Below are positions 1 to 64,000 of a DNA stretch of 64,000 nt, in pieces. The position numbers and the translations under genes are program-made. The stretch covers positions 1,984,001 through 2,048,000 of the forward strand of contig NZ_CP011390.1 in NCBI RefSeq assembly GCF_001644645.1. Direction: 5' to 3'. Within the stretch, counting starts at the first letter, position 1. Every line of letters begins with the position of its first letter. Source of the DNA: Flavisolibacter tropicus (GTDB taxonomy: Bacteria > Bacteroidota > Bacteroidia > Chitinophagales > Chitinophagaceae). Under the pieces are notes generated by a model. The model worked only from the letters and a program-made list of their open reading frames with translations, was not told the origin of the DNA and searched no databases.

Positions 1-1
1 C

Positions 2-2449
2 AGCCAGGTTGACCCCACCTTAAACTTTAGCTTTTTTGATGCTACTAGTTATGCATTGATCAAAACAATTAATGTTCCAGTAAGTAATAAAGGCAATCTG
101 ATAAGAGGCACTGATGACCAATGTATTTCCGGCAATCAAGCAGGTTGCTATTACAAGGTTATTACCTACGTACTTGGAGAAATTGATCTTCCTGCCAGAG
201 CTGGAGGTTACACGGTTTCTTATCAGCGTTGTTGCCGGATTAGTGGAGTAGATAATATTATCAGCTCTAATACGGTTGGAAACACTTATTCTATTACAAT
301 CCCAAGTACGGCGGCTTTAGTCAGCACTAATAGCAGTGCTACCTTTCAGGTAAATGACACAGCCGTTGTTTGTGCCAACACCCCATTCACCATTCCCTTT
401 TCAGCAATGGATCCTGATGGTGACCAGCTACGTTATGAATTTTGTAGCGCCAATAGCGGAGGTAGTACCTCTGTACCTGCTCCTGATCCTGCAGCCCCAC
501 CACCCTATAGTGATGTAAATTATTCAAGTGGCTTTAGTGGTAGCCAGCCCATGGGGCCTGATGTTACAATTGATCCAGTAACAGGCGTTATTACTGGTAT
601 TGCGCCAAGCATCAGAAACTCAGGAGAATTCGTAGTAACCGTTTGCGTAACAGAACTTAGAAATGGCGTACCGGTAGGAAAAACGCGTAAAGAGCTACAC
701 GTGAAAGTTGGAAACTGTAATTCAACTAAGCCTACACTGGAAAAAGAATATGTCAATTGCGATAACCCTACGCTGACTTTTGAGAACAAAACACCTAGCA
801 GTGAGATCAAAACTTATGATTGGGATTTTGGAGTTGATGGTATTACAACAGACGTTTCCAACCAGACAAAACCAACCTATACCTATCCTACCCCAGGAAC
901 ATATACCGTTACGGTGGTAACGAATAAAGGCCAACTTTGCTCTGAAACGACTACAGCACAGGTAAAAGTTTACCCTGGCTTTTCTGCCGACTTTAAAGTA
1001 GACGGTATTTGTATTCAAAAGCCAACCCAATTTACAGATCAAACAGTAGCACAGCATGGTGTAGTGAATAAATGGTCATGGGATTTTGGAGAAACAACTT
1101 CACAAACAGATATTTCAACAGCACCAAGCCCTTCTTACCAATATCCATTAGCTGGAATTAAATCTGTTCGGCTAATTGCAGGCAGTAGTGTTGGTTGCTT
1201 GGATACAGCCATAAAACAAATTGAAATATTTGAAAAGCCACCTTTACGAGTGCTTACTAAGGACACATTAATGTGTAAAGGCGATACTACGCAACTAGGC
1301 GCATTCGGAAATGGAAACTTTACGTGGACACCTCTTTCAAACATACAAAACGCCAGTACGGCCACCCCTTCCGTATGGCCAATAACAACAACAACCTATC
1401 AAGTAGAGTTGAACGACAATGGCTGTATCAATACGGACTCTATAAGAGTAAGAGTGGTCAACTTCGTAACGCTGCAAGCCATGAACGATACCACTATTTG
1501 TCTGAAAGATTCTGTGCAACTTAATGCCAATACGAATGGCTTACGTATGCTATGGACACCTTCCGGCGAGATAGATGATCCAACCATAGTAAATCCAAAA
1601 GCTAAACCAACGTCATCAAGTACTACTTATACTATTACTGCGCGTATAGGTCGCTGTGTAGATACTGATGATGTGATCGTAAAAACAGTTCCTTATCCTT
1701 TAGTAGATGCAGGTGAAGATGCAACCATCTGCTACGACACACCTATTCAACTATCTGGCACAACAAATGGTGCACAGTATAGTTGGTCGCCGGCTAATGC
1801 GCTCTCTAACCCTACAGTTTTAAACCCTATAGCACGACCACTTAGTTCTATAGAATATGTGCTAACTGCACAGAACCCAACGAGTGGCTGCCCTAAACCT
1901 AACTACGACACCGTATTAATTAATGTATTGCCTCAGATCATTCCCAGCGCAGGAAACGATACAGCTGTTGTAGTTGGCCAATCATTACAACTTTTGGCTA
2001 GCGGCGGAGAATCCTATGTTTGGTCGCCTGCTACCAATCTCAGCAGTACTACCATTCCCAATCCGGTTGGTGTATATGACGGCAGCTTTGAAAGCATTCG
2101 CTATAAAGTGATTGCACGTGTTGGGCCATGCGAAGATTCGGCCTATGTAAGGGTTCGCATTTTTAAAACACCTCCACAAATTTTTGTACCTACAGCCTTC
2201 ACTCCAAATAATGACGGCAAAAACGATGTTATTAGACCCGTTGCTGTCGGTATGACCCAAATGGAATACTTCCGCATTTTCAATCGCTGGGGCCAGTTGG
2301 TATACAGCTCGTCCGTTCCTAATGAAGGATGGGATGGTAAGCTTAATGGCAAAGAACAAGGATCAGGTGTTTATGTCTGGATGGTGAAAGGAGTTGACTT
2401 TGCAGGCAAAGAATTTTTCGCCAAGGGCACTGTTACACTTATACGATAG
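2..2449 (+). CDS. PKD-domain surface protein with type IX secretion (CHU_C type B) C-terminal sorting domain, 5' end outside window
   Basis: The reading frame is open to the left edge, so the N-terminus and signal peptide are missing; the TTG at position 56 is only an internal codon. The visible part has about 816 residues. It starts with a domain containing YQRCCR, followed by two PKD-type repeats recognisable by YDWDFG and WSWDFG. Then come four Ig-like modules with recurring 'DTTIC..DSVQL', 'W.P' and 'NP.A.P.S...Y' patterns. The last 85 residues start at FVPTAFTPNNDGKND and contain IFNRWGQLVY, WDG and SGVYVW, which are hallmarks of the gliding-motility-associated C-terminal domain (TIGR04131/CHU_C). 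In Bacteroidota this domain directs export and surface anchoring by the type IX system. SprA, the translocon of that system, is encoded at 6756-13913. The binding target is unknown. Confidence 0.9.
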   Translation, partial: SQVDPTLNFSFFDATSYALIKTINVPVSNKGNLIRGTDDQCISGNQAGCYYKVITYVLGEIDLPARAGGYTVSYQRCCRISGVDNIISSNTVGNTYSITIPSTAALVSTNSSATFQVNDTAVVCANTPFTIPFSAMDPDGDQLRYEFCSANSGGSTSVPAPDPAAPPPYSDVNYSSGFSGSQPMGPDVTIDPVTGVITGIAPSIRNSGEFVVTVCVTELRNGVPVGKTRKELHVKVGNCNSTKPTLEKEYVNCDNPTLTFENKTPSSEIKTYDWDFGVDGITTDVSNQTKPTYTYPTPGTYTVTVVTNKGQLCSETTTAQVKVYPGFSADFKVDGICIQKPTQFTDQTVAQHGVVNKWSWDFGETTSQTDISTAPSPSYQYPLAGIKSVRLIAGSSVGCLDTAIKQIEIFEKPPLRVLTKDTLMCKGDTTQLGAFGNGNFTWTPLSNIQNASTATPSVWPITTTTYQVELNDNGCINTDSIRVRVVNFVTLQAMNDTTICLKDSVQLNANTNGLRMLWTPSGEIDDPTIVNPKAKPTSSSTTYTITARIGRCVDTDDVIVKTVPYPLVDAGEDATICYDTPIQLSGTTNGAQYSWSPANALSNPTVLNPIARPLSSIEYVLTAQNPTSGCPKPNYDTVLINVLPQIIPSAGNDTAVVVGQSLQLLASGGESYVWSPATNLSSTTIPNPVGVYDGSFESIRYKVIARVGPCEDSAYVRVRIFKTPPQIFVPTAFTPNNDGKNDVIRPVAVGMTQMEYFRIFNRWGQLVYSSSVPNEGWDGKLNGKEQGSGVYVWMVKGVDFAGKEFFAKGTVTLIR

Positions 2450-2471
2450 TCCGCCGAATTCAATCAGGTGT

Positions 2472-2479
2472 TATCTTCG
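2472..2479 (+). promoter_or_regulatory. Candidate -7 element (TATCTTCG) just upstream of the SDR gene
   Basis: TATCTTCG resembles the Bacteroidota -7 consensus TAnnTTTG. The start codon at 2488 lies only eight bases beyond it, which would give a nearly leaderless transcript. No convincing TTTG is seen about 20 bases upstream, so this is a weak call. Confidence 0.3.
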
Positions 2480-2487
2480 GCCCTTAT

Positions 2488-3246
2488 ATGAAAAAGATAG
2501 TCTTTATAACTGGTGCCACTTCAGGATTTGGAGAAGCTTGTGCTCACACATTTGCAGCCAATGGATATAACCTTATCTTAAATGGCAGACGCGAGGAACG
2601 TTTAAAGACATTACAACAAACGCTTCAACAACAATATAATACACAAAGCTATCTTTTACCATTTGATGTTCAGCAACAATCCTCCGTCTTTGAAAGTATA
2701 AATCAATTGCCCGATGAATGGAGGGCTATTGATATTTTGATCAATAATGCAGGTCTTGCTTTAGGTCGCGACCTATTTCAAGATGCGTCACTTGACGACT
2801 GGAACCAAATGATAGATACCAATGTTAAGGGGGTGCTTTATGTGTCAAAGGCTGTTCTTCCTTTTATGATCAATAACAAAAAAGGACATATCATTAATGT
2901 AGGATCTATTGCGGGTAAAGAAGTATATGAAAGAGGAAATGTGTATTGTGCCAGCAAACATGCTGTAGATGCTATCAGTAAGGCTATGCGTATTGACCTG
3001 CTCCAACACGGCATAAAGGTTACGGCCATACACCCAGGCGCTGCTGAAACAGAATTCTCTATTGTGCGCTTTAAAGGCAACGAGGATACAGCAAAAACTG
3101 TTTATCAGGGCTACCAACCGTTAAGCGCTCAGGATGTAGCTGACATAATCTATTATACAGCCTCTCTTCCTCCACATGTTTGTATTAACGATTTGGTAGT
3201 TACATGCACTCAACAGGCCAACTCATATCATTTTAACAAGAAATAA
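2488..3246 (+). CDS. Short-chain dehydrogenase/reductase, YdfG-like
   Basis: A complete classical SDR of 252 residues. It has the cofactor-binding GATSGFG motif at residues 9-15, the structural NNAG at 86-89, and the catalytic Ser140, Tyr153 and Lys157 (YCASK). The RRxxR-like arginines after beta-strand 2 (NGRREER) favour NADP(H). The sequence resembles the YdfG group of NADP-dependent 3-hydroxy-acid (serine/allo-threonine) dehydrogenases, but the true substrate cannot be read from sequence. It follows the surface protein by 38 bases, with a candidate -7 element in between, so it probably has its own promoter. It is expected to be a cytoplasmic oligomer. Confidence 0.9.
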   Translation: MKKIVFITGATSGFGEACAHTFAANGYNLILNGRREERLKTLQQTLQQQYNTQSYLLPFDVQQQSSVFESINQLPDEWRAIDILINNAGLALGRDLFQDASLDDWNQMIDTNVKGVLYVSKAVLPFMINNKKGHIINVGSIAGKEVYERGNVYCASKHAVDAISKAMRIDLLQHGIKVTAIHPGAAETEFSIVRFKGNEDTAKTVYQGYQPLSAQDVADIIYYTASLPPHVCINDLVVTCTQQANSYHFNKK

Positions 3247-3466
3247 GACACAAGTTTGCACAACTTCACAACCGATCCAAAGGAAAGGCATGTTTTGTGC
3301 TGCTTACAGTGTTTTCTAGCTTGGCTTTCTTTTGGAGCAAAGTTTATTTAGTAGATATACTAGGGGCTTTTACGTACAGTAAAAAATATGTGTATCATAC
3401 ACATACTCAGCATCTTAATTAACTACTATTTTTATTAAACGTCACCAATTCCTATTTGAAAACCTC

Positions 3467-3967
3467 ATGAGAAAGTTATCTTTCCTTCTAGCCTGTATTA
3501 TCGGAATAAGTGTTTCTGGTTTCTCCCAAGATATTATTCGTCAAAAAGTTTGTAATGACCCTGGAATAAAGCATCAGGCTGATAGTCTGAAACAATTATA
3601 TGCAAAAGATGGCTTTGTTGTTTTGAAAGAAGCTTCTATTACCATGGAAAGCGAATATGAGATGCCAGTAGTTGTTCCATTGCAAGAGGGCACATGGTAT
3701 CAATTCGTATTTATTGGAGATCCTACTTCCCGTTTATACGAAGTGCGGATGTATGACTGGAGTGAAAAACAAGTTATCTACCAGAAAAAGATGTGGGGCG
3801 ATGTTGACGGCAATATCATTTCGTATTCTTATATCCCTCGCGTAACAGAATACCACATGATGAAGCCTGTACAAGTAAACAAGAAGAAGAAAAAAGAACT
3901 TTGTGGATATGTTATGTTGCTAAAGAAAACCAAGCAAGATCAATCAGCTCCATCCCCAACTAAATAA
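3467..3967 (+). CDS. Small secreted protein of unknown function
   Basis: 166 residues starting with a clear Sec signal peptide (MRKLSF, then a hydrophobic stretch ending VSGFSQ, probable cleavage before DII). The mature part is mixed alpha/beta and charged, with a lysine-rich run (NKKKKKE) near the C-terminus. No catalytic motif is recognised. The gene is monocistronic: 220 bases separate it from the SDR gene and a strong terminator follows at once. Similar short periplasmic or surface proteins are common in Bacteroidota, but I do not recognise a named family. Confidence 0.75.
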   Translation: MRKLSFLLACIIGISVSGFSQDIIRQKVCNDPGIKHQADSLKQLYAKDGFVVLKEASITMESEYEMPVVVPLQEGTWYQFVFIGDPTSRLYEVRMYDWSEKQVIYQKKMWGDVDGNIISYSYIPRVTEYHMMKPVQVNKKKKKELCGYVMLLKKTKQDQSAPSPTK

Positions 3968-3997
3968 GATAAAACCCGCAAATGCGGGTTTTATCTT
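3966..3997. terminator. Bidirectional rho-independent terminator
   Basis: Perfect 15-bp arms (left arm starts AAGATAAAACCCGCA) separated by AA, with A and T runs at the outer edges. It lies between the converging small secreted protein gene (+) and the histidine kinase gene (-), and can serve both. Confidence 0.85.
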
Positions 3998-4030
3998 AGG
4001 TATCAGTTTCTTTTATTTACATGCCATACG

Positions 4031-4798
4031 TTATTCAATAACATCACCTTCCGCTAAAGGAATTTGAATCATGTAAAGCGTACCTTTCTCAGTTTCACTT
4101 AAAACGTCAACAGTACCGCTCAATAACAATATCCGGTTTGCCAGATTATGAAGACCTATTCCTTTTTGACGTTCTAATTCTTTTCTATAATTGAACCCTA
4201 CCCCATTATCTTGAGTGGTTAATAAAATACGTTTGTCATCATGCCTGATGTTGATTAGAAGTGTAGTAGCTCTGGCATGTTTAATGGTATTGTAAACAAT
4301 TTCCTGAACAATACGGTATAGGTTAATGGTTTTGTACTCGCTTAATTCAGGTAGATCATCTGCCTCTAAAATAATTTGTATGGCGGGTTGTTCTTTTTGA
4401 ACAGTATGAACAAACTCTCGCAGTGCAGCAACTAACCATTTTTGTTGGATGGTGCCTGGCAAAAAATCAGTTGCAATTGTCCTGATCTTGGTAATTATAT
4501 CATCAATAAAAACTTTGAACTGTTCCTGGCGGAGACGGTCATCAGGTCGTTGTAATTGAAAGGTGCTAATCCCCATTCGTATTGCAGAAAGCGTTGCTCC
4601 AAAATCTTCATGCAATTGATATGTTATACGTGCACGATCTTTTTCTTGAGCGGTTACTTCGGCCAATAAATTAAGACGGTTATATTCTGCTTTTTTACGT
4701 TGTTGTGCTTTACTCAACAATACAATAAACGAAATCAATACCGTTCCCAAAATCACCGTAATCCCTATAAAAACGGCATAAAATTGTAGCTGTTGCAT
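4031..4798 (-). CDS. Membrane-anchored sensor histidine kinase (HisKA_3 type), no adjacent response regulator
   Basis: 255 residues. A single N-terminal membrane helix (about residues 6-28) leads into a coiled linker. The H-box LHEDFGATLSAIRMG has the phospho-accepting His63, followed by Glu-Asp as in the NarX/DegS/LiaS class. The ATPase domain shows an N-box (IVQEIVYNTIKHA), a G1 box (DNGVGFN) and a G2 box (GIGLHNLANRI). There is no periplasmic or cytoplasmic sensory domain, so signal sensing must come from the membrane helix or a partner. The upstream gene on the same strand, 108 bases away, encodes a seven-helix membrane protein that could be this partner. No LuxR-type response regulator lies nearby. 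Confidence 0.88.
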   Translation of the reverse strand: MQQLQFYAVFIGITVILGTVLISFIVLLSKAQQRKKAEYNRLNLLAEVTAQEKDRARITYQLHEDFGATLSAIRMGISTFQLQRPDDRLRQEQFKVFIDDIITKIRTIATDFLPGTIQQKWLVAALREFVHTVQKEQPAIQIILEADDLPELSEYKTINLYRIVQEIVYNTIKHARATTLLINIRHDDKRILLTTQDNGVGFNYRKELERQKGIGLHNLANRILLLSGTVDVLSETEKGTLYMIQIPLAEGDVIE

Positions 4799-4906
4799 GC
4801 AAGTTCGTTATTCTCCTCAGGACTTTAAAAGTACTATTTCTACCTTAAACTCAGCATAAAGTTAGGCTACAATAATAAAGTAAAACTGTGTTGTATACAG
4901 AAAAAA

Positions 4907-5641
4907 TTAAGGTTGCGCACTAACATCTTTAGCTGGATTTGAAGGTAGCCTCTGCCACCAATTTTCATCCGCTCCAAAAAGCTCAAAGGGAGGACGAGCT
5001 GATTTACCTATCCGGTAAATCCCTATAGCTAATAGTAAATTTTTAATAATATAATTGATGTTATGGATATTCCACAGTGCTTGAGCAGTAGCGGGCTCTA
5101 GCTCTGTGAAAATATGATTTACAATAGCAAACAATCCTATACTGTAAATAAAATAGCTTACAAACGCAATGTTGATCCAAAACTTACCATCACGTAAAAC
5201 TGAGTAGTCGTGACCTACTTCCTTCAGCGAGTGAAAGAAATAAGCGATACAATAAGCGATAACAATAACACTTTCAATAACTAATGGATAATCCTGGATA
5301 GTGTGAATGCTTTCTAGCCAGTAACAGTTAGCAATAAAGAAAGCCACGAATAATAAGACAGTTCCATAGATCAGTTTCTTCAAATGCGGCAGTAATAATG
5401 CATAAACGATACTTATTCCTGTGAACTCAAACAAAGTATACACATTTAGGCATAACAAAGATGTTTCACTACCCATTTGAATATAATACTCGGTTAAGCC
5501 ACTAGTTAGAATACTTGTACAAAGCAGCACAAATAAAGCAATAATGAACTTTTCTTTTTTCCTTATCGCTTGCAGGCACAAAAGAAAAGGAATAAAGACA
5601 GTAAGTGTTGATATATAGGAAAGCAATTCTGCGAAACTCAT
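4907..5641 (-). CDS. Polytopic (about seven-helix) membrane protein of unknown function, upstream of the histidine kinase
   Basis: 244 residues with about seven hydrophobic segments separated by short loops, and a hydrophilic C-terminal tail after 'GIYRIGKSARPP'. The last helix is preceded by IHNINYIIKNLL, with conserved-looking polar residues in a helical setting. No enzymatic motif is seen. Its position directly before a histidine kinase that lacks an input domain suggests a role as the membrane-embedded sensor, but this is inference. Start chosen at the ATG giving MSFAELL, which lets the first helix begin near the N-terminus. Confidence 0.7.
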   Translation of the reverse strand: MSFAELLSYISTLTVFIPFLLCLQAIRKKEKFIIALFVLLCTSILTSGLTEYYIQMGSETSLLCLNVYTLFEFTGISIVYALLLPHLKKLIYGTVLLFVAFFIANCYWLESIHTIQDYPLVIESVIVIAYCIAYFFHSLKEVGHDYSVLRDGKFWINIAFVSYFIYSIGLFAIVNHIFTELEPATAQALWNIHNINYIIKNLLLAIGIYRIGKSARPPFELFGADENWWQRLPSNPAKDVSAQP

Positions 5642-5687
5642 GTGTAAGGGTTAGATACTGTAAGCAAATCTGGTATCGAGCAATCAT

Positions 5688-5730
5688 AGAAACCGCGAAT
5701 TACATTTTGCTTTTGCAATGCGCGGTTTCT
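5688..5730. repeat. Inverted repeat, possible terminator or mRNA-stabilising hairpin
   Basis: A 10-bp arm AGAAACCGCG at 5688-5697 pairs with CGCGGTTTCT at 5721-5730. The loop contains a smaller hairpin (TTGC, TTTT, GCAA). It lies downstream of the lipoprotein gene on the minus strand, but no clear T-run follows in that direction, so termination is uncertain. Confidence 0.5.
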
Positions 5731-5748
5731 AATTATCGGATCGAATAA

Positions 5749-6429
5749 TTATAATAGATCTGAAGGGCAGAATGGCGGACAAGATCTTGTTCTATCGCCA
5801 TATTCTACAGGTTCATCAATTGCGGCATCACTAAACATCATTTGTTGTACGCCTTCATCACTTAAGCCCAACTCAACCCGAACTGTTTCAGTATTATTCT
5901 CCAGTAAACGATTGATGGCTACACTACCCCAGAAATGCCCCCAAATGCTGCCGGGATGCTGTTGTTTAAAGTCTAGTCTCCAATTCTTGGCTACCTCCCA
6001 AGTTACCGTTCCATTACTTGTCGCAACAGAAGCAGCGGTAATAACATTTCCTTTATTATCAACGGCAACAGGCACAACGTGCACACTGCCATTAGCGTCA
6101 TTACCGAAATAAAAACAAATCCCCGCTACTTTATTGTTAGCAATTAATGAGCTCAATGCTTGTGCAGGCAAATAAAATGCCCGGGTAGAATTAACGGAAG
6201 GTGCTTTTTTGGCTAATGTTAGAGCCCGGTTACGCTTCCAGCGATTGGCAGTAGCACTATCAACAGGCCCTCCAACTTCTTTATTAAAAAAAGAATTTGC
6301 TTCTGTAATACTTGTTTGCTCTTTTAAAAGAGAAGCTTCTTTCTTTTTCTGACAAGCCAGATTCACTGAAAAAATTGATAATGCACAAAACAAATTAAAA
6401 TAAAAGCCAGTCGTAGATCTAAACCTCAT
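5749..6429 (-). CDS. Putative lipoprotein of unknown function
   Basis: 226 residues from the ATG at 6429. This start gives a basic N-terminus, a hydrophobic stretch and a lipobox-like 'SVNLAC' followed by QKKK, typical of a lipid-anchored protein. A longer frame begins 17 codons upstream but would place non-signal residues first. The mature protein has a region with GSIWGHFWG and a cysteine-bearing C-terminus (SCPPFCPSDLL). No enzyme family is recognised. It stands alone downstream of sprA on the same strand, separated by a strong terminator. Confidence 0.65.
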   Translation of the reverse strand: MRFRSTTGFYFNLFCALSIFSVNLACQKKKEASLLKEQTSITEANSFFNKEVGGPVDSATANRWKRNRALTLAKKAPSVNSTRAFYLPAQALSSLIANNKVAGICFYFGNDANGSVHVVPVAVDNKGNVITAASVATSNGTVTWEVAKNWRLDFKQQHPGSIWGHFWGSVAINRLLENNTETVRVELGLSDEGVQQMMFSDAAIDEPVEYGDRTRSCPPFCPSDLL

Positions 6430-6702
6430 AAGGGAACGAATTATTGGGACTAATTTAGACTGAAGTCTAAAACTACACACGCGTACTTTTACCCGACTTT
6501 GAAGTGAAATTTCCCATCCTGCTGAACTAAGATCATCAAGTAAGAAAAAACACGTAATAAATATTTAGCTTAAATATCTAAGGCTTTCCAGTACTTCCTA
6601 ACAGACCATGTTAAAAAAGTAGCAACTTTTGCTTTTTCCTTATCAAATTAGAAGCCTGTGTACTAGGGCTGGGGGATTAAATAGACCTCTTATACATAAA
6701 AA
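6430..6702. other. Intergenic region without recognisable gene
   Basis: About 270 AT-rich bases between the lipoprotein gene and the sprA terminator. No reading frame or structured RNA is supported. It presumably holds the lipoprotein promoter. Confidence 0.5.
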
Positions 6703-6739
6703 AAGCGGCCTGAAATCATAATGAGACTTCAGGCCGCTT
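6703..6739 (-). terminator. Rho-independent terminator after sprA
   Basis: A 12-bp perfect stem (AAGCGGCCTGAA at 6703-6714 with its complement at 6728-6739) has a 13-base loop. On the minus strand it is followed by a run of T. It lies 17 bases beyond the sprA stop codon. Confidence 0.88.
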
Positions 6740-6755
6740 AAACTAGAATAAGAAT

Positions 6756-9700
6756 TTATTGTGTTAAGGCTACCCGCACTTGTAAACCACCCCTGGTAGT
6801 TGTTACTGGTGCCGTAGTGGCAATCTTTGGTATCACCTTATTTTGCTCAAAGTAGAATTTAATATTCACCTTATTGTTTACCACATAATCGATCGTTGGT
6901 GACAGCCGCACTACCTTTTGCCCGGCGGTTCCAAAAGCTATATTCTGATCTAATCGGCTGTTGGCCGTCGCATCATCTCGCAGGCTAAAGTCAAAACGGA
7001 AGGTGACATCATTTTCAAGTTTCTTACCATTCTTACCAATTTTTACATTTTGCAGGAATGGCACACCGCGCTTGCGCCAATTCATACTGAAACCATATTC
7101 CGTAGAACGATTCTCTGCCAGTTGGTAATCAACCAGGCTTAAACTTAGCTGACGACTCTTCTTATATTCTACCCTGGCAGACAATTGATTTACTAGCGTA
7201 ACATCCACTTCTATTAATGGGCTGAATTGTTCACTTACAGTTACGTTAGGCACTAAGAAGTAAGGTACATAGTTTCCTGTTTGTGTATCACGGAAGTAGG
7301 GATACCCAGCATGGAATGGATCTTGAAACAACAAGGCTGTATTAAAGCTATTCATGCTTAAAGTACTACTGTAGCCATGGCGTAAGGTTACGTTGGAAAA
7401 CACCTTTTCCAATCCACTTATCCGCGACAAACCGTTGTAGGTAATATTCCAATTGGGTCGCGGCAGCAGCCCACCAAATGGATTTGATTTCACATTTGGC
7501 TTGGAATTCTTCATCAATCGCACTTTAGTAGGATCCTGATCAGTATAGGCCGCTAAAAACGCTGGGATCAATACATCCTGCGCATATCGGCCGTAACCTT
7601 CATAATAACCGTCTGGGTTCTGTGAAGCACCTTGAGCATAAATATTAGCATCCTTTAACCTATTCGATAAAATCAATCTGTTTGCCTCAAACTGTTTAAA
7701 GGTTTCAGATACCTCATTGGGATCAAACTTTGTAAACAATGTTTGATAAGCGATATAGCTAATACTAAAGCTTCCTAATGCATATGGATTGTAACGCTTC
7801 AATCCACTGTTCATACCAGTATCCTTATACAATTCAGAATACTGCAAATCAAAAGTCTTATCAAAGTTTACATCAATATTAAAATCTCTAAACGGTGTGA
7901 TCTGGGCTGTAATATTCAGCTTCTGATTGTAACGCTGCTGGATCAATTGGTTAAATAACGAATCCCTCGTTAATAATCCCAAAGCCCCCAAGTGGTTGAT
8001 ATCGCTGGTGTCAGGCTGGTAACCAAATGCATACTTCCAACCTGGTGATGGATTTCTAAAGTTAATACCTACGGCTTGGACACTATCCAGGTAACCTGGC
8101 AACAAAGTACCCATGTCCTGTGTATACTGCACTCCTATCCGCTTTAAGCTGGTAACCAGTTGCATTAAAGCTTTTGGCACTTTGCCAATTTCAGGTAAAG
8201 CATTAGGATCTTTTACTTTTGCTTTTTTACCAGCACTATCTTTTGGTGCCTGAGAAGCTGGAGCTGCCGGATTCTCATTATAAACACCTCTAAGGAAACG
8301 TGACTTTGTATACAGCTGATCGAAGTTGAACTCACCAGTCACATTACGAACTTGTCCATTTACAATGGTGTTTCCTAAACTTCTTGTCAGCAAAGATGCC
8401 GCTACCCAATCATACTTACCCGTAACACTAGCACGGATCGTTGTCCAATCTACTATTGGAAGTTTATTGGTTGGCAATGTATATGATAATGTTGCATCGT
8501 GATGGTACCTGGTAGCACGACCTCCTCTTAAGAAGTTATTCTTAACCGTATCCTTTTTCTCTTTCGTATCGATGTAACCATATGGTTCATCAACACGTGC
8601 ATTGTTTACGGCATTAAAGTCCAAAGTCAATGACCGTGTTAAATCCCAACGTAGAGTATAATAGCGATCAAAGTAGAAGAACTTATTGAATGTTTCTGGC
8701 AGCTTAAACTTCACATCCATCACATTGCGGTTCCGCAAAGAACCAAACTGGCGGAACACATCGGCCTTAAAGGAGAAGGATGGTTTGTAATTAAAGTTGA
8801 AATCTCTCACCAGCGCCAGCCATGGTGAGTTAGATTTAATCAACCGTTTCAGGGGTTCAATGAAATGTTGCTGTGGCGCATACGTATAACCTAAGGCAGC
8901 CCTTGTACGGCGTATATCTTCACTTTCAATGATTGGGTTGCTGTGCTCCTGGTGTGTAAAGGAGTAGTTTAGGTCAATGTTTGAAATATCCCATGGCTGC
9001 ACCGGCTTGCCATTGGTCTTATTCTTCTTAACATTGGTAAAGTTGACAGTCTTTATTGTCTGCTGGTCAACAGCTGCGGATTGAATAGAATCCCGCTCCT
9101 TACCCGATACCTCACTCAACTTATCCTTCAATTTGATATCCAGATCATATGGATCGTATTCCGGTGTACTACTGGTTCTGCTAATTCCTGCATAAACAGG
9201 AATCTGAATGGCGGCTTTCTTTGGAACCAGTTTACCTAAGTCCAGATTACTGCTTACGTCAAACTGATAGAAGTCATCACGACTCCGCTCGTTTACACGT
9301 TGCTCCAAAGTACCAAAGCCACTACTACGCACATTGCCTGCAACACTAATATTACCCAAATCTGCCAGGCGCAAGTCTACGCGGCCTACACCAGCCCATC
9401 CACCATGTTCGTCTAAGCGCGACAAACGCAATTCATTAAACCACACTTCTGCACTAGTAGAGCCGGTCGTTGAATTTTGTATACCCAGCATCATTCCTCT
9501 TACCTCACCCAGGTTAGGATTACCAATAATGGCAAACGTGCGTCCATTTAATTGTTCTGAATAATAAAGTGATGGAGAAACGCCATTCCGGTTTCTACGT
9601 AACTTTAATGAAGTAAGCTCGTTTAGGTCAAAATCAAGGTTATTGCTGGCTGGCCAGATCTCATCTGGATTGGAGGTTCCCCATTTTGTTACGTCCAATG

Positions 9701-12700
9701 GTATCCTTACCTCATAGTAGTTACCAGCGAAATCATTACCTATACGAATTACAGCATTCAGATCACCTTTGCTCACATCGGTAGAACTGCGTACTGCTTC
9801 AGCATGCACAAACATCGATAGGCGTCCGTATTGACGTAAGTCTAAGTTCATGGTCTTAAACACACCACGTGCCTGCCCACCGGCTAAGTCTGTAATCTTT
9901 AAACTAAGCGATTGTTCGTTTTGTAATAATTGTACATTATTATTACTCAATTGCTGCTGACGCTCAATGCCTGGTGGTTGACGGTAAGGAATAGGCATAC
10001 GTGAGTCATTCTCTTCAATATTTACCGCCAGCACTTCAAGCTGTGTAGGGTCATTTGCCGGCAAAGGTTTATAGTTGCCAGAAGTATCGGCTTCATAGTT
10101 AAACTTCCGCCATTGGTTGCGTATCAACTCCAACTTAGCAAAGCGAAGAACAGCTGTGTCTTCAAAATCAGTAAGGAACATCCGGATAAAGCGGATAGAT
10201 TTAAAATCAGGGATGTTACCCACTTTAGCCTGGAAGTCTTTTATAGGTATACGAAACAGATACCATTTTTCTTTTCGTGTACTTCCATCTGCCAATACGG
10301 GTGTTACCTCACGCACATCGGTTATGTAATTAGATCCTGCTGTCATCCTTGGCGTCAGCTCTACACGATACTGGAAGTATTCCTCAATCTCGTTCATCGT
10401 GTTATCACGATTAAATTCTTCCTGGTCTGGGTATAAAGTAAAAGCACTGGTAAACTGATCGCTTGTATTAGCTATCGGGGAGTTGCCATGAGGGTTATTA
10501 ATATCTTTATAACGCTCCAATATGCCAGCTTTCTTCTGATCATAAAAAGCATCACGATACCCCTTAAAGTTATCAGCAGACGGGTCTGTTTCCGCCTTTG
10601 TTGCAACTGGAGCTGTTGGCCCAAAATTGCTTTTCAGTTGATCAATATAAGGTTTGAACTTGGTCTTTTCATCCGCATCGGTTAACCCATCAAAACCTAC
10701 ATCCTGTAAAGGTCTATCGTTAGGATCATTGCTGAACGCATTGGTTACCTGTATTGGATTGCGTGGTACTTTACCCCAAACAGTTTCATCGGTCAATGCA
10801 TTTGGCGTGGTGGGTGTAGGCAATCCATTCTCGTATCCTCTTTTACCATCGCGTAACACATCTTCTGAAATATTACCTAAGTCAAAATAGAGCTCGCCAC
10901 CTTTACTTAAAGGCTTATTAACAAAAGGATCTTGCAGCCAGAATTCGATGAACTCAACATTACCAGTTTCAAAATCTGTTTGATCAATATTACGCATTAC
11001 ACCACCCCAGGCTTTCTTTGGCTGCACAAAACGACCATTGGCATCAATAGCTCCGGGTTGGGCCTGGAAATTATAAGGCCCTTTCTCTCTTGGATAAAAA
11101 GCCATATCAAATGTGGTTAGAATGCTCTGTCCTACATCTGTTGTACGTTGAGGAAATAACTCATTTTGAAATACCTGGCGGGTTTCAGGCTTTGACAATT
11201 CTGCCAGATCACCATGCAATGGGTTATTATTATTACGAGGCTCCTGTAAGGTAGGCTCAATATTATACCAGGCTAGCTTTGCCCTATTGTAACCATATTC
11301 CAGGTTGTTACTTAGTTCTGCTTCTGGGAATAAGATATTACCATTTTTATCTGGCGACTGTTGTGGCGCAGATGCCAGCGCCCAACTGTTTATAGGAAAA
11401 CGCAAGTCTAATCCACTACGTGTACCTTCAAAATCATCTACATAAATAACACCTTCATTACCTTTTCCAATTTGAGGGGAGTGACCGGGCTGCAACATAG
11501 CTGCTTCACCATAGGCGGTAACGGAAGAAACTGCTTTGGTAGAATAAAATGGTAATTTATCTAACCACTTAGACAGGCGCGGCACATCTTTTCTATAGTC
11601 AAAATCCATCCCATACATGGTATTCCGTATCGGATCCTCGCCATATGCCTGCTTGGTAAAGAAGGGACGCTCACCCAGGCGCACGATGGTACCACCAACC
11701 GTCAAATTCTTATTGGCCAGGTAATCCAATCGCAAGCCCATATAGTTCTTTTGCTGTAACCCAAAGGATGCACTGTTTTCATACTGCACCTGTACGGGTA
11801 CGCCAGAATTAATAATGGCTGAATTAATCACTTTTAAGGTACCAAGGTCATAGTTGATCTCATAGTCAACATTCTCCTGCAGCACCTGTCCACCGGCTGT
11901 AACAGTTACAGAACCCCGTGGAATATTAAAACCTAATTGGTAATCTGAATTGTTAGCCGATTTAGAACGTCCTACTAATTCAAAGCGATTCAGGTTGGCA
12001 AAGGTCTGTGCTATTGCTTTGATTGTATCGTAAAGCGGATAGTACAGATACTTTTGGCGAGCAGCATCATTTTCATAAATATATTCCAGGTCACGGCCAA
12101 AGGGTTCCAGTACCGGGAAAATGATCCGGCTTTGTGAAGGAATAACTGTAAACCCATCAACATAGTCAAACACACCATCGGGCTGCGGGTCATTCTGATT
12201 ATTCAGGCGATCCAGGTTTACCAGATTCAAAATAGGCACACCACGGTATTCTTGCTTTAAGCTATCAAATGGCAAATAGCGCTTCTTACCCAAACTAGGT
12301 TCCTCGTACACTACATCCAGCTTAAAGTCCTCACGTTGCAACTGACCAAAGCCAACGCTGTACACGTTTTTCATCATCAGGTCCCAAATAGGAAGACCAG
12401 GGCGTTGAGATGTAGCTTTTAATAATTTTAAAAACAGCACTTTTTGAGTGTTACCACTGCTGTCGGGTGGTACATCCTGTGAAAAATCACCCACCTGGTA
12501 GATCTGACCATTATAGGTATACTGGAAAGCTACCCCCAGCACTTCATCAGGATTAAGCGCTTGGTTCAGTGACAGAAAACCAATACGCTCATTAAAATAA
12601 TAATCCGTAGGCTGAAGCTTACGGGCAAATGTTTTTTCGAAATCCTGCACTGGCCTCAGCCCCATGGTGGTCAGTACATTTTGTATTTCTGATGAATTCC

Positions 12701-13913
12701 GGCCATTGGGCTGTTTTAAAATGGCGGTGTAAAGGTCATTGGAATTATTAGAAGGTAGCGATCCCGGCCTGCCGTTCCATGGACCATAGGTTGAATCTTC
12801 TCCTAAGTCCATCAGGGCAACAATGTCCCGGGTGTCAGTTGTTGCACCGGTACGATTGGTTACCCACACTTCCATACGAAGTATCTGGATGTTAGAACGC
12901 ACCAGTGGCAGGTCTTTCATCGCCTTATTATAATTACGGCGGAAGTATTGACCTAATAAGAAGTGACGGTTCTCCTCGTATTCATCAGCCTTTATACTAA
13001 AGGATTGTGCGGCGGCACCACCTGTTAAACCCAACGATTGACGCTGAGAGCGCTGATTGGCCAACACACCTGTAACATACATTTTACCAAACTGCAATTG
13101 GGTCTTTACCCCAAACAACGATTGCGCACCAGGAATCAAGGTACCCTTTGATTGAAAACTAATATTACCTGCCTGGAATACCTTCAATACCTCATCTTCC
13201 TTACCCTGGTAATCCAGTTTCAGTTGGTTTTCAAAATCAAAGTTGGCCAGTGTATTATAGTTGATCGGCAGTTTGATCTTATCACCAATATTGGCATCTA
13301 CCTGCAGCTGGGCGTTCATATTAAAATCGAAGCCCCCTGTTTTACGCGCCCGCTCTGGAAGGGTTGGGTTCTTTATATTTTGGCCCTGGTAGCCGGCAGC
13401 AATGTCTACATATCCCGACGGCTTTATGTCAATCTTGCCATTTCCCGTAATGCGGTTCATCCAGTCTTTGTTGAAACCAAAGTTGGGTTTTGCTGTACGG
13501 CGGTTCAGGTCAAACATTGTATTAGCCCGCTGACGGAAATAATCCGATTCATCCTTCCTACCCTGCAAGCGAATGAATTCATCCATAGAAAAGGTCATGG
13601 GAGTACGGTAATACTTATTGCCGACCTTTTCAATAACATAGTACTGCTTGGTTACCGGATCATATTCTACATTGCGCTTAATGAAGGAGGTATCTTTTAG
13701 ATCAAAGCTATTTTGACGGGGATAGGTATAGGGGTCTCCTCTGCGATCTTGAAGTGGGTATTTAGTTGTATCTGAAGTATTTATAGGAAACTTTCCTTCA
13801 CCCGCAAAGCGTGCATGCGCACTTGCTCCGCAGATAAAAGCAGATAATATGATAGCAGCTACCCGCTTCCGCAAGCTCTTGGAAGAATGGAAATTCAATG
13901 CGATCTTCTCCAC
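6756..13913 (-). CDS. sprA: SprA, outer-membrane translocon of the type IX secretion system (gliding motility protein)
   Basis: 2385 residues, the expected giant size for SprA. An N-terminal signal peptide ends near residue 34 (CGASAHA). The rest is rich in beta-strand patterns with alternating aromatic and polar residues, as expected for the very large single-chain beta-barrel that forms the T9SS conduit. Recognisable stretches include the early 'GRKDESDYFRQRANTMFDLNRR', internal 'INYNTLANFDFENQLKLDY' and 'YVDDFEGTRSGLDL' segments, and a C-terminus ending in VRVALTQ. ruvA lies 23 bases upstream on the same strand, a pairing seen in other Bacteroidota. Partners such as PorV and the GldKLMN motor are not in the window. 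Confidence 0.96.
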   Translation of the reverse strand: MEKIALNFHSSKSLRKRVAAIILSAFICGASAHARFAGEGKFPINTSDTTKYPLQDRRGDPYTYPRQNSFDLKDTSFIKRNVEYDPVTKQYYVIEKVGNKYYRTPMTFSMDEFIRLQGRKDESDYFRQRANTMFDLNRRTAKPNFGFNKDWMNRITGNGKIDIKPSGYVDIAAGYQGQNIKNPTLPERARKTGGFDFNMNAQLQVDANIGDKIKLPINYNTLANFDFENQLKLDYQGKEDEVLKVFQAGNISFQSKGTLIPGAQSLFGVKTQLQFGKMYVTGVLANQRSQRQSLGLTGGAAAQSFSIKADEYEENRHFLLGQYFRRNYNKAMKDLPLVRSNIQILRMEVWVTNRTGATTDTRDIVALMDLGEDSTYGPWNGRPGSLPSNNSNDLYTAILKQPNGRNSSEIQNVLTTMGLRPVQDFEKTFARKLQPTDYYFNERIGFLSLNQALNPDEVLGVAFQYTYNGQIYQVGDFSQDVPPDSSGNTQKVLFLKLLKATSQRPGLPIWDLMMKNVYSVGFGQLQREDFKLDVVYEEPSLGKKRYLPFDSLKQEYRGVPILNLVNLDRLNNQNDPQPDGVFDYVDGFTVIPSQSRIIFPVLEPFGRDLEYIYENDAARQKYLYYPLYDTIKAIAQTFANLNRFELVGRSKSANNSDYQLGFNIPRGSVTVTAGGQVLQENVDYEINYDLGTLKVINSAIINSGVPVQVQYENSASFGLQQKNYMGLRLDYLANKNLTVGGTIVRLGERPFFTKQAYGEDPIRNTMYGMDFDYRKDVPRLSKWLDKLPFYSTKAVSSVTAYGEAAMLQPGHSPQIGKGNEGVIYVDDFEGTRSGLDLRFPINSWALASAPQQSPDKNGNILFPEAELSNNLEYGYNRAKLAWYNIEPTLQEPRNNNNPLHGDLAELSKPETRQVFQNELFPQRTTDVGQSILTTFDMAFYPREKGPYNFQAQPGAIDANGRFVQPKKAWGGVMRNIDQTDFETGNVEFIEFWLQDPFVNKPLSKGGELYFDLGNISEDVLRDGKRGYENGLPTPTTPNALTDETVWGKVPRNPIQVTNAFSNDPNDRPLQDVGFDGLTDADEKTKFKPYIDQLKSNFGPTAPVATKAETDPSADNFKGYRDAFYDQKKAGILERYKDINNPHGNSPIANTSDQFTSAFTLYPDQEEFNRDNTMNEIEEYFQYRVELTPRMTAGSNYITDVREVTPVLADGSTRKEKWYLFRIPIKDFQAKVGNIPDFKSIRFIRMFLTDFEDTAVLRFAKLELIRNQWRKFNYEADTSGNYKPLPANDPTQLEVLAVNIEENDSRMPIPYRQPPGIERQQQLSNNNVQLLQNEQSLSLKITDLAGGQARGVFKTMNLDLRQYGRLSMFVHAEAVRSSTDVSKGDLNAVIRIGNDFAGNYYEVRIPLDVTKWGTSNPDEIWPASNNLDFDLNELTSLKLRRNRNGVSPSLYYSEQLNGRTFAIIGNPNLGEVRGMMLGIQNSTTGSTSAEVWFNELRLSRLDEHGGWAGVGRVDLRLADLGNISVAGNVRSSGFGTLEQRVNERSRDDFYQFDVSSNLDLGKLVPKKAAIQIPVYAGISRTSSTPEYDPYDLDIKLKDKLSEVSGKERDSIQSAAVDQQTIKTVNFTNVKKNKTNGKPVQPWDISNIDLNYSFTHQEHSNPIIESEDIRRTRAALGYTYAPQQHFIEPLKRLIKSNSPWLALVRDFNFNYKPSFSFKADVFRQFGSLRNRNVMDVKFKLPETFNKFFYFDRYYTLRWDLTRSLTLDFNAVNNARVDEPYGYIDTKEKKDTVKNNFLRGGRATRYHHDATLSYTLPTNKLPIVDWTTIRASVTGKYDWVAASLLTRSLGNTIVNGQVRNVTGEFNFDQLYTKSRFLRGVYNENPAAPASQAPKDSAGKKAKVKDPNALPEIGKVPKALMQLVTSLKRIGVQYTQDMGTLLPGYLDSVQAVGINFRNPSPGWKYAFGYQPDTSDINHLGALGLLTRDSLFNQLIQQRYNQKLNITAQITPFRDFNIDVNFDKTFDLQYSELYKDTGMNSGLKRYNPYALGSFSISYIAYQTLFTKFDPNEVSETFKQFEANRLILSNRLKDANIYAQGASQNPDGYYEGYGRYAQDVLIPAFLAAYTDQDPTKVRLMKNSKPNVKSNPFGGLLPRPNWNITYNGLSRISGLEKVFSNVTLRHGYSSTLSMNSFNTALLFQDPFHAGYPYFRDTQTGNYVPYFLVPNVTVSEQFSPLIEVDVTLVNQLSARVEYKKSRQLSLSLVDYQLAENRSTEYGFSMNWRKRGVPFLQNVKIGKNGKKLENDVTFRFDFSLRDDATANSRLDQNIAFGTAGQKVVRLSPTIDYVVNNKVNIKFYFEQNKVIPKIATTAPVTTTRGGLQVRVALTQ

Positions 13914-13936
13914 AATTAGTAAATGAATGACGTTTT

Positions 13937-14518
13937 CTAAAGGGTTTGCAATGCTTTTTTGATCACTGCCTCTACACCGAGTTCCGGATTTTGGTCCAAA
14001 ACCTTCTGAATCGCACTATCAGCCGCTTGCCGGTTTATTCCTAGTGCTATCAATGCATTTAACGCATCAGTACCAATGGTATTGCCTTTCCAAGGGGAAA
14101 TATTTGCGTCGAGAGATTGTTTAGTCAGTTTATCCCTGAGTTCCAACACGATGCGTTCAGCTGTTTTTTTACCTATACCTTTTATAGCTTCCAGCATTTT
14201 AGCATTGCCTTGAACAATGGCGCGACTTAGTTCATCGGGTTTCATATAAGAAAGCATAACGCGGGCTGTGGAGGCACCCACGCCAGAAACTCCAAGTAAC
14301 ATCAAGAACATCTCCTTTTCTGCTACATCAAAAAAGCCGTAAAGAATATGGGCATCTTCGCGGACAATAAGGTGAGTAAGTAAGGTACCATTTTCCAAAT
14401 CCTGGATTTTGGAATAGGTATTCAGACTAATATTGATTTCATAGCCAACGCCGGCTACGTCTACATGTACAGTTGCGGGTGATTTATGGGCAAAATGGCC
14501 TCTAACAAAAGCGATCAT
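13937..14518 (-). CDS. ruvA: Holliday junction branch migration protein RuvA
   Basis: 193 residues, normal for RuvA. The start is placed at 14518 (MIAFVRGHF), matching the canonical RuvA N-terminal OB-fold; an in-frame extension of nine codons upstream is not needed. Domain II has two helix-hairpin-helix motifs (LLGVSGVGASTARVML and IKGIGKKTAERIVLEL). A flexible linker leads to the C-terminal UBA-like domain (ALIALGINRQAADSAIQKVL) that binds RuvB. RuvA tetramers hold Holliday junctions during recombinational repair in the cytoplasm. Read-through into sprA is likely because only 23 bases separate them. Confidence 0.96.
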   Translation of the reverse strand: MIAFVRGHFAHKSPATVHVDVAGVGYEINISLNTYSKIQDLENGTLLTHLIVREDAHILYGFFDVAEKEMFLMLLGVSGVGASTARVMLSYMKPDELSRAIVQGNAKMLEAIKGIGKKTAERIVLELRDKLTKQSLDANISPWKGNTIGTDALNALIALGINRQAADSAIQKVLDQNPELGVEAVIKKALQTL

Positions 14519-14619
14519 ACGACGAAAATAAGCGAATAAAAACACTGTTCACAGCCTATAAATTCTTATACCACCTTAAAAGTTGGGCTTGTGAAATGTC
14601 AAATTAGAGGCGTTAAAGA

Positions 14620-14654
14620 AAGCTGCAAGCTACTAGCTGCACGCTTCAAGCGGC
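14620..14654. repeat. Heptad tract A: five imperfect 7-bp repeats
   Basis: Five in-phase heptamers starting with AAGCTGC and AAGCTAC and continuing as A/T-x-GCT variants. A GC-rich CCCTCCC run follows. The same word family and the following CCCTCCC occur in the tract at 37187-37263. Confidence 0.75.
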
Positions 14655-14840
14655 CCCTCCCGGCCTCCCAAAAGGGGATAAGTACCTCGCAAATAACCAT
14701 AAGATGGAACAGCAATAAAATTGAAAAGAACTCCTTTAAGGAGAATGCTTTTGTGTTTTATGGTCTACGCCTTCGTAAGTTATCGATGACTACTTATTAA
14801 AGATTATAGCAATATCAGGCTGGGTCCTTATCGGGTTTTC

Positions 14841-14903
14841 TTCGATCTTGCTTCGATTCTTCTTCGATATTCGTTCGATACATAGAATCGAACAACTATC
14901 GAA
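14841..14903. repeat. 11-bp-phased TTCGAT array with two inverted copies
   Basis: TTCGAT starts at 14841, 14852, 14863 and 14874, exactly 11 bases apart. Inverted copies ATCGAA start at 14887 and 14898, again 11 apart. The spacing is about one helical turn, so all direct boxes face the same side of the DNA. It lies between the divergent ruvA and fabH genes, about 360 bases upstream of fabH. It could be an operator array for a multimeric regulator, or simply a different tandem repeat. Confidence 0.75.
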
Positions 14904-14979
14904 TCAGATAGGAACAAAATAGGATGTACCCCATCTCTTGGGCCTTGTTTTTTTGATTATTCCCTCCGCTACTCTCCTC

Positions 14980-15021
14980 CTTGAACATGGAATGTTGATT
15001 ATTGAGCATTCAACATTTCCT
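14980..15021. repeat. Heptad tract C1: six 7-bp units
   Basis: Units such as GTTGATT and ATTGAGC run in strict 7-base phase. It includes partly inverted words (TTGAACA and its near complement), so it can fold. Confidence 0.65.
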
Positions 15022-15032
15022 CTCTGCCCCTC

Positions 15033-15130
15033 CAAATTCCAAAACCCTAATTCCCAATTCCTCCCATCATCCTTCATTATTCCTTGTTCCTTGTTCAATA
15101 TTCTTCACCTTTCCTCCTTACCCTCTTTTC
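15033..15130. repeat. Heptad tract C2: fourteen 7-bp pyrimidine-rich units
   Basis: Fourteen heptamers in one phase over 98 bases. Two adjacent units are identical (CCTTGTT at 15082 and 15089); the rest drift (for example CAAATTC, CTAATTC, CATTATT), but twelve of fourteen begin with C. The strand bias is strong: nearly all G is on the minus strand. Confidence 0.75.
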
Positions 15131-15265
15131 AACTCTTAGCGCTCTGCCATTACCCTTTAAATAAGAGAAATAACCTAAATCTGGCACCCTTTTGCCGACA
15201 ATTCTCGTTAAACTCTGGACTGTGTACTATCTTAGCCCTCCTTTTTAAACTTCAGAATTGTAGCG

Positions 15266-16258
15266 ATGACTTCAAAGATTACTGCAGCCATTACCGCCGT
15301 TGGTGGTTATGTGCCAGAAACAAAATTGACAAATGCCGACTTAGAAAAAATGGTAGACACCAACGATGAATGGATCCGGACACGCACCGGGGTATCCGAA
15401 CGTCGTATTTTGAAAGGTGAAGGATTGGGATCTTCTGATTTGGCTGTACCAGCCATTAAACAGCTTTTAGAAAAAAGAGGGATCAGCGCTGAAGAAATTG
15501 AGTGTATCATTTGTTGCACGGTAACACCCGATATGGTGTTCCCGGCCACAGCTAATATCATTTCCGATAAACTAGGTGCTAAACATGCATTTGGCTTTGA
15601 CTTGGGTGCTGCCTGCTCTGGTTTCCTATATGGCTTAACTATGGGCGCTTCCCTGATCGAGAGCCGCCGTTATAAAAAAGTAGTGGTAGTAGGTGTAGAT
15701 AAAATGAGCGCTATAATTGATTATAGCGATCGTACTACCTGTATTCTATTTGGCGATGGCGCTGGAGCCGTATTACTGGAGCCTAATACAGAAGGCTTTG
15801 GCGTATTGGATTCTATTTTGAAAAGCGATGGTAGCGGCCGTCAGTTCCTGCATATGAAAGCAGGTGGTTCGGTTCGTCCGGCTACAGCTGAAACCGTTGC
15901 CAATAAAGAGCACTTTGTGTTCCAGGATGGTCAGCCAGTATTCAAAGCAGCCGTTAAGGGCATGGCCGATGTAAGCGCTGAATTGTTAGATCGTAACAAC
16001 CTAACCGGTAATGACATTGCTTGGTTGGTGCCTCACCAAGCTAACAAACGTATCATTGATGCTACTGCCGACCGTATGGGTCTTTCTCATGATAAGGTGA
16101 TGTTGAACATTCATAAATATGGTAATACCACAGCGGCTACTATTCCGCTTTGTTTGTGGGAATGGCGCCATGAATTAAACAAAGGCGACAACATTGTGTT
16201 AGCTGCCTTTGGTGGTGGTTTTACCTGGGGTGCTACCCTGGTAAAATGGGCGTATTAA
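15266..16258 (+). CDS. fabH: 3-oxoacyl-ACP synthase III (FabH, KAS III)
   Basis: 330 residues, normal for FabH. The catalytic triad is complete: Cys117 (GAACSGF), His257 (VPHQAN) and Asn287 (YGNTTAA). The N-terminal [17 protein letters not shown] and the C-terminal FGGGFTWGA are typical. It condenses a short acyl-CoA primer with malonyl-ACP to start fatty acid synthesis in the cytoplasm. The gene is monocistronic, with a long repeat-rich upstream region and a terminator downstream. rpmF and plsX, its frequent neighbours in other bacteria, are absent. It is one of possibly several KAS III genes in the organism. Confidence 0.95.
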
Positions 16259-16283
16259 TTAGCCTGATTACAAGATACTTTCA

Positions 16284-16312
16284 AAGAGCCCTGTCTTTTG
16301 ACAGGGCTTTTC
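16284..16312 (+). terminator. Rho-independent terminator after fabH
   Basis: A 9-bp stem AGCCCTGTC / GACAGGGCT with a TTTT loop, followed by a short T-run. Confidence 0.85.
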
Positions 16313-16389
16313 CATTGACATTAATTAATATATGATTTTCAAGCCTGCCCTTTCACTTATCTTCACCCCCTTTCTATTAGAATCCGACT

Positions 16390-17109
16390 ATGATCAACCA
16401 AACTAAACTGCTTATTGCCAAAAGACTGCTTCGTTTTTTAAAGTATATTGGTATCGCTGTTCTGTCCTTTGTCACATTTGTCCTTCTTTATTTACTAGCA
16501 GCCTATGTTTTATCAAGAATAAGTACAGAAAAGGAAGCTTCCTCTTCAAATGATGTGTCCATTTATATTCTTTCCAATGGTGTGCATACAGACCTGGTAA
16601 TGCCTTTGAAAACAGAGATTGTGGATTGGAGTAAAGAAATTCAGTTTGCACATACTACTGGCAAGGATACCGTCATGCAGTTTGTAGCATTGGGTTGGGG
16701 CGATAAAGGCTTTTACCTGGAAACGCCTACATGGGCCGACTTGAAGTTTAGCACGGCGTTCAAAGCTGCTTTTGCCTTAAGCACTTCTGCCCTACATGCT
16801 ACCTTTTATAAATCAATGAAAGAGGGAAAGGAATGTGTAAAGATTCCCATCTCCAAAGACCAATATACTCGCTTGGTAGCTTATATCCAGAACAGTTTTG
16901 ACAAAGATGCCAATGGGCATTACATAAATATTCCAACCAAGGCTGTATATGGAGCCAACGATGCTTTTTATGAAGCCAAGGGCAGTTATAGTTTATTTCA
17001 AACGTGTAATACCTGGGCTAATAAAGGATTGAAAAGTTGTGGTCAGAAAGCTGCTTTATGGACACCATTTGATACAGGTATATTTTATCATTATAACCAA
17101 AACAAATAG
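16390..17109 (+). CDS. DUF2459/TIGR02117 family protein, membrane-anchored
   Basis: 239 residues. One N-terminal hydrophobic helix (about 18-40) is followed by a soluble domain with the family landmarks SNGVHTDLVMP, GWGDKGFYLETPTWADL and a C-terminal SLFQTCNTWAN. The conserved Cys, His and Asn-Thr-Trp pattern resembles a cysteine hydrolase fold, but no activity is established. A start codon for a YiaAB membrane protein follows three bases after the stop, so the two genes are probably co-transcribed. Confidence 0.88.
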   Translation: MINQTKLLIAKRLLRFLKYIGIAVLSFVTFVLLYLLAAYVLSRISTEKEASSSNDVSIYILSNGVHTDLVMPLKTEIVDWSKEIQFAHTTGKDTVMQFVALGWGDKGFYLETPTWADLKFSTAFKAAFALSTSALHATFYKSMKEGKECVKIPISKDQYTRLVAYIQNSFDKDANGHYINIPTKAVYGANDAFYEAKGSYSLFQTCNTWANKGLKSCGQKAALWTPFDTGIFYHYNQNK

Positions 17110-17112
17110 TTT

Positions 17113-17523
17113 ATGACTCAAAAACCATCTGCTGCCTTTATTGGTGCTTCATGGGTAGCACTAGGTGCAGGCATGCTTGGCTACCTTGTTGGCCTTTGGC
17201 GTGCTGAGATGCAACTCAATGAAAAAGGCTATTACTTTACCATTCTCATGTTTGGCCTCTTTGCCGTTGTTTCACTTCAAAAAACAGTACGTGACCGATT
17301 AGATGGTATTCCAGTTACGGATATCTATTATGGTCTTAGCTGGTTTTCTACTCTCCTTTCTATTATTTTATTGGTAATAGGATTATGGAATGCCACTATA
17401 CTGCCTAGTGAGAAGGGCTTCTACGCCTTTGCCTTCTTGTTGGCATTATTTGGAGCTATCACCGTTCAAAAGAATACAAGAGACAGCCTGGGTAGTGTTA
17501 AAAAAGAGCAGCCCACAACCTAA
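17113..17523 (+). CDS. YiaA/YiaB family inner membrane protein
   Basis: 136 residues made of two copies of a two-helix unit. Each unit has a 'W...L.....GLW.A' helix, the 'EKGYYF' or 'EKGFYAF' turn, and a second helix ending 'QK..RD'. This is the YiaAB two-helix domain. Function is unknown. It sits in the inner membrane with four predicted helices. The start three bases after the DUF2459 stop implies translational coupling. Confidence 0.88.
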   Translation: MTQKPSAAFIGASWVALGAGMLGYLVGLWRAEMQLNEKGYYFTILMFGLFAVVSLQKTVRDRLDGIPVTDIYYGLSWFSTLLSIILLVIGLWNATILPSEKGFYAFAFLLALFGAITVQKNTRDSLGSVKKEQPTT

Positions 17524-17555
17524 TCCTTCTTGCTAGGGTTCATAAATTTTCATAT

Positions 17556-17597
17556 AAAACAGCAGTGTCATTTCCTTTAGGAAGACACTGCTGTTTT
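17556..17597 (+). terminator. Rho-independent terminator
   Basis: 14-bp perfect arms (AAAACAGCAGTGTC at 17556 and its complement ending 17597) with a T-rich end. It closes the DUF2459-YiaAB unit. Confidence 0.85.
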
Positions 17598-17738
17598 ATT
17601 TATTATAAATGCTTCGATCTACTTAAAGGTGCTTGCTATTGTAAAGGAAAATCCAATCAAAAGCGTATGCCCTTGCTTTGGCGTTTTATAAACAATAATT
17701 GAAGTAGCAGCATAATGAATTTGTTACTATTTTAAATC

Positions 17739-18188
17739 ATGACTTACCGAGAAGCCCACTTAGAAGATATTGAACAATTATCTGTCATTCGATTGGCTGT
17801 TAAAGAAAACAGGTTATCCAATCCTGCCTTAATTACGTACCATGATTATGAAACCTTCCTAACCATACGAGGCAAGGGATGGGTATGTGAAATCAATGGA
17901 CAATTAGTGGGGTTTGCTATCGTCGACTTAAACGACCATAATGTATGGGCCTTATTTATGGATCCTGCGTTTGAAGGCCAAGGCATTGGAAGGCGGCTGC
18001 ATCAGCTAATGCTAGACTGGTACTTTAAACAAACCGAACATACGCTTTGGTTAAGCACTGATCCTCAGTCAAGAGCAGCTGCTTTTTATAGAAAGGCTGG
18101 TTGGACAGAGGCTGGTCCTTATGGGAAAGGAGAATTAAAGTTTGAAATGACCCACTCAAATTGGCTAAATACACAACTATCCAAATAA
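17739..18188 (+). CDS. GNAT family N-acetyltransferase
   Basis: 149 residues. The acetyl-CoA-binding motif A is clear (VWALFMDPAFEGQGIGRRLHQLML), with the pyrophosphate loop GQGIGRR near residues 84-90. Motif B (AAAFYRKAGWTEAG) follows near the end. The N-terminus MTYREAHLEDIEQL is the usual GNAT beginning. The substrate is unknown; candidates are small amines or protein N-termini. It is a single-gene unit between two terminators. Confidence 0.9.
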   Translation: MTYREAHLEDIEQLSVIRLAVKENRLSNPALITYHDYETFLTIRGKGWVCEINGQLVGFAIVDLNDHNVWALFMDPAFEGQGIGRRLHQLMLDWYFKQTEHTLWLSTDPQSRAAAFYRKAGWTEAGPYGKGELKFEMTHSNWLNTQLSK

Positions 18189-18253
18189 TAGTATACTGGT
18201 ATACAAAAGATGTCAAGCAACTGATCGTATACATTTTAAACATATACAGCTAC

Positions 18254-18293
18254 AAACAACAAGTCCCAGTCATATGACTGGGACTTGTTGTTT
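18254..18293. terminator. Perfect 40-base palindrome, bidirectional terminator
   Basis: Two 20-base arms are exact complements with no spacer; the left arm starts AAACAACAAGTCCCAGT. It lies between the converging GNAT and dsbD genes. A at the left and T at the right give T-runs in both directions. Confidence 0.85.
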
Positions 18294-18308
18294 AATTACT
18301 TAGTAAAT

Positions 18309-20267
18309 CTATCGTTTACTAACACCACTATTTGCCTTTTTATACGCCTCAAGGCCTTTTTCTAACCACTCGCGGAACGCACTTGGACTAGGTGTATACG
18401 CCTTGGTTTTGGTTAAGGCTTTTTCATCCGGACTAATGATCGCATATTGCGGTTGAGAAACAGCGTTGAAGTTTTCCGATTGGAAAGTGGCCCACTTATC
18501 ACCAACGGTAATGATAGGCTTCTTATCGCCACTTTTAGTTGTGTATTCAATTTGCTGGGCCGCAGGTAATTTCTGGCGCTCATCTACATAGAGTGAAACT
18601 ACCACAAACTCATTTTTCATTAATTGTTCCACCTCTGGATCAATCCATACATTTTCCTCCATACGGCGGCAGTTTACACATGCCCAACCGGTGAAGTCGA
18701 TCAATACCGGCTTACCTTGTTTACGCGCTAATTCCAACGCACCTTCATAATCATTATGAATAGGCTTAATAGCAATCTTACGTTCATATAGGCTATACGA
18801 TAAAGGCGGAGGGAATCCACTAATCAGGCTAAGGTTTGCCGCCTTTGTATTAGTAACACCAGGGATCAAATAGAGTGTAGCGGCACCAAACAGCACTACA
18901 AACGCCCAACGCGTCTTTGTCATTTTAGGCTTACTGTCATGGGCAAACCGGATAATACCTAATAGATATAAAACAATAGCGATTCCAATACCAATCCAAA
19001 TGGCGATGAAAACCTCTCGCTTCAGCAGCCCCCATTGCTTTACCAGGTCAGCATTTGACAAGAACTTAATAGCCATAGCCAACTCCAGGAAACCTAACAC
19101 CACTTTTACACTGGTAAGCCATCCACCTGATTTAGGCAATGATTGTAACCAATGCGGGAATAGGGCGAACAATGCAAACGGTAGTGCTAGGCCTAGTCCA
19201 AATCCCGACATACCGGCTGTTAATTGCCATGCACCACCATTATTTGTTAAGGCGCCAGCTAACAAAGAGCCTAAAATAGGACCTGTACAAGAGAAAGAAA
19301 CAATGGCCAGCGTCAACGCCATAAAGAAGATACCGGCAAAATCGCCAATGCCTGATTTCTCGTCCACCTTATTAGCAAAAGAACTAGGCAGGCCAATTTC
19401 ATAGAACCCAAAGAACGATAAGGCAAAAACGATGAAGACCACAAAAAAGGTCAGGTTTAACCATACGTTCGTAGAGATATTATTCAGAATCTCAGGATCG
19501 GTTGTATCCAATAAGTGGAAAGGAGTGCTAAGGAAAGCGTAGATCGCAAAAATGCATAAACCGTATCCCAAGGCATTACGAATCCCCTTTTTACGTGTGC
19601 CCGAGCGCTTGGTAAAGAATGAAACAGTCAATGGAATTAACGGAAACACACAGGGTGTAACCAGGGCAATGAGTCCACCAACAAAGCCTAATAGGAAGAT
19701 GGCCCATAAACTTTTATCTGCCGCTTCATCATCGCCATAAGGGGTAACAGGATTTTTAATATCAATGGTATTGATCTTTATACGCGTACTGGCACTGACA
19801 CCACCTTCCAACGGAACAGAAAAAGAGAAAGGGGTAGCAGGGTAAAACTCATCGTTTTTACCATAGGTATAAGACAAGACACCCTGTAAGGTAGCTGGCA
19901 CATCGCCTGTTATATGCACTCGCTGTGTCCAGGCAGTAGCACCTTCATATACTTTTACTTGTGTGCCTTCAAAAATGATACTCTTCTCTGTTTTAACAGC
20001 ACCAGAATCTTTAAATGCTCCAGTAGATTGGATAGCAGAGTCTGAGAATTGAAGTTCTGTAGTAGCCACTTCACTTAATACCTGGTTGGGCGCATACAGC
20101 TGCCAACCATTTGGACCATTGGTAACAAACTTTAGCTCGTACTCTTTATCACTGATCTTTTTACTAGTTACCTGCCACTGCACAGCAGCACTATCCTGAC
20201 TAAAAGCATTCAGACCAACCGATAGTAGTATTCCAAGGGCTAAGAAGAAACGTAAAAGAGGGCGCAT
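18309..20267 (-). CDS. dsbD: Thiol:disulfide interchange protein DsbD family, N-terminal domain without cysteines
   Basis: 652 residues from the ATG at 20267, which starts the signal peptide ([10 protein letters not shown]). Order: signal peptide; DsbD alpha-like immunoglobulin-fold domain (about 25-165); about eight membrane helices of the CcdA-like beta domain with the redox cysteines in TPCVFPLIP and [10 protein letters not shown]; and a C-terminal thioredoxin-like gamma domain with WACVNC. It passes electrons from cytoplasmic thioredoxin to periplasmic acceptors. Unusually, the alpha domain has no cysteine: where E. coli DsbD has its CxxxxxC pair, this protein reads [10 protein letters not shown]. 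The small gene upstream encodes the same domain with the pair present. Confidence 0.92.
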
Positions 20268-20337
20268 AAACAGTATTTGAAAAAACAAACGGATTCCCTC
20301 AAGAATCCGTTTGCAAAAGAAATGAAAAAAGTATCGT

Positions 20338-20790
20338 CTATTTTAAAGCAATTGTGAAATTCGTTGTCTTGGGAGGTAAACATTTCTGATCATCACAGGT
20401 TTGAAACTCCAACTTCCCGGTTACAGCTGTCTTAGCGTTACCTTTCAGCTTCACCACTTGTACAAAATTTACTTTATTACTGTATTGGTTAGCAGAAACA
20501 TCCAGCTTGTCATCGCGGTATCTTTCCAGCTTACCTACTTCTTTTACTTTACCATCAAACACCAATAAAGGATTATTATTAAATGCAAAGCTGGTAGGCT
20601 GAGCAATAGCATCATCCGGTTGTGTTTGCGAATAAAGGTGCCAACCAGATTGTATAGTGGCGGTCATATGGATCTCATAAACCTTATCGCTGATCTTTTT
20701 GCTTGTAAATGCCCAGCTAACGGGATTTTGCGCAAAGGCTGCTATACTACCTACAAAGAACAAAGCCAGAACAAAAGCAAGCTTCTTCAT
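20338..20790 (-). CDS. Stand-alone periplasmic DsbD alpha-domain protein with CxxxxC pair
   Basis: 150 residues from the ATG at 20790 ([14 protein letters not shown]), giving a clean signal peptide ending AAFAQ. Upstream in-frame codons to 20886 run through the heptad repeat and are rejected. The mature domain matches the DsbD N-terminal domain and shares '[10 protein letters not shown]' and 'GW.LY' with the neighbouring DsbD. It keeps a cysteine pair in [12 protein letters not shown], the site where E. coli DsbD exchanges disulfides. It precedes dsbD by 70 bases on the same strand. It probably acts as the mobile electron-accepting module for DsbD, which is inference. Confidence 0.82.
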
Positions 20791-20845
20791 ACAAATGGAT
20801 TTAGAAAGCAAATTTCCTTGTTTAATTATTGCCGAGATGTTAAAA

Positions 20846-20908
20846 GATGAGTGAGCAGTAATGAGTGATGAGGAAAACTTACTCATTACTCATCATTCAT
20901 TATTCATA
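20846..20908. repeat. Heptad tract D: nine 7-bp units, inverted halves in one phase
   Basis: Four units of the GATGAGT type, a central AAAACTT, and four of the ACTCATT type. The right half is the inverse word of the left, and the 7-base phase is unbroken through the centre. It ends two bases from the purQ stop codon (minus strand) and can form a hairpin. Confidence 0.78.
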
Positions 20909-20909
20909 C

Positions 20910-21596
20910 TTACACTGCTGCAACCGCTTCTTCCAGCACTAACTGGAATAACAGTTTGAACACCTTGCGGCCGTCAGTATTGCCCAGCACAGAAGAGCAA
21001 GCTCTTTCTGGGTGCGGCATCATACCAAATACGTTACGGCCTTCATTGCAAATACCTGCAATATTGCGGGTAGAGCCATTATGATTGCTTTCAGGAGTAA
21101 CATTACCTTCAGCATCGCAGTAATGTAATAATACCTGCCCATTAGCTTCCAGCTTATTCAAGGTAGCATCATCTGCATAATAGCGGCCCTCTCCATGTGC
21201 AATAGGAATATTATAAACGTTCTCATCGGCATCTTTAACAAACACATTCTTGCAGATGTACTTTTGGTTGTTATTCCGTAGCAACACACCTGGAAGCAGA
21301 TGAGATTCACATAAAATCTGGAAACCGTTACAAACGCCTAATACTTTACCACCACGCTTAGCAAAATCGATTACGCTTTGCATGATAGGGCTAAAGCGGG
21401 CAATGGCACCTGTACGCAGGTAGTCGCCATAAGAAAAACCACCAGGTAGTACAATACAATCCTCCGTAGTAAACTGCGACAGATCGCTATCCTTATGCCA
21501 CAGCATTACACATTCCTGCTTTAGGTCATGCACTAAGGCATCATACATATCTCTATCGCAATTGGAACCGGGGAAAACAACAACACCGAATTTCAT
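20910..21596 (-). CDS. purQ: Phosphoribosylformylglycinamidine synthase subunit PurQ (glutaminase)
   Basis: 228 residues, normal for the separate small subunit. The class I glutamine amidotransferase triad is complete: Cys89 (GVCNGFQ), His195 and Glu197 (MMPHPERA). The oxyanion region [11 protein letters not shown] is present. It releases ammonia from glutamine for PurL in step four of purine synthesis. PurL and PurS are not in the window. It sits 48 bases after a membrane-protein gene on the same strand and may be co-transcribed with it. Confidence 0.96.
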
Positions 21597-21644
21597 AATG
21601 GAAAATTGAAATGCAAAGATACTTTGCTAAAAACTGTTTTTATC

Positions 21645-22631
21645 TTAAAAAACCCACGTTTTAGTCACAAATTGTTGAGCCAGTACAAAAGCCAGCATTA
21701 AATAGAAAATAACAACCGGCAACCAACGCTTGTTTGGATAATAATAAGCACAGGCATGAAACGCCGCAAAAGGTGCAGCCGTTACTATCCAGGAAGTATA
21801 GGTAAATGTATTATTGGTAAAAGGGATCAAAATGGCCAGTAACAAGTACAACAATACAATACTCCAGGTTTTACGGGCCTGGATCAGCATTTTCCGTAAA
21901 TAGGTTTGGATATAGAATCCGCCCATTAAGAAAGGAATTCCTAAGAGCAAGGTGCTTCCTACCTGCCAGATAGAGTTTTTTAGAGTAGGTACATTGAAGG
22001 TTATTCTTGGAAACAATTGCTGTAAAGAAAGGCGGTCGTTCAAAAACAAATAAACCCCATAGAAATAAAACGGTGTGGCTATACCAAATAACAATAAAAT
22101 GATTTCATTCAACCGGAAGGGCCGTAATATCATCAACCCAATTAAAACAGATACAGCAAACAGAAATGAGGGAAAAAAGAAAAAGGAAGCAATACCCAAC
22201 AATAGGCCAATATTAAAGATCCGTCCATTGGCTCCCTGTAAGTTATAAAGCTCAAAAAGCTTTATAAAGGCCCATATGATAAAGGTATTGGCAACTAAAG
22301 CCGCAGATAAATAACTCCATTCTGGCAATAAGGATGTTACCAACAAATAAGCCATGCCGGGTAAAAACGTAGGCTTGGCAATCATCCGGAACTCATTAAC
22401 CATAGTGGTGACCTGAAGCGCCTGAATGTAGAGTAGCAGAAAAGCCACCAATGAGCTTACTATCGGCACCAGCCCTTGCAGTGACATCGATACCCACTGA
22501 TACATTTTTCCATCCAAAGGGGTGGATACAGCTGCCCTAGGTGCCAAAAAGAGGGGTAACTTGATCAATAGCCCAAAAATGAACAACAGGGCAATGTTTC
22601 CTGGGGCTTTTTGTTTAAATATGCCAATCAC
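21645..22631 (-). CDS. Polytopic membrane protein, DUF6427-like, unknown function
   Basis: 328 residues, mostly hydrophobic, with roughly ten membrane helices. The N-terminus MIGIFKQKAPGNIALLFIFG and the central 'FFFPSFLFAVSVLIGLMILRPFRLNEIILLLFG' pattern match a Bacteroidota-only family that I believe is DUF6427. Members are sometimes mislabelled as beta-carotene monooxygenases. No catalytic residues are evident. It is nine bases downstream of the 507-residue secreted protein gene and 48 bases upstream of purQ, so one operon is plausible. Confidence 0.7.
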   Translation of the reverse strand: MIGIFKQKAPGNIALLFIFGLLIKLPLFLAPRAAVSTPLDGKMYQWVSMSLQGLVPIVSSLVAFLLLYIQALQVTTMVNEFRMIAKPTFLPGMAYLLVTSLLPEWSYLSAALVANTFIIWAFIKLFELYNLQGANGRIFNIGLLLGIASFFFFPSFLFAVSVLIGLMILRPFRLNEIILLLFGIATPFYFYGVYLFLNDRLSLQQLFPRITFNVPTLKNSIWQVGSTLLLGIPFLMGGFYIQTYLRKMLIQARKTWSIVLLYLLLAILIPFTNNTFTYTSWIVTAAPFAAFHACAYYYPNKRWLPVVIFYLMLAFVLAQQFVTKTWVF

Positions 22632-22640
22632 AGCGCAATG

Positions 22641-24164
22641 CTAAGAAGAATAGTCAATTTTAGCAAAGCAAATGTAATTTCTATAATAACAAGGAACGAT
22701 CATCTGCCGTGCGCTTACCTGTTTACCAAACTTGGGAAGGAACTCATAACCGCGATCCAAGTTCTTTAAGGTTGGGTTACGGCTGATCTGGCCATCTGCA
22801 GACAGCATGTAGTCATTTAAGAGCTGCTGGCGCTTTTCTTCCTGGTTAAATACAAAATGGAGCTGACCACCTGTATTCATTATTTGATAGGAGATATTAT
22901 CACCAGACTCATCATCAAACTGCTCCTTGTGAATAACATTACTCCATTGTAGTTTACCTGTATTATCAAAGGACAAAATAGTCAGATTATCGGCATGGTG
23001 GCGGGTATTCTGGTTATTCATGCGGTTCCGCCAGTACCAGCTATTATACATAGGCGAATAGTAGGTATAATAGTCCATACGGCTGACATAAGGTGAGCCA
23101 TATAAGTAATCCCAACGGTTCCAGCTGCCGAAACGGGAGGTAGTATAATAGGCCTCACTGCCGATGATAAAGCCACCATCTCTTTTGACAATAATATTTC
23201 TAATAAAATAGTCGTCAAAAGCAGATTTGGTATTTGACTCTCCGCGAGCTTCTTTGCGTAGCTCCTCTCCCAGTACTACTGTATTAACCATAGAAGGCTG
23301 TTTAGTAGCTTTATCCCACACATAAAAATAGAAACCTTCTACATTACCGCGCTTCTGCTTATAATAGAATGAAGTAAGGAAGTAACGCTTGTTAACATTA
23401 TCAATCTTTATATGCGGCTCATCCAGAAAAATCTTATCCAGCGTCAAGTCCATAAGGCTGAAGGTGTCTGCCTGGGCTTGCTTCCAAATCAATTGAGCGC
23501 TGGTAATATTATCACTATTGTTCCGTGTAAACTTTGTAAACACAAAGTCACCATCGTTATCTACACTAAACTCATCTAGGTAATCGTGATCCTCATCCAT
23601 AGGAATGGTCAAGGAAGATCGTTTTTGTAAAGCCAGTTTATTATCAAATAATAAAGTAGTGACCTGATAGCGTTGCTTATTGCGGGAATTGATCTTAAAG
23701 ATCATGATCTGGTTCCTATCCTCACTATTTACAGCCGAATAGATCTTGTTGCTATTGGAAAGTCCAATGTGGGTCGTATCCAATTGCATCACTTCACCAA
23801 CGGCTTTACCCATACCATCTATTCTAGCGGCATTACAATACACAACATTCTTTTTCTGGTATTGGTAAATCATGTAGGCCTGGTCCTGGAAAGAGAAGAA
23901 GTCGACATTGATAAGGCGGTCATCGGGCATGAACTTATGCTCCTCTTTCGTCAACTGTTTCATCTCATTATCATAGGCTGAGATAAAGCTTTTGCCGCGA
24001 AGTTCTTTATAGACAAGGAAGTTGCCACCTACTTTTCCAATGATTTCAAAGTCCATACGGCGGGTTTCATCATCATCGGGTTGAGAGTACACAATTTTCT
24101 GGGCCGATACGGGAAGGGTAGAGAAAACAAATGGCGCAAATAGCAAAGTCAAAAGAAACTTCAT
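22641..24164 (-). CDS. Secreted protein of unknown function, possible beta-propeller
   Basis: 507 residues with a signal peptide (MKFLLTLLFAPFVFSTLPVSAQ). The mature part is beta-rich with recurring 'D..G...' and aromatic-aspartate turns, and a tyrosine- and tryptophan-rich segment (WNRWDYLYGSPYVSRMDYYTYY) near the middle. This could fold as a propeller, but no repeat is clear enough to name. It is conserved in general character among Chitinophagaceae proteins I know, without an assigned function. First gene of a probable minus-strand run with the membrane protein and purQ. Confidence 0.7.
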   Translation of the reverse strand: MKFLLTLLFAPFVFSTLPVSAQKIVYSQPDDDETRRMDFEIIGKVGGNFLVYKELRGKSFISAYDNEMKQLTKEEHKFMPDDRLINVDFFSFQDQAYMIYQYQKKNVVYCNAARIDGMGKAVGEVMQLDTTHIGLSNSNKIYSAVNSEDRNQIMIFKINSRNKQRYQVTTLLFDNKLALQKRSSLTIPMDEDHDYLDEFSVDNDGDFVFTKFTRNNSDNITSAQLIWKQAQADTFSLMDLTLDKIFLDEPHIKIDNVNKRYFLTSFYYKQKRGNVEGFYFYVWDKATKQPSMVNTVVLGEELRKEARGESNTKSAFDDYFIRNIIVKRDGGFIIGSEAYYTTSRFGSWNRWDYLYGSPYVSRMDYYTYYSPMYNSWYWRNRMNNQNTRHHADNLTILSFDNTGKLQWSNVIHKEQFDDESGDNISYQIMNTGGQLHFVFNQEEKRQQLLNDYMLSADGQISRNPTLKNLDRGYEFLPKFGKQVSARQMIVPCYYRNYICFAKIDYSS

Positions 24165-24290
24165 GATTGCTGTATGATTTAGCTGCTTAAAATTAATGTA
24201 ACCTATTGATTAAGACGGTTAAAATTCCACTTAGCTGCATTAACGTCCAAACTAACGGTATAAAGTATCCACACCATAGCGAATTTGCTG

Positions 24291-24325
24291 TTTTGACCTT
24301 ATTTTTAACATCGCGTTTACCTTAA
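24291..24325 (+). promoter_or_regulatory. Candidate kup promoter (TTTTG, 22 bases, TACCTTAA)
   Basis: TTTTG at 24291-24295 and TACCTTAA at 24318-24325 fit the Bacteroidota -33/-7 arrangement loosely. They lie 37 bases upstream of the kup start. Confidence 0.35.
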
Positions 24326-24361
24326 CAATACGTAAGAGTAAGGCTTTAAATAAGATTTACG

Positions 24362-26329
24362 GTGAAAGTTTCTTTAAACAGAGTTAGTACAGCCGGGTTA
24401 TTGATTGCATTGGGGATTATTTATGGCGACATTGGCACTTCTCCTCTCTATGTTTATAATGCGATAATAAATGGCCGTACCATTGATGAGCATTTGATCA
24501 TTGGTAGCCTTTCTTGTATCATTTGGACCCTAACCCTTCAAACCACAATTAAGTATGTATTACTGGTCCTAAGGGCCGACAACCGGGGGGAAGGAGGCAT
24601 TTTTGCCTTATATGCATTGGTCCGACGGCATCGAAAATGGCTTGTTCTACCTGCCATGATTGGTGGTGCAGCCTTGTTATCCGATGGTATTATCACCCCT
24701 CCTATCTCTATCACCTCTGCAGTAGAAGGTCTGCAAAAGCTGCCTGCTTTTAGTAATATAGATGAAAACATCGTCTACATTGTACTTGTCATACTGGGCC
24801 TTTTCTTCTTTATGCAACAGTTCGGAACTGCCTCCATTGGTAAGTTCTTTGGACCCGTGATGCTGGTTTGGTTTACGATGCTTGCCGTTTTAGGAGCAAC
24901 CCATATGGCCGACGATTGGAGTATCCTTCGCGCATTTAGTCCTCATTATGCCTTTCACTTTATCAAATCGTACCCCAATTCCTTATGGTTGTTAGGTGCC
25001 GTTTTCTTATGTACTACCGGCGCGGAAGCTCTCTACAGTGATTTAGGCCACTGTGGCAAGGGAAACATCCGGATCTCCTGGATCTTTGTAAAGATTTGTT
25101 TGCTTATACATTACCTGGGCCAAGGCGCTTCTTTGCTAGGGCATCACTACGGACTGACGGTAACCCGTGAAGTAAAAGAAACCATGGGCATTAATGCCTT
25201 TTATGATCTTATGCCCCAGTGGTTTATTATTCCGGGAGTAATTATAGCTACCAGTGCGGCTATTATTGCCAGCCAGGCTATGATCACCGGGTCATTTACC
25301 CTAATAAGTGAAGCTATGCGGCTGAATCTTTGGCCGAAGTTAAAGATTCGCTACCCCTCTGAGGAGAAAGGCCAACTCTTTATTCCTTCGCTGAACTTAA
25401 TGATGTTTGTCGGCTGCGTGATCGTAGTACTCTACTTCCGCACATCTGAACGAATGGAGGCCGCGTATGGTTTGGCCATTATTACTACGATGATGATGAC
25501 CACCATCCTCTTTTCCAACTTCATGGTTTCCCGCCGCATTAAGCCAGCCTATATTTGGCTGTTCCTGGCCGTCTATATCACCATAGAGTCGCTATTTATG
25601 TTTGCTTTACTGCAAAAGTTTACCCATGGTGGCTATATCACCGTTATGATTGGCGGCCTTATGTTTATGGTAATGTATGTTTGGTATAAGGCGCGTAAGA
25701 TCAAAAACCGTTATGTAGAGTTTGTACGACTGGATCACTATATACCTAAAATACAGGAACTCAGTAACGACCGCTCCATAGTCAAGTATGCCACCCACTT
25801 AGTATACCTGACCAGTGCCGACAACCCCAAGGAAATTGAACATAAGATCATCTACTCCATTCTTAACAAAAAGCCTAAACGCGCCGATATCTATTGGTTT
25901 ATACACGTGGATACGCTGGACGATCCGTACACCATGGAGTACAAAGTAGACCATATTATCCCTAACGATATCATACGTGTAGAGTTCCGCTTGGGCTTTA
26001 GAGTGGAACCACGCATTAACCTGATGTTCCGTAAAGTAGTAGAAGACCTGGTTAAAAACCGAGAGGTAAATATTACCAGCCGCTACGAAAGCCTTGAACG
26101 CAGTAATGTAGTTGGCGACTTCCAGTTTATAGTAATGGAAAAATATCTCAGCCAGGATAACGAACTGCCTATTTTGGAACGCATGATGATGAAGTTCCAT
26201 TTCTGGCTAAAAGAAATAAGCCTTTCAGAGGAACGAGGCTTTGGACTTGACCCCAGTAATGTGGTTATTGAAAAATTCCCATTGATTGTAGCCCCGGTTT
26301 CCAACTTGCGCTTGAAACGAGTAGATTAA
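24362..26329 (+). CDS. kup: KUP/HAK family potassium uptake transporter
   Basis: 655 residues with a GTG start; no ATG lies between it and the upstream in-frame stop. The signature GIIYGDIGTSPLYV follows the first residues. About twelve membrane helices are followed by a cytoplasmic tail from about residue 450, the usual KUP layout. Landmarks include DNRGEGGIFALYALV, LLSDGIITPPISI and TTGAEALYSDLGHCG. It imports potassium in symport with protons in the inner membrane. It is divergent from the 507-residue protein gene, with 197 bases between them. Confidence 0.95.
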   Translation: MKVSLNRVSTAGLLIALGIIYGDIGTSPLYVYNAIINGRTIDEHLIIGSLSCIIWTLTLQTTIKYVLLVLRADNRGEGGIFALYALVRRHRKWLVLPAMIGGAALLSDGIITPPISITSAVEGLQKLPAFSNIDENIVYIVLVILGLFFFMQQFGTASIGKFFGPVMLVWFTMLAVLGATHMADDWSILRAFSPHYAFHFIKSYPNSLWLLGAVFLCTTGAEALYSDLGHCGKGNIRISWIFVKICLLIHYLGQGASLLGHHYGLTVTREVKETMGINAFYDLMPQWFIIPGVIIATSAAIIASQAMITGSFTLISEAMRLNLWPKLKIRYPSEEKGQLFIPSLNLMMFVGCVIVVLYFRTSERMEAAYGLAIITTMMMTTILFSNFMVSRRIKPAYIWLFLAVYITIESLFMFALLQKFTHGGYITVMIGGLMFMVMYVWYKARKIKNRYVEFVRLDHYIPKIQELSNDRSIVKYATHLVYLTSADNPKEIEHKIIYSILNKKPKRADIYWFIHVDTLDDPYTMEYKVDHIIPNDIIRVEFRLGFRVEPRINLMFRKVVEDLVKNREVNITSRYESLERSNVVGDFQFIVMEKYLSQDNELPILERMMMKFHFWLKEISLSEERGFGLDPSNVVIEKFPLIVAPVSNLRLKRVD

Positions 26330-26336
26330 ACGATTA

Positions 26337-26384
26337 GCAAACTGTTTTGTAGTTTTCCGTTGAAATAACTACAAAATAGTTTGC
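26337..26384. promoter_or_regulatory. 18-bp inverted repeat enclosing the start codon of the next hydrolase gene
   Basis: Left arm GCAAACTGTTTTGTAGTT (26337-26354) pairs with 26367-26384 with a single G-T wobble. The loop has 12 bases. The TTG start of the alpha/beta hydrolase (26381-26383) lies inside the right arm. It also lies eight bases after the kup stop. It may end kup transcription, mask hydrolase translation, or both. Confidence 0.7.
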
Positions 26385-27169
26385 CCTCTGTTATCTACTA
26401 TACCCTTGGCAGCATTGCGCTGATTTCCCTACTGACCTACCTTTTGCAGGAGCGCTTCATCTTTCGTCCGGAAAAGCTCCACCCCAACTTCCAGTTTAAG
26501 TATGATGTTCCGTTTAAGGAGATCAATTTTGATACTGACCCTGGTGTACGCATCAATGGACTTCACTTCTTTCGAGAGAAACCCAAAGGCCTAATTCTCT
26601 ATTTCCACGGCAATACCCGTAGCATTAAAGGCTGGGCCAAGTATGCCCGCGACTTTTATCGCTATGACTATGACGTGGTATTGGTAGACTACCGTGGGTT
26701 TGGCAAAAGCACGGGCAAACGTAACGAGCAAGAGATGTTAGAAGATATGCAGTATGTGTACGAGAGCTTAGCCAAGGAATACGGAGAACAGCATCTTATA
26801 GTTTATGGCCGCAGCTTAGGTAGTGGCTTTGCTGCCAAGGTAGCTTCAGACAACAAGCCACGCTATCTTATTCTGGATGCACCTTATTATAATTTTCGCC
26901 AGGTAGTAGAGCGCTTTCTTCCCTTCATCCCGCTTAATTATGTATTACGCTATCACTTGCGTATTGATAAATGGATAAAGAGAGTAAACTGCCATGTGTA
27001 TATTCTTCATGGCACAAAGGATTGGCTGATCCCTATCCGCCATAGCGAAGACCTGCAACGTCTGATGCCTCGCCGCATTACACTAATCCGCATTCATGGT
27101 GGCGGGCATAACAACCTTCCAAAGTTTCCAGAATACCACAATTTCATCAGGGATATTTTGAAGGAATGA
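26381..27169 (+). CDS. Membrane-anchored alpha/beta hydrolase (paralogue of 37467-38276)
   Basis: 262 residues. The frame has no ATG before residue 118 and an upstream stop at 26366, so the TTG at 26381 is the only reasonable start. An N-terminal helix is followed by 'ERFIFRPEKL', the oxyanion-side LYFHGNTRS, and the nucleophile elbow YGRSLGSG (Ser near residue 146). The acid is probably in HGTKDWLIP and the histidine in GGGHNNL. It resembles the BEM46/ABHD13-like group. The substrate is unknown. A paralogue at 37467-38276 shares the order of motifs and HGN, YGRS and KHNNL/GHNNL. It follows kup closely. Confidence 0.87.
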   Translation: MPSVIYYTLGSIALISLLTYLLQERFIFRPEKLHPNFQFKYDVPFKEINFDTDPGVRINGLHFFREKPKGLILYFHGNTRSIKGWAKYARDFYRYDYDVVLVDYRGFGKSTGKRNEQEMLEDMQYVYESLAKEYGEQHLIVYGRSLGSGFAAKVASDNKPRYLILDAPYYNFRQVVERFLPFIPLNYVLRYHLRIDKWIKRVNCHVYILHGTKDWLIPIRHSEDLQRLMPRRITLIRIHGGGHNNLPKFPEYHNFIRDILKE

Positions 27170-27174
27170 GGAGG

Positions 27175-27251
27175 GTGAGTAGTGAATGGTGAGTGGTGAG
27201 TATTCGTGAGACGTTAAAGGTAAGGCTACGAGCTATGAGCCATGAGCCGAG
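27175..27251. repeat. Heptad tract E: eleven 7-bp units, three word families in one phase
   Basis: It begins with four GTGAGTA-type units, passes through GACGTTA and AAGGTAA, and ends with AGCTATG-type units. The phase never slips. It starts five bases after the hydrolase stop codon. Confidence 0.8.
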
Positions 27252-27316
27252 AGAAATAATACAGGAGAAACGAACTTCGATCTAGATAACACGAGAATGT
27301 TATTCTACCGCCCACC

Positions 27317-27347
27317 TTGCAGAGCGATAAGGACAAACGTATCTTAG
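27317..27347 (+). promoter_or_regulatory. Candidate promoter of the TPR lipoprotein gene (TTG, 20 bases, TATCTTAG)
   Basis: TTG at 27317-27319 and TATCTTAG at 27340-27347 match the Bacteroidota -33/-7 layout. The same octamer occurs before fabH. Confidence 0.4.
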
Positions 27348-27425
27348 CCTTACTTCCAATCCTGGCAAACAACTCCACAACCCTTATAAAAACAGAACAT
27401 GCTTTAATACGAATGCTGTTTTGTG

Positions 27426-29105
27426 ATGATAAAAATAGGGAGACCCATACATCTTGTTTTATTTACACTCATAACTCTTACAGGTTTTTCATGCAGTGAA
27501 AAGAAACAAAGTCTATTACAAGCCGATATTAATGAACTGAACCTGAAAAGAGGTGCTTTAATTTCCTGTGGACCTAAAGACAAGCAATTTGGAACCGTTC
27601 AATTTGATATCTCCTGCAGTAGGAAAGTAAAAGATGAATTTAATCTTGCTCTATCGCTTTTGCATTCATTTGAATACGATGAAGCTGAAAAAGCGTTTAC
27701 TAAAATAGTTGACGTGCAACCTGAATGCGCTATGTCGTACTGGGGTATAGCCATGTCTAACTTTCATCCTTTATGGACACCACCGTCTGTGGCTGAGCTT
27801 AAGAAAGGCGCTAAAGCTATTGACATAGCGCAGGCCCTAACAGAAAAAACAGAAAGAGAAACAGATTATATCAATGCTATTGCTTCATTCTACGATCATT
27901 GGGAAAATATAGATCACCGCACCCGATGCCAAAGTTTTGAGAGGGCAATGGAAAAATTACAGGCCAAATACCCTAATGACAAAGAAGCTTCAATTTTCTA
28001 TGCACTGGCATTAGACGCAGCAGCAGACCCAGCCGATAAGACGTATAAAAAACAAAAGAAGGCTGGCTCCATTTTAAGCAGCATCTATCCGAACGAGCCT
28101 AATCACCCTGGAATCATTCATTATTTGATACATACTTATGACTATCCGGAATTAGCCTATTTGGCTCTGCCAGCCGCCAGAAAGTATGCCAGTGTAGCAC
28201 CGTCTTCAGCACATGCCCTGCATATGCCTTCACACATCTTTACCCGATTAGGACTTTGGGATGAATGCATCGCATCGAATCAAGCCTCAATAGCCGCCGC
28301 CCAATGCTATGCAAAATCAGCTGGGATGAATGGACACTGGGATGAAGAATTACATGGTCTGGATTATCTTGAATATGCATATCTGCAAAAGAAAGAGAAC
28401 GACCTTGCAAAAAGACAATGGGACTATCTGAATACTATTACCAAAGTCTTTCCTGACAACTTCAAAGTAGCCTATGCTTTTGCTGCTGTCCCATCGCGTT
28501 ATGTACTTGAAAACAAATTATGGATAGAGGCGGCAACACTGAAAATACATCCGGTTGATTTCCCTTGGCAAGATTATCCCTGGCAGAAAGCTATTCTCCA
28601 TTTTACACGATTACTAGGAAATGTTCATTTAGGAAAGCTTGACTCCGCCAATACTGAATTAAAATCGCTTTATCAACTTCACAGTGACCTGTTAGCGCAA
28701 AAAGATGCCTATAAAGCCAATCAAGTACAAATACAAATAACCATTGCTGAAGCCTGGATAAAACTACAGGAAGCAAATATCAAAGAAGCTATACGACTAA
28801 TGAGTCTTGCAGCCAATATGGAAGACAGCACTGAAAAGCACCCGGTTACTCCTGGCGAAGTACTTCCAGCCAGAGAATTATTAGGAGACATGTGGCTACA
28901 ACTTAACAAACCACAAAAAGCATTGGAAGCCTATGAAGCCGACTTACAGAAACACCCTAATCGGTATAATGGGCTGTATGGCGCGTATTTGTCAGCCACA
29001 AAAACAGGGGATCAGCAGAAGGCTAACTACTATTACCAACAATTAGCTCAAGTGGCAGACCTTACCAAACCTGTCAGACTAGAACAAACCACAATGAGAT
29101 ATTAA
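27426..29105 (+). CDS. Tetratricopeptide-repeat lipoprotein
   Basis: 559 residues from the ATG at 27426; a GTG one codon earlier is less likely. The signal peptide ends in the lipobox LTGFSC. Several TPR-like helical pairs are visible, for example 'FNLALSLLHSFEYDEAEKAFTKIVDVQPECAMSYWG' early and 'KPQKALEAYEADLQKHPNRYNGLYGAYLSA' late. A family landmark, HALHMPSHIFTRLGLWDE, lies near the middle. Such proteins are common in Bacteroidota and usually described only as TPR proteins. It probably sits on the periplasmic side of a membrane and mediates protein contacts. It stands alone. Confidence 0.85.
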   Translation: MIKIGRPIHLVLFTLITLTGFSCSEKKQSLLQADINELNLKRGALISCGPKDKQFGTVQFDISCSRKVKDEFNLALSLLHSFEYDEAEKAFTKIVDVQPECAMSYWGIAMSNFHPLWTPPSVAELKKGAKAIDIAQALTEKTERETDYINAIASFYDHWENIDHRTRCQSFERAMEKLQAKYPNDKEASIFYALALDAAADPADKTYKKQKKAGSILSSIYPNEPNHPGIIHYLIHTYDYPELAYLALPAARKYASVAPSSAHALHMPSHIFTRLGLWDECIASNQASIAAAQCYAKSAGMNGHWDEELHGLDYLEYAYLQKKENDLAKRQWDYLNTITKVFPDNFKVAYAFAAVPSRYVLENKLWIEAATLKIHPVDFPWQDYPWQKAILHFTRLLGNVHLGKLDSANTELKSLYQLHSDLLAQKDAYKANQVQIQITIAEAWIKLQEANIKEAIRLMSLAANMEDSTEKHPVTPGEVLPARELLGDMWLQLNKPQKALEAYEADLQKHPNRYNGLYGAYLSATKTGDQQKANYYYQQLAQVADLTKPVRLEQTTMRY

Positions 29106-29232
29106 CTTAACGGCCAGCCATCCATAAATAAAAATCTCTTACACGCTTTTACCGTTTCATACACTATCTCACTTTACAATTCCAACTACCCAGTATTTTA
29201 GCCAGCATAATCAAAATGATAATCCAGCTACA

Positions 29233-29592
29233 ATGAAAGCCTCAATCCTTACATGCCTACTGATCTTCACAACCATTATAACACAAGCCCAAAAGCCAAG
29301 AGATGGCTCCTATACCTTCGCCATAGCATTCGCTGAATGGGGTGGCAAGTCGCAGGGAAATACCTGTACGGTTATTGTTAAGGGTAGCCAGGTTAAAGTG
29401 ATCAACAACGGTACGGGAACACTGAAACAATTTAAAGGTGAAGTAATGGATGAAGGCATACTGATGATACATCGTACGGGAAGATGGATCATTGGACACG
29501 ATGCTAAAGACAAATATGCCAAACAGATCGGTGGCTGTAGTGATGGCCCCGCAGAGATCGACTTTAAAAACAAAAGGTTTTGGATCTGCTAG
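29233..29592 (+). CDS. Small secreted protein of unknown function
   Basis: 119 residues with a signal peptide ending ITQAQ. The mature part of about 100 residues is beta-rich and contains two cysteines besides the C-terminal one (NTCTV, GGCSDG, WIC-end). It begins with 'RDGSYTFAIAFAEWGGK'. I do not recognise a family. A heptad repeat tract begins four bases after its stop codon. Confidence 0.65.
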   Translation: MKASILTCLLIFTTIITQAQKPRDGSYTFAIAFAEWGGKSQGNTCTVIVKGSQVKVINNGTGTLKQFKGEVMDEGILMIHRTGRWIIGHDAKDKYAKQIGGCSDGPAEIDFKNKRFWIC

Positions 29593-29595
29593 ATA

Positions 29596-29665
29596 GAGGG
29601 CAGTTGACAGTTAACAGTTGGCCGTTGACAGTACGCCACTGTCCTCTATCAACTATCCTCCGTCA
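29596..29665. repeat. Heptad tract F: ten 7-bp units
   Basis: GTTGACA, GTTAACA and close variants are followed, in the same phase, by inverse-type words such as ACTGTCC and ACTATCC. It begins four bases after the stop codon of the small secreted protein gene and can form a hairpin. Confidence 0.8.
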
Positions 29666-29709
29666 TCAAATTATTCGTACTGGATATTTTAATTTGGCAG
29701 TTGCAACCT

Positions 29710-31358
29710 TTATTTCAATTGCGGCACCATAATCCGGCGACTAGGCAAATATTTAAACTTCAGCGTTTCCTCTCCTCTTTTCACTGTGATTGAGGCATAA
29801 GAAGTTGGTTTAAAATCAGATTTAAAGCCTACCATTACATCACCTACTTGCAGCCCTACTTTTTGAGCATCGCCCCCTTCCGTAAAACTGGTTAACCGTG
29901 CATTCATACCAATTCCACCTTTATCAGTTGTAAATCCCAGGTCATATACTTCAGTAGGACCAAGCACCACTTTATCGGTTACCTTTTCCCAATCGGCCAT
30001 AGCGATAAAGGATCCTTGTGTAATGAAGCGCTCCACAATGGGTGCATAGTCTTGTCCGCTAGTTTCCTTCAACAGCTGCAAAAAGCGATCTACAGAAAAG
30101 GGTTTATTGTACAATCGGGCTTCAGCCAGCATGTGTTGAACTACCTGCTTTAAAGAGGAAGTCCCCCTGGAATACTTCTTTATGGATTCATTTAAGTAAG
30201 CAGCAAACACTAACCCTCTTTGATAAGGCAGAATTTTTATGGCTGGTGAAGACCAATAGTCATTCTGCAATTTCTCATTGGGCCACTGGTGCGTACTATC
30301 GCTATAATATACTGAGAAGACATTGTTGATGCGTTTTTTGAATGCTTCCTGGTCAAACAGGCCACCATCTAACATGGCCACATGTGCAAAATAATCGGTA
30401 AAGCCTTCATGAAACCATTTATAAGCATTTTCAGGTTCTGCCTGTTTTAAAATATGCCCAAACCAATGATGCATCAATTCATGATTGTATAAGAAGGTAA
30501 GATCATCAAGCCCAAGAGCCTTGGTATTAGTACCTGCTGTAACAAATGTGTTGGAAAATCCTCTACCGTCCACTTCACGCTCGTTCTCATTTTCATATTT
30601 CAAGGGCAGCAAACCCACTGTATAAAATTTTACATTATAGTCGTTCCAGAAAGCACGTTGAGCCCTTACGGTCTTTCTTACCAAATCAAATACCTGATCA
30701 TCGCTAAAACTCCACTGCCCGCGCACGCCCAGGTAAAGCGGCTTTCCATTGATCAATTCTTTATGAATACGAAATCGCCTCCCATGTACACGGCATCATA
30801 AAAGTCGCCTAGTGACGCCTGAAAGGTTTGAGTGGAGCCATTGCCGCTATGGCTGCTTAAATAGGTCCAAGTTGATGGAAAGCCTTGCCATTTCAAAGAA
30901 ATACTATACTTAGCTGCAGAGCTATCCTCCGGAACAATCCAAAATGAACTTCCAAGCACATAAAAGTATTTATTGGTCAACATTTGCGCATACACCTCAT
31001 TCAAAGTAGGCAAGCTATCTTTCAATGCATTTTCTACTATATACTTTACCGTTAGTATGGCATTAGGTTTGTGTTCTATCTGGTAAGAACTGGAATCTTC
31101 GGCCATGAGATGATGCTTTTGACCATTAACCACATCAATAACTTTGATGTGATCTTGTGGGCGATAGAGTCCTATCTCAAATGGTAGGCTTAGGCGAGTT
31201 TTACCAGTAGCATTTCCTTTCATCGTCATTTCTATCAGAAAGGCATCATAGCTTCCTTTCTTTAGCGGCGATATGGTATAAGCTACTGTTTTTGCTGGCA
31301 TTGCTACCGATAGATAACTTATCAACAGGAAATATATAGAGGTAAAAAGCGCTTTCAT
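29710..31358 (-). pseudogene. M61-family (glycyl aminopeptidase-like) metallopeptidase gene split by an apparent one-base frameshift
   Basis: Two adjacent frames read as one protein of about 548 residues. The first (31358-30753) has a signal peptide and the N-terminal beta domain. The second carries the zinc motif HELMHHWFGH, a downstream WFHEGFTDYF and a C-terminal PDZ-like domain (GLQVGDVMVGF). The break is at the minus-strand T-run at 30772-30774. Frame one reads GGDFVFIKN-stop; with one extra T the other frame reads GGDFRIHKELINGKPLY and joins the second part smoothly. The second part has only a TTG at 30756 as start and no signal peptide. It could be a true inactivating mutation, a phase-variable T-run, or a sequencing error. 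Confidence 0.8.
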
Positions 31359-31618
31359 TTCTATTTGATTAAATGCCTGAACTTGCTTTTAACAAGGATT
31401 CAAACAGCTAAATAAAGTCAAAGAATTGTGGCCTACCAGTCGTTTATTACCAATCCGCAAAACTCTGGCATGAACTGTACTTAGTACTTATTGAGAACCC
31501 TTTAGTTTGGCATTAAAAAATGGTTAGAATGTAAAGCAGAATATCTTTAAAATAACGACTCAATTGCTTGGATTTCAGGAAGTTTTTTGCTTTCTTACAA
31601 ACACCCTTATCACTACTC

Positions 31619-32812
31619 ATGAAATACATTAGACAGTTGGATAGTATCCGTGCAGTTGGGGCGCTACTTGTAGTCATTTGGCATTGGGTTCCCCAGGAGA
31701 GTATTCTTTTTCTATACCCTATGGGGTCATTTGCAGTAAACTGTTTCTTTGTTCTAAGCGGCTTTCTAATTACCTCTATTCTGCTAAACAATCGAAAGGA
31801 AGCAGAAACCCAAAGTTTCCCCAAAAACACAGTATTACTAAACTTTTATGTAAGACGAGGGTTACGCATTTTCCCCATTTACTTTTTACTGATACTGTTG
31901 ATGGCACTCATACATCACAGATTGCATTTTTCCCTAAATGACCTGATAGCAAGCATTACGTATACCACCAATTTCTATTTTTTTGCTATTAAAGACTGGC
32001 CACTCGTCATTCCGCACTTTTGGTCATTAGCGGTAGAAGAACAATTTTACCTGGTATGGCCCTTATTAATGTTATTCCTGCCCAAACGCTATCTGCTTCA
32101 TTGCATAGGACTTTTTATTCTGATAGGTTTTATTAGCCAAACTTATATAACCGATCGCGAGTTTGGTTATCTCTTACCCAATGCCTGTATAGATGCCTTT
32201 GCTCTTGGAGGTTTTTTGGCCTGGGTAGCAGCTTACAAACCGGCTACCTTACCCAAATTTTATCGCCTTATCTGCGTACTCGCCCTGATAAGCGTAGGAA
32301 TTATCGCGCTTGATGTAATTGACCCATTTTCCATTAAACAAATACGAACAGCGCACAGCATTTTGTGTGTATGGGTTATTGCTCATATATTAATGTATAG
32401 CGAAAAGAAATCGTGGCTTGTTTCTTTTACAAATAATAAGCTGCTAATGACCATTGGAAAAGTTAGCTATGGGATATACTTATACCATGTACTCTACTAC
32501 GAACTCGTTTTTTATCCCATGCGTGACCACTTACCTTTTTTTAAAGACCTTGATCCTTTTTACCAAGGTTGGCTTTTTTTAGTGCCTAATCTTTTTGGTC
32601 TTTATTTTATTTGCTGGCTTTCGTGGAAATATATTGAACGCCCCATTTTAGGTTTAAGACATCAGTTCAGTTATCAAAAGCCAATAGAGAATCTTACAGA
32701 ACCACCAATAACAATCTCCCAGCCAGAAAAGCTGAGTCGCCTCACGATCATTCAACAGTTTTCCAATAAGTTTAAAAAAGCTATACCGAAGACTGGAAGC
32801 ATTGACCAATAG
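31619..32812 (+). CDS. Acyltransferase 3 family membrane protein (OafA/YrhL-like), first of a tandem pair
   Basis: 397 residues from the ATG at 31619 (MKYIRQLDSIRAVGALLVV), which matches the start of its paralogue; an earlier in-frame ATG at 31568 is less likely. It has about ten membrane helices, the conserved N-terminal WHW and a later FWSLAVEEQFYLVWPLL motif. The family transfers acetyl or other acyl groups to sugars of surface polysaccharides, lipids or antibiotics. The extramembrane C-terminus after YIERPIL is short, so there is no SGNH domain. The acceptor is unknown. The gene at 33011 is a clear tandem duplicate. Confidence 0.9.
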   Translation: MKYIRQLDSIRAVGALLVVIWHWVPQESILFLYPMGSFAVNCFFVLSGFLITSILLNNRKEAETQSFPKNTVLLNFYVRRGLRIFPIYFLLILLMALIHHRLHFSLNDLIASITYTTNFYFFAIKDWPLVIPHFWSLAVEEQFYLVWPLLMLFLPKRYLLHCIGLFILIGFISQTYITDREFGYLLPNACIDAFALGGFLAWVAAYKPATLPKFYRLICVLALISVGIIALDVIDPFSIKQIRTAHSILCVWVIAHILMYSEKKSWLVSFTNNKLLMTIGKVSYGIYLYHVLYYELVFYPMRDHLPFFKDLDPFYQGWLFLVPNLFGLYFICWLSWKYIERPILGLRHQFSYQKPIENLTEPPITISQPEKLSRLTIIQQFSNKFKKAIPKTGSIDQ

Positions 32813-33010
32813 CTGGCTGCCAATTAGCTACTACAACATTCCGAAATAACCATACGCAAACAAAGCGTGAACTTGCTAATGATACACCTGTGAACGCAGT
32901 TATTACAACCAGCTCATCAATAAAATATTCGAGGCAGGAGTTGCCTTATAATCATACAAGAGCTTGTATTTCAGCGATATTTTTTATTTCTTACAAGTAA
33001 CGCTAACCGG

Positions 33011-34150
33011 ATGAGATACATCAAACCACTTGATGGCCTACGTGCCATAGCGGCGCTATTTGTTATTATCTGGCACTGGATACCGCAAGACAGCTTTATA
33101 AATCAGTTCCCCAACGGATATTTTGGAGTCAATATTTTCTTTGTTTTAAGCGGATTCTTAATCACCCATATTTTGCTCATTCATCGAGTAGATGCAGAGG
33201 CGTTTGGAATGGCACGAAAAAATCTACTCCAGCACTTTTACATCCGTAGAGCACTACGCATCTTTCCCATTTTCTACCTAACTCTTTCGTTAATGGTTGT
33301 ATTACGCCATCAAGCAGATCTAAAGCTAACGATGAGTGAACTGATTGCCAGTGCTACATATACCTACAACTTCTTTCTTTTCTCTGTTAAATCGTGGGAT
33401 TTAGCCAGTATTCATTTTTGGTCGTTAGCCGTAGAAGAGCAGTTTTACCTGGTATGGCCCCTATTAATGCTTTACTTACCAAAGCGTTATTTACTTTTTT
33501 GCATGCTTCTTTTTATTCTTATAGGAGTTAGCAGCCAATTATTGCTTAGCGATACAAATTTTGGCCCCATACTACCGCATACTTGTTTTGATTGTCTAGG
33601 CATTGGCGGCTTGCTGGCCTGGGTGGCTATTAACAAGCCGTCTTTCCTGCAAAAGTTTTACCACTTAACTGTTGCAATGGCAATTGTAGGAGTTGTATTG
33701 GTTGTATGTAAACAGGCAGCAATACTATCATTAAAACAAGACCGCTTTGCTCACGCTATGATTGGTGTATGGCTAATAACACATGTATGGGCTCATCAGC
33801 AAAAACCTACCACACTCACTTCCTTACTAAGCACAAAAGTTCTGGTGAATCTTGGAAAGGTTAGCTATGGCATTTATCTCTATCACATTTTATTTGAAAA
33901 ACTAGTTCGGCCGCTATGGATAGCATATGTATATCCGCATTTTCAAACTATACAACCGATCTACTTAGATTGGGCTTTTTTAGTTGTAAACGTCCCTATA
34001 CTTTATGGAATATGCTGGCTATCCTGGCAGTATATAGAACACCCCATCTTACAATTAAAAGATAAGGTCAGTTATCAAAAACCAGTAACACAAAACAGGC
34101 ACCCAACAATAGTTCAAATTGGAAAGCCAGAACCAATTCAGCATAATTAA
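33011..34150 (+). CDS. Acyltransferase 3 family membrane protein, second of the tandem pair
   Basis: 379 residues. It is nearly collinear with the gene before it: MRYIKPLDGLRAIAAL versus MKYIRQLDSIRAVGAL at the start, the shared HFWSLAVEEQFYLVWPLLM, LPKRYLL, and a shared SYQKP near the C-terminus. It has about ten membrane helices and the family histidine in IIWHWIP. About 50 bases upstream of the two genes are also similar (ATTTCAG, T-run, TTTCTTACAA), so promoter and gene were duplicated together. Divergence at many codons shows that the duplication is old. The acyl acceptor is unknown. Confidence 0.9.
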   Translation: MRYIKPLDGLRAIAALFVIIWHWIPQDSFINQFPNGYFGVNIFFVLSGFLITHILLIHRVDAEAFGMARKNLLQHFYIRRALRIFPIFYLTLSLMVVLRHQADLKLTMSELIASATYTYNFFLFSVKSWDLASIHFWSLAVEEQFYLVWPLLMLYLPKRYLLFCMLLFILIGVSSQLLLSDTNFGPILPHTCFDCLGIGGLLAWVAINKPSFLQKFYHLTVAMAIVGVVLVVCKQAAILSLKQDRFAHAMIGVWLITHVWAHQQKPTTLTSLLSTKVLVNLGKVSYGIYLYHILFEKLVRPLWIAYVYPHFQTIQPIYLDWAFLVVNVPILYGICWLSWQYIEHPILQLKDKVSYQKPVTQNRHPTIVQIGKPEPIQHN

Positions 34151-34257
34151 ATCCTTTTCCATTATGCTTAGAAAAGCCATTGAGAAAAAGTAAATTAGTT
34201 GAACGTATACTCCCCCCTTGACAAACTAAGTTTTACACCTCCACAAAAATTTAGTTT

Positions 34258-35019
34258 ATGTACAAGATCAATGAAATTGCACCCGATGTATATCGTATTT
34301 CCGTATTTGTCCCTGAAATACAATTGCAGTTCAACCACTTTTTGATTAACGATGATGAGCCCTTACTTTATCATGCAGGACTAAGACGAATGTTTCCTAT
34401 TTTATATGAAGCCGTACAAACCTTAATAGATCCCCGGCTATTACGATGGATAGGCTTTAGCCATTTTGAGGTAGATGAATGCGGCGCGCTGAACGAATGG
34501 CTGCAGGTGGCGCCCAATGCACAGGCCGTATGCAGTGAAATAGGCGCTATTGTAAACATGTCGGATTTTGCCTTGCGCCCGGCACAATCCCTAAAAACCG
34601 ATGACACTTTTCAAACCGGCAAATACAAATACCGCTTTATTCAAACCCCTCACCTGCCCCATGGCTGGGATGCGAGTGTATTGTTTGAAGAAACCAATAA
34701 AACATTATTATGCTCCGATCTCTTTCACCAGAATGGTGATGTAGTAGCCCTAACGGATAAGGACATACTAGAACCCCACCGGTCGGCGCTACTCTATTAT
34801 GAAGCTGGGCCTTTAATGGATTACACACCTTATAATCATAAGACCAAACAATTGCTTTACCACTTAGCCAATTTGCAACCCAGAACACTGGCCACTATGC
34901 ATGGCTCATCGTTCTTTGGCGATTGCGGTAAAGCATTGATAGAATTAGATACAGTAATGATGGAAGTATGGGGTGAAAAGCTGGCTATTGACAATAAGGC
35001 AAATTCAGTTCACTTGTAA
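34258..35019 (+). CDS. Metallo-beta-lactamase-fold protein related to the oxygen-binding (ODP) domain of flavodiiron proteins
   Basis: 253 residues without a signal peptide. Landmarks are FSHFEVDECGALNEWL, which resembles the HxExDE diiron motif of flavodiiron proteins, then PHLPHGWD and a late TMHGSSFFGDCG. The N-terminal 'YRISVFVPEIQLQFNHFLI' fits the first strands of the fold. There is no flavodoxin domain, so electrons would have to come from a partner. A hydrolase role is also possible. No partner is obvious nearby; the next gene is on the opposite strand. Confidence 0.8.
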   Translation: MYKINEIAPDVYRISVFVPEIQLQFNHFLINDDEPLLYHAGLRRMFPILYEAVQTLIDPRLLRWIGFSHFEVDECGALNEWLQVAPNAQAVCSEIGAIVNMSDFALRPAQSLKTDDTFQTGKYKYRFIQTPHLPHGWDASVLFEETNKTLLCSDLFHQNGDVVALTDKDILEPHRSALLYYEAGPLMDYTPYNHKTKQLLYHLANLQPRTLATMHGSSFFGDCGKALIELDTVMMEVWGEKLAIDNKANSVHL

Positions 35020-35031
35020 ATAAATGCAGCT

Positions 35032-35559
35032 TTAACCACTAGCTACACTGGCAACTGCCGCATGACGATAAAGCTGTTCATTCATGCCTGATAGTTGCTG
35101 CAATAATTTTTCCTTTTGGTAATCATATACCAACGGTAAGCGGCTAGGACTACTATAACGTTGCTCAGGCTCCATGCGCATATAGCGGCAGGTACATGCC
35201 TCTATGATCACCTTGGAAGATTTACCTGGCGTAGCCAACCCGCATGCTAAAAGCAATTCGTGTCGCACGGCTTCTTTGCTTTCACCAACCATCAGTCCTC
35301 TATGTGCCCAGCCCGTAAGTGTGCCTATAAAGCCTCGCTTCTTTAATTCTTGAGGCAACAAGTGATACACTTCTGCAGCCAGCTTACTGGCCTCTCCAAA
35401 CTCCACCGCCCGTTTTCTACTGCCTTCGAAAGCCTTGTCCTCATAAAAGCGTTTTTTATCCAGCGTACCCTTGGTGCGTATGCAATAGACATCCCGCCAC
35501 TGGTAGTAGAGCAGGTTGCCCTGCCGGCCTATATAGTATTGATTCGTTTGTTTTGCCAT
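35032..35559 (-). CDS. Conserved-looking protein of unknown function
   Basis: 175 residues, basic, no signal peptide or membrane helix. It begins with MAKQTNQYYIGRQGNLLYYQWRDVYCIRTKG and has 'DKAFEGSRKRAVEFGEASKLA' in the middle. The pattern of an N-terminal strand-rich part and a helical C-terminus is seen in short uncharacterised Chitinophagaceae proteins. No domain name can be given. It converges with the metallo-beta-lactamase-fold gene, leaving 12 bases between the two stop codons. Confidence 0.6.
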   Translation of the reverse strand: MAKQTNQYYIGRQGNLLYYQWRDVYCIRTKGTLDKKRFYEDKAFEGSRKRAVEFGEASKLAAEVYHLLPQELKKRGFIGTLTGWAHRGLMVGESKEAVRHELLLACGLATPGKSSKVIIEACTCRYMRMEPEQRYSSPSRLPLVYDYQKEKLLQQLSGMNEQLYRHAAVASVASG

Positions 35560-36027
35560 ACGATAGGAAGCGGTTTAACACTAAAATATTTAGCAAATTT
35601 ACCATTCTAACCACCCTTTTCCAAGTCTTCCGCCTCCTTTAGTTATACACATGTAATAAAAGCAAACTATAAACTTTGAGCTGCCGGCTATAAGAAAGAA
35701 TACCGTGGTCTCGGCAGCACATACTAGCCTTTTTCTACGCTAAAAGGTAAGCCCACTTTCTGCCCCAGGATTGCCAGTGTTCTGTCCAACTCCGTATCCT
35801 TACGGGGTTGATCAGAATTGCACCCTGGTGCGGGTAGATTTATCATCTCTTATTATCAATAATAATGAATGCCAGTTCGTAGAAGGAAGTTGGTTTTATA
35901 GCCTTCAACTTTAGACCAAAAGCTAGCACTGCTCCTTAACAAAACACATTGTTAATACCACTCCAAATAACCATTTATTAGTAACTTCTATTTGTGCATT
36001 TACGTTATTTTATACAAAGCCTGGACC
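35560..36027. other. 468-base intergenic region
   Basis: It contains a possible 40-codon frame (35724-35846, minus) and a loose inverted repeat (GCTGCCG at 35680-35686 with CGGCAGC at 35712-35718). Nothing else is recognisable. Confidence 0.5.
35724..35846 (-). CDS. Possible 40-residue small protein or gene remnant
   Basis: An ATG-started frame of 40 codons ends at TAG. It reads MINLPAPGCN at the start and DTELDRTLAILGQKVGLPFS near the end, which looks like an amphipathic helix rather than random translation. No signal peptide is present. It may be a real small protein, the tail of a decayed gene, or chance. Confidence 0.25.
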   Translation of the reverse strand: MINLPAPGCNSDQPRKDTELDRTLAILGQKVGLPFSVEKG

Positions 36028-37179
36028 ATGACTAAATTTTACTCTTTTATACTTTTTTTAGCAGTAGCTGTCACAGCCTGCAAAACCCCTTCAAAAGCCT
36101 ACGACAAAGGCGACTATAAAGAGGCGATTGAATTGGCAGTAAAACGCCTGCAGAAAGATCCTTCTGACGGTGAAACAAAAGCCCTTGTACAAAACGCATA
36201 CAAGCGTGCCGTAGACGAGCGTGAGGATAATATTCGCATGCTGTCTAAGAATACAGCAGAGAGCCGCTACGAACAGATTTATTTTGAGTATCGCCAGCTG
36301 CAAAGTTTATATACGCTTATTCGTCAACAACCTGCACTTTCCAACGTGGTAAAGCCTACCGATTATTCTGACTATATAACTACTTACCAGAACAAGGCTG
36401 CAGAAGTGTATGATGAAAAAGGTGAGGATGTAATAGAGCAAGGCAATAAGCGCTCTTACCAGCAGGCGTATAGCTATTTTCAAAAGGCCTTGCAGTTCAA
36501 GCCCAATGATGCAACGCTAAAGCAAAAAGCACAAGAGTCGTACGACATGGCTATTACTAAAATAGTGGTGTTACCTATGACTGATCAATATGCTGGTGGC
36601 TATCGCTACAACACCGATTATCGTTTCCGCAATTTTGAAGATGACCTGATTCGCAACCTGCGCTACTCCGCCAACAACGTCTTTGTAAAATTTTATACTG
36701 AATGGGATGCCCGCAGTCAGAAAATAGAACCGGACGAGGTGTTGGAAATGCGTATGGGCCGAATGATCATTGGTCAACCCTATGAGCAGTACTCAACACG
36801 CAACGTATCGAAAGAAGTGGTGATTAAAGAAACAATTTACAAACCTGATTCTGTGGTTAAGCAATACGGTAAGGTAACTGCTCAAATAACTACCACTCGC
36901 CGCACCATGGTATCAGAGGGTGATATGTATGTAACATCTCGTGATAAACAGGGTCGCATTCTATGGAACGACATCTTCCGAGGAGAGCACCGCTGGCAGG
37001 TGGAGTTTTCTACCTACCGCGGCGATGAAAGAGCGCTGAGCGAAAGCGATAAAGCCCAGCTGAACAGTCGTAACGACTTATACAACACGCCACGTGAAGA
37101 GGAAATTATGGAGCAGATTCTACGCGATATATCTTACGACATGCAGTACCGGGTGAAGAATTATTATGCGAGGTATTAG
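36028..37179 (+). CDS. Lipoprotein with TPR-like helices
   Basis: 383 residues from the ATG at 36028 (MTKFYSFILFLAVAVTAC), which places a lipobox cysteine at residue 18. The first part has TPR-like pairs (AYDKGDYKEAIELAVKRLQKDP; QQAYSYFQKALQFKPNDATLK). The second part is a mixed domain containing IVVLPMTDQYAGGYRYNTDYRF and a basic stretch 'TTTRRTMVSEGDMYV'. It probably faces the periplasm or cell surface. No enzyme motif is seen. A heptad tract begins eight bases after the stop. Confidence 0.78.
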   Translation: MTKFYSFILFLAVAVTACKTPSKAYDKGDYKEAIELAVKRLQKDPSDGETKALVQNAYKRAVDEREDNIRMLSKNTAESRYEQIYFEYRQLQSLYTLIRQQPALSNVVKPTDYSDYITTYQNKAAEVYDEKGEDVIEQGNKRSYQQAYSYFQKALQFKPNDATLKQKAQESYDMAITKIVVLPMTDQYAGGYRYNTDYRFRNFEDDLIRNLRYSANNVFVKFYTEWDARSQKIEPDEVLEMRMGRMIIGQPYEQYSTRNVSKEVVIKETIYKPDSVVKQYGKVTAQITTTRRTMVSEGDMYVTSRDKQGRILWNDIFRGEHRWQVEFSTYRGDERALSESDKAQLNSRNDLYNTPREEEIMEQILRDISYDMQYRVKNYYARY

Positions 37180-37186
37180 TAGGGAG

Positions 37187-37263
37187 AAGCTGCAAGCTTT
37201 ACGCTACACGCTGCACGCGGTAAACAACCCATTGTGAGACGTAAAACGTCAAACGTGAAAGGC
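37187..37263. repeat. Heptad tract G: eleven 7-bp units, two word families in one phase
   Basis: AAGCTGC/ACGCTAC-type units give way to AAAACGT/CAAACGT-type units without loss of phase. A short GC-rich hairpin (CCTCCCC, GAA, GGGGAGG) follows. It begins eight bases after the TPR lipoprotein stop. Tract A at 14620 uses the same first word. Confidence 0.8.
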
Positions 37264-37346
37264 CCCTCCCCGAAGGGGAGGAGACCCAATGCACAGAGCC
37301 CCGCTTTGCAACGAGGTATTTCTTTACCTATTCATTCAACTAATTG

Positions 37347-37374
37347 AAAAGCACTCCACCAAGGAAGTGCTTTT
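37347..37374 (+). terminator. Rho-independent terminator
   Basis: Stem AAAAGCACT / AGTGCTTTT with an 10-base loop, followed by GTTTT. It probably ends the TPR lipoprotein transcript beyond tract G. Confidence 0.75.
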
Positions 37375-37394
37375 GTTTTATAAAGAGGTTTCTC

Positions 37395-37429
37395 CTGGCT
37401 TACAGCGTGCAGCGTACAGCGTGCAGCTT
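37395..37429. repeat. Heptad tract H: five 7-bp units
   Basis: Alternating ACAGCGT and GCAGCGT, the least diverged of all the tracts. It lies 38 bases before the hydrolase start codon at 37467, in its probable leader. Confidence 0.78.
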
Positions 37430-37466
37430 TTCTCTCCTATCGACTTTTCCTACATTTACAACAAGC

Positions 37467-38276
37467 ATGCAGGATAAAGCGAAAAGAAGAATCAAGCGTA
37501 CACTGATTGGCTTAGTGACCTTTTATATTACCAGTGGTGTAGTATTGTACCTAATTCAGGACCTGCTGTTCTTTCATCCTAAAAAACTACCCGCTGATTA
37601 CCAATATCAGTTTACTGATCCATTTACGGAGCTAAATATTACTGTTGATGACCGCAACCTGAATGTGGTGCAGTTCAAGGCACAGACGTCCAATCGAAAA
37701 GGCATTGTACTTTATTTCCATGGCAATATGCGCAATATAGAACGCTATGCGGACCAGGCGCCCCTGTTTACCAAAAGCGGTTATGAGGTGTGGATAGTAG
37801 ACTATCCCGGCTTTGGTAAGAGTACTGGCAAGCGTACAGAGCAAGCAATGTATAGCGATGCACAGCTACTCTACCGTATGGCAGCAAAAGAAGTGGCAGA
37901 CAGTAGCATTATAATCTATGGGCGATCTATTGGAACTGGCGTGGCTGCTTACTTAGCTGCCCATGTGCCTTGCCAGCAATTGATACTGGAAACGCCCTAC
38001 TATAGCATTGAGGCCATGGCTAAACATTATGCGCCTATATTCCCGGTAAAGTCGCTCATGAACTACCGCTTCCCTGTATACGAGTATTTACAAAAAGTAA
38101 CAGCCCCTGTTACCATCCTGCATGGAACGCAGGATGAGATCATACCTTATGGGCAGGCACAACAATTAGCTGCCATTAAAGGCGTACAACTGATCACCAT
38201 TCCCAGGGGAAAGCACAATAATTTATCGGGCTATGCGCAGTTTCAGCGGGTATTAGCCGGCCTACTTACTCATTAG
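37467..38276 (+). CDS. Membrane-anchored alpha/beta hydrolase (paralogue of 26381-27169)
   Basis: 269 residues from the ATG at 37467 (MQDKAKRRIKR). An earlier ATG at 37344 would translate repeat tract H and is rejected. A basic N-terminus and one membrane helix (about 12-34) precede 'FFHPKKLP'. Motifs: LYFHGNMRN, nucleophile elbow YGRSIGTG, probable acid in HGTQDEIIP, and histidine in GKHNNLSG. It resembles the BEM46/ABHD13-like group and its paralogue 11 kb away. The last 11 bases overlap, tail to tail, with the LD-carboxypeptidase gene. Confidence 0.87.
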   Translation: MQDKAKRRIKRTLIGLVTFYITSGVVLYLIQDLLFFHPKKLPADYQYQFTDPFTELNITVDDRNLNVVQFKAQTSNRKGIVLYFHGNMRNIERYADQAPLFTKSGYEVWIVDYPGFGKSTGKRTEQAMYSDAQLLYRMAAKEVADSSIIIYGRSIGTGVAAYLAAHVPCQQLILETPYYSIEAMAKHYAPIFPVKSLMNYRFPVYEYLQKVTAPVTILHGTQDEIIPYGQAQQLAAIKGVQLITIPRGKHNNLSGYAQFQRVLAGLLTH

Positions 38277-39189
38277 TTTCTTTTTCTGTTAACCGCACAC
38301 CATCTCCTGCTACTTTAAGTGTATACTCCACTCCTACTTTTAGTGCGTAATTCTCTTTATCGTGGCTTATCGGGAAGCCAAAGCAAATTGGGTATTTGTA
38401 GTCTTTAAGATGTTCTTGTAAGATCTCGTAAACGCTTTTGCCAAAGGGCCGGTCCGTGTCTTTACTATCCGTAAAGCCACCGATGATCAAGCCAGCCAAC
38501 TTGTCTAGCTTGCCGCTACGCTTTAATTGAATAAACATCCGGTCAATGTTGTACAGGTATTCACCCACATCTTCCAAAAAGAGTATCTTGTTCTTGGCTT
38601 TAATATCTGATTGGGTACCCACCATATGTGCCAGCATGGCCAGGTTACCACCCACCAGTATACCTTCGGCCTCACCCTGCTGATTAAAATCGTGCGCTGC
38701 ACATTCATAAGATGCTAACTGCCCCGCCAATGCTGCCTTCAGGGATTGCACATAGGGGTTATTGTATTCGCCTTCGTTAAAAGCCGCCGCCATGGGTGCA
38801 TGTAACGTTGGAATTTTATAGTTGGTGTATATATGTGAATGAAAGACCGTGATATCGCTAAACCCGATAAGCCATTTGGGGTGTTTGCGAAACTTCTTAA
38901 AGCTCAATTGATCAATGATACGGCTTACCCCGTAGCCACCCCTGGCACACAGAATGGCCTTTACCTGGGGATCGTCCATCATCTGCTGCACATCGCGCAA
39001 GCGCTGCTCATCTGTTCCGGAAAAATAGTTTTCAGACTGGCTGTAGGCTGTATCGCCTAGCTTTACCTGGTAGCCCCATTCGCCTAAAATATCAATGCAG
39101 GTTTGCATTTTTTCAAAAGGCATAAAGCCTGCCGGTGCTACTAAACCAATCGTGTCGCCTCTTTTTAAATAGGGTGGAAGTTTTACCAT
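38266..39189 (-). CDS. LD-carboxypeptidase (peptidase family S66, LdcA/MccF-like)
   Basis: 307 residues without a signal peptide. The S66 landmarks are GDTIGLVAPAG at the start, ARGGYGVSRI, and IGFSDITVFH with the nucleophile serine. The late glutamate and histidine regions (VGEYLYNIDRMF; PISHDKENYALKVG) complete a Ser-Glu-His triad. Cytoplasmic LdcA removes the terminal D-Ala from recycled tetrapeptides, and MccF-type enzymes cleave microcin-like adenylates; the sequence alone cannot separate the two. Its 3' end overlaps the hydrolase gene by 11 bases. Confidence 0.9.
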   Translation of the reverse strand: MVKLPPYLKRGDTIGLVAPAGFMPFEKMQTCIDILGEWGYQVKLGDTAYSQSENYFSGTDEQRLRDVQQMMDDPQVKAILCARGGYGVSRIIDQLSFKKFRKHPKWLIGFSDITVFHSHIYTNYKIPTLHAPMAAAFNEGEYNNPYVQSLKAALAGQLASYECAAHDFNQQGEAEGILVGGNLAMLAHMVGTQSDIKAKNKILFLEDVGEYLYNIDRMFIQLKRSGKLDKLAGLIIGGFTDSKDTDRPFGKSVYEILQEHLKDYKYPICFGFPISHDKENYALKVGVEYTLKVAGDGVRLTEKETNE

Positions 39190-39256
39190 TCTTAAGAATT
39201 ATTGTCACAATTTATCACTTCCTATGGCATTTCAAAAGCAGTTGGCCAGTTTGCGG

Positions 39257-39264
39257 TATTTTTG
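39257..39264 (+). promoter_or_regulatory. Candidate -7 element (TATTTTTG) upstream of metG
   Basis: TATTTTTG is a full match to TAnnTTTG. No clear TTTG lies about 20 bases upstream, and it is 183 bases before metG, so this is tentative. Confidence 0.3.
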
Positions 39265-39388
39265 TGACCGCGGTGGGGAAGGATTTGTTTTGGATTAGCA
39301 GGATTAGTGAACGATGATTTAGATGGATCTACTAGATCAAAAAGATACTTAGAACTGATTATTCCATTTAGGCATGTAAAGTAATGAA

Positions 39389-39416
39389 GGCTTTGCACGT
39401 TTCACCTTTCACAACC
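39389..39416. repeat. Heptad tract M: four 7-bp units upstream of metG
   Basis: GGCTTTG is followed by CACGTTT, CACCTTT and CACAACC in strict phase. It ends 30 bases before the metG start codon, so it would lie in the leader or promoter. Confidence 0.55.
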
Positions 39417-39446
39417 CTATTCGCAGGTTAAAACATAAAGATTAGC

Positions 39447-41657
39447 ATGACAACACAAGAGACGACTATACCCGGCTCCCCATCAGAAACGGGAGGTAAC
39501 CAACCGAAGCGTTATTTAATTACATCTGCCCTTCCGTATGCCAACGGGCAAAAACACATTGGTCACCTGGCCGGTGCGTATATACCTGCCGATATATATG
39601 TACGTTACCTACGTGCGCAAAAAAGAGATGTAGTTTTTGTTTGTGGTAGTGATGAGCATGGAACAGCCATTCCTATCCAGGCCATGAAAGAAGGTACTAC
39701 ACCACAGGCCATTATAGACAAGTACCATGTGATCATGAAGGAGAACTTTGATGACCTGTCTATTTCATTTGATATCTATGATCGCACTTCTAACCCTATA
39801 CATCATGAAACAGCGCAGGAGTTCTTTACCTACCTGAACGATCGTGGTGAGCTGGAAATCAAAGAATCGGAGCAGTATTTTGATGAAGAGGCACAGACGT
39901 TCCTGGCCGACCGCTATATCAAAGGAACTTGTCCAAACTGTGGATCTGACCGTGCCTTTGGCGATCAGTGTGAAACCTGTGGTACGTCGTTAAGTCCAGA
40001 TGAACTGATCAACCCAGTGAGTACCCTTAGCGGTAAACCACCGGTAAAAAAAGCCACCAAGCACTGGTACCTTCCACTAAACAAGCATGAAGACTGGCTG
40101 CGCAACTGGATATTAAATGAGCATCAGAACGACTGGAAGGCTAATGTGTTGGGACAATGCAAAAGCTGGATAGATGCTGGCTTGCAGCCCCGAGCTGTTA
40201 CACGCGACCTGGATTGGGGTGTAAAAGTGCCGCTACCTGATGCAGAAGGCAAGGTATTGTATGTGTGGTTTGATGCGCCTATTGGGTACATTTCTGCCAC
40301 CAAGCAATGGGCTATCAATAATGATAAAGACTGGAAACCTTACTGGCTGGATAAAGACACCAAACTGGTGCACTTTATTGGCAAGGACAATATTGTGTTC
40401 CACTGTATCATCTTCCCGGTAATGCTAAAGCTGCATGACTTTATTGTGCCGGCCAACGTTCCCGCCAATGAGTTCATGAACCTGGAAGGTGATAAAATGA
40501 GCACCAGCCGTAATTGGAAGCTGGATATGCAGGATTACATCGACGACTTTATTAAGAAGGAAAACGGTGGTCCGCAAATGGCTGATGCACTGCGTTATTA
40601 CTTAGCTACTATCCTTCCAGAAACAAAGGATAGCGAGTTTACGTGGAAAGGATTCCAGGATGCGGTAAACAGTGAGCTGGTAGCCATATTTGCCAACTAC
40701 TTTAATCGCACGTTTGTGCTAATGCATAAACTAACCGGCGGGAAAGTACCTAAGTTTCATAACGATATTGCTGATGCGAAAGACCAGGATTTGATGGAAG
40801 AAATTCGCAAGGCAAAGACCACAGTAGAGAACTTACTGGAGGAATATAAATTCCGTGATGCCTTGTTTGAAGTGATTGACCTGGCCAGAAAAGGCAACAA
40901 ATACATGCAGGAAAAAGAGCCTTGGATCAAGGCTAAGCAAACAACTGCTGATGGCGTGATAGTGCCTGAAATGCAGGCGCAGATTGACAACTGCATGCAC
41001 ATTTGCCTACAGTTGTGTGCTAACCTGGCTATCCTGATCAACCCCTTCCTTCCTAACACGGCTAAGAAAATGTGTCATTTGATGAAGGTGGTAGATAAGA
41101 TGCTCGATTGGGAAAATGCAGGTTCATTGAAATTGTTAAGTGTTGGATACTCACTACGTGCTCCTGAATTATTGTTCCGCAAGATTGAGGATGCAGAAGT
41201 GCAGTACCAGGTTGATAAATTAAAAGCAGGATTAGAAAAAGCAAAAATGGAGAATAGTCAGAGTAGTCCACAGTCGACGATCGACAGTCAACAGCCGGCA
41301 GAAGCAAATCAGAAATCAGAAATCATCAAATCAGAAATTCAATATGATGATTTTGATAAGTTGGATCTGCGGATAGGAACAGTTATCAGCGCTGAAAAAG
41401 TAGCAAAGGCCGATAAGTTATTGAAGCTGCAGGTTGACCTGGGTTTTGAGCAGCGCACCATTGTTTCAGGTATTGCGCAACACTTTACACCGGAATCACT
41501 GGTTAACAAACAGGTGATAGTAGTGGCTAACCTGGCACCACGCAAAATGCGCGGCATTGAAAGCCAGGGAATGATCTTAACAGCCGAACAGCCGGATGGC
41601 AAATTGATACTGGTAAATCCAGATGCAGCCACTATTAATGGTTCTAATGTGCGCTAG
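39447..41657 (+). CDS. metG: Methionyl-tRNA synthetase with C-terminal tRNA-binding domain
   Basis: 736 residues. The class I signatures are HIGH at residues 37-40 and KMSTS at 350-354. A zinc knuckle uses Cys162, Cys165, Cys175 and Cys178. The helical anticodon-binding domain runs to about residue 600. The C-terminal EMAP/Trbp-like domain (FDKLDLRIGTVISAEKV onward) dimerises and binds tRNA. Between them, residues 602-632 form a Ser/Gln-rich linker encoded by a heptad repeat (41258-41327). The enzyme charges tRNA-Met in the cytoplasm. It is monocistronic with a strong terminator. Confidence 0.96.
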   Translation: MTTQETTIPGSPSETGGNQPKRYLITSALPYANGQKHIGHLAGAYIPADIYVRYLRAQKRDVVFVCGSDEHGTAIPIQAMKEGTTPQAIIDKYHVIMKENFDDLSISFDIYDRTSNPIHHETAQEFFTYLNDRGELEIKESEQYFDEEAQTFLADRYIKGTCPNCGSDRAFGDQCETCGTSLSPDELINPVSTLSGKPPVKKATKHWYLPLNKHEDWLRNWILNEHQNDWKANVLGQCKSWIDAGLQPRAVTRDLDWGVKVPLPDAEGKVLYVWFDAPIGYISATKQWAINNDKDWKPYWLDKDTKLVHFIGKDNIVFHCIIFPVMLKLHDFIVPANVPANEFMNLEGDKMSTSRNWKLDMQDYIDDFIKKENGGPQMADALRYYLATILPETKDSEFTWKGFQDAVNSELVAIFANYFNRTFVLMHKLTGGKVPKFHNDIADAKDQDLMEEIRKAKTTVENLLEEYKFRDALFEVIDLARKGNKYMQEKEPWIKAKQTTADGVIVPEMQAQIDNCMHICLQLCANLAILINPFLPNTAKKMCHLMKVVDKMLDWENAGSLKLLSVGYSLRAPELLFRKIEDAEVQYQVDKLKAGLEKAKMENSQSSPQSTIDSQQPAEANQKSEIIKSEIQYDDFDKLDLRIGTVISAEKVAKADKLLKLQVDLGFEQRTIVSGIAQHFTPESLVNKQVIVVANLAPRKMRGIESQGMILTAEQPDGKLILVNPDAATINGSNVR
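41258..41327. repeat. Heptad tract I: ten 7-bp units inside metG
   Basis: AGTCCAC/AGTCGAC-type units pass in the same phase into AATCAGA units, then slip near 41328. Three heptads make seven codons, so the coding frame stays open. It encodes the low-complexity linker before the tRNA-binding domain. Confidence 0.75.
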
Positions 41658-41719
41658 TCAATTATGCTGATAGCCTATTAGGTATACAGCAGTATGTATT
41701 ATATCATCTAGCAAATAAA

Positions 41720-41753
41720 TAAAGCGCCTGACTTTAAAATGGTCAGGCGCTTT
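41720..41753 (+). terminator. Rho-independent terminator after metG
   Basis: Stem AAAGCGCCTGAC / GTCAGGCGCTTT with a 9-base loop and a T-rich tail. Confidence 0.88.
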
Positions 41754-41836
41754 TGTTTTACTTATGCGTAAGTGGTTGTTAGTATGTGAGTTCTTTTTAT
41801 TTTACATGCTCTTTACTACTTATTTAAATATTATTT

Positions 41837-42262
41837 ATGAAACGTACTCTAGTTTTTCTTTTCATAATTGTCTTACTTGCAGTAGCTGTTTGGCAAGGAT
41901 ACCGGTATTTCTATAGTGCCCCCAAAGATTTACGTACAGCAAAGGCTGCTGCTACTCTTTCAACTACCCAGTTAATTCAGGCGTTTGAAAGTGATAGTGC
42001 TAAAGCAAACCAGATGTACTTAGGAAAGATCATTGCAGTGGAAGGGGCCATAAAATCGGTAGATGAAGAAGAAGGAGTTACGATAGTATTAGGAGAGCCA
42101 GCGTCCATGTCGTCTGTACGTTGCAGCATGGACACCAGCCATAGAAAGGAATGGGGATCATTAGAAAAAGGCAGAAAGGTGATTATTAAAGGAAATTGTA
42201 CTGGGTTTAACAGTGATGAACTATTAGGATCAGACGTTATTTTAAACCGTTGCGTATTTTAA
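41837..42262 (+). CDS. Membrane-anchored OB-fold-like protein (tRNA_anti-like)
   Basis: 141 residues. One N-terminal membrane helix (about 4-24) is followed by a spacer and an OB-like domain: 'NQMYLGKIIAVEGAIKSVDEEEGVTIVLGEP', 'SSVRCSMDT', 'GRKVIIKGNCTGF' and a C-terminal 'VILNRCVF'. The pattern matches the tRNA_anti-like family of Bacteroidota periplasmic proteins. Ligand and function are unknown. It precedes a YceI-family gene by 21 bases, probably one operon. Confidence 0.78.
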   Translation: MKRTLVFLFIIVLLAVAVWQGYRYFYSAPKDLRTAKAAATLSTTQLIQAFESDSAKANQMYLGKIIAVEGAIKSVDEEEGVTIVLGEPASMSSVRCSMDTSHRKEWGSLEKGRKVIIKGNCTGFNSDELLGSDVILNRCVF

Positions 42263-42283
42263 CCAATTGAGTATTGTAATCAA

Positions 42284-42838
42284 ATGAAGCATTTTCTTGT
42301 TTTATTATTGAGTGTGGCCAGTGCCAGCCTAACTGTCAATGCACAGTCGAAGTTCTTTACAAAGAATGGCAAGATCTTATTCTTTTCAAAAGCGCCCCTG
42401 GAAGATATTGAGGCCAAAAACAAATCGGCGGTGTGCCTGCTGGACACACAATCCGGAACATTACAGTTCTCTCTTTTAATGAAAGGCTTTGAGTTTGAAA
42501 ATGAATTAATGCAAGAGCATTTTAATGAGGATTACGTAGAGAGCCATCTCTTTCCTAAAGCAGAATTTAAAGGCCAGGTTGTTAATAATGCATCCATTAA
42601 CTACAAGAAAGGTGGCGTATATCCAGCAAAGGTAAAAGGTAAGCTGACCATACATGGTGAAACGAAAGATGTAGAAACCACGGGAACTATTGTTGTAAAT
42701 GGTGACAATCTTCAGATAGCGTCTAACTTTCCGATACTCTTATCAGACTACAAAATTAAAATCCCTTCATTGGTAAAAGATAAAGTGTCCAATAGTATAA
42801 AGATTACCGTAGAAAGTAAATTGGATCCTTTTCAATAA
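42284..42838 (+). CDS. YceI family periplasmic lipid-binding-like protein
   Basis: 184 residues with a signal peptide (ending TVNAQ). The body fits the YceI beta-barrel: 'KILFFSKAPLEDIEAKNKSAVCLLDTQSG' early, 'FEFENELMQEHFNEDYVESHLFPKAEFKG' in the middle, and 'VKGKLTIHGETKDVETTGTI' later. YceI proteins bind polyisoprenoid-type lipids in a long cavity. The partner is unknown. It is probably co-transcribed with the OB-fold-like gene just upstream; a terminator follows. Confidence 0.85.
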   Translation: MKHFLVLLLSVASASLTVNAQSKFFTKNGKILFFSKAPLEDIEAKNKSAVCLLDTQSGTLQFSLLMKGFEFENELMQEHFNEDYVESHLFPKAEFKGQVVNNASINYKKGGVYPAKVKGKLTIHGETKDVETTGTIVVNGDNLQIASNFPILLSDYKIKIPSLVKDKVSNSIKITVESKLDPFQ

Positions 42839-42866
42839 GATAAACTCTTTGAAAACAATATCTATT

Positions 42867-42891
42867 AAAAGCTGGCTTTATGCCAGCTTTT
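42867..42891 (+). terminator. Rho-independent terminator
   Basis: Stem AAAAGCTGGC / GCCAGCTTTT with a TTTAT loop. It closes the OB-fold/YceI unit. Confidence 0.85.
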
Positions 42892-42950
42892 TCATTTATA
42901 CTCAATTAAATGAAGGGTAAAAATGAATAAGAAATAATCATCATTCACCC

Positions 42951-42982
42951 TTGTTCTTTTCTGGCATATTTTCTTACCTTCA
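42951..42982 (+). promoter_or_regulatory. Candidate fadN promoter (TTG, 21 bases, TACCTTCA)
   Basis: TTG at 42951-42953 and TACCTTCA at 42975-42982 lie 30 bases before the start codon, in the Bacteroidota -33/-7 layout. Confidence 0.4.
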
Positions 42983-43012
42983 TACAAATAGTTGTTTAAC
43001 TAACTAATTTAT

Positions 43013-45394
43013 ATGAGTAAGCGAATCATCAAAAAAATAGCTGTCCTAGGCAGTGGTGTTATGGGCTCTCGTATTGCTTGTCATTTTGCAGGCATTGGTG
43101 TTCAAGTTCTATTACTGGATATTGTACCCAAGGATGCGGAAACTTCAGACAACAAAGCGGCACGCAATAAACTGGTAAACGATGCATTACAAGCTGCCAT
43201 TAAAAGCAACCCCTCGCCCGTTTATACTAAAGATGTAGTAAAGCGTATTACTACTGGCAATTTTGATGATAACCTGAAAGAAATTGGCACCTGTGATTGG
43301 GTAATAGAAGTAGTGGTAGAACGCCTGGATATTAAACGTTCTCTTTATGAGCGCGTGGAGCAGTTCCGTAAACCAGGTACACTAATCACTTCTAATACAT
43401 CGGGTATTCCTATTGGTATGCTTAGCGAAGGAAGAAGTGATGATTTCAAAAAGCACTTCTGCGGCACTCACTTTTTTAATCCGCCCCGTTACTTACGCCT
43501 ACTGGAAATAATCCCTACAAAAGATACTGATCCGGCTATAGTAGACTTCTTAATGCACTACGGCGACCTATACCTGGGCAAAACAACAGTATTAGCCAAG
43601 GATACACCAGCATTTATAGCTAACCGTATAGGCGTGTACGGTATGATGGCCATCTTTGGCTTGATTGATAAAATGGGAATGACCATTGACGATATAGATG
43701 CGTTGACCGGTCCATTGATTGGCCGCCCCAAATCAGCAACCTTCCGCACCGCCGATGTAGTAGGTATTGACACCTTGGTAAAAGTGGCCAAAGGAGTTTA
43801 TGACAATTGCCCGCAAGATGAAGCACGCGAAACCTTTCAGATACCTGAATGGCTAAACAAAGTAGTAGCCAATAATTGGCTGGGTGATAAAACAGGTCAG
43901 GGCTTCTTTTCAAAAAGAAAAAGTGCTACTGGAGAAAAAGAGATCTACACACTGGATCTAAAGACCTTAGAGTACGGTCCACGGGCAAAGCCAAAGTTTG
44001 CCTCAGTAGATGCAACTAAGCCAGTTGACGATCTTAAGCAACGTCTTAAAATGTTAGTGGCAGCACCTGATAAAGCTGGCGAGTTTTTACGACACTTCCA
44101 TTATGGTCTGTTCTCTTATATCTCACACCGTATTCCTGAAATCAGTGATGAAGTGTATCGTATAGACGATGCCATGATGGCGGGCTTTGGCTGGGAAATA
44201 GGCGCTTTTGAAAGCTGGGATGTATTGGGCGTAGAGAAAACAGTGCAGGCCATGCAAGCTGCTGGTTATTCCGTAGCGCCTTGGGTAGAAGAAATGCTGG
44301 CAAGTGGCAATAAATCATTCTATAAAGTAGAAGGTGGTCAAACCCTGTGTTACGATCCACAAACAAAAACCTATAAGCCAGTTCCTGGTGGTAAAGACTT
44401 TATTATTCTTAGCAACTTTAAGGATAAGATCGTATGGAAGAATGCTGCTTGTAATGTATACGATATAGGCGACGAAGTGTTAGGCATTCAATGGAATACG
44501 AAAATGAATTCCATTGGCGGTGATGTATTAAGTGGTATCAATAAGGCCATTGAACTGGCTGAAAAAGACTACAAGGGTCTGGTAATAGCTAATGAAGGGC
44601 CCAACTTTAGTGCTGGTGCCAATGTAGGCATGATCTTCATGCTGGCTATTGAACAGGAGTATGATGAATTAGACTTTGCCATTCGCTTATTTCAAAATAC
44701 CATGATGCGCGTGCGTTACTCATCTGTTCCGGTAGTGGTAGCACCCCATGGCCTGGCATTGGGGGGAGCATGCGAAATGAGTCTTCATGCTGATAAATGC
44801 TGTCCTTCTGCAGAAACCTATACAGGACTAGTAGAATTGGGTGTAGGACTTATACCAGGCGGTGGCGGTACAAAAGAGTTTGTTGTACGTGCCTCTGATG
44901 ACATGCATGAAGATGAACCAGAGACCATTACATTAAAGAATCGCTTCCTTACTATTGCGACAGCCAAGGTTGCCACCTCGGCACAGGAAGCATTTGGTTT
45001 AGGCATTTATCGGAAAGGCCTAGACGAAGTGGTAATGAATCAGAATCGTCGCGTATCAGAAGCCAAGAAATCAGTGCTGGAGCTATCTGACAGTGGTTAT
45101 GTAATGCCGCTACAACGGAAAGATGTAAAAGTATTAGGCCGTTCTGCATTAGGAGCCCTATATGCTGGTATACATGGCATGCATCAGGCAGGTTATGCTA
45201 CTGATCATGATACGGTAGTAGCTAAAAAACTGGCCTATGTAATGTGTGGTGGTGATCTAAGTGAACCAACATTTGTTAGCGAACAATACTTACTGGATTT
45301 AGAGCGGGAAGCCTTCCTTTCTTTATGTGGTGAAAGAAAGAGTTTAGAGCGTATTCAAAGTGTTTTAAAATCTGGAAAGCCTGTAAGGAATTAA
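43013..45394 (+). CDS. fadN: 3-hydroxyacyl-CoA dehydrogenase / enoyl-CoA hydratase fusion (FadN-like)
   Basis: 793 residues, close to Bacillus FadN. The dehydrogenase part comes first: the NAD-binding GSGVMGSRIA near residue 13, and THFFNPPRYLRLLEIIP with the catalytic histidine. A second dehydrogenase C-terminal domain follows. The crotonase-type hydratase domain starts near residue 500 with NEGPNFSAGANVGMIF, then GLALGGACEM and ELGVGLIPGGGGTKEF. It performs two consecutive steps of fatty acid beta-oxidation in the cytoplasm. No thiolase or acyl-CoA dehydrogenase gene is adjacent: terminators stand before and after. Confidence 0.93.
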   Translation: MSKRIIKKIAVLGSGVMGSRIACHFAGIGVQVLLLDIVPKDAETSDNKAARNKLVNDALQAAIKSNPSPVYTKDVVKRITTGNFDDNLKEIGTCDWVIEVVVERLDIKRSLYERVEQFRKPGTLITSNTSGIPIGMLSEGRSDDFKKHFCGTHFFNPPRYLRLLEIIPTKDTDPAIVDFLMHYGDLYLGKTTVLAKDTPAFIANRIGVYGMMAIFGLIDKMGMTIDDIDALTGPLIGRPKSATFRTADVVGIDTLVKVAKGVYDNCPQDEARETFQIPEWLNKVVANNWLGDKTGQGFFSKRKSATGEKEIYTLDLKTLEYGPRAKPKFASVDATKPVDDLKQRLKMLVAAPDKAGEFLRHFHYGLFSYISHRIPEISDEVYRIDDAMMAGFGWEIGAFESWDVLGVEKTVQAMQAAGYSVAPWVEEMLASGNKSFYKVEGGQTLCYDPQTKTYKPVPGGKDFIILSNFKDKIVWKNAACNVYDIGDEVLGIQWNTKMNSIGGDVLSGINKAIELAEKDYKGLVIANEGPNFSAGANVGMIFMLAIEQEYDELDFAIRLFQNTMMRVRYSSVPVVVAPHGLALGGACEMSLHADKCCPSAETYTGLVELGVGLIPGGGGTKEFVVRASDDMHEDEPETITLKNRFLTIATAKVATSAQEAFGLGIYRKGLDEVVMNQNRRVSEAKKSVLELSDSGYVMPLQRKDVKVLGRSALGALYAGIHGMHQAGYATDHDTVVAKKLAYVMCGGDLSEPTFVSEQYLLDLEREAFLSLCGERKSLERIQSVLKSGKPVRN

Positions 45395-45410
45395 ACCTTC
45401 TCGCTAAAAT

Positions 45411-45440
45411 AAAAAAGCACCCAATAACGGGTGCTTTTTT
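45411..45440 (+). terminator. Rho-independent terminator after fadN
   Basis: Stem AAAAAAGCACCC / GGGTGCTTTTTT with an AATAAC loop. Confidence 0.88.
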
Positions 45441-45584
45441 ATTGGGTGAACTTTTCCATTTTAAGTTAGATAAGCACTCCACACAATTTTGTATCTTTTA
45501 TGAAGCTATCTGGCTAGCTATTAAGGAATATTGGCACGATAGTCTAATGATACACTTAACCATCTATCAACGAAACAAATAAGT

Positions 45585-46253
45585 ATGGGAGAAGCAGAAA
45601 TACTTACGGGACAAAATACCATTACGATTCACTCTCATATTATTACGTATGGTACGGCGGCAACTCCTGAACTAACAGAAAGCATACGCGAAGAGATTGA
45701 ATCCATGTGGAATGAGCCGAAAGGGCTTGTATTACTAAATGGCGACACCTATCATTTACAATTCCGAACAACTGCAGCATTCCAACCTGAGATATCTGAG
45801 TTGGATGTATTGCAAAACCTTGACCCTAGAAACAATTATTTCCGGATAGAGCCTTTCGCATTGGGCAACATTTCCTTTGTAGATGGTATTGGCTGCAATA
45901 CCGGCTATTTTTTGCTGGAGAATCTGTACAAAGGTTCTACTACTGCCGCCCACGAATACGGTCACACAATAGGTTTAGATCACCCAACGGATTTAGATAT
46001 ACGTGGAAAAGGCGTGCCTGGCATCATGTACCCTAGGGGGACCTTGGTAGATCCTATGTATCAATATGATCCTGCTAAGCCTGCAGGCGTTACAGGAGGC
46101 ACGATGCACCCCATGTATCGGAAAGTATTACAACAGGACATTCAGCTACTTCACCTTAATAGACTACGCTTCACCGAGAATAAAGCCATTGTTGGTGATT
46201 TTTCCAATGTTTACCATTGGAGTCATCAGAATACCACCCATGGAAATGTTTGA
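45585..46253 (+). CDS. Metzincin-like zinc protease without signal peptide
   Basis: 222 residues. The metzincin zinc site HEYGHTIGLDH (His123, Glu124, His127, His133) is complete, and a Met-turn (GIMYPRG, Met148) follows 15 residues later. This is the layout of matrixin/M10-type proteases. The N-terminus MGEAEILTGQ has no hydrophobic segment and no ATG upstream would add one, so the enzyme appears cytoplasmic or leaves by an unknown route. A candidate -7 element TATCTTTT lies at 45492. The two M16 peptidase genes follow 61 bases later on the same strand, making a small protease cluster. Confidence 0.82.
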   Translation: MGEAEILTGQNTITIHSHIITYGTAATPELTESIREEIESMWNEPKGLVLLNGDTYHLQFRTTAAFQPEISELDVLQNLDPRNNYFRIEPFALGNISFVDGIGCNTGYFLLENLYKGSTTAAHEYGHTIGLDHPTDLDIRGKGVPGIMYPRGTLVDPMYQYDPAKPAGVTGGTMHPMYRKVLQQDIQLLHLNRLRFTENKAIVGDFSNVYHWSHQNTTHGNV

Positions 46254-46314
46254 AAAGCACTACCACTGGATGTCAAAAAGCATTAACTTTTAAGCATATT
46301 AAACCATACTATTT

Positions 46315-47685
46315 ATGCATAAAAAGTGGGTTCTTCCGCTGCTTGCCATTCTGTCTTTGGCTGCTGCAGCGCAGCCGCGTTTACCTAAAAACTATTATTG
46401 GCAACGATTAAACAACGGTCTTGAAGTAGTAGTTATTGAAAACAGCCGTGTGCCACTAGCAACGATTGAGATTGCTGTCAAAAACGGGGCTTATACAGAA
46501 GGCCCGGAGTATAGTGGGTTATCACACCTTTTTGAACACATGTTCTTCAAGGCCAATAAAGACTATCCGGATCAAACGAAATTCATACAACGTACAGAAG
46601 AACTGGGCGCTATCTGGAATGGCACTACAGGAACGGAAAGAGTAAATTATTATTTCACTTTTGATAAAGACAGCTTACTCGCCGGTTTAAAGTTTATGAA
46701 TGCTGCCATGCGTTTTCCTATCTACAGAAAAGAAGATATGGAAAAGGAACGGCCTGTAGTAGATGGAGAATTCCAGCGTAATGAAAGTGATCCTTTTTTC
46801 CAGCTATGGATTACATCACAAAAGAAATTATGGGGTGATCTATATACCCGTAAAGTAGCCATTGGTGATCACGACATCATTAATACGGCTACCCCAGATA
46901 AGATGATGATCATCAAAGACAAGTACTACTACCCTAACAACTCCATCCTGGTTATAGCTGGTGATGTAAAGAAAGAGAATGCCTTCCAATTTGCAAATCA
47001 GGTATTCGGTGATTGGGAAAGAAGCAGTTTTGACCCGCATGAGAAATATCCTGTTCCTGACTTTGCTCCTTTAAAGAAAACAGACTATTTCATTCAAGAG
47101 TCTTCAATAGCACAAACGCCTTACATCATGCTGAACTGGCATGGCCCTGACTTCAGAAATGACTCTGCAGGAACGTTAGCAGCGGATTTATTTTCAACAG
47201 CATTGGGCCTAAATTCTTCAAAGTGGCAACAAGCATTGATCGATAAAGGCTTGGCTACCTATGCAAATATTGGTTATCAGACCAATAAATATGTAGGACC
47301 CATACAGATCATTATTGTTCCTAATCCGGAAAAAGTGAAAGAGTGCTATTCTGAAATGATGAAACAGATTGAACAATTCTCCGACCCCAACTACATCACA
47401 GATGCAGAACTGCAAACAGCAAAAGAAGTGTTAGTACGCAACGAGATAAGAAGTACGGAAAAACCATCTGGACTAGCCTCACAACTAACTTTTTGGTGGG
47501 CCAGCACATCTCTGAATTATTATACTGATTACATCTACAACCTTATAAAGGTTAGCAAAAAAGATATGGCCGACTATGTAAACAAATACATCAAAGGGAA
47601 GCCATACGTTGCCGGCATGATCATTAATGCAGAGATGAACAAACAGTTAAAACCAGCTGAATACTTCAAATCAAACGACAATTAA
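46315..47685 (+). CDS. M16 family zinc peptidase, catalytic subunit
   Basis: 456 residues with a signal peptide (ending AAAAQ). The inverted zinc motif HLFEH is at residues 71-75 (His71, Glu74, His75), and a third ligand, Glu152 (VVDGEF), lies at the expected distance. It covers two of the four M16 domains, so a partner is needed for a closed chamber. The next gene, two bases on, encodes a zinc-motif-lacking M16 protein. The pair matches the alpha/beta organisation of processing-type peptidases and probably works in the periplasm or at the outer membrane. Confidence 0.93.
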   Translation: MHKKWVLPLLAILSLAAAAQPRLPKNYYWQRLNNGLEVVVIENSRVPLATIEIAVKNGAYTEGPEYSGLSHLFEHMFFKANKDYPDQTKFIQRTEELGAIWNGTTGTERVNYYFTFDKDSLLAGLKFMNAAMRFPIYRKEDMEKERPVVDGEFQRNESDPFFQLWITSQKKLWGDLYTRKVAIGDHDIINTATPDKMMIIKDKYYYPNNSILVIAGDVKKENAFQFANQVFGDWERSSFDPHEKYPVPDFAPLKKTDYFIQESSIAQTPYIMLNWHGPDFRNDSAGTLAADLFSTALGLNSSKWQQALIDKGLATYANIGYQTNKYVGPIQIIIVPNPEKVKECYSEMMKQIEQFSDPNYITDAELQTAKEVLVRNEIRSTEKPSGLASQLTFWWASTSLNYYTDYIYNLIKVSKKDMADYVNKYIKGKPYVAGMIINAEMNKQLKPAEYFKSNDN

Positions 47686-47686
47686 A

Positions 47687-49024
47687 ATGAAAAAACTAAC
47701 TCAACATATTGCTTTATTTTTTCTGGCTGCTATACCCATACTTACCAACGCACAAATGGGACAAGCTTATGATATGACCATTAATGGCGTAAAAGTGATT
47801 GTGCAGCCTAGTGGTAACGAAATTGTAGAAGTGCTTACCATTCTAAAAGGAGGCGTGCAAAACTATCCCGCCGAGAAAAGCGGAATAGAAAATATGGCTA
47901 TTACGGCGTTAACGGAATGTGGTACCTTAAAAGATGATAAAAACTCATTTAAAAATAAGTTAGACAAAGTAAGTGCGCAGATAGGTGGTTACAGCGGAAT
48001 GGATTATGCTAGTTTCCGAATGAATTGCATCAAATCAGATTTTGACAAGGTATGGCCACTATATACCGATGCATTAACGATTCCCAAATTTGACGCAAAG
48101 GAATTTACCAGGATCAAGCAAGATGCTATCACCAATTTAAAACAACAGGAATCCGATCCTGATGCAGCTATAGACCGTATGGCACGGCAGGTGGCATTTG
48201 CCGGGAAAAATTATGCGAAAGAACCTTCAGGAACAATAGCGAGTATCAGCAAGTTGACAGCGGAAGAAACACAACGTTACTATAAATCCATTCTAAACCG
48301 CGGCAGGATGACGATCATTATTGTTGCTGACTTAGATAAAGAAACAATAGAAAACAATGTGAAACGTCTTTTATCAACCATCCCGGCAGGCACACCATTT
48401 AACCCAAAGAAAGAAAGCTTTACTACCGCGGCCAACAATTTCAAGCCACAGGATAAAGAGTTGGCTACTAACTATATTCAAGGAATTACCAGCGCACCAA
48501 CGCCTGGAACACCGGATTATAATGCCTTTGTGCTAGCCATGCGTATTTTCTCCACCCGCCACTTTGTAGAAATCAGAAGTAACAATGGATTATCGTATGC
48601 TCCGGGCGCTTGGTTTAGCGGAGGCCTCACACCTTATGCAAACCTATATGTAACCACTACAGACCCTAATAAATATATAATTACAGCCAGGCAATTAATA
48701 GACAAAGTGAAGAAAGAAGGCTTTACTGAAGAAGAACTAAAGAATCAAAAAACAGGTTATATCACTAATGTTTATTATCGTCAAGAAACCAATAACGCGC
48801 AAGCTGCAGCGTTGGCTTCTAATGAAGTAGTACATGGCAATTGGCGTCGTGCTAATACGGTGAAAAACGATATGGAAAAAGTAACAGTAGCAGACCTAAA
48901 CCGCGTATTCAATAAATACATTAGTAATATAAGCTGGGTATACCAGGGAGATGCTAAAAAAGTAGACCCAAAACTTTATACACAAAAAGAGACTCCCAAG
49001 CAAACAGACATAAAAACATTTTAG
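47687..49024 (+). CDS. M16 family peptidase homologue without zinc motif (non-catalytic partner)
   Basis: 445 residues with a signal peptide (ending LTNAQ). Where the zinc motif should be it reads ENMAITALTECGT, so no zinc can be bound. It keeps the substrate-binding arginine/tyrosine pattern in the second half (EIRSNNGLSYAPGAW), which in M16 heterodimers is supplied by the inactive subunit. The start is two bases after the upstream stop, giving tight coupling and a 1:1 ratio. Together the two genes form one split peptidase. Confidence 0.92.
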   Translation: MKKLTQHIALFFLAAIPILTNAQMGQAYDMTINGVKVIVQPSGNEIVEVLTILKGGVQNYPAEKSGIENMAITALTECGTLKDDKNSFKNKLDKVSAQIGGYSGMDYASFRMNCIKSDFDKVWPLYTDALTIPKFDAKEFTRIKQDAITNLKQQESDPDAAIDRMARQVAFAGKNYAKEPSGTIASISKLTAEETQRYYKSILNRGRMTIIIVADLDKETIENNVKRLLSTIPAGTPFNPKKESFTTAANNFKPQDKELATNYIQGITSAPTPGTPDYNAFVLAMRIFSTRHFVEIRSNNGLSYAPGAWFSGGLTPYANLYVTTTDPNKYIITARQLIDKVKKEGFTEEELKNQKTGYITNVYYRQETNNAQAAALASNEVVHGNWRRANTVKNDMEKVTVADLNRVFNKYISNISWVYQGDAKKVDPKLYTQKETPKQTDIKTF

Positions 49025-49026
49025 AA

Positions 49027-49056
49027 AAAAAGGCCCCGTGACTACGGGGCTTTTTT
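49027..49056 (+). terminator. Rho-independent terminator after the M16 pair
   Basis: Stem GCCCCGT / ACGGGGC with a GACT loop and flanking A- and T-runs. It includes the last codon of the converging epimerase gene. Confidence 0.82.
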
Positions 49057-49977
49057 ATTTAAGTTTTCCAGAGCTTGCTCTATAGTAGGAAAAGAGAAGA
49101 AGAAACCTGTATCCTGCACTTTTACTGAACTAACAGTAGCACTCTTTAATACTTCTATGCTCATCTCCCCCAGCATAGCTTTTAATACAAAGGCTGGCAC
49201 AGGTACCGCAATAGAAAACCCACCCTTTACTTTAGCCATTTGCTTTATTAGATGACCATTGCTCACAGGGTTAGGCGCAACAGCATTGTACACCCCATTA
49301 AGAGATTCATTTTCTACAGCGTTTATGAAGAGCCGAACCAAATCGTCAATATGAATCCAGCTAATAATTTGCTTTCCAGAGCCTAATATTGATGCCAGAC
49401 CAAATTGTAAAGGCTTGTGGAACTCCGCATAAGCCCCACCCTCTCTACTCAACACGATACCGATGCGAAAAGTAACCAGGCGTTTTCCTAGCGCTACAAC
49501 AGGCTTAATAGCCGCCTCCCATTTTTGACTAGTACTTCCAAGAAAAGTGTTATCGGCAGGATCTGATTCAACAAATGGCTTTGGGTTTGGTAACACAGGA
49601 TCTGGCCCATACCATCCAATGGCAGAAGCGCTGATCACGGCTTTAACTTTATTGGGCGTTTCGCGTAAAGCTTTTACCAATAGCTCCCCGGTCTTAACAC
49701 GGCTATCTACTATTTCCTGCTTACGTTTATCTGTCCAGCGCCCCTGGGCTATATTAGTACCTGCTAAATGAACGATAAAATCGGCGTCTTTTATAGCTTG
49801 CTCATCAATATGCTGCTTGTTTACATTCCAAGTGGCATGGCTGATTTTAGAGGCAGCTCCATTATTATTTGATGCTTTTCTTGATAAAATAATAACATCA
49901 TGATGCTTATCGATTAATGCTTTTGCCAAAGCACTGCCTATCATGCCGCTTCCTCCTGTAATTAAAACTGTAGCCAT
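49042..49977 (-). CDS. TIGR01777 family NAD-dependent epimerase/dehydratase-like protein
   Basis: 311 residues from the ATG at 49977 (MATVLITGGSGMIGSALAKAL), which places the dinucleotide-binding GGSGMIG at residues 8-14. Upstream in-frame codons are not needed. Further family landmarks are HLAGTNIAQGRWTDKRKQEI, SASAIGWYGP, and ISWIHIDDLVRLF with a C-terminal DUF1731-like part (LKAMLGEMSIEVLKSATVSS). It is an extended SDR; the substrate is unknown, although plant and bacterial members have been linked to division or stress. Its 3' end overlaps the M16 terminator. Confidence 0.9.
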   Translation of the reverse strand: MATVLITGGSGMIGSALAKALIDKHHDVIILSRKASNNNGAASKISHATWNVNKQHIDEQAIKDADFIVHLAGTNIAQGRWTDKRKQEIVDSRVKTGELLVKALRETPNKVKAVISASAIGWYGPDPVLPNPKPFVESDPADNTFLGSTSQKWEAAIKPVVALGKRLVTFRIGIVLSREGGAYAEFHKPLQFGLASILGSGKQIISWIHIDDLVRLFINAVENESLNGVYNAVAPNPVSNGHLIKQMAKVKGGFSIAVPVPAFVLKAMLGEMSIEVLKSATVSSVKVQDTGFFFSFPTIEQALENLNKKAP

Positions 49978-50218
49978 AGTATTTAAACAAGCAAAGTTGG
50001 CAAATGTTCTCAATGGCAAAAAGTTCTGCTATATTATAACAAGAACATTATCAGGCAATTTCGAATAAGTCAATTTAATATATATCACGATACGCAGCAC
50101 TACTCATGGTTAACGGGTCCATACTAGGAAATCGCTCTACTATTTGTCGGCTGTCTAATTCATTTAGATAATTGCAGATGTTTTGCGATTCTTTACAATG
50201 TATCAAACCACTGCATAT

Positions 50219-50782
50219 ATGATAAGAAACATTTTGCTTGCGCTCTTATTAGCCTCCTTCCTTTCTGCTTGTTGGAAGTTTGGGCGACGTCCGGAACCCC
50301 GGGAATCTGTTATGGGTTACAGACCGGTTTACAGCAACGACCTTTCCTTATTAAATGTAACTGCGGAAGCACCCAAGCCAGTTACTAAAGCGGGTAAAAT
50401 TTATGTTTTAGGGGATTTTATTTTTCAAAACGAGTTAGGGGAAGGCATCCATGTTTTGGATAAAACGGACCCTAATAAGGTAAAGAACATTGGCTTTATT
50501 AAAATCCTAGGTAATACTGAAATGTCAATAAAAGGAACGTTTCTGTATGCCAACAGTTATTTTGACTTGGTTGTTGTTGACATTTCTAACTGGGAAAATC
50601 CAACTGAGGTTAAAAGGGTAAAAAATGCCTTTTTTGGCGCTACGATGCGGAACTACCAATCCGCGATCCCCGTTCCGGAAAAAAACGCTTATGCAGTATG
50701 TGTAAATCCAACATTAGGTATTCAAACCGGCTGGAAGAAAGACACTGTGCATTTTTCTGATTGTTATTTTTTTAACCCTTAA
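50219..50782 (+). CDS. Lipoprotein with LVIVD-type repeats, first of a pair
   Basis: 187 residues from the ATG at 50219 (MIRNILLALLLASFLSAC), giving a clean lipobox. The body contains repeated strand motifs such as 'EGIHVLDKTDPNKVKNIGFIKI' and 'FDLVVVDISNWENPTEVKRV', typical of LVIVD repeat proteins. It seems to cover the first half of the longer single-chain homologues I know from other Bacteroidota. The companion gene starts nine bases after its stop and has its own lipoprotein signal. Upstream ATGs at 50183 and 50198 are possible but weaken the signal peptide. Confidence 0.72.
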   Translation: MIRNILLALLLASFLSACWKFGRRPEPRESVMGYRPVYSNDLSLLNVTAEAPKPVTKAGKIYVLGDFIFQNELGEGIHVLDKTDPNKVKNIGFIKILGNTEMSIKGTFLYANSYFDLVVVDISNWENPTEVKRVKNAFFGATMRNYQSAIPVPEKNAYAVCVNPTLGIQTGWKKDTVHFSDCYFFNP

Positions 50783-50791
50783 GCAACTTCT

Positions 50792-51538
50792 ATGTCTACT
50801 ATAAGATTCTTTTCTCTTTTTACACTAATAGCCTTCACCTTTTATTCCTGCACCAAAGAGAGCAATACCGGTGCTGATACAGCATCTATAGGAAAAGGGG
50901 GCTCGCTGGCTCGCTTTACTATTGTTGGCAATTATTTATACATTGCAGATCAATATACCCTTGAAGTTTACGACATAAGTAGCCCTAAGGAAACAGCAAA
51001 AAAGAGCAGCGTGCCAGTTGGCTTTAATGTAGAGACCATCTTTCCTTACAAAGACAAATTATTCATTGGTTCCAGCCAAGGAATGTATATCTATTCCCTA
51101 CAAACTCCAGAACAGCCACAAAAATTGGGAGAAGCACGTCACGTACGAAGCTGTGATCCTGTAGTAGCTAATGATTCGATTGCCTATGTTACATTGCGTG
51201 GAGGCACTCCTTGCGGGGCTGCAACAGATGGTTTGTATACTTATAATGTTTCTACGATTACTGCTCCTGTGCAGAGAAGTCTTTTGCCATTATCCACACC
51301 TTATGGATTAGGATTAAAAGATTCGGTTGTGTTTGTTTGTAGAGGTAGTAATGGCCTAACTGCTGTTAATGCAAAAAAGGCAGAAAGCCCTAAAGAAATG
51401 TACACTTTAAAAGATGGCAATTACCAAGATGTGATTCCTTATGACAACCTACTCATTTGTTATGTGAGTACGGGAATCATACTTTATGATATCAGCAACC
51501 TTAATCAATTGATAAAGCTGGGCACCTATGCCTATTGA
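50792..51538 (+). CDS. Lipoprotein with LVIVD-type repeats, second of the pair
   Basis: 248 residues with a lipoprotein signal (TFYSC at residues 16-20). Repeated units such as 'YTLEVYDISSPKETAKKSSVPVG', 'QGMYIYSLQTPEQPQKLGEA' and 'GIILYDISNLNQLIKLGTY' suggest a beta-propeller. A RSCDPV...DSIAYVTLR segment is typical of the family. It is probably exported to the periplasm or surface with the product of the gene before it. A terminator follows. Confidence 0.78.
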   Translation: MSTIRFFSLFTLIAFTFYSCTKESNTGADTASIGKGGSLARFTIVGNYLYIADQYTLEVYDISSPKETAKKSSVPVGFNVETIFPYKDKLFIGSSQGMYIYSLQTPEQPQKLGEARHVRSCDPVVANDSIAYVTLRGGTPCGAATDGLYTYNVSTITAPVQRSLLPLSTPYGLGLKDSVVFVCRGSNGLTAVNAKKAESPKEMYTLKDGNYQDVIPYDNLLICYVSTGIILYDISNLNQLIKLGTYAY

Positions 51539-51558
51539 CAAAACATTGTCATAATTTG

Positions 51559-51590
51559 AAAAAACGTCCTGCTTAAACAGGACGTTTTTT
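51559..51590 (+). terminator. Rho-independent terminator after the LVIVD pair
   Basis: Stem AAAAAACGTCCTG / CAGGACGTTTTTT with a CTTAAA loop. Confidence 0.88.
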
Positions 51591-51625
51591 CATTTAGATA
51601 CATTATAATTAGCAATATAGCCAAA

Positions 51626-51655
51626 CAAAAACCCCCATCGCGAAAGATGGGGGGA
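51626..51655 (-). terminator. Rho-independent terminator after ftsZ (end of dcw cluster)
   Basis: Stem CCCCCATC / GATGGGGG with a 6-base loop; on the minus strand it is followed by TTTTTG. It lies 76 bases beyond the ftsZ stop codon. Confidence 0.85.
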
Positions 51656-51730
51656 ACAACTAAAAACACGAGCCATTACCGGCTGTTTCATTGAAACAGA
51701 GATACATGCTGCTAATCAGCAGCTAAACTA

Positions 51731-53602
51731 TTAATCTGGCTTTTTGCCATCTAAGAAACTATTGATCGTACTAATATGCACGTTATTACTTTCTCCTTTT
51801 ACAGAATAATTGCTGTAAAAGTTCTCAACACTTGCCGAGCTATTGTGCAATTCCATATTGCGGCGGATATAAGCCGGTACAGTTTCCAACTCATTGTTAG
51901 GATCAGCTGCATTAATGTTGAACGACAGATTGCGCAATTTCTGTAACCGTTCAGCAGCTTTACGTTTTTCTTCCTCGGCTACGTCCTGCGGAGCAGGTGC
52001 CTCAGCTGGAGGATTTGTAGACACATGAGATGAATAAGACGTTGGTATCTCCGCCGCTGGAATTTCATTCCTGATCACCAATTGCATATCAACTGAATCA
52101 TCTTCTGTTGAAGTAATCTTTGGAGTAGGAATGGGTTGTTCTACAGGCTTAAAAGCTGATTTGTCAGTTTTATGCTCTGTATAGATATTGGATGGTCTGG
52201 CCAGATATCCCCCAGACGCTGCAGACGCCTGAGACATCGTTGAATTATTTTGTGCTTGACCTATATTGCCTAATATATTATTTCGAAGCTGTTCAAACTT
52301 ATCATTCAGCTGTTGCTTTTTCATCTCAAGTTCCTTCCTTTCAATGTCAAACGCATTTTCTTCTTTTATCTTCAACTGAAGATGAGTAGGTTCTTCAACT
52401 GGTGCAGCGGGCTGTTCTTCTACTATAGAAGGATTTAAGAAGAAAATATCAGATTCAGCATCCTGCAACTGCGGCATTGGAGTTTCATCAACCAAAGTAG
52501 GAGCAAAAGGATCAGCTTGAACTTCTGGTTGTTTTGCTTTTGGCTTAGGAGCCTCACCACCCAGCGTCATTACGATCTTATCCTCTTTCACAACAGCCTC
52601 TGTCGCTGATTGCTTTTTAGGAGCAGTAAACGGATCTTTATGCTCAAAGCCAGTAGCAATCAGGGTAATACCTATTTTAGAACCTAAAGAGTTATCATAA
52701 CCCAAACCTAAGATCACGTCTGTGCTCTCACCGGCTTGACTTAATAAATAATTCTGGATAATATCTACTTCGTCCATAGTGAACTCATGCTCACCCTCCG
52801 CTGAATTAATATTAATAAGAATCCATTTTGCACCGCGGATGTCATTATCGTTCAACAATGGAGAGTTCAATGCATCTTCAATTGCAACCTGTGCACGGTT
52901 TTCACCTTCAGCCGCAGCGTTACCCAAGATAGCCACACCACCGTTGCGCATTACAGTACACACATCAGCAAAGTCGACGTTGATTTGACCAGTGCTGTTG
53001 ATTACATCTGTAATACATTTCGCTGCTGTTGCCAAAACGTTATCAGCTCTTTCAAATGCTTCACGCATTTTAAGGTTACCGAATTGATGACGCAGTTTAT
53101 CGTTTGATATAACAAGCAATGTATCAACATACTGCTTTAAATTTTTGATACCTTCCTCGGCTTGTATCTGACGCTTTTTGCCTTCATAAGAGAAAGGCGT
53201 CGTAACAATACCTACTGTAAGTATTCCCAGATCTTTACAGATCTTGGAAATAATAGGCGCACCACCGGTACCGGTACCACCTCCCATTCCTGCTGTCACA
53301 AACGCCATTTTGGTATTTACCTCCAAAATACGTTTGATCTCTTCCAGGCTTTCTTCTGTAGCCTGGCGACCAATTTCAGGATTAGCACCAGCACCCAGAC
53401 CTTGAGTCAGATGCGGTCCTAGTTGTACTTTATTTGGCACATTGCTTAATGCAATAGCCTGTGCGTCAGTATTACAAATAATGAAGTTTACGCCCTCAAT
53501 ATTTTGACTATACATGTGATTAACGGCATTGCTTCCGCCGCCGCCAATACCAATTACTTTTATTATCGATGATTTTTCTTTTGGCAAATCAAAATGAATC
53601 AT
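51731..53602 (-). CDS. ftsZ: Cell division GTPase FtsZ with long C-terminal extension
   Basis: 623 residues, much longer than the usual 380-400. The GTPase core has IGVGGGGSNAV-like IGIGGGGSNAV, the tubulin signature GGGTGTGGAP, and the catalytic T7 loop NVDFADV. From about residue 325 a Pro/Glu/Ala-rich linker of roughly 240 residues follows, with a coiled segment (IERKELEMKKQQLNDKFEQLRNN). The conserved peptide VPAYIRRN lies near residue 573 and is followed by about 45 more residues ending NSFLDGKKPD. FtsZ forms the division ring; FtsA, encoded upstream, tethers it. A 5' leader hairpin lies just upstream. Confidence 0.97.
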   Translation of the reverse strand: MIHFDLPKEKSSIIKVIGIGGGGSNAVNHMYSQNIEGVNFIICNTDAQAIALSNVPNKVQLGPHLTQGLGAGANPEIGRQATEESLEEIKRILEVNTKMAFVTAGMGGGTGTGGAPIISKICKDLGILTVGIVTTPFSYEGKKRQIQAEEGIKNLKQYVDTLLVISNDKLRHQFGNLKMREAFERADNVLATAAKCITDVINSTGQINVDFADVCTVMRNGGVAILGNAAAEGENRAQVAIEDALNSPLLNDNDIRGAKWILININSAEGEHEFTMDEVDIIQNYLLSQAGESTDVILGLGYDNSLGSKIGITLIATGFEHKDPFTAPKKQSATEAVVKEDKIVMTLGGEAPKPKAKQPEVQADPFAPTLVDETPMPQLQDAESDIFFLNPSIVEEQPAAPVEEPTHLQLKIKEENAFDIERKELEMKKQQLNDKFEQLRNNILGNIGQAQNNSTMSQASAASGGYLARPSNIYTEHKTDKSAFKPVEQPIPTPKITSTEDDSVDMQLVIRNEIPAAEIPTSYSSHVSTNPPAEAPAPQDVAEEEKRKAAERLQKLRNLSFNINAADPNNELETVPAYIRRNMELHNSSASVENFYSNYSVKGESNNVHISTINSFLDGKKPD

Positions 53603-53620
53603 AGTTGGTCTTTTTGTGCC

Positions 53621-53638
53621 ATACGGTCCCCACCGTAT
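53621..53638 (-). promoter_or_regulatory. Hairpin in the ftsZ leader
   Basis: ATACGGT and ACCGTAT flank a four-base C (G on the minus strand) loop. It ends 19 bases before the ftsZ start codon, in the 127-base ftsA-ftsZ gap. It may stabilise mRNA or affect translation. Confidence 0.55.
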
Positions 53639-53656
53639 AGCTGTTGAAAATTTTAG

Positions 53657-53670
53657 ATGGATGATGGATG
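53657..53670. repeat. Short heptad pair between ftsA and ftsZ
   Basis: Two identical ATGGATG units; flanking sequence is weakly 7-periodic. Confidence 0.35.
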
Positions 53671-53729
53671 GTTAGCAAATGGACAAGTGATGAATCATAA
53701 GGTTAATTACGGATACATCATTCACCACA

Positions 53730-55100
53730 TTATAGATGGTGATCTTCTTCTTCCTTGAAAATATCAATCAAACTGTTCTTAAACTTACCCCAGAAAGATG
53801 ACATTCCCTTTCTTTCAATGCCGCCACCAGACACTACGTGAATAGGGCTAGATTCCACTTCAACCAATACTTCGCTTTTTAGCGTTTCAGGCACCTCTAC
53901 GCGCTTGAACTCACTTTCAAACTGTTTGCGATTGTGTTCAAAATCATCATACCCTTTCAAGATCAAGCCTAAGCAGGTAGAATAAGTAGGCTTGGCTAGT
54001 TCTTCAATATGCCCAGCTGCTAAATGCTCCGTAGGCAAGCCAATGCGAGCATTTAAGCCGGTAACATATTCTGTCAATTGAATTAAGTGCTTCAATTGAG
54101 AACCACCGCCAGTTAGGATGATTCCACCATTCAACATTCTATTATCTAATCCAACCTGTTTTAAATGATAAGTAACAAAATCCATGATCTCGCTCATGCG
54201 CGCCTGGATAATGTTTGCCAAATTCTTAACACTAATTTCTTTTGCAGGCATACCTCTTAAACCAGGAATTGTGATATAGGCGTTGGCTTTAGCTTCGTTT
54301 GCTAATGCACTACCAAACTGAACTTTCATTTGCTCAGCCTGAGTTTTCAATACACCCAATCCTGTTTTAATATCATTAGTAATATTCTCTCCAGCAAAAG
54401 GAATAACAGCTGTATGTTTCAAAATACCTTCATAGAATACAGCCAAGTCTGTAGTACCGCCACCGATATCAACAATAGCAACGCCTGCTTCTAAATCCTC
54501 TTGAGCCATTACCGCAGCAGAAGAAGCCAAAGGTTGCAACACCAAATCCTTTGTGATCAATCCAGAACGCTCTACGGAGCGATTGATGTTTCGGATGGCA
54601 TTTTTATCACCTGTAATGATGTGAAAGTTGGCGCCCACCTTAACACCACCGTACCCAATCGGATCAGCGATATTCTGGAAGTTGTCAACTGTAAATTCCT
54701 GAGGAATGACATCAATAATTTGATCACCGGCAGGAATGTAGGTTTTGTATTGATCAGCGATCAACTGGTCAATCTCTTTTTGAGAAATTTCGTTTTCTGT
54801 TTCCTGGCGTACAATGTCGCCACGTGTTTGCAGACTCTTAATGTGATGCCCAGCAATACCTACGTATACTTCATTAATTTCCAAGTTTGGATTTGAAGCA
54901 TAGCAGTTATCCAAGGCTTGCTGAATTGCCTTGATCGTTTCATCGATGTTTAACACTTGCCCGTGTTTAACACCGTTAGAGTTGGCACGGCCAAAACCTA
55001 AAATCTCCAGTTTACCGTACTCATTCTTCCGTCCGGCAATTACTGCGATTTTAGTTGTTCCAATGTCAAGCCCCACAATAATTGGTTGCTCGTTGTTCAT
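53730..55100 (-). CDS. ftsA: Cell division protein FtsA
   Basis: 456 residues of the actin/Hsp70 fold. Phosphate-1 motif VGLDIGTTKIAVIAG, phosphate-2 VAIVDIGGGTTDLAVF, adenosine motif GGIILTGGGSQL. The 1C subdomain lies around residues 84-165. The C-terminal amphipathic helix (SFWGKFKNSLIDIFKEEE) binds the inner membrane. It links FtsZ to the membrane and signals to septal peptidoglycan synthesis. It lies between ftsQ (111 bases) and ftsZ (127 bases) on the same strand. Confidence 0.96.
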   Translation of the reverse strand: MNNEQPIIVGLDIGTTKIAVIAGRKNEYGKLEILGFGRANSNGVKHGQVLNIDETIKAIQQALDNCYASNPNLEINEVYVGIAGHHIKSLQTRGDIVRQETENEISQKEIDQLIADQYKTYIPAGDQIIDVIPQEFTVDNFQNIADPIGYGGVKVGANFHIITGDKNAIRNINRSVERSGLITKDLVLQPLASSAAVMAQEDLEAGVAIVDIGGGTTDLAVFYEGILKHTAVIPFAGENITNDIKTGLGVLKTQAEQMKVQFGSALANEAKANAYITIPGLRGMPAKEISVKNLANIIQARMSEIMDFVTYHLKQVGLDNRMLNGGIILTGGGSQLKHLIQLTEYVTGLNARIGLPTEHLAAGHIEELAKPTYSTCLGLILKGYDDFEHNRKQFESEFKRVEVPETLKSEVLVEVESSPIHVVSGGGIERKGMSSFWGKFKNSLIDIFKEEEDHHL

Positions 55101-55101
55101 G

Positions 55102-55136
55102 TTCTATGTTGTTTTTAGTTGTTTGTCGTTGTTGAA
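55102..55136. repeat. Weak heptad tract L upstream of ftsA
   Basis: TTGTTTT, TAGTTGT and TTGTCGT run in a 7-base phase. It immediately precedes the ftsA start codon. Confidence 0.4.
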
Positions 55137-55211
55137 TAGAATGCATTAGACAGCAATGCCCATTACAAGCCATTCAAATGATTTGAGTTCGTCCAGTCTT
55201 CCAACTAACCT

Positions 55212-56306
55212 CTACCCCTTTTTACTCTTTGGCATAACCGCTTTTGGTTGTTGAACAGGCTTACTCTCTTTTGGTTTATTTAGTGTATTGGATGTTTGCG
55301 GCTTTGTATTACTGAAAGTTTGTCTTTCAGCAGGACCGCTACTTGGTGGTTTTCTTTCAGGTATTGGATTTGTCAAAACAGAGTCTAGCTTACGAAAAGC
55401 TGAATCTTTCTCATTTACAAACTGTGTAACCTTTTCACTAAACAGGCTATCATTTTGAGCCTGAGCTTTCGTTTTTTCAATGAGGGCTTCAATATTCTTC
55501 TGTAATTGAACTGAATCTATTGCCGCAGTTGGATTTGTTTTTACCCCAACCACTTGATCTGCATATTGTATATCAACTACTTTATAAACATCAAATCCAG
55601 TTTTTCTTAGTACTTGCTGATAAAACAGCAACAGATTATGCAACCTTTGCTCCAAGTTCTCTACTCCTCCTAGCTTAATAATATGGTTTCCGACTGCTGG
55701 AATCAATTCAATTCCTCTATTTTCATTTATGTCAATCTGAGCAATCTGCGCTTTCCAAAATTCATTTTCATTTACAAATGCCAGTAACGTAGCCAAATCT
55801 TTAACTAAAACACTATCCTTAGAAGCCCACTTTTTAGCCGCTGTAAAATTGGTTACTACTGGCAAGCGGATACTCACTTTATTCAATAAGGGCATTTTTA
55901 CACCCGTGCTATCCAGATAAAAAGAGCTTCCGTCTGTAGTAAATACTCTAGCCATTGGTTCACGCTCCGTTACAATCACATGCAATACATCCCGACTATC
56001 AAAATACAATTGGGCTTCTTTAATCCAGGCATTTTGCTTTAAAGCCATTTCAAGCTTAGACAAATTGGTATTAGAAATTGCTTTCCCAACCAAAGAACCT
56101 CCTGAACTTTCTTTTAGCCGACTTAAAATATCGGCTTTCTCAATAAAATATTTCTCACCACTTCCTTTTACACTTACCACTACTTCTTTGCACTCATGAT
56201 CTCCTTTATTATTATTTGCTGCAGCCAAAAGAGCAATCATACCACCTCCAGCCAGTAGGAAAACTACCAGTATGACTATTTTTTGTATGACTTTCTTCTT
56301 TTGCAT
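55212..56306 (-). CDS. ftsQ: Cell division protein FtsQ
   Basis: 364 residues. A short cytoplasmic basic tail and one membrane helix (IVILVVFLLAGGGMIALLAAA) precede a POTRA-like domain (VVVSVKGSGEKYFIEKADILSRL) and the beta domain (WIKEAQLYFDSRDVLHVIVTEREPMAR). The long C-terminal tail is Pro/Ser/Lys-rich and disordered. FtsQ bridges early and late divisome proteins. Its ATG overlaps the murC TAA by one base (TAATG), so translation is coupled. Confidence 0.9.
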   Translation of the reverse strand: MQKKKVIQKIVILVVFLLAGGGMIALLAAANNNKGDHECKEVVVSVKGSGEKYFIEKADILSRLKESSGGSLVGKAISNTNLSKLEMALKQNAWIKEAQLYFDSRDVLHVIVTEREPMARVFTTDGSSFYLDSTGVKMPLLNKVSIRLPVVTNFTAAKKWASKDSVLVKDLATLLAFVNENEFWKAQIAQIDINENRGIELIPAVGNHIIKLGGVENLEQRLHNLLLFYQQVLRKTGFDVYKVVDIQYADQVVGVKTNPTAAIDSVQLQKNIEALIEKTKAQAQNDSLFSEKVTQFVNEKDSAFRKLDSVLTNPIPERKPPSSGPAERQTFSNTKPQTSNTLNKPKESKPVQQPKAVMPKSKKG

Positions 56307-57748
56307 TAAGCGTTCGCAAATATTTGTTTTAAAGGTGCCACTAGTTGATCTATATCACCTGCGCCGGCCACCACTATTACTTCACCAAATTCTTTATCAA
56401 TTTCATTTGCATAACGACGAGCCCAATCAAGCAGTTCTTCTTTGCTTAACAATTGCTTATCTTCACCCTGTATATTTTTTAGGATAATCTCACTGGTTAC
56501 ACCTTCCATCGGCAATTCACGGGCAGGATAAATGGGCAGCAAAATTATGCGATCTGCGATATCTAAAGAAGAAGAAAATTCATTTGCGAAATCTTTTGTT
56601 CGACTAAACAAGTGTGGCTGAAAAATCACCGTAATCTTTCGCTGGGGAAAAAGATTTCTAGTGCTACGCAACAAAGCCCTTAACTCCTCTGGATGGTGAG
56701 CATAGTCATCAATCAATATAGGATATACATAGCCGCCTTTTTCTTTTGGCTCCCAAGGAAGTACGTATTCAAAACGTCTTTTTACACCTCTGAAGGAAGC
56801 AATAGCTGCTTTAATTTTTTCTTCATCAATCTCCAACTTATAAGCTACAGCAATTGCAGCCACAGCATTTTCTACATTATGCATGCCCCCCATATTCAAA
56901 CGGAAACCGGAAATCATGCCGCCGGGTAATTGTACATTAAAGTCATACCCACCCTCCTGTATTTTGATATCGAGGGTATAAACAGATGCTGCATCATTTG
57001 TTGTACTATAAGTCCATTTGTTGTCAGCTTTAATGTCTTTAGCTTTTGTTAAACCAAACTTACTAATCAGCAAACCTCCTGGTTTCACTTTACTTCCAAA
57101 TTCAACAAAGGCCTGCTGCATGGTAGCCTCATCGCCATAAATATCCAAATGGTCAGCATCCATAGCTGTGATAATCGCGACATCTGGACTTAGCTTTAAA
57201 AAGCTTCTATCATATTCATCCGCTTCGATCACGCTTACATTGTTAGGATCGCTCCAAAAGTTGGTATTATAGTTAGTTGAAATACCACCTAAAAACGCGT
57301 TACAACCATATCCACTATCGCGTAGGATGTGGGCGACCATGGTACTTACTGTTGTTTTACCATGCGTACCTGCCACACATATATTGAATGTATCGGCACT
57401 AATAGCACCTAATACATCACTCCGCTTAACTACTTTATAATTATTTTCCTGGTAATAAACCAACTCAGCATGCTGCTTTGGAACCGCAGGCGTATAGACT
57501 ACTAAGTCAACATCCTTAGGAATATTATTAACATCCTCTGTATAATGAACGGGTATACCTTCTTCAACCAGCTTCTTTGTTAATTCTGTTTCGGTTTTAT
57601 CATAACCGCTTACCATTACACCTTTAGCAATAAAGTAACGCGCTAAAGCACTCATGCCTATGCCACCAATTCCGATAAAGTACACACTATGGATGTCTTT
57701 AAGCGAAGACAAAGCAGTAGCTGTTGCTTGATGTTGGTTGTTACTCAT
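56306..57748 (-). CDS. murC: UDP-N-acetylmuramate-L-alanine ligase
   Basis: 480 residues. An N-terminal Rossmann domain (YFIGIGGIGMSALARYF) is followed by the Mur ATP loop GTHGKTTVSTMVA, the central EADEYDRSFL and MDADHLDIYG, and a C-terminal domain with DDYAHHPEELRALL. It adds L-alanine to UDP-MurNAc in the cytoplasm. It lies 13 bases after murG and overlaps ftsQ. Confidence 0.96.
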   Translation of the reverse strand: MSNNQHQATATALSSLKDIHSVYFIGIGGIGMSALARYFIAKGVMVSGYDKTETELTKKLVEEGIPVHYTEDVNNIPKDVDLVVYTPAVPKQHAELVYYQENNYKVVKRSDVLGAISADTFNICVAGTHGKTTVSTMVAHILRDSGYGCNAFLGGISTNYNTNFWSDPNNVSVIEADEYDRSFLKLSPDVAIITAMDADHLDIYGDEATMQQAFVEFGSKVKPGGLLISKFGLTKAKDIKADNKWTYSTTNDAASVYTLDIKIQEGGYDFNVQLPGGMISGFRLNMGGMHNVENAVAAIAVAYKLEIDEEKIKAAIASFRGVKRRFEYVLPWEPKEKGGYVYPILIDDYAHHPEELRALLRSTRNLFPQRKITVIFQPHLFSRTKDFANEFSSSLDIADRIILLPIYPARELPMEGVTSEIILKNIQGEDKQLLSKEELLDWARRYANEIDKEFGEVIVVAGAGDIDQLVAPLKQIFANA

Positions 57749-57761
57749 AATACAGTTGTTC

Positions 57762-58853
57762 CTAAATACTCTTTAAAATTTCATCAGCAATACGTTGATC
57801 TGCGTCTACTATTGCTAACTTTTCAATATTTCCTTTCAATTGCTGTTGCTGAGTCCTATTGTCGGCCAAAGCGAATATGGCATCTACCATTTTTTCCTTT
57901 GCCTCACTATCCTTTACCATCAATGCCGCATTTTTATCGACCAGTTTTTTAGCATTCACCGTTTGGTGGTCCTCGGCGGCAAATGGATAGGGAACAAAAA
58001 CAGATGGCTTTTTCACAACACACAATTCAGCAACTGCCATAGCACCAGAACGAGACACCACTATATCAGCTGCGGCATATGCCATTTCCATTTGTGTAAT
58101 AAAATCGTTCACCCAAATACCAGCTTTTCCTGAAGCTTGCTTTTTCCAACGATCCATTTCCGTTTTGCCGGTTTGCCAGATTAGCTGCATATCTTTCTTT
58201 ACAAAATCAGACAACCGTTCTTCCAAAGCTTCATTAATGGAGCGTGCTCCTAGACTTCCACCTACTGCCAACACCGTTAGCTTTCCTTCAGACAATCCAA
58301 AAAAACGAAGCGCTTCTGCCTTAGGCACATCTTCTGCCTTAACAATTGATGGTCTTACAGGATTACCTGTAATTACTACCCGATTAGCAGGAAAAAACTT
58401 TTCCATACCATCGATCGCCACAAAGGCCTTTGTTACATTTTTACCCAATAAGATATTTGACTTACCGGCAAACGAATTGCTTTCGTGAATAAAAGTGGGA
58501 ATTCCCTTTGCCTGTGCATAGCGCAAAACAGGAAAAGATGAGTAACCACCTACACCAACTACCGCATCCGGTTTGAAGTCATTAATTATACTTCTTACCT
58601 GGAAAAAGCTTTTGGCGAGTTTAAAAGGCAAGCCAATATTCTTGATCAAAGAACTTCTATTGAAACCGGCAATATCCAAACCCTTAATATCATATCCAGC
58701 TTGTGGCACTTTTTCCATTTCCATCTTTCCATTTGCACCTACAAACAAGATCTGATGCGCAGCATCCTGTTGCTTTAGCGCATTGGCTATAGCAATTGCA
58801 GGAAAGATATGCCCTCCTGTTCCACCGCCTGCTATGATAATACGTTTCGCCAT
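57762..58853 (-). CDS. murG: UDP-N-acetylglucosamine transferase MurG (lipid II synthesis)
   Basis: 363 residues, GT28 family. N-terminal GGGTGGHIFPAIAIANAL and HESNSFAGKSN, then GGSLGARSINEAL and the UDP-GlcNAc site SRSGAMAVAELCV with VPYPFAAEDHQTVNA. It converts lipid I to lipid II on the inner face of the membrane. It lies ten bases after ftsW. Confidence 0.96.
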   Translation of the reverse strand: MAKRIIIAGGGTGGHIFPAIAIANALKQQDAAHQILFVGANGKMEMEKVPQAGYDIKGLDIAGFNRSSLIKNIGLPFKLAKSFFQVRSIINDFKPDAVVGVGGYSSFPVLRYAQAKGIPTFIHESNSFAGKSNILLGKNVTKAFVAIDGMEKFFPANRVVITGNPVRPSIVKAEDVPKAEALRFFGLSEGKLTVLAVGGSLGARSINEALEERLSDFVKKDMQLIWQTGKTEMDRWKKQASGKAGIWVNDFITQMEMAYAAADIVVSRSGAMAVAELCVVKKPSVFVPYPFAAEDHQTVNAKKLVDKNAALMVKDSEAKEKMVDAIFALADNRTQQQQLKGNIEKLAIVDADQRIADEILKSI

Positions 58854-58863
58854 TCTTTCTTAA

Positions 58864-60177
58864 TTATACAACTAGTGCCTCCTCAGCATCTTCTACATCA
58901 ACCTCTTGTTCTTCATTAGCCTTTTGAGCAGCTGCATTTTCCTGTCTTTCCTTTTTACCTTCTAACTGTTCCACATTTCGTGCTACGCTAAGGATAATAC
59001 CGATAGACAAACAGGTAAATAAGAAACTACTACCTCCCATACTAACCAGAGGAAGTGTTACCCCGGTAATTGGAAATAAATTCACGTTTACCATCATATT
59101 TGTCAAGGCCTGCAATACTAATGTAAAGCTTAACCCTAGTGCGAGAAAAGCACCAAACGCATATGGACAGCGTTTGTACAATCTAATACTTCTATAAAGG
59201 AAAACGAGATATATAAATATGATTAAAGCTCCACCAACCAATCCATATTCCTCAATAATTGTTGAATAAATTGAGTCAGAGTATGGGTGAGGTGTAAAAT
59301 TTCTTTGTGTGCTATTTCCTGGTCCCATTCCCAAAAAGCCACCATTGGCAATAGCGATCTTCATTTGATTCACGTGGTAAGTACTTTGCAGATCATCATC
59401 TTTAGTACCATACACAAACCCTTCCACTCTACTTATCCAAGTATCAACACGAGCTGTTAGTTTTGACGATTTTTCTTTTTTCACTACTGCATCTTCATCA
59501 ACCGACTTATGCTTAATTACAGCCGCTAATATTAATGCTGACACTGGAATTAATGCGGCCCCAATAACCAGCAGCAAATGTTTACCATTTACACGACCGA
59601 TAAACAACAACAGCATGCAACTAACACCTAGCAATAACGCTGTAGATAAATTGGCTGGGGCAATTAACAAGCAAGTAACTGCTACTGGAATTATTACTGG
59701 CAAAAAGCCTTTTTTAAAATCCTTGATGTGATTCTGACGGCGGCTTAACATCCGAGCCAAAAACATAAATAACGCCAACTTTGCCAAGTCGGACGTTTGC
59801 ATAGTCATATTAACTATTGGCAAACGAATCCAGCGGCTACCCTCATTTAATGTTACACCAAAAAACAGTGTATATATTAATAAAGGAATAGAGAACAGGA
59901 ATAACACCTTTGCCACTTTTGCGTAAATAGTATAATTTACTCTGTGTGCAAAGTAAATAACACAAAGTCCTACGGCAATAAATGCTGTTTGTTTGAAAAG
60001 GTATACTTCGGTATTCCCTTTATACATTTTATACGCCAACGAACCCGTAGCACTATATACTACCAAAAGAGAAATCACTACCAGCAGGAACACGGCAGCC
60101 CAGATCACTTTGTCACCCTTTGTTTTGTGACGCAACCCTTTAATATGGTTTTGTATGTTTAGTGGTTCGGACAACAT
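58864..60177 (-). CDS. ftsW: Lipid II polymerase/division protein FtsW (SEDS family)
   Basis: 437 residues with about ten membrane helices. SEDS landmarks: LLVVYSATGSLAYK near the start, DLAKLALFMFLARML, and the late NLFPITGVTLPLVSMGGSSFL. The loop with 'YHVNQMKIAIANGGFLGMGPGNSTQRN' is also conserved. The acidic C-terminal tail is cytoplasmic. It polymerises septal glycan with its partner class B PBP, which is not in the window. murG follows ten bases later. Confidence 0.95.
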   Translation of the reverse strand: MLSEPLNIQNHIKGLRHKTKGDKVIWAAVFLLVVISLLVVYSATGSLAYKMYKGNTEVYLFKQTAFIAVGLCVIYFAHRVNYTIYAKVAKVLFLFSIPLLIYTLFFGVTLNEGSRWIRLPIVNMTMQTSDLAKLALFMFLARMLSRRQNHIKDFKKGFLPVIIPVAVTCLLIAPANLSTALLLGVSCMLLLFIGRVNGKHLLLVIGAALIPVSALILAAVIKHKSVDEDAVVKKEKSSKLTARVDTWISRVEGFVYGTKDDDLQSTYHVNQMKIAIANGGFLGMGPGNSTQRNFTPHPYSDSIYSTIIEEYGLVGGALIIFIYLVFLYRSIRLYKRCPYAFGAFLALGLSFTLVLQALTNMMVNVNLFPITGVTLPLVSMGGSSFLFTCLSIGIILSVARNVEQLEGKKERQENAAAQKANEEQEVDVEDAEEALVV

Positions 60178-60228
60178 TTTTCTCTTATAGTTAGTTTAAC
60201 CCCAATTTCATTTAGCACCGAAAGTTGA

Positions 60229-61566
60229 TTATAAGCTCATTACAGCTTCTTTGAACTGCTTTCCACGATCTTCATAGTTTTTAAAAAGATCGAAAGAAGC
60301 ACATGCAGGACTTAACAAAACTGCATCTCCTACTGTTGACAATTCATAAGCAGTTTGTACGGCATTTTGAGCACTTGCCGTATCAATCACTTTTACTACT
60401 CCATCAAAAGCTGCATGAATCTTTTGATTATCCAAACCCATGCATACAATCGCTTTCACTTTCTCTTCCACCAGCTCCTTGATCAGAGAATAATCATTTC
60501 CTTTATCAACACCACCCAATATCAACACTGTAGGTTTTGTCATACTTTCCAATGCATACCAAGTAGAATTCACATTAGTAGCTTTGCTATCATTAACAAA
60601 CTCAACACCTCTAACCATAGCAACGCTTTCCATACGATGTTCCAGACTCTGGAAAGTTTGTACGGCCTCGCGGATCTGATTTTTCCGGATATCCATAGTG
60701 GCTCCGGCTACACATGCTGCCATAGTGTTGTATTGATTATGTTTACCTTTTAGTGCAAAATCGTATACACTCATAGATTGCTGTTCGCCATTAACGTTTA
60801 CGTTCAATTCATCGTTCTGGATGTATCCGCCTTCTTTTACTACTTGCTTCATACTAATCGGTGTTTGAATGGAGTTTATTATATAATGTGAAAAACTTTC
60901 TGTAATTATTTTATCATCTAGATTATAGATGAAATAGTCTTCTGAAGTTTGGTTCATCGCAATTCGAAACTTAGCCGCGATATAGTTTTCAAACTTGTAA
61001 TCATATCTGTCCAAGTGATCCTCTGTTATATTTAGTAAAACAGCGACATCTGGGCGAAATGTTACAATATCATCCAACTGAAACGAACTGATTTCCGCTA
61101 CATACAAAGGCTTCGGATCTTCGGCAATCTGCTTGGCAAATGAATACCCTATATTGCCCACCAATGCGCATTCCAAACCTGCTTCTTTACATATATGATA
61201 TGTTAGTGCTGTAGTTGTAGACTTACCATTGCTCCCTGTAATAGCAATAATCTTACTATCACCTTTGTATCGATAAGCCAATTCTATTTCAGATACAACC
61301 TGTATACCATTAGCTCTTATCTTTTTCACCCACTCATTCTTTTCAGGAATGCCTGGGCTCTTAACTACTTCGTCAGCATTTAAAATAAAAGTCGCATCCA
61401 CTTCCTTTTCAGCAAATGGAATTTGCGCTGCTTCTAATTCATTGCGATAACCTACTTTCAAAGAACCTTCGTCAAACAAAAAGACGTCATAGCCCTTTTG
61501 CTTTGCGAGTAATGCTGCACCTACGCCGCTTTCTCCTCCTCCTAATATGACTAAACGTTTACTCAT
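60229..61566 (-). CDS. murD: UDP-N-acetylmuramoylalanine-D-glutamate ligase
   Basis: 445 residues. N-terminal VILGGGESGVGAALLA, the Mur ATP loop ITGSNGKSTTTAL, central NITEDHLDRYD, and C-terminal NDSKATNVNSTWYAL, all typical of MurD. It adds D-glutamate to UDP-MurNAc-L-Ala in the cytoplasm. It lies between mraY (73 bases) and ftsW (51 bases). Confidence 0.96.
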   Translation of the reverse strand: MSKRLVILGGGESGVGAALLAKQKGYDVFLFDEGSLKVGYRNELEAAQIPFAEKEVDATFILNADEVVKSPGIPEKNEWVKKIRANGIQVVSEIELAYRYKGDSKIIAITGSNGKSTTTALTYHICKEAGLECALVGNIGYSFAKQIAEDPKPLYVAEISSFQLDDIVTFRPDVAVLLNITEDHLDRYDYKFENYIAAKFRIAMNQTSEDYFIYNLDDKIITESFSHYIINSIQTPISMKQVVKEGGYIQNDELNVNVNGEQQSMSVYDFALKGKHNQYNTMAACVAGATMDIRKNQIREAVQTFQSLEHRMESVAMVRGVEFVNDSKATNVNSTWYALESMTKPTVLILGGVDKGNDYSLIKELVEEKVKAIVCMGLDNQKIHAAFDGVVKVIDTASAQNAVQTAYELSTVGDAVLLSPACASFDLFKNYEDRGKQFKEAVMSL

Positions 61567-61639
61567 GGTTTCAGATACAGAAAAAATGGTTTTCCACAGT
61601 ACGTCTTGGTTGAATTGGTTGGTCTTTCAATAAATGCTT

Positions 61640-62917
61640 TTATCTCAACTTCAAGGTTACAATGGAGAATACCACACATAAAATGGTAACTATCCAGAAC
61701 CGTGTAACAATCTTTGATTCATGATACCCTAACTTCTGATAATGGTGATGTAAAGGACTCATCAGGAAGATTCGCTTTCCTTCACCATACTTCTTTTTGG
61801 TGTATTTGAAATAACCAACCTGCAACATCACACTCAAATTCTCAACAAGGAATACACCACAGAAAATAGGAATCAATAACTCTTTATGAACAATGATGGC
61901 TAATGCTGCGATTACGCCACCCAACATTAAACTTCCGGTATCGCCCATGAATACCTGTGCCGGATATGAGTTATACCATAAAAACCCAATACAAGCCCCA
62001 ATCATTGCACCAATGAATATGGCCAACTCAGCCAAATTGGGTATATACATTACATTGAGGTAGTCGGCCAAAATGAAATTACCGCTTGCATAGGCAAAGA
62101 TTCCTAAGCACACTCCTATGAGTGCCGATGTACCAGTGGTCAAACCATCCAAGCCATCTGTAATATTTGAACCATTAGATACCGCAGTGATAATAAATAT
62201 TACAATAAGAATATAGAGCACCCAAGAGTATGCACGCAACGACTCAGGCAGCAGCTTTGAGTAATTGAACTCATGATTCTTTACAAAAGGAATCGTTGTG
62301 ATAGGATCTTTTGCTTCTACAAAGTATTTAGTACGATTATTTACTTCACGGGCAATAACTGTAGTGTCGCCTGCTTTAGGAACACCCTGGTATTCTCTCC
62401 AGGTTTTAACACTCGGGCTGAAGTATAAAGTTGCTCCTACAATAATGCCAAGCATCACTTGACCAAAGATCTTAGCCTTTCCAGCCAAGCCATCATCATC
62501 GCCTTTTTTATAAGCCACACCTTTTTCCTGAGCCCTACGCTTTGCTCTGATCTTTAAGTAATCGTCTAAGAAGCCAATGGCCCCTAACCACACCGTACTT
62601 AAGATCATTAAACGGATATATACTTTTTCCAAGTTGGCTAACAACAATGTTGGAATCAAGATCGCCAGGATAATGATCAAGCCACCCATTGTAGGGGTAC
62701 CTTTTTTAGTATGTTCTCCAGCAAGGCCCAAATCGCGAACACTTTCCCCAATCTGCTTTCTCTTCAAAAAATTAATGATACGTTTCCCAACCAGTGTTGA
62801 AACAATCAGCGATAGAATAACCGCTAGTAACACCCGGAAGGTGATGAACTGAAATAATGAGCTACCCGGGAAACGGATGCCTTCAGTTCTAAACCATTCA
62901 AATAAGTGATATAACAT
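61640..62917 (-). CDS. mraY: Phospho-N-acetylmuramoyl-pentapeptide transferase MraY, with internal insertion
   Basis: 425 residues, about 65 longer than E. coli MraY. It has about ten membrane helices, the GTPTMGG motif, the aspartates in GFLDDYLK and NITDGLDGL, and the late HHHYQK. The extra length is a hydrophilic insertion between the two aspartate motifs (about residues 180-230, containing [16 protein letters not shown]), as I recall from other Bacteroidota MraY. It makes lipid I in the inner membrane. murE lies directly upstream, without murF. Confidence 0.95.
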
Positions 62918-62930
62918 GTTATTCTATTTT

Positions 62931-62986
62931 CGGTTCGTGATATTAGATTTTCGGGTGTTTTTCATTTCACGTTTCGTTTTCTCTTT
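62931..62986. repeat. Heptad-like tract J between murE and mraY
   Basis: 7-periodic units such as TTCACGT and TTCGTTT, and two copies of ATTTTCGG 21 bases apart (three heptads). It lies in the 92-base gap before mraY. Confidence 0.5.
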
Positions 62987-63009
62987 TATTACATGTACTC
63001 GTAATCTTA

Positions 63010-63999
63010 TTACTTTCTTAATAGTTCATACATCTCTTGTAAAACTTCTTTATCATCAAAGTGATGCTTAACGCCTTTGATCTCCTGGTACTTCTCATGC
63101 CCTTTACCTGCGATCAAGACAATATCCTCTGGCCCTGCCATACTTACTGCAGTCTTTATTGCCTGCTTTCTATCAGGTATAGAAATGAATTTTCTTTTTG
63201 CCGCTGTATTCAGCCCTTCTTCCATATCGGCCAGAATCTGTAATGGATCCTCACTCCTGGGATTGTCGGAAGTAAAAATTACTTTATCGCTGTTTTCACA
63301 AGCTACCTCTCCCATCACCGGGCGCTTAGTGCGATCCCGATCGCCACCACAGCCCACTACTGTAATCACTTGCTCGTGGCCCTTGCGTAATTTTTTGATC
63401 GTGCTTAAAACATTTATAAGTGCATCAGGTGTATGTGCATAATCTACAATTCCCAACACTCTATCATTTTGCGAAACGATATAATCAAACCGACCTTCTG
63501 CGCCTGTAATATTGCTCAAATACTGAAGCGTCTGCTGCTTATCTTCTCCCAAGCTTACAGCTGCACCGTATACAGCCAACAAGTTATAAGCATTGAATTC
63601 ACCAATCAGACGGAAATGCACCTCCTGATCATTTATTGTCATCACCAATCCGGTCAGGCTATTTTCCAGGATCTTGCCTTTAAAATCAGCAACAGTCTTT
63701 AAACTGTAGGTCATTTTTTTAGCAGCTGTATTCTGCAACATTACCATTCCGCGCTTATCATCAGCATTAGTAATAGCAAACGCATTGGCAGGCAATTGAT
63801 CAAAGAAGCCCTTCTTTGCCTTGATGTATTCATCAAAGGTTTTATGATAATCCAAATGGTCGTGTGTAATGTTACTAAACAAGCCACCAACAAATGTCAA
63901 CCCCGCTATACGGTTCTGATGTACGGCATGTGAGCTAACCTCCATAAATGCATACTTACAACCAGTATCTGCCATTTGACGCAACAAAGCATTTAAACT
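63010..63999 (-). CDS. murE: UDP-N-acetylmuramoyl-tripeptide ligase MurE, 5' part outside window
   Basis: The frame is open to the right edge, so the N-terminal domain and ATP loop are missing; the visible part has 329 residues. It shows MEVSSHAVHQNRI, FSNITHDHLDYHKTF and the C-terminal specificity motif DNPRSEDP. DNPR marks enzymes that add meso-diaminopimelate rather than lysine. The end has GKGHEKYQEIKG, also typical. It is the first visible gene of the dcw cluster in transcription order; mraY follows 92 bases later. Confidence 0.95.
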   Translation of the reverse strand, partial: SLNALLRQMADTGCKYAFMEVSSHAVHQNRIAGLTFVGGLFSNITHDHLDYHKTFDEYIKAKKGFFDQLPANAFAITNADDKRGMVMLQNTAAKKMTYSLKTVADFKGKILENSLTGLVMTINDQEVHFRLIGEFNAYNLLAVYGAAVSLGEDKQQTLQYLSNITGAEGRFDYIVSQNDRVLGIVDYAHTPDALINVLSTIKKLRKGHEQVITVVGCGGDRDRTKRPVMGEVACENSDKVIFTSDNPRSEDPLQILADMEEGLNTAAKRKFISIPDRKQAIKTAVSMAGPEDIVLIAGKGHEKYQEIKGVKHHFDDKEVLQEMYELLRK

Positions 64000-64000
64000 A

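What the first reader, a model, noticed from the sequence alone, without database searches (positions are those of the whole stretch)
14620..62986. Dispersed imperfect 7-bp tandem repeats (STRR-like) across the window
At least eight clear loci (14620, 14980/15033, 20846, 27175, 29596, 37187, 37395, 41258) and several weaker ones (39389, 53657, 55102, 62931) carry tracts where the word drifts but the 7-base period does not. Each locus has its own word, and word families change within a tract without phase loss. Length-preserving divergence alone would keep the phase, but abrupt family switches and inversions in phase suggest copying in 7-base steps. Heptameric STRR repeats are known in filamentous cyanobacteria (Mazel and colleagues); I know of no described counterpart in Bacteroidota.
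Basis: partly seen in the sequence, partly recalled or inferred. Interest (0 to 1): 0.8.

Follow-up and report, generated by a model that had tools for sequence, protein, structure and literature searches.

The report
Seven-base repeats filling permissive bacterial DNA
A bacterium of the phylum Bacteroidota and its relatives carry many imperfect seven-base repeats in stretches of DNA that are free to change, even inside the gene for an essential enzyme, which points to a copying process with a built-in seven-base step whose cause is still unknown.

Summary
In 1.26 Mb sampled from this probable Chitinophagaceae genome, 200 kb of intergenic DNA holds 192 period-7 tracts, against 0-26 at periods 5, 6, 8, 9, 10 and 13 and 0-5 in shuffles; period 11 gives 49, from another array family. 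'No counterpart in Bacteroidota' is also wrong: heptamer arrays are described there (MacGregor 2015) and widely in prokaryotes (SPADE 2018).

New here: unit similarity falls steadily with unit distance. At orthologous sites the tract comes and goes and its word changes. In the methionyl-tRNA synthetase linker 11 of 17 congeners carry a period-7 segment, other periods from 4 to 13 give 0 or 1, and codon shuffles 0.05 on average, although coding DNA should favour multiples of three. In congener G013, 20 of 50 tract regions are long hairpins, against 4 of 100 tract-free spacers.

Best reading: a mutational process duplicates DNA in 7-base steps where sites tolerate it, followed by drift and block copying. 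Why seven is unexplained. New variant of a known kind.

The parts
14618..14651 (.). period-7 tract, word family GCAAGCT/GCACGCT, in the divergent spacer between a ruvA gene and a fabH-like gene
   Evidence: lag-7 score 10.8; genes by Pfam; 29 matches of this family's pattern in the 1.26-Mb sample, reversed-pattern control 0
14838..14879 (.). period-11 array (TTCGAT words) in the same spacer; a sister array type, not period 7
   Evidence: TRF; lag-11 arrays elsewhere in the genome
14979..15017 (-). period-7 block B (NNNTCAA units), read on the minus strand; lies in ORF 14938-15369, which I take to be false
   Evidence: score 10.4; block B unit order recurs
15031..15103 (-). period-7 block A (GAACAAG/GAATAAT) followed by a GGAATTGGGAATTAGGG block, minus strand; in the same ORF taken to be false
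   Evidence: score 22.6; listed beside 41 other block A matches
20846..20911 (.). heptad hairpin (TGAGTAA words) at the junction of a GATase_5 (purQ-like) gene and a DsbD_N gene; overlaps the 5' end of ORF 20338-20886 as called
   Evidence: score 16.4; inverted-repeat score 14, 20847-20900; at the orthologous junction Paracnuella (L089) has a tract with other words and L090, L091, L092, L095 none
27162..27253 (.). period-7 tract, GTGAGTG words then GCTATGAGCC words, at and after the end of an alpha/beta hydrolase gene
   Evidence: score 19.9; no tract at the orthologous junction in L090, L091, L092 and L095
29595..29667 (.). heptad hairpin (CAGTTGA words) between convergent genes
   Evidence: score 14.5; inverted-repeat score 11, 29592-29650
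37187..37222 (.). period-7 tract, GCAAGCT/GCACGCT family
   Evidence: score 12.6
37234..37262 (.). period-7 tract, AACGTGA/AACGTCA family
   Evidence: score 11.3
37398..37429 (.). period-7 tract, GTGCAGC words, near the 5' end of ORF 37344-38276 (probably upstream of the true start: relatives align from residue 42-61)
   Evidence: score 13.9; tblastn starts
39391..39412 (.). weak period-7 tract upstream of metG
   Evidence: score 8.4
41265..41338 (+). coding period-7 tract in the metG linker (residues about 607-630), CAGTCAA words then AAATCAG words
   Evidence: score 18.7 for 41265-41329, TRF to 41338; linker segments in 11 of 17 congeners; DNA of 17 species
39447..41657 (+). metG, host gene of the coding tract
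   Evidence: Pfam tRNA-synt_1g, Anticodon_3, tRNA_bind
55083..55130 (.). period-7 tract (TTGTTNN words) across the 5' end of the ftsA ORF (53730-55100, minus)
   Evidence: score 13.5; Pfam FtsA

Best explanation
The tracts are most likely the product of a mutational process, not a gene-control element. SHOWN: in this genus a step of seven bases is strongly preferred over neighbouring steps in spacers and in one free protein linker; neighbouring units resemble each other most and similarity falls with unit distance; tract presence and words differ between species at the same site; in the own genome blocks of units recur at many loci in a preferred order and strand; in one congener many tracts are inverted pairs forming hairpins. 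INFERRED: during replication or repair the growing strand slips back by seven bases on short microhomology and copies one more unit; ordinary point mutations then make the word drift while the period stays; arrays, being alike, pair with other arrays or with the opposite strand, so template switching or gene conversion spreads blocks between loci and makes the inverted arms. The arrays persist because the sites tolerate them; no function for the arrays is needed. What fixes the step at seven is not known; the one proposal in print that I met is a polymerase footprint of about seven bases (Mrazek 2007, as told in PMC4679880 and PMC4692102).
For: Period-7 excess. Lag identity in 64 long tracts: 0.638, 0.534, 0.467, 0.403, 0.355, 0.319 at lags 7 to 42; off-phase values 0.23-0.34; same trend in 25 tracts of G013 and 14 of other genomes. 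MetG linker, 17 of the 18 genomes of the genus: lag-7 segment in 11 at threshold 9.5 and 9 at threshold 11; lag 8 in 1 and 0; lags 4-6 and 9-13 in 0; codon shuffles give 0.05 and 0.01 species on average, at most 1. The 27.7 kb of MetG upstream of the linker has 1 lag-7 segment (3 at lag 9, 4 at lag 12). In 5 of 17 species the array adjoins coding DNA of the form AAATCNGAAAT (K-S-E-I or alike), which carries AAAT twice at a distance of 7, and the words resemble it: own, G003, G007, more loosely G010 and G016 (read by eye). FtsA|FtsZ, 200 bp upstream of FtsZ: lag-7 segment in 6 of 18 species, all other lags 4-13 in 0. PurQ|DsbD_N junction: own genome and Paracnuella with different words, four relatives with none. 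Unit-to-unit mismatches are 45% transitions against 33% in the whole sequence. 7-base gaps between dispersed copies 63, against 46 (6) and 26 (8). No orientation to genes (35 sense, 34 antisense, 15 mixed of 84 in co-directional spacers) and flat position along spacers.
Against: In-place slippage does not explain a genome-wide vocabulary with recurring unit order and block order; the spreading step is inferred only. The decay could partly come from joining unlike uniform blocks. One of the 11 MetG cases (G004) is an A-rich run that also scores at lag 8. The FtsZ linker, also long, has 0 lag-7 segments in 18 species but 5 at lag 6 and 3 at lag 9, so not every linker is filled. Gap counts come from 625 overlapping alignments, and one- and two-base gaps (1244 and 472) far outnumber 7-base gaps. 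The FtsA|FtsZ recurrence is, by my estimate from the own genome's density, not above what spacers of the genus would give. Arrays of period 8, 11 and 22 coexist, so seven is not the only step in this genome. I found no sister strain close enough to catch a single new unit.
Confidence: 0.55

Rival explanations
1. The tracts are remains of several families of small mobile elements (hairpin or composite cassettes, REPIN- or MITE-like) whose bodies happen to be built of heptads, moved by a transposase acting in trans.
For: 140 of 673 intergenic regions share repeats at E<=1e-10, with a pair 99% identical over 115 bp; preferred block order and strand; one period-11 element has a core found in 13 places of the sample; hairpins in 20 of 50 tract regions of G013 against 4 of 100 tract-free spacers.
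Against: No common end or target duplication that I could see in 42 listed block A matches, whose flanks vary (by eye). The own genome has 3 divergent Y1_Tnp matches; the 2 loci read (3.2 kb each) hold no period-7 tract at threshold 11, and its one RVT_1 match has an internal stop. Different words at the same coding linker are not expected from element insertion. A 301-base composite spacer has no match in 72,556 plasmid records; a 621-base one has one 35-base match there and none in 50,697 phage records (BLAST's low-complexity filter was on).
Confidence: 0.22
2. The arrays are functional: binding sites for a protein with a 7-base register, RNA regulators, or transcription terminators, kept by selection.
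For: Hairpins in a subset; convergent spacers somewhat enriched (27 of 127 regions with a tract, against 56 of 442 co-directional and 23 of 152 divergent); hairpin arms pair better in register (0.85) than slid by 7 (0.76-0.79) in G013, and 0.82 against 0.69-0.71 in the own genome.
Against: Folding z-scores of 100 tract windows do not differ from 100 tract-free spacers (means -1.17 and -1.30); no gene orientation or position preference; presence and words not conserved at orthologous sites; no Rfam family in six 20-kb stretches, window not included. Register 0 was picked as best, which inflates its pairing.
Confidence: 0.12
3. A dedicated templated writer (reverse transcriptase or telomerase-like enzyme) adds heptads from an RNA template, so that one genome shares words.
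For: Shared vocabulary within the genome and change of words between species.
Against: One RVT_1 match in the genome, with an internal stop, and 12 of 18 genomes of the genus have none; 14 or more word families would need many templates.
Confidence: 0.03
4. Chance, low complexity or assembly artefact.
For: TRF scores of single window tracts are modest; outside the genus the excess is small.
Against: 192 tracts against 0 in a Markov shuffle at lag 7; single-contig, 100% complete genome; same period in independent assemblies of the genus.
Confidence: 0.01

Closest known systems
Heptanucleotide 'long simple sequence repeats' of prokaryotes (Mrazek et al. 2007; SPADE survey, PMC6344855)
   Same: Period seven, intergenic, widespread, function unknown; slippage with a polymerase footprint of 7 proposed (passages in PMC4679880 and PMC4692102; the Mrazek paper itself not read).
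   Different: As I understand them those surveys count perfect or near-perfect arrays; here units drift (lag-7 identity about 0.64 in long tracts) and the same site carries different words in different species. Coding arrays are said to favour multiples of three; the MetG linker does not.
TAACTGA direct repeats of Beggiatoaceae, Cyanobacteria and five Bacteroidetes (MacGregor 2015, PMC4679880)
   Same: Heptamer direct repeats in intergenic DNA, mixed with other heptamers in some Bacteroidetes; indels mostly in steps of 7 between two Cyanothece strains.
   Different: Single fixed word, in its main genome mostly just upstream of start codons in one orientation; here TAACTGA is the consensus of 0 of 353 tract pieces (3 within one mismatch) and there is no orientation to genes.
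GGGAATC / GGGGA(C/T)T repeats of Xanthomonas and Nostoc (PMC4692102)
   Same: Spread over the genome, mostly non-coding; many Xanthomonas sites are convergent pairs able to form stem-loops, like the heptad hairpins of G013.
   Different: One G-rich word able to form quadruplexes; here many words and drift.
STRR sequences of filamentous cyanobacteria (Mazel and colleagues; recalled, plus one sentence on Calothrix in PMC4692102)
   Same: Tandem heptanucleotides, dispersed.
   Different: Few fixed words in cyanobacteria; not so here.
REPINs with RAYT transposases (PMC3116915, search listing only; details recalled)
   Same: Short dispersed palindromes in spacers.
   Different: No heptad arms; no linked transposase found in the two loci read here.

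Membership tests
Heptanucleotide long simple sequence repeats (Mrazek 2007 kind) | Excess of period 7 over neighbouring periods | tested here: met
   in congener G013 52 tracts at lag 7 against 26 at lag 8 and 16 at lag 9
Heptanucleotide long simple sequence repeats (Mrazek 2007 kind) | Mainly intergenic | tested here: met
   192 tracts in 0.2 Mb intergenic against 25 in 1.06 Mb coding at threshold 11
Heptanucleotide long simple sequence repeats (Mrazek 2007 kind) | Perfect or near-perfect tandem units (recalled) | tested here: not met
   lag-7 identity 0.638 in 64 long tracts
STRR of cyanobacteria | Tandem unit of seven bases | tested here: met
STRR of cyanobacteria | Few fixed words in many copies (recalled) | tested here: not met
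   43 word clusters, 140 distinct consensus words in 353 pieces
TAACTGA repeats (MacGregor 2015) | The word TAACTGA | tested here: not met
   0 of 353 pieces exact, 3 within one mismatch
TAACTGA repeats (MacGregor 2015) | Placed upstream of start codons in forward orientation | tested here: not met
   flat position; 35 sense, 34 antisense, 15 mixed of 84 by purine strand
GGGAATC repeats (Xanthomonas) | Word GGGAATC | tested here: not met
   1 of 353 exact, 11 within one mismatch
GGGAATC repeats (Xanthomonas) | Frequent convergent pairs able to form stem-loops | tested here: inconclusive
   Met in congener G013: 20 of 50 tract regions score >=14, 0 of 50 shuffles, 4 of 100 tract-free spacers. 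Own genome: 13 of 164 against 4 of 100 tract-free, little difference
REPIN / RAYT elements | REP-type Y1 transposase gene next to a repeat | tested here: inconclusive
   3 divergent Y1_Tnp matches in the genome; no tract in the 2 loci read; third locus not read
MITE-like mobile elements | Sharp ends with target-site duplication | tested here: inconclusive
   none seen by eye in 42 listed block A matches; no close sister strain to show empty sites

The most novel reading that the evidence does not exclude
This genus (and, given the known prokaryote-wide excess of heptamers, perhaps many bacteria) has a replication or repair activity with an intrinsic seven-base register that keeps writing new units into DNA free of constraint, overriding even the three-base bias of coding DNA, and that also writes them onto the opposite strand to give heptad hairpins.
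Probability: 0.3. Interest if true: 0.85.

Novelty: new variant of a known kind. Interest (0 to 1): 0.6.

Why it matters
That heptamers are the commonest tandem repeats in many prokaryotes was reported in 2007 (as told in PMC4679880) and stated again in 2018 with 'no clear clue' to function (PMC6344855). This genus turns the question into an experiment: the same spacer or linker can be read in 17 or 18 species, with the tract present or absent and with different words. The MetG linker separates mutation from selection, because selection there should favour steps of three and yet the step is seven.

Tried and rejected
Rejected or negative: folding energy as a mark of the tracts; orientation or position relative to genes; association with Y1 transposases or reverse transcriptases; plasmid or phage origin; Rfam families in six stretches without the window; hairpins as a general feature of the own genome's tracts (13 of 164 against 4 of 100 tract-free); FtsZ linker as a second coding site (0 of 18 at lag 7); strict phase keeping across word changes (only partial).

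Shared vocabulary across Bacteroidota is not claimed. For it: a 22-base pattern of block A with up to 2 mismatches occurs in 16 of 395 genomes (own included, with 160 copies) while the reversed control hits 4 genomes; k-mer sharing with the own tracts is above the reversed control in G013 and G143. Against it: it is below the reversed control in G316, and word sharing is weak (G013 37% against 17% reversed and 23% shuffled; mixed set 66% against 55% and 39%, biased because some loci in it had been chosen by pattern).

Limits of controls: reversed-pattern controls for A7, G7 and M7 are not clean (20, 27 and 18 hits), because those patterns read backwards are near-rotations of the same words. 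Two runs of N that scored as tracts were dropped from the counts of L089-L168. Gene calls are crude (longest ORFs of 100 codons or more), so some tracts counted as coding lie in false ORFs. The 18th genome of the genus, G011, had no full MetG and is not in the count of 17.
Full report
WHAT WAS CHECKED. The window is bases 1984001-2048000 of a single-contig genome of 5,940,863 bases. A PurQ-type protein of the window has its best named hits in Paracnuella aquatica, a Chitinophagaceae isolate and Terrimonas (75-76%), so the organism is very probably a member of Chitinophagaceae. I took 60 evenly spaced 20-kb stretches of the same genome and, with the window, analysed 1.264 Mb, of which 199.8 kb is intergenic by a crude ORF caller.

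THE PERIOD IS REAL. Intergenic identity at lag 7 is 0.298 against 0.269 in letter shuffles (z 28), with harmonics at 14 and 21; lags 9 and 10 are at background; lags 3, 4, 6, 8, 11 and 22 are also raised (z 8 to 18). A log-odds scan at threshold 11 finds 192 tracts at lag 7, 116 at its harmonic 14, and 0 to 26 at lags 5, 6, 8, 9, 10 and 13; lag 11 gives 49, from a separate array family, and period-8 arrays also exist; Markov shuffles give 0 to 5. In congener G013 (430 kb) lag 7 gives 52, lag 8 26, lag 9 16; in two genomes of another family 6 and 3 in 200 kb each; in 80 loci from named Bacteroidota genomes 35 at lag 7, 31 at lag 6, 24 at lag 9. So the strong excess is shown for this genus, not for the phylum.

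WORDS ARE SHARED, NOT PRIVATE. Consensus words of 353 tract pieces fall into 43 clusters; the top 14 cover 84%, against 56-57% in three runs with letters shuffled inside words. Of 44 runs of NNNTCAA units, 24 begin TGT-TGC and 4 more TAT-TGC; 5 share a second order, ATT-ACN-AYT-ATC. Different blocks lie mostly on the same strand and in a preferred order: A and B on the same strand in 40 of 40 pairs within 300 bp, A first in 33; C before B in 19 of 20; other pairs are looser, e.g. P7 with K8 6 same and 3 opposite. Arrays of period 8 (GGTTGACA), 11 (TACAGAAGAGG) and about 22 (ATACGGAGTAACC...) are woven in. 140 of 673 intergenic regions share repeats at E<=1e-10. So many spacers are a patchwork of dispersed blocks.

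HOW UNITS RELATE. In 64 long tracts the identity of units falls from 0.638 at one step to 0.319 at six steps, where it meets the off-phase values (0.23-0.34); G013 and a mixed set from named genomes show the same fall. Stepwise copying of a neighbour with later mutation would give this, though joining of unlike blocks adds to it. Mismatches between neighbours are 45% transitions against 33% over all sequence.

ORTHOLOGOUS SITES. (1) PurQ|DsbD_N: the window has a hairpin of TGAGTAA words, Paracnuella a tract of GCTACAA words, and L090, L091, L092 and L095 have none. (2) FtsA|FtsZ, 200 bp upstream of FtsZ in 18 genomes of the genus: period-7 segments in 6 (G001, G003, G006, G007, G011, G013), several as inverted pairs, with different words although G006, G011 and G013 share an AGTT core; every other lag from 4 to 13 gives 0 of 18. 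By my estimate this is about what the general density would give. (3) MetG: the linker between the anticodon-binding and C-terminal tRNA-binding domains has a period-7 segment in 11 of 17 species at threshold 9.5 (9 at threshold 11), lag 8 in 1 (0), all others in 0; shuffling codons inside each linker gives 0.05 (0.01) species on average and never more than 1 in 200 runs. One of the 11, G004, is an A-rich run. The gene upstream of the linker (27,654 bases in all) has 1 at lag 7, 3 at lag 9 and 4 at lag 12. Words differ: AAATCAG in the own genome, AAATCNC in G003, GAAATCT in G007, ACATCAG in G010 and G016, GCAACNG in G013, and others. In five species the array touches codons for K-S-E-I or alike, AAATCNGAAAT, which carry AAAT twice at a distance of seven; that looks like the seed (read by eye). 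Coding DNA should favour steps of three, so I read the step of seven as a property of the mutation, not of selection. A second linker, that of FtsZ, is a clean negative (0 of 18 at lag 7; 5 segments at lag 6 and 3 at lag 9); its length is 888-936 bp in 16 of 18, so it may simply be less free to change.

HAIRPINS. In congener G013, 20 of 50 tract regions hold an ungapped inverted repeat of score 14 or more, against 0 of 50 shuffles and 4 of 100 tract-free spacers. In the own genome it is 6 of 60 sampled or 13 of 164 in all, against 4 of 100 tract-free spacers: hardly more than background. The arms share the word rather than an exact copy: pairing is 0.85 in register and 0.76-0.79 when slid by seven in G013, 0.82 and 0.69-0.71 in the own genome; register 0 was chosen as best, so part of that difference is bias. 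Slipped pairing of arms by one unit with extension would make both arms grow in sevens; this is inference.

FUNCTION. I found nothing that points to one: no orientation to genes, flat position in spacers, mild excess in convergent spacers, no unusual folding energy, no Rfam match in 120 kb that did not include the window, no substantial plasmid or phage match for two composite queries, with BLAST's low-complexity filter on.

WHAT IS KNOWN. MacGregor 2015 (PMC4679880; abstract, two sections and passages seen) reports TAACTGA and other heptamer arrays in Beggiatoaceae, Cyanobacteria and five Bacteroidetes, and relates the finding of Mrazek 2007 that heptamers are the most abundant long repeats in most genomes, with slippage and a polymerase contact of seven bases as the proposed cause. 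[quoted passage not shown] PMC4692102 (Discussion and passages) describes GGGAATC arrays in Xanthomonas, often as convergent pairs. PMC12699852 (passages) finds short tandem repeats not enriched in bacteria on average, with Bacteroidota among the exceptions of high density; it does not contain the words heptamer or heptanucleotide. Nine library searches (three of them empty) listed no paper that I could recognise, by title and start of abstract, as reporting drifting heptads at orthologous sites with changing words or a seven-base step inside a coding linker; the library holds open-licence papers only.

VERDICT. Real, striking, a new variant of a known and unexplained kind.

Noticed in passing
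L063:15420-15560, L036, L041, L068 and others (13 places in the sample): A dispersed element with a nearly invariant core (GCAGTTGGTACGGACTTACCTACAG) followed by 11-base units TACAGANNAGG; one pair of copies is 99% identical over 115 bp. It may be a small RNA gene or the end of a mobile element.
   Followed up: partly
L014, L044, L045, L047, L050, L056 (e.g. L045:10118-10308): A second dispersed family with a period of about 22 bases (ATACGGAGTAACC...CATGAAGGGACAGAGG).
   Followed up: no
genome 3.3-3.8 Mb (L041-L045): Tract bases per stretch are highest near the minimum of the cumulative GC skew and low around 0.2-1.0 Mb; dnaA lies elsewhere (1935409-1936797, minus strand). No test of the trend was made.
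   Followed up: partly
L243 and L256 (genome near 557 kb and 5.39 Mb): Two near-identical segments (98.7-99.6%) with a divergent Y1 transposase gene and an IS110-like transposase gene (recalled label), the second part inverted between them.
   Followed up: no
window 14838-14879: Period-11 array of TTCGAT words in the ruvA-fabH spacer; arrays of similar words (TTCGAGACTTG) occur in L046, L037 and L028, with inverted partners.
   Followed up: no
L214 (G131 C8, from its first base): About 18 perfect copies of GAACATT at a contig end, a likely fresh expansion in another Bacteroidota family.
   Followed up: no
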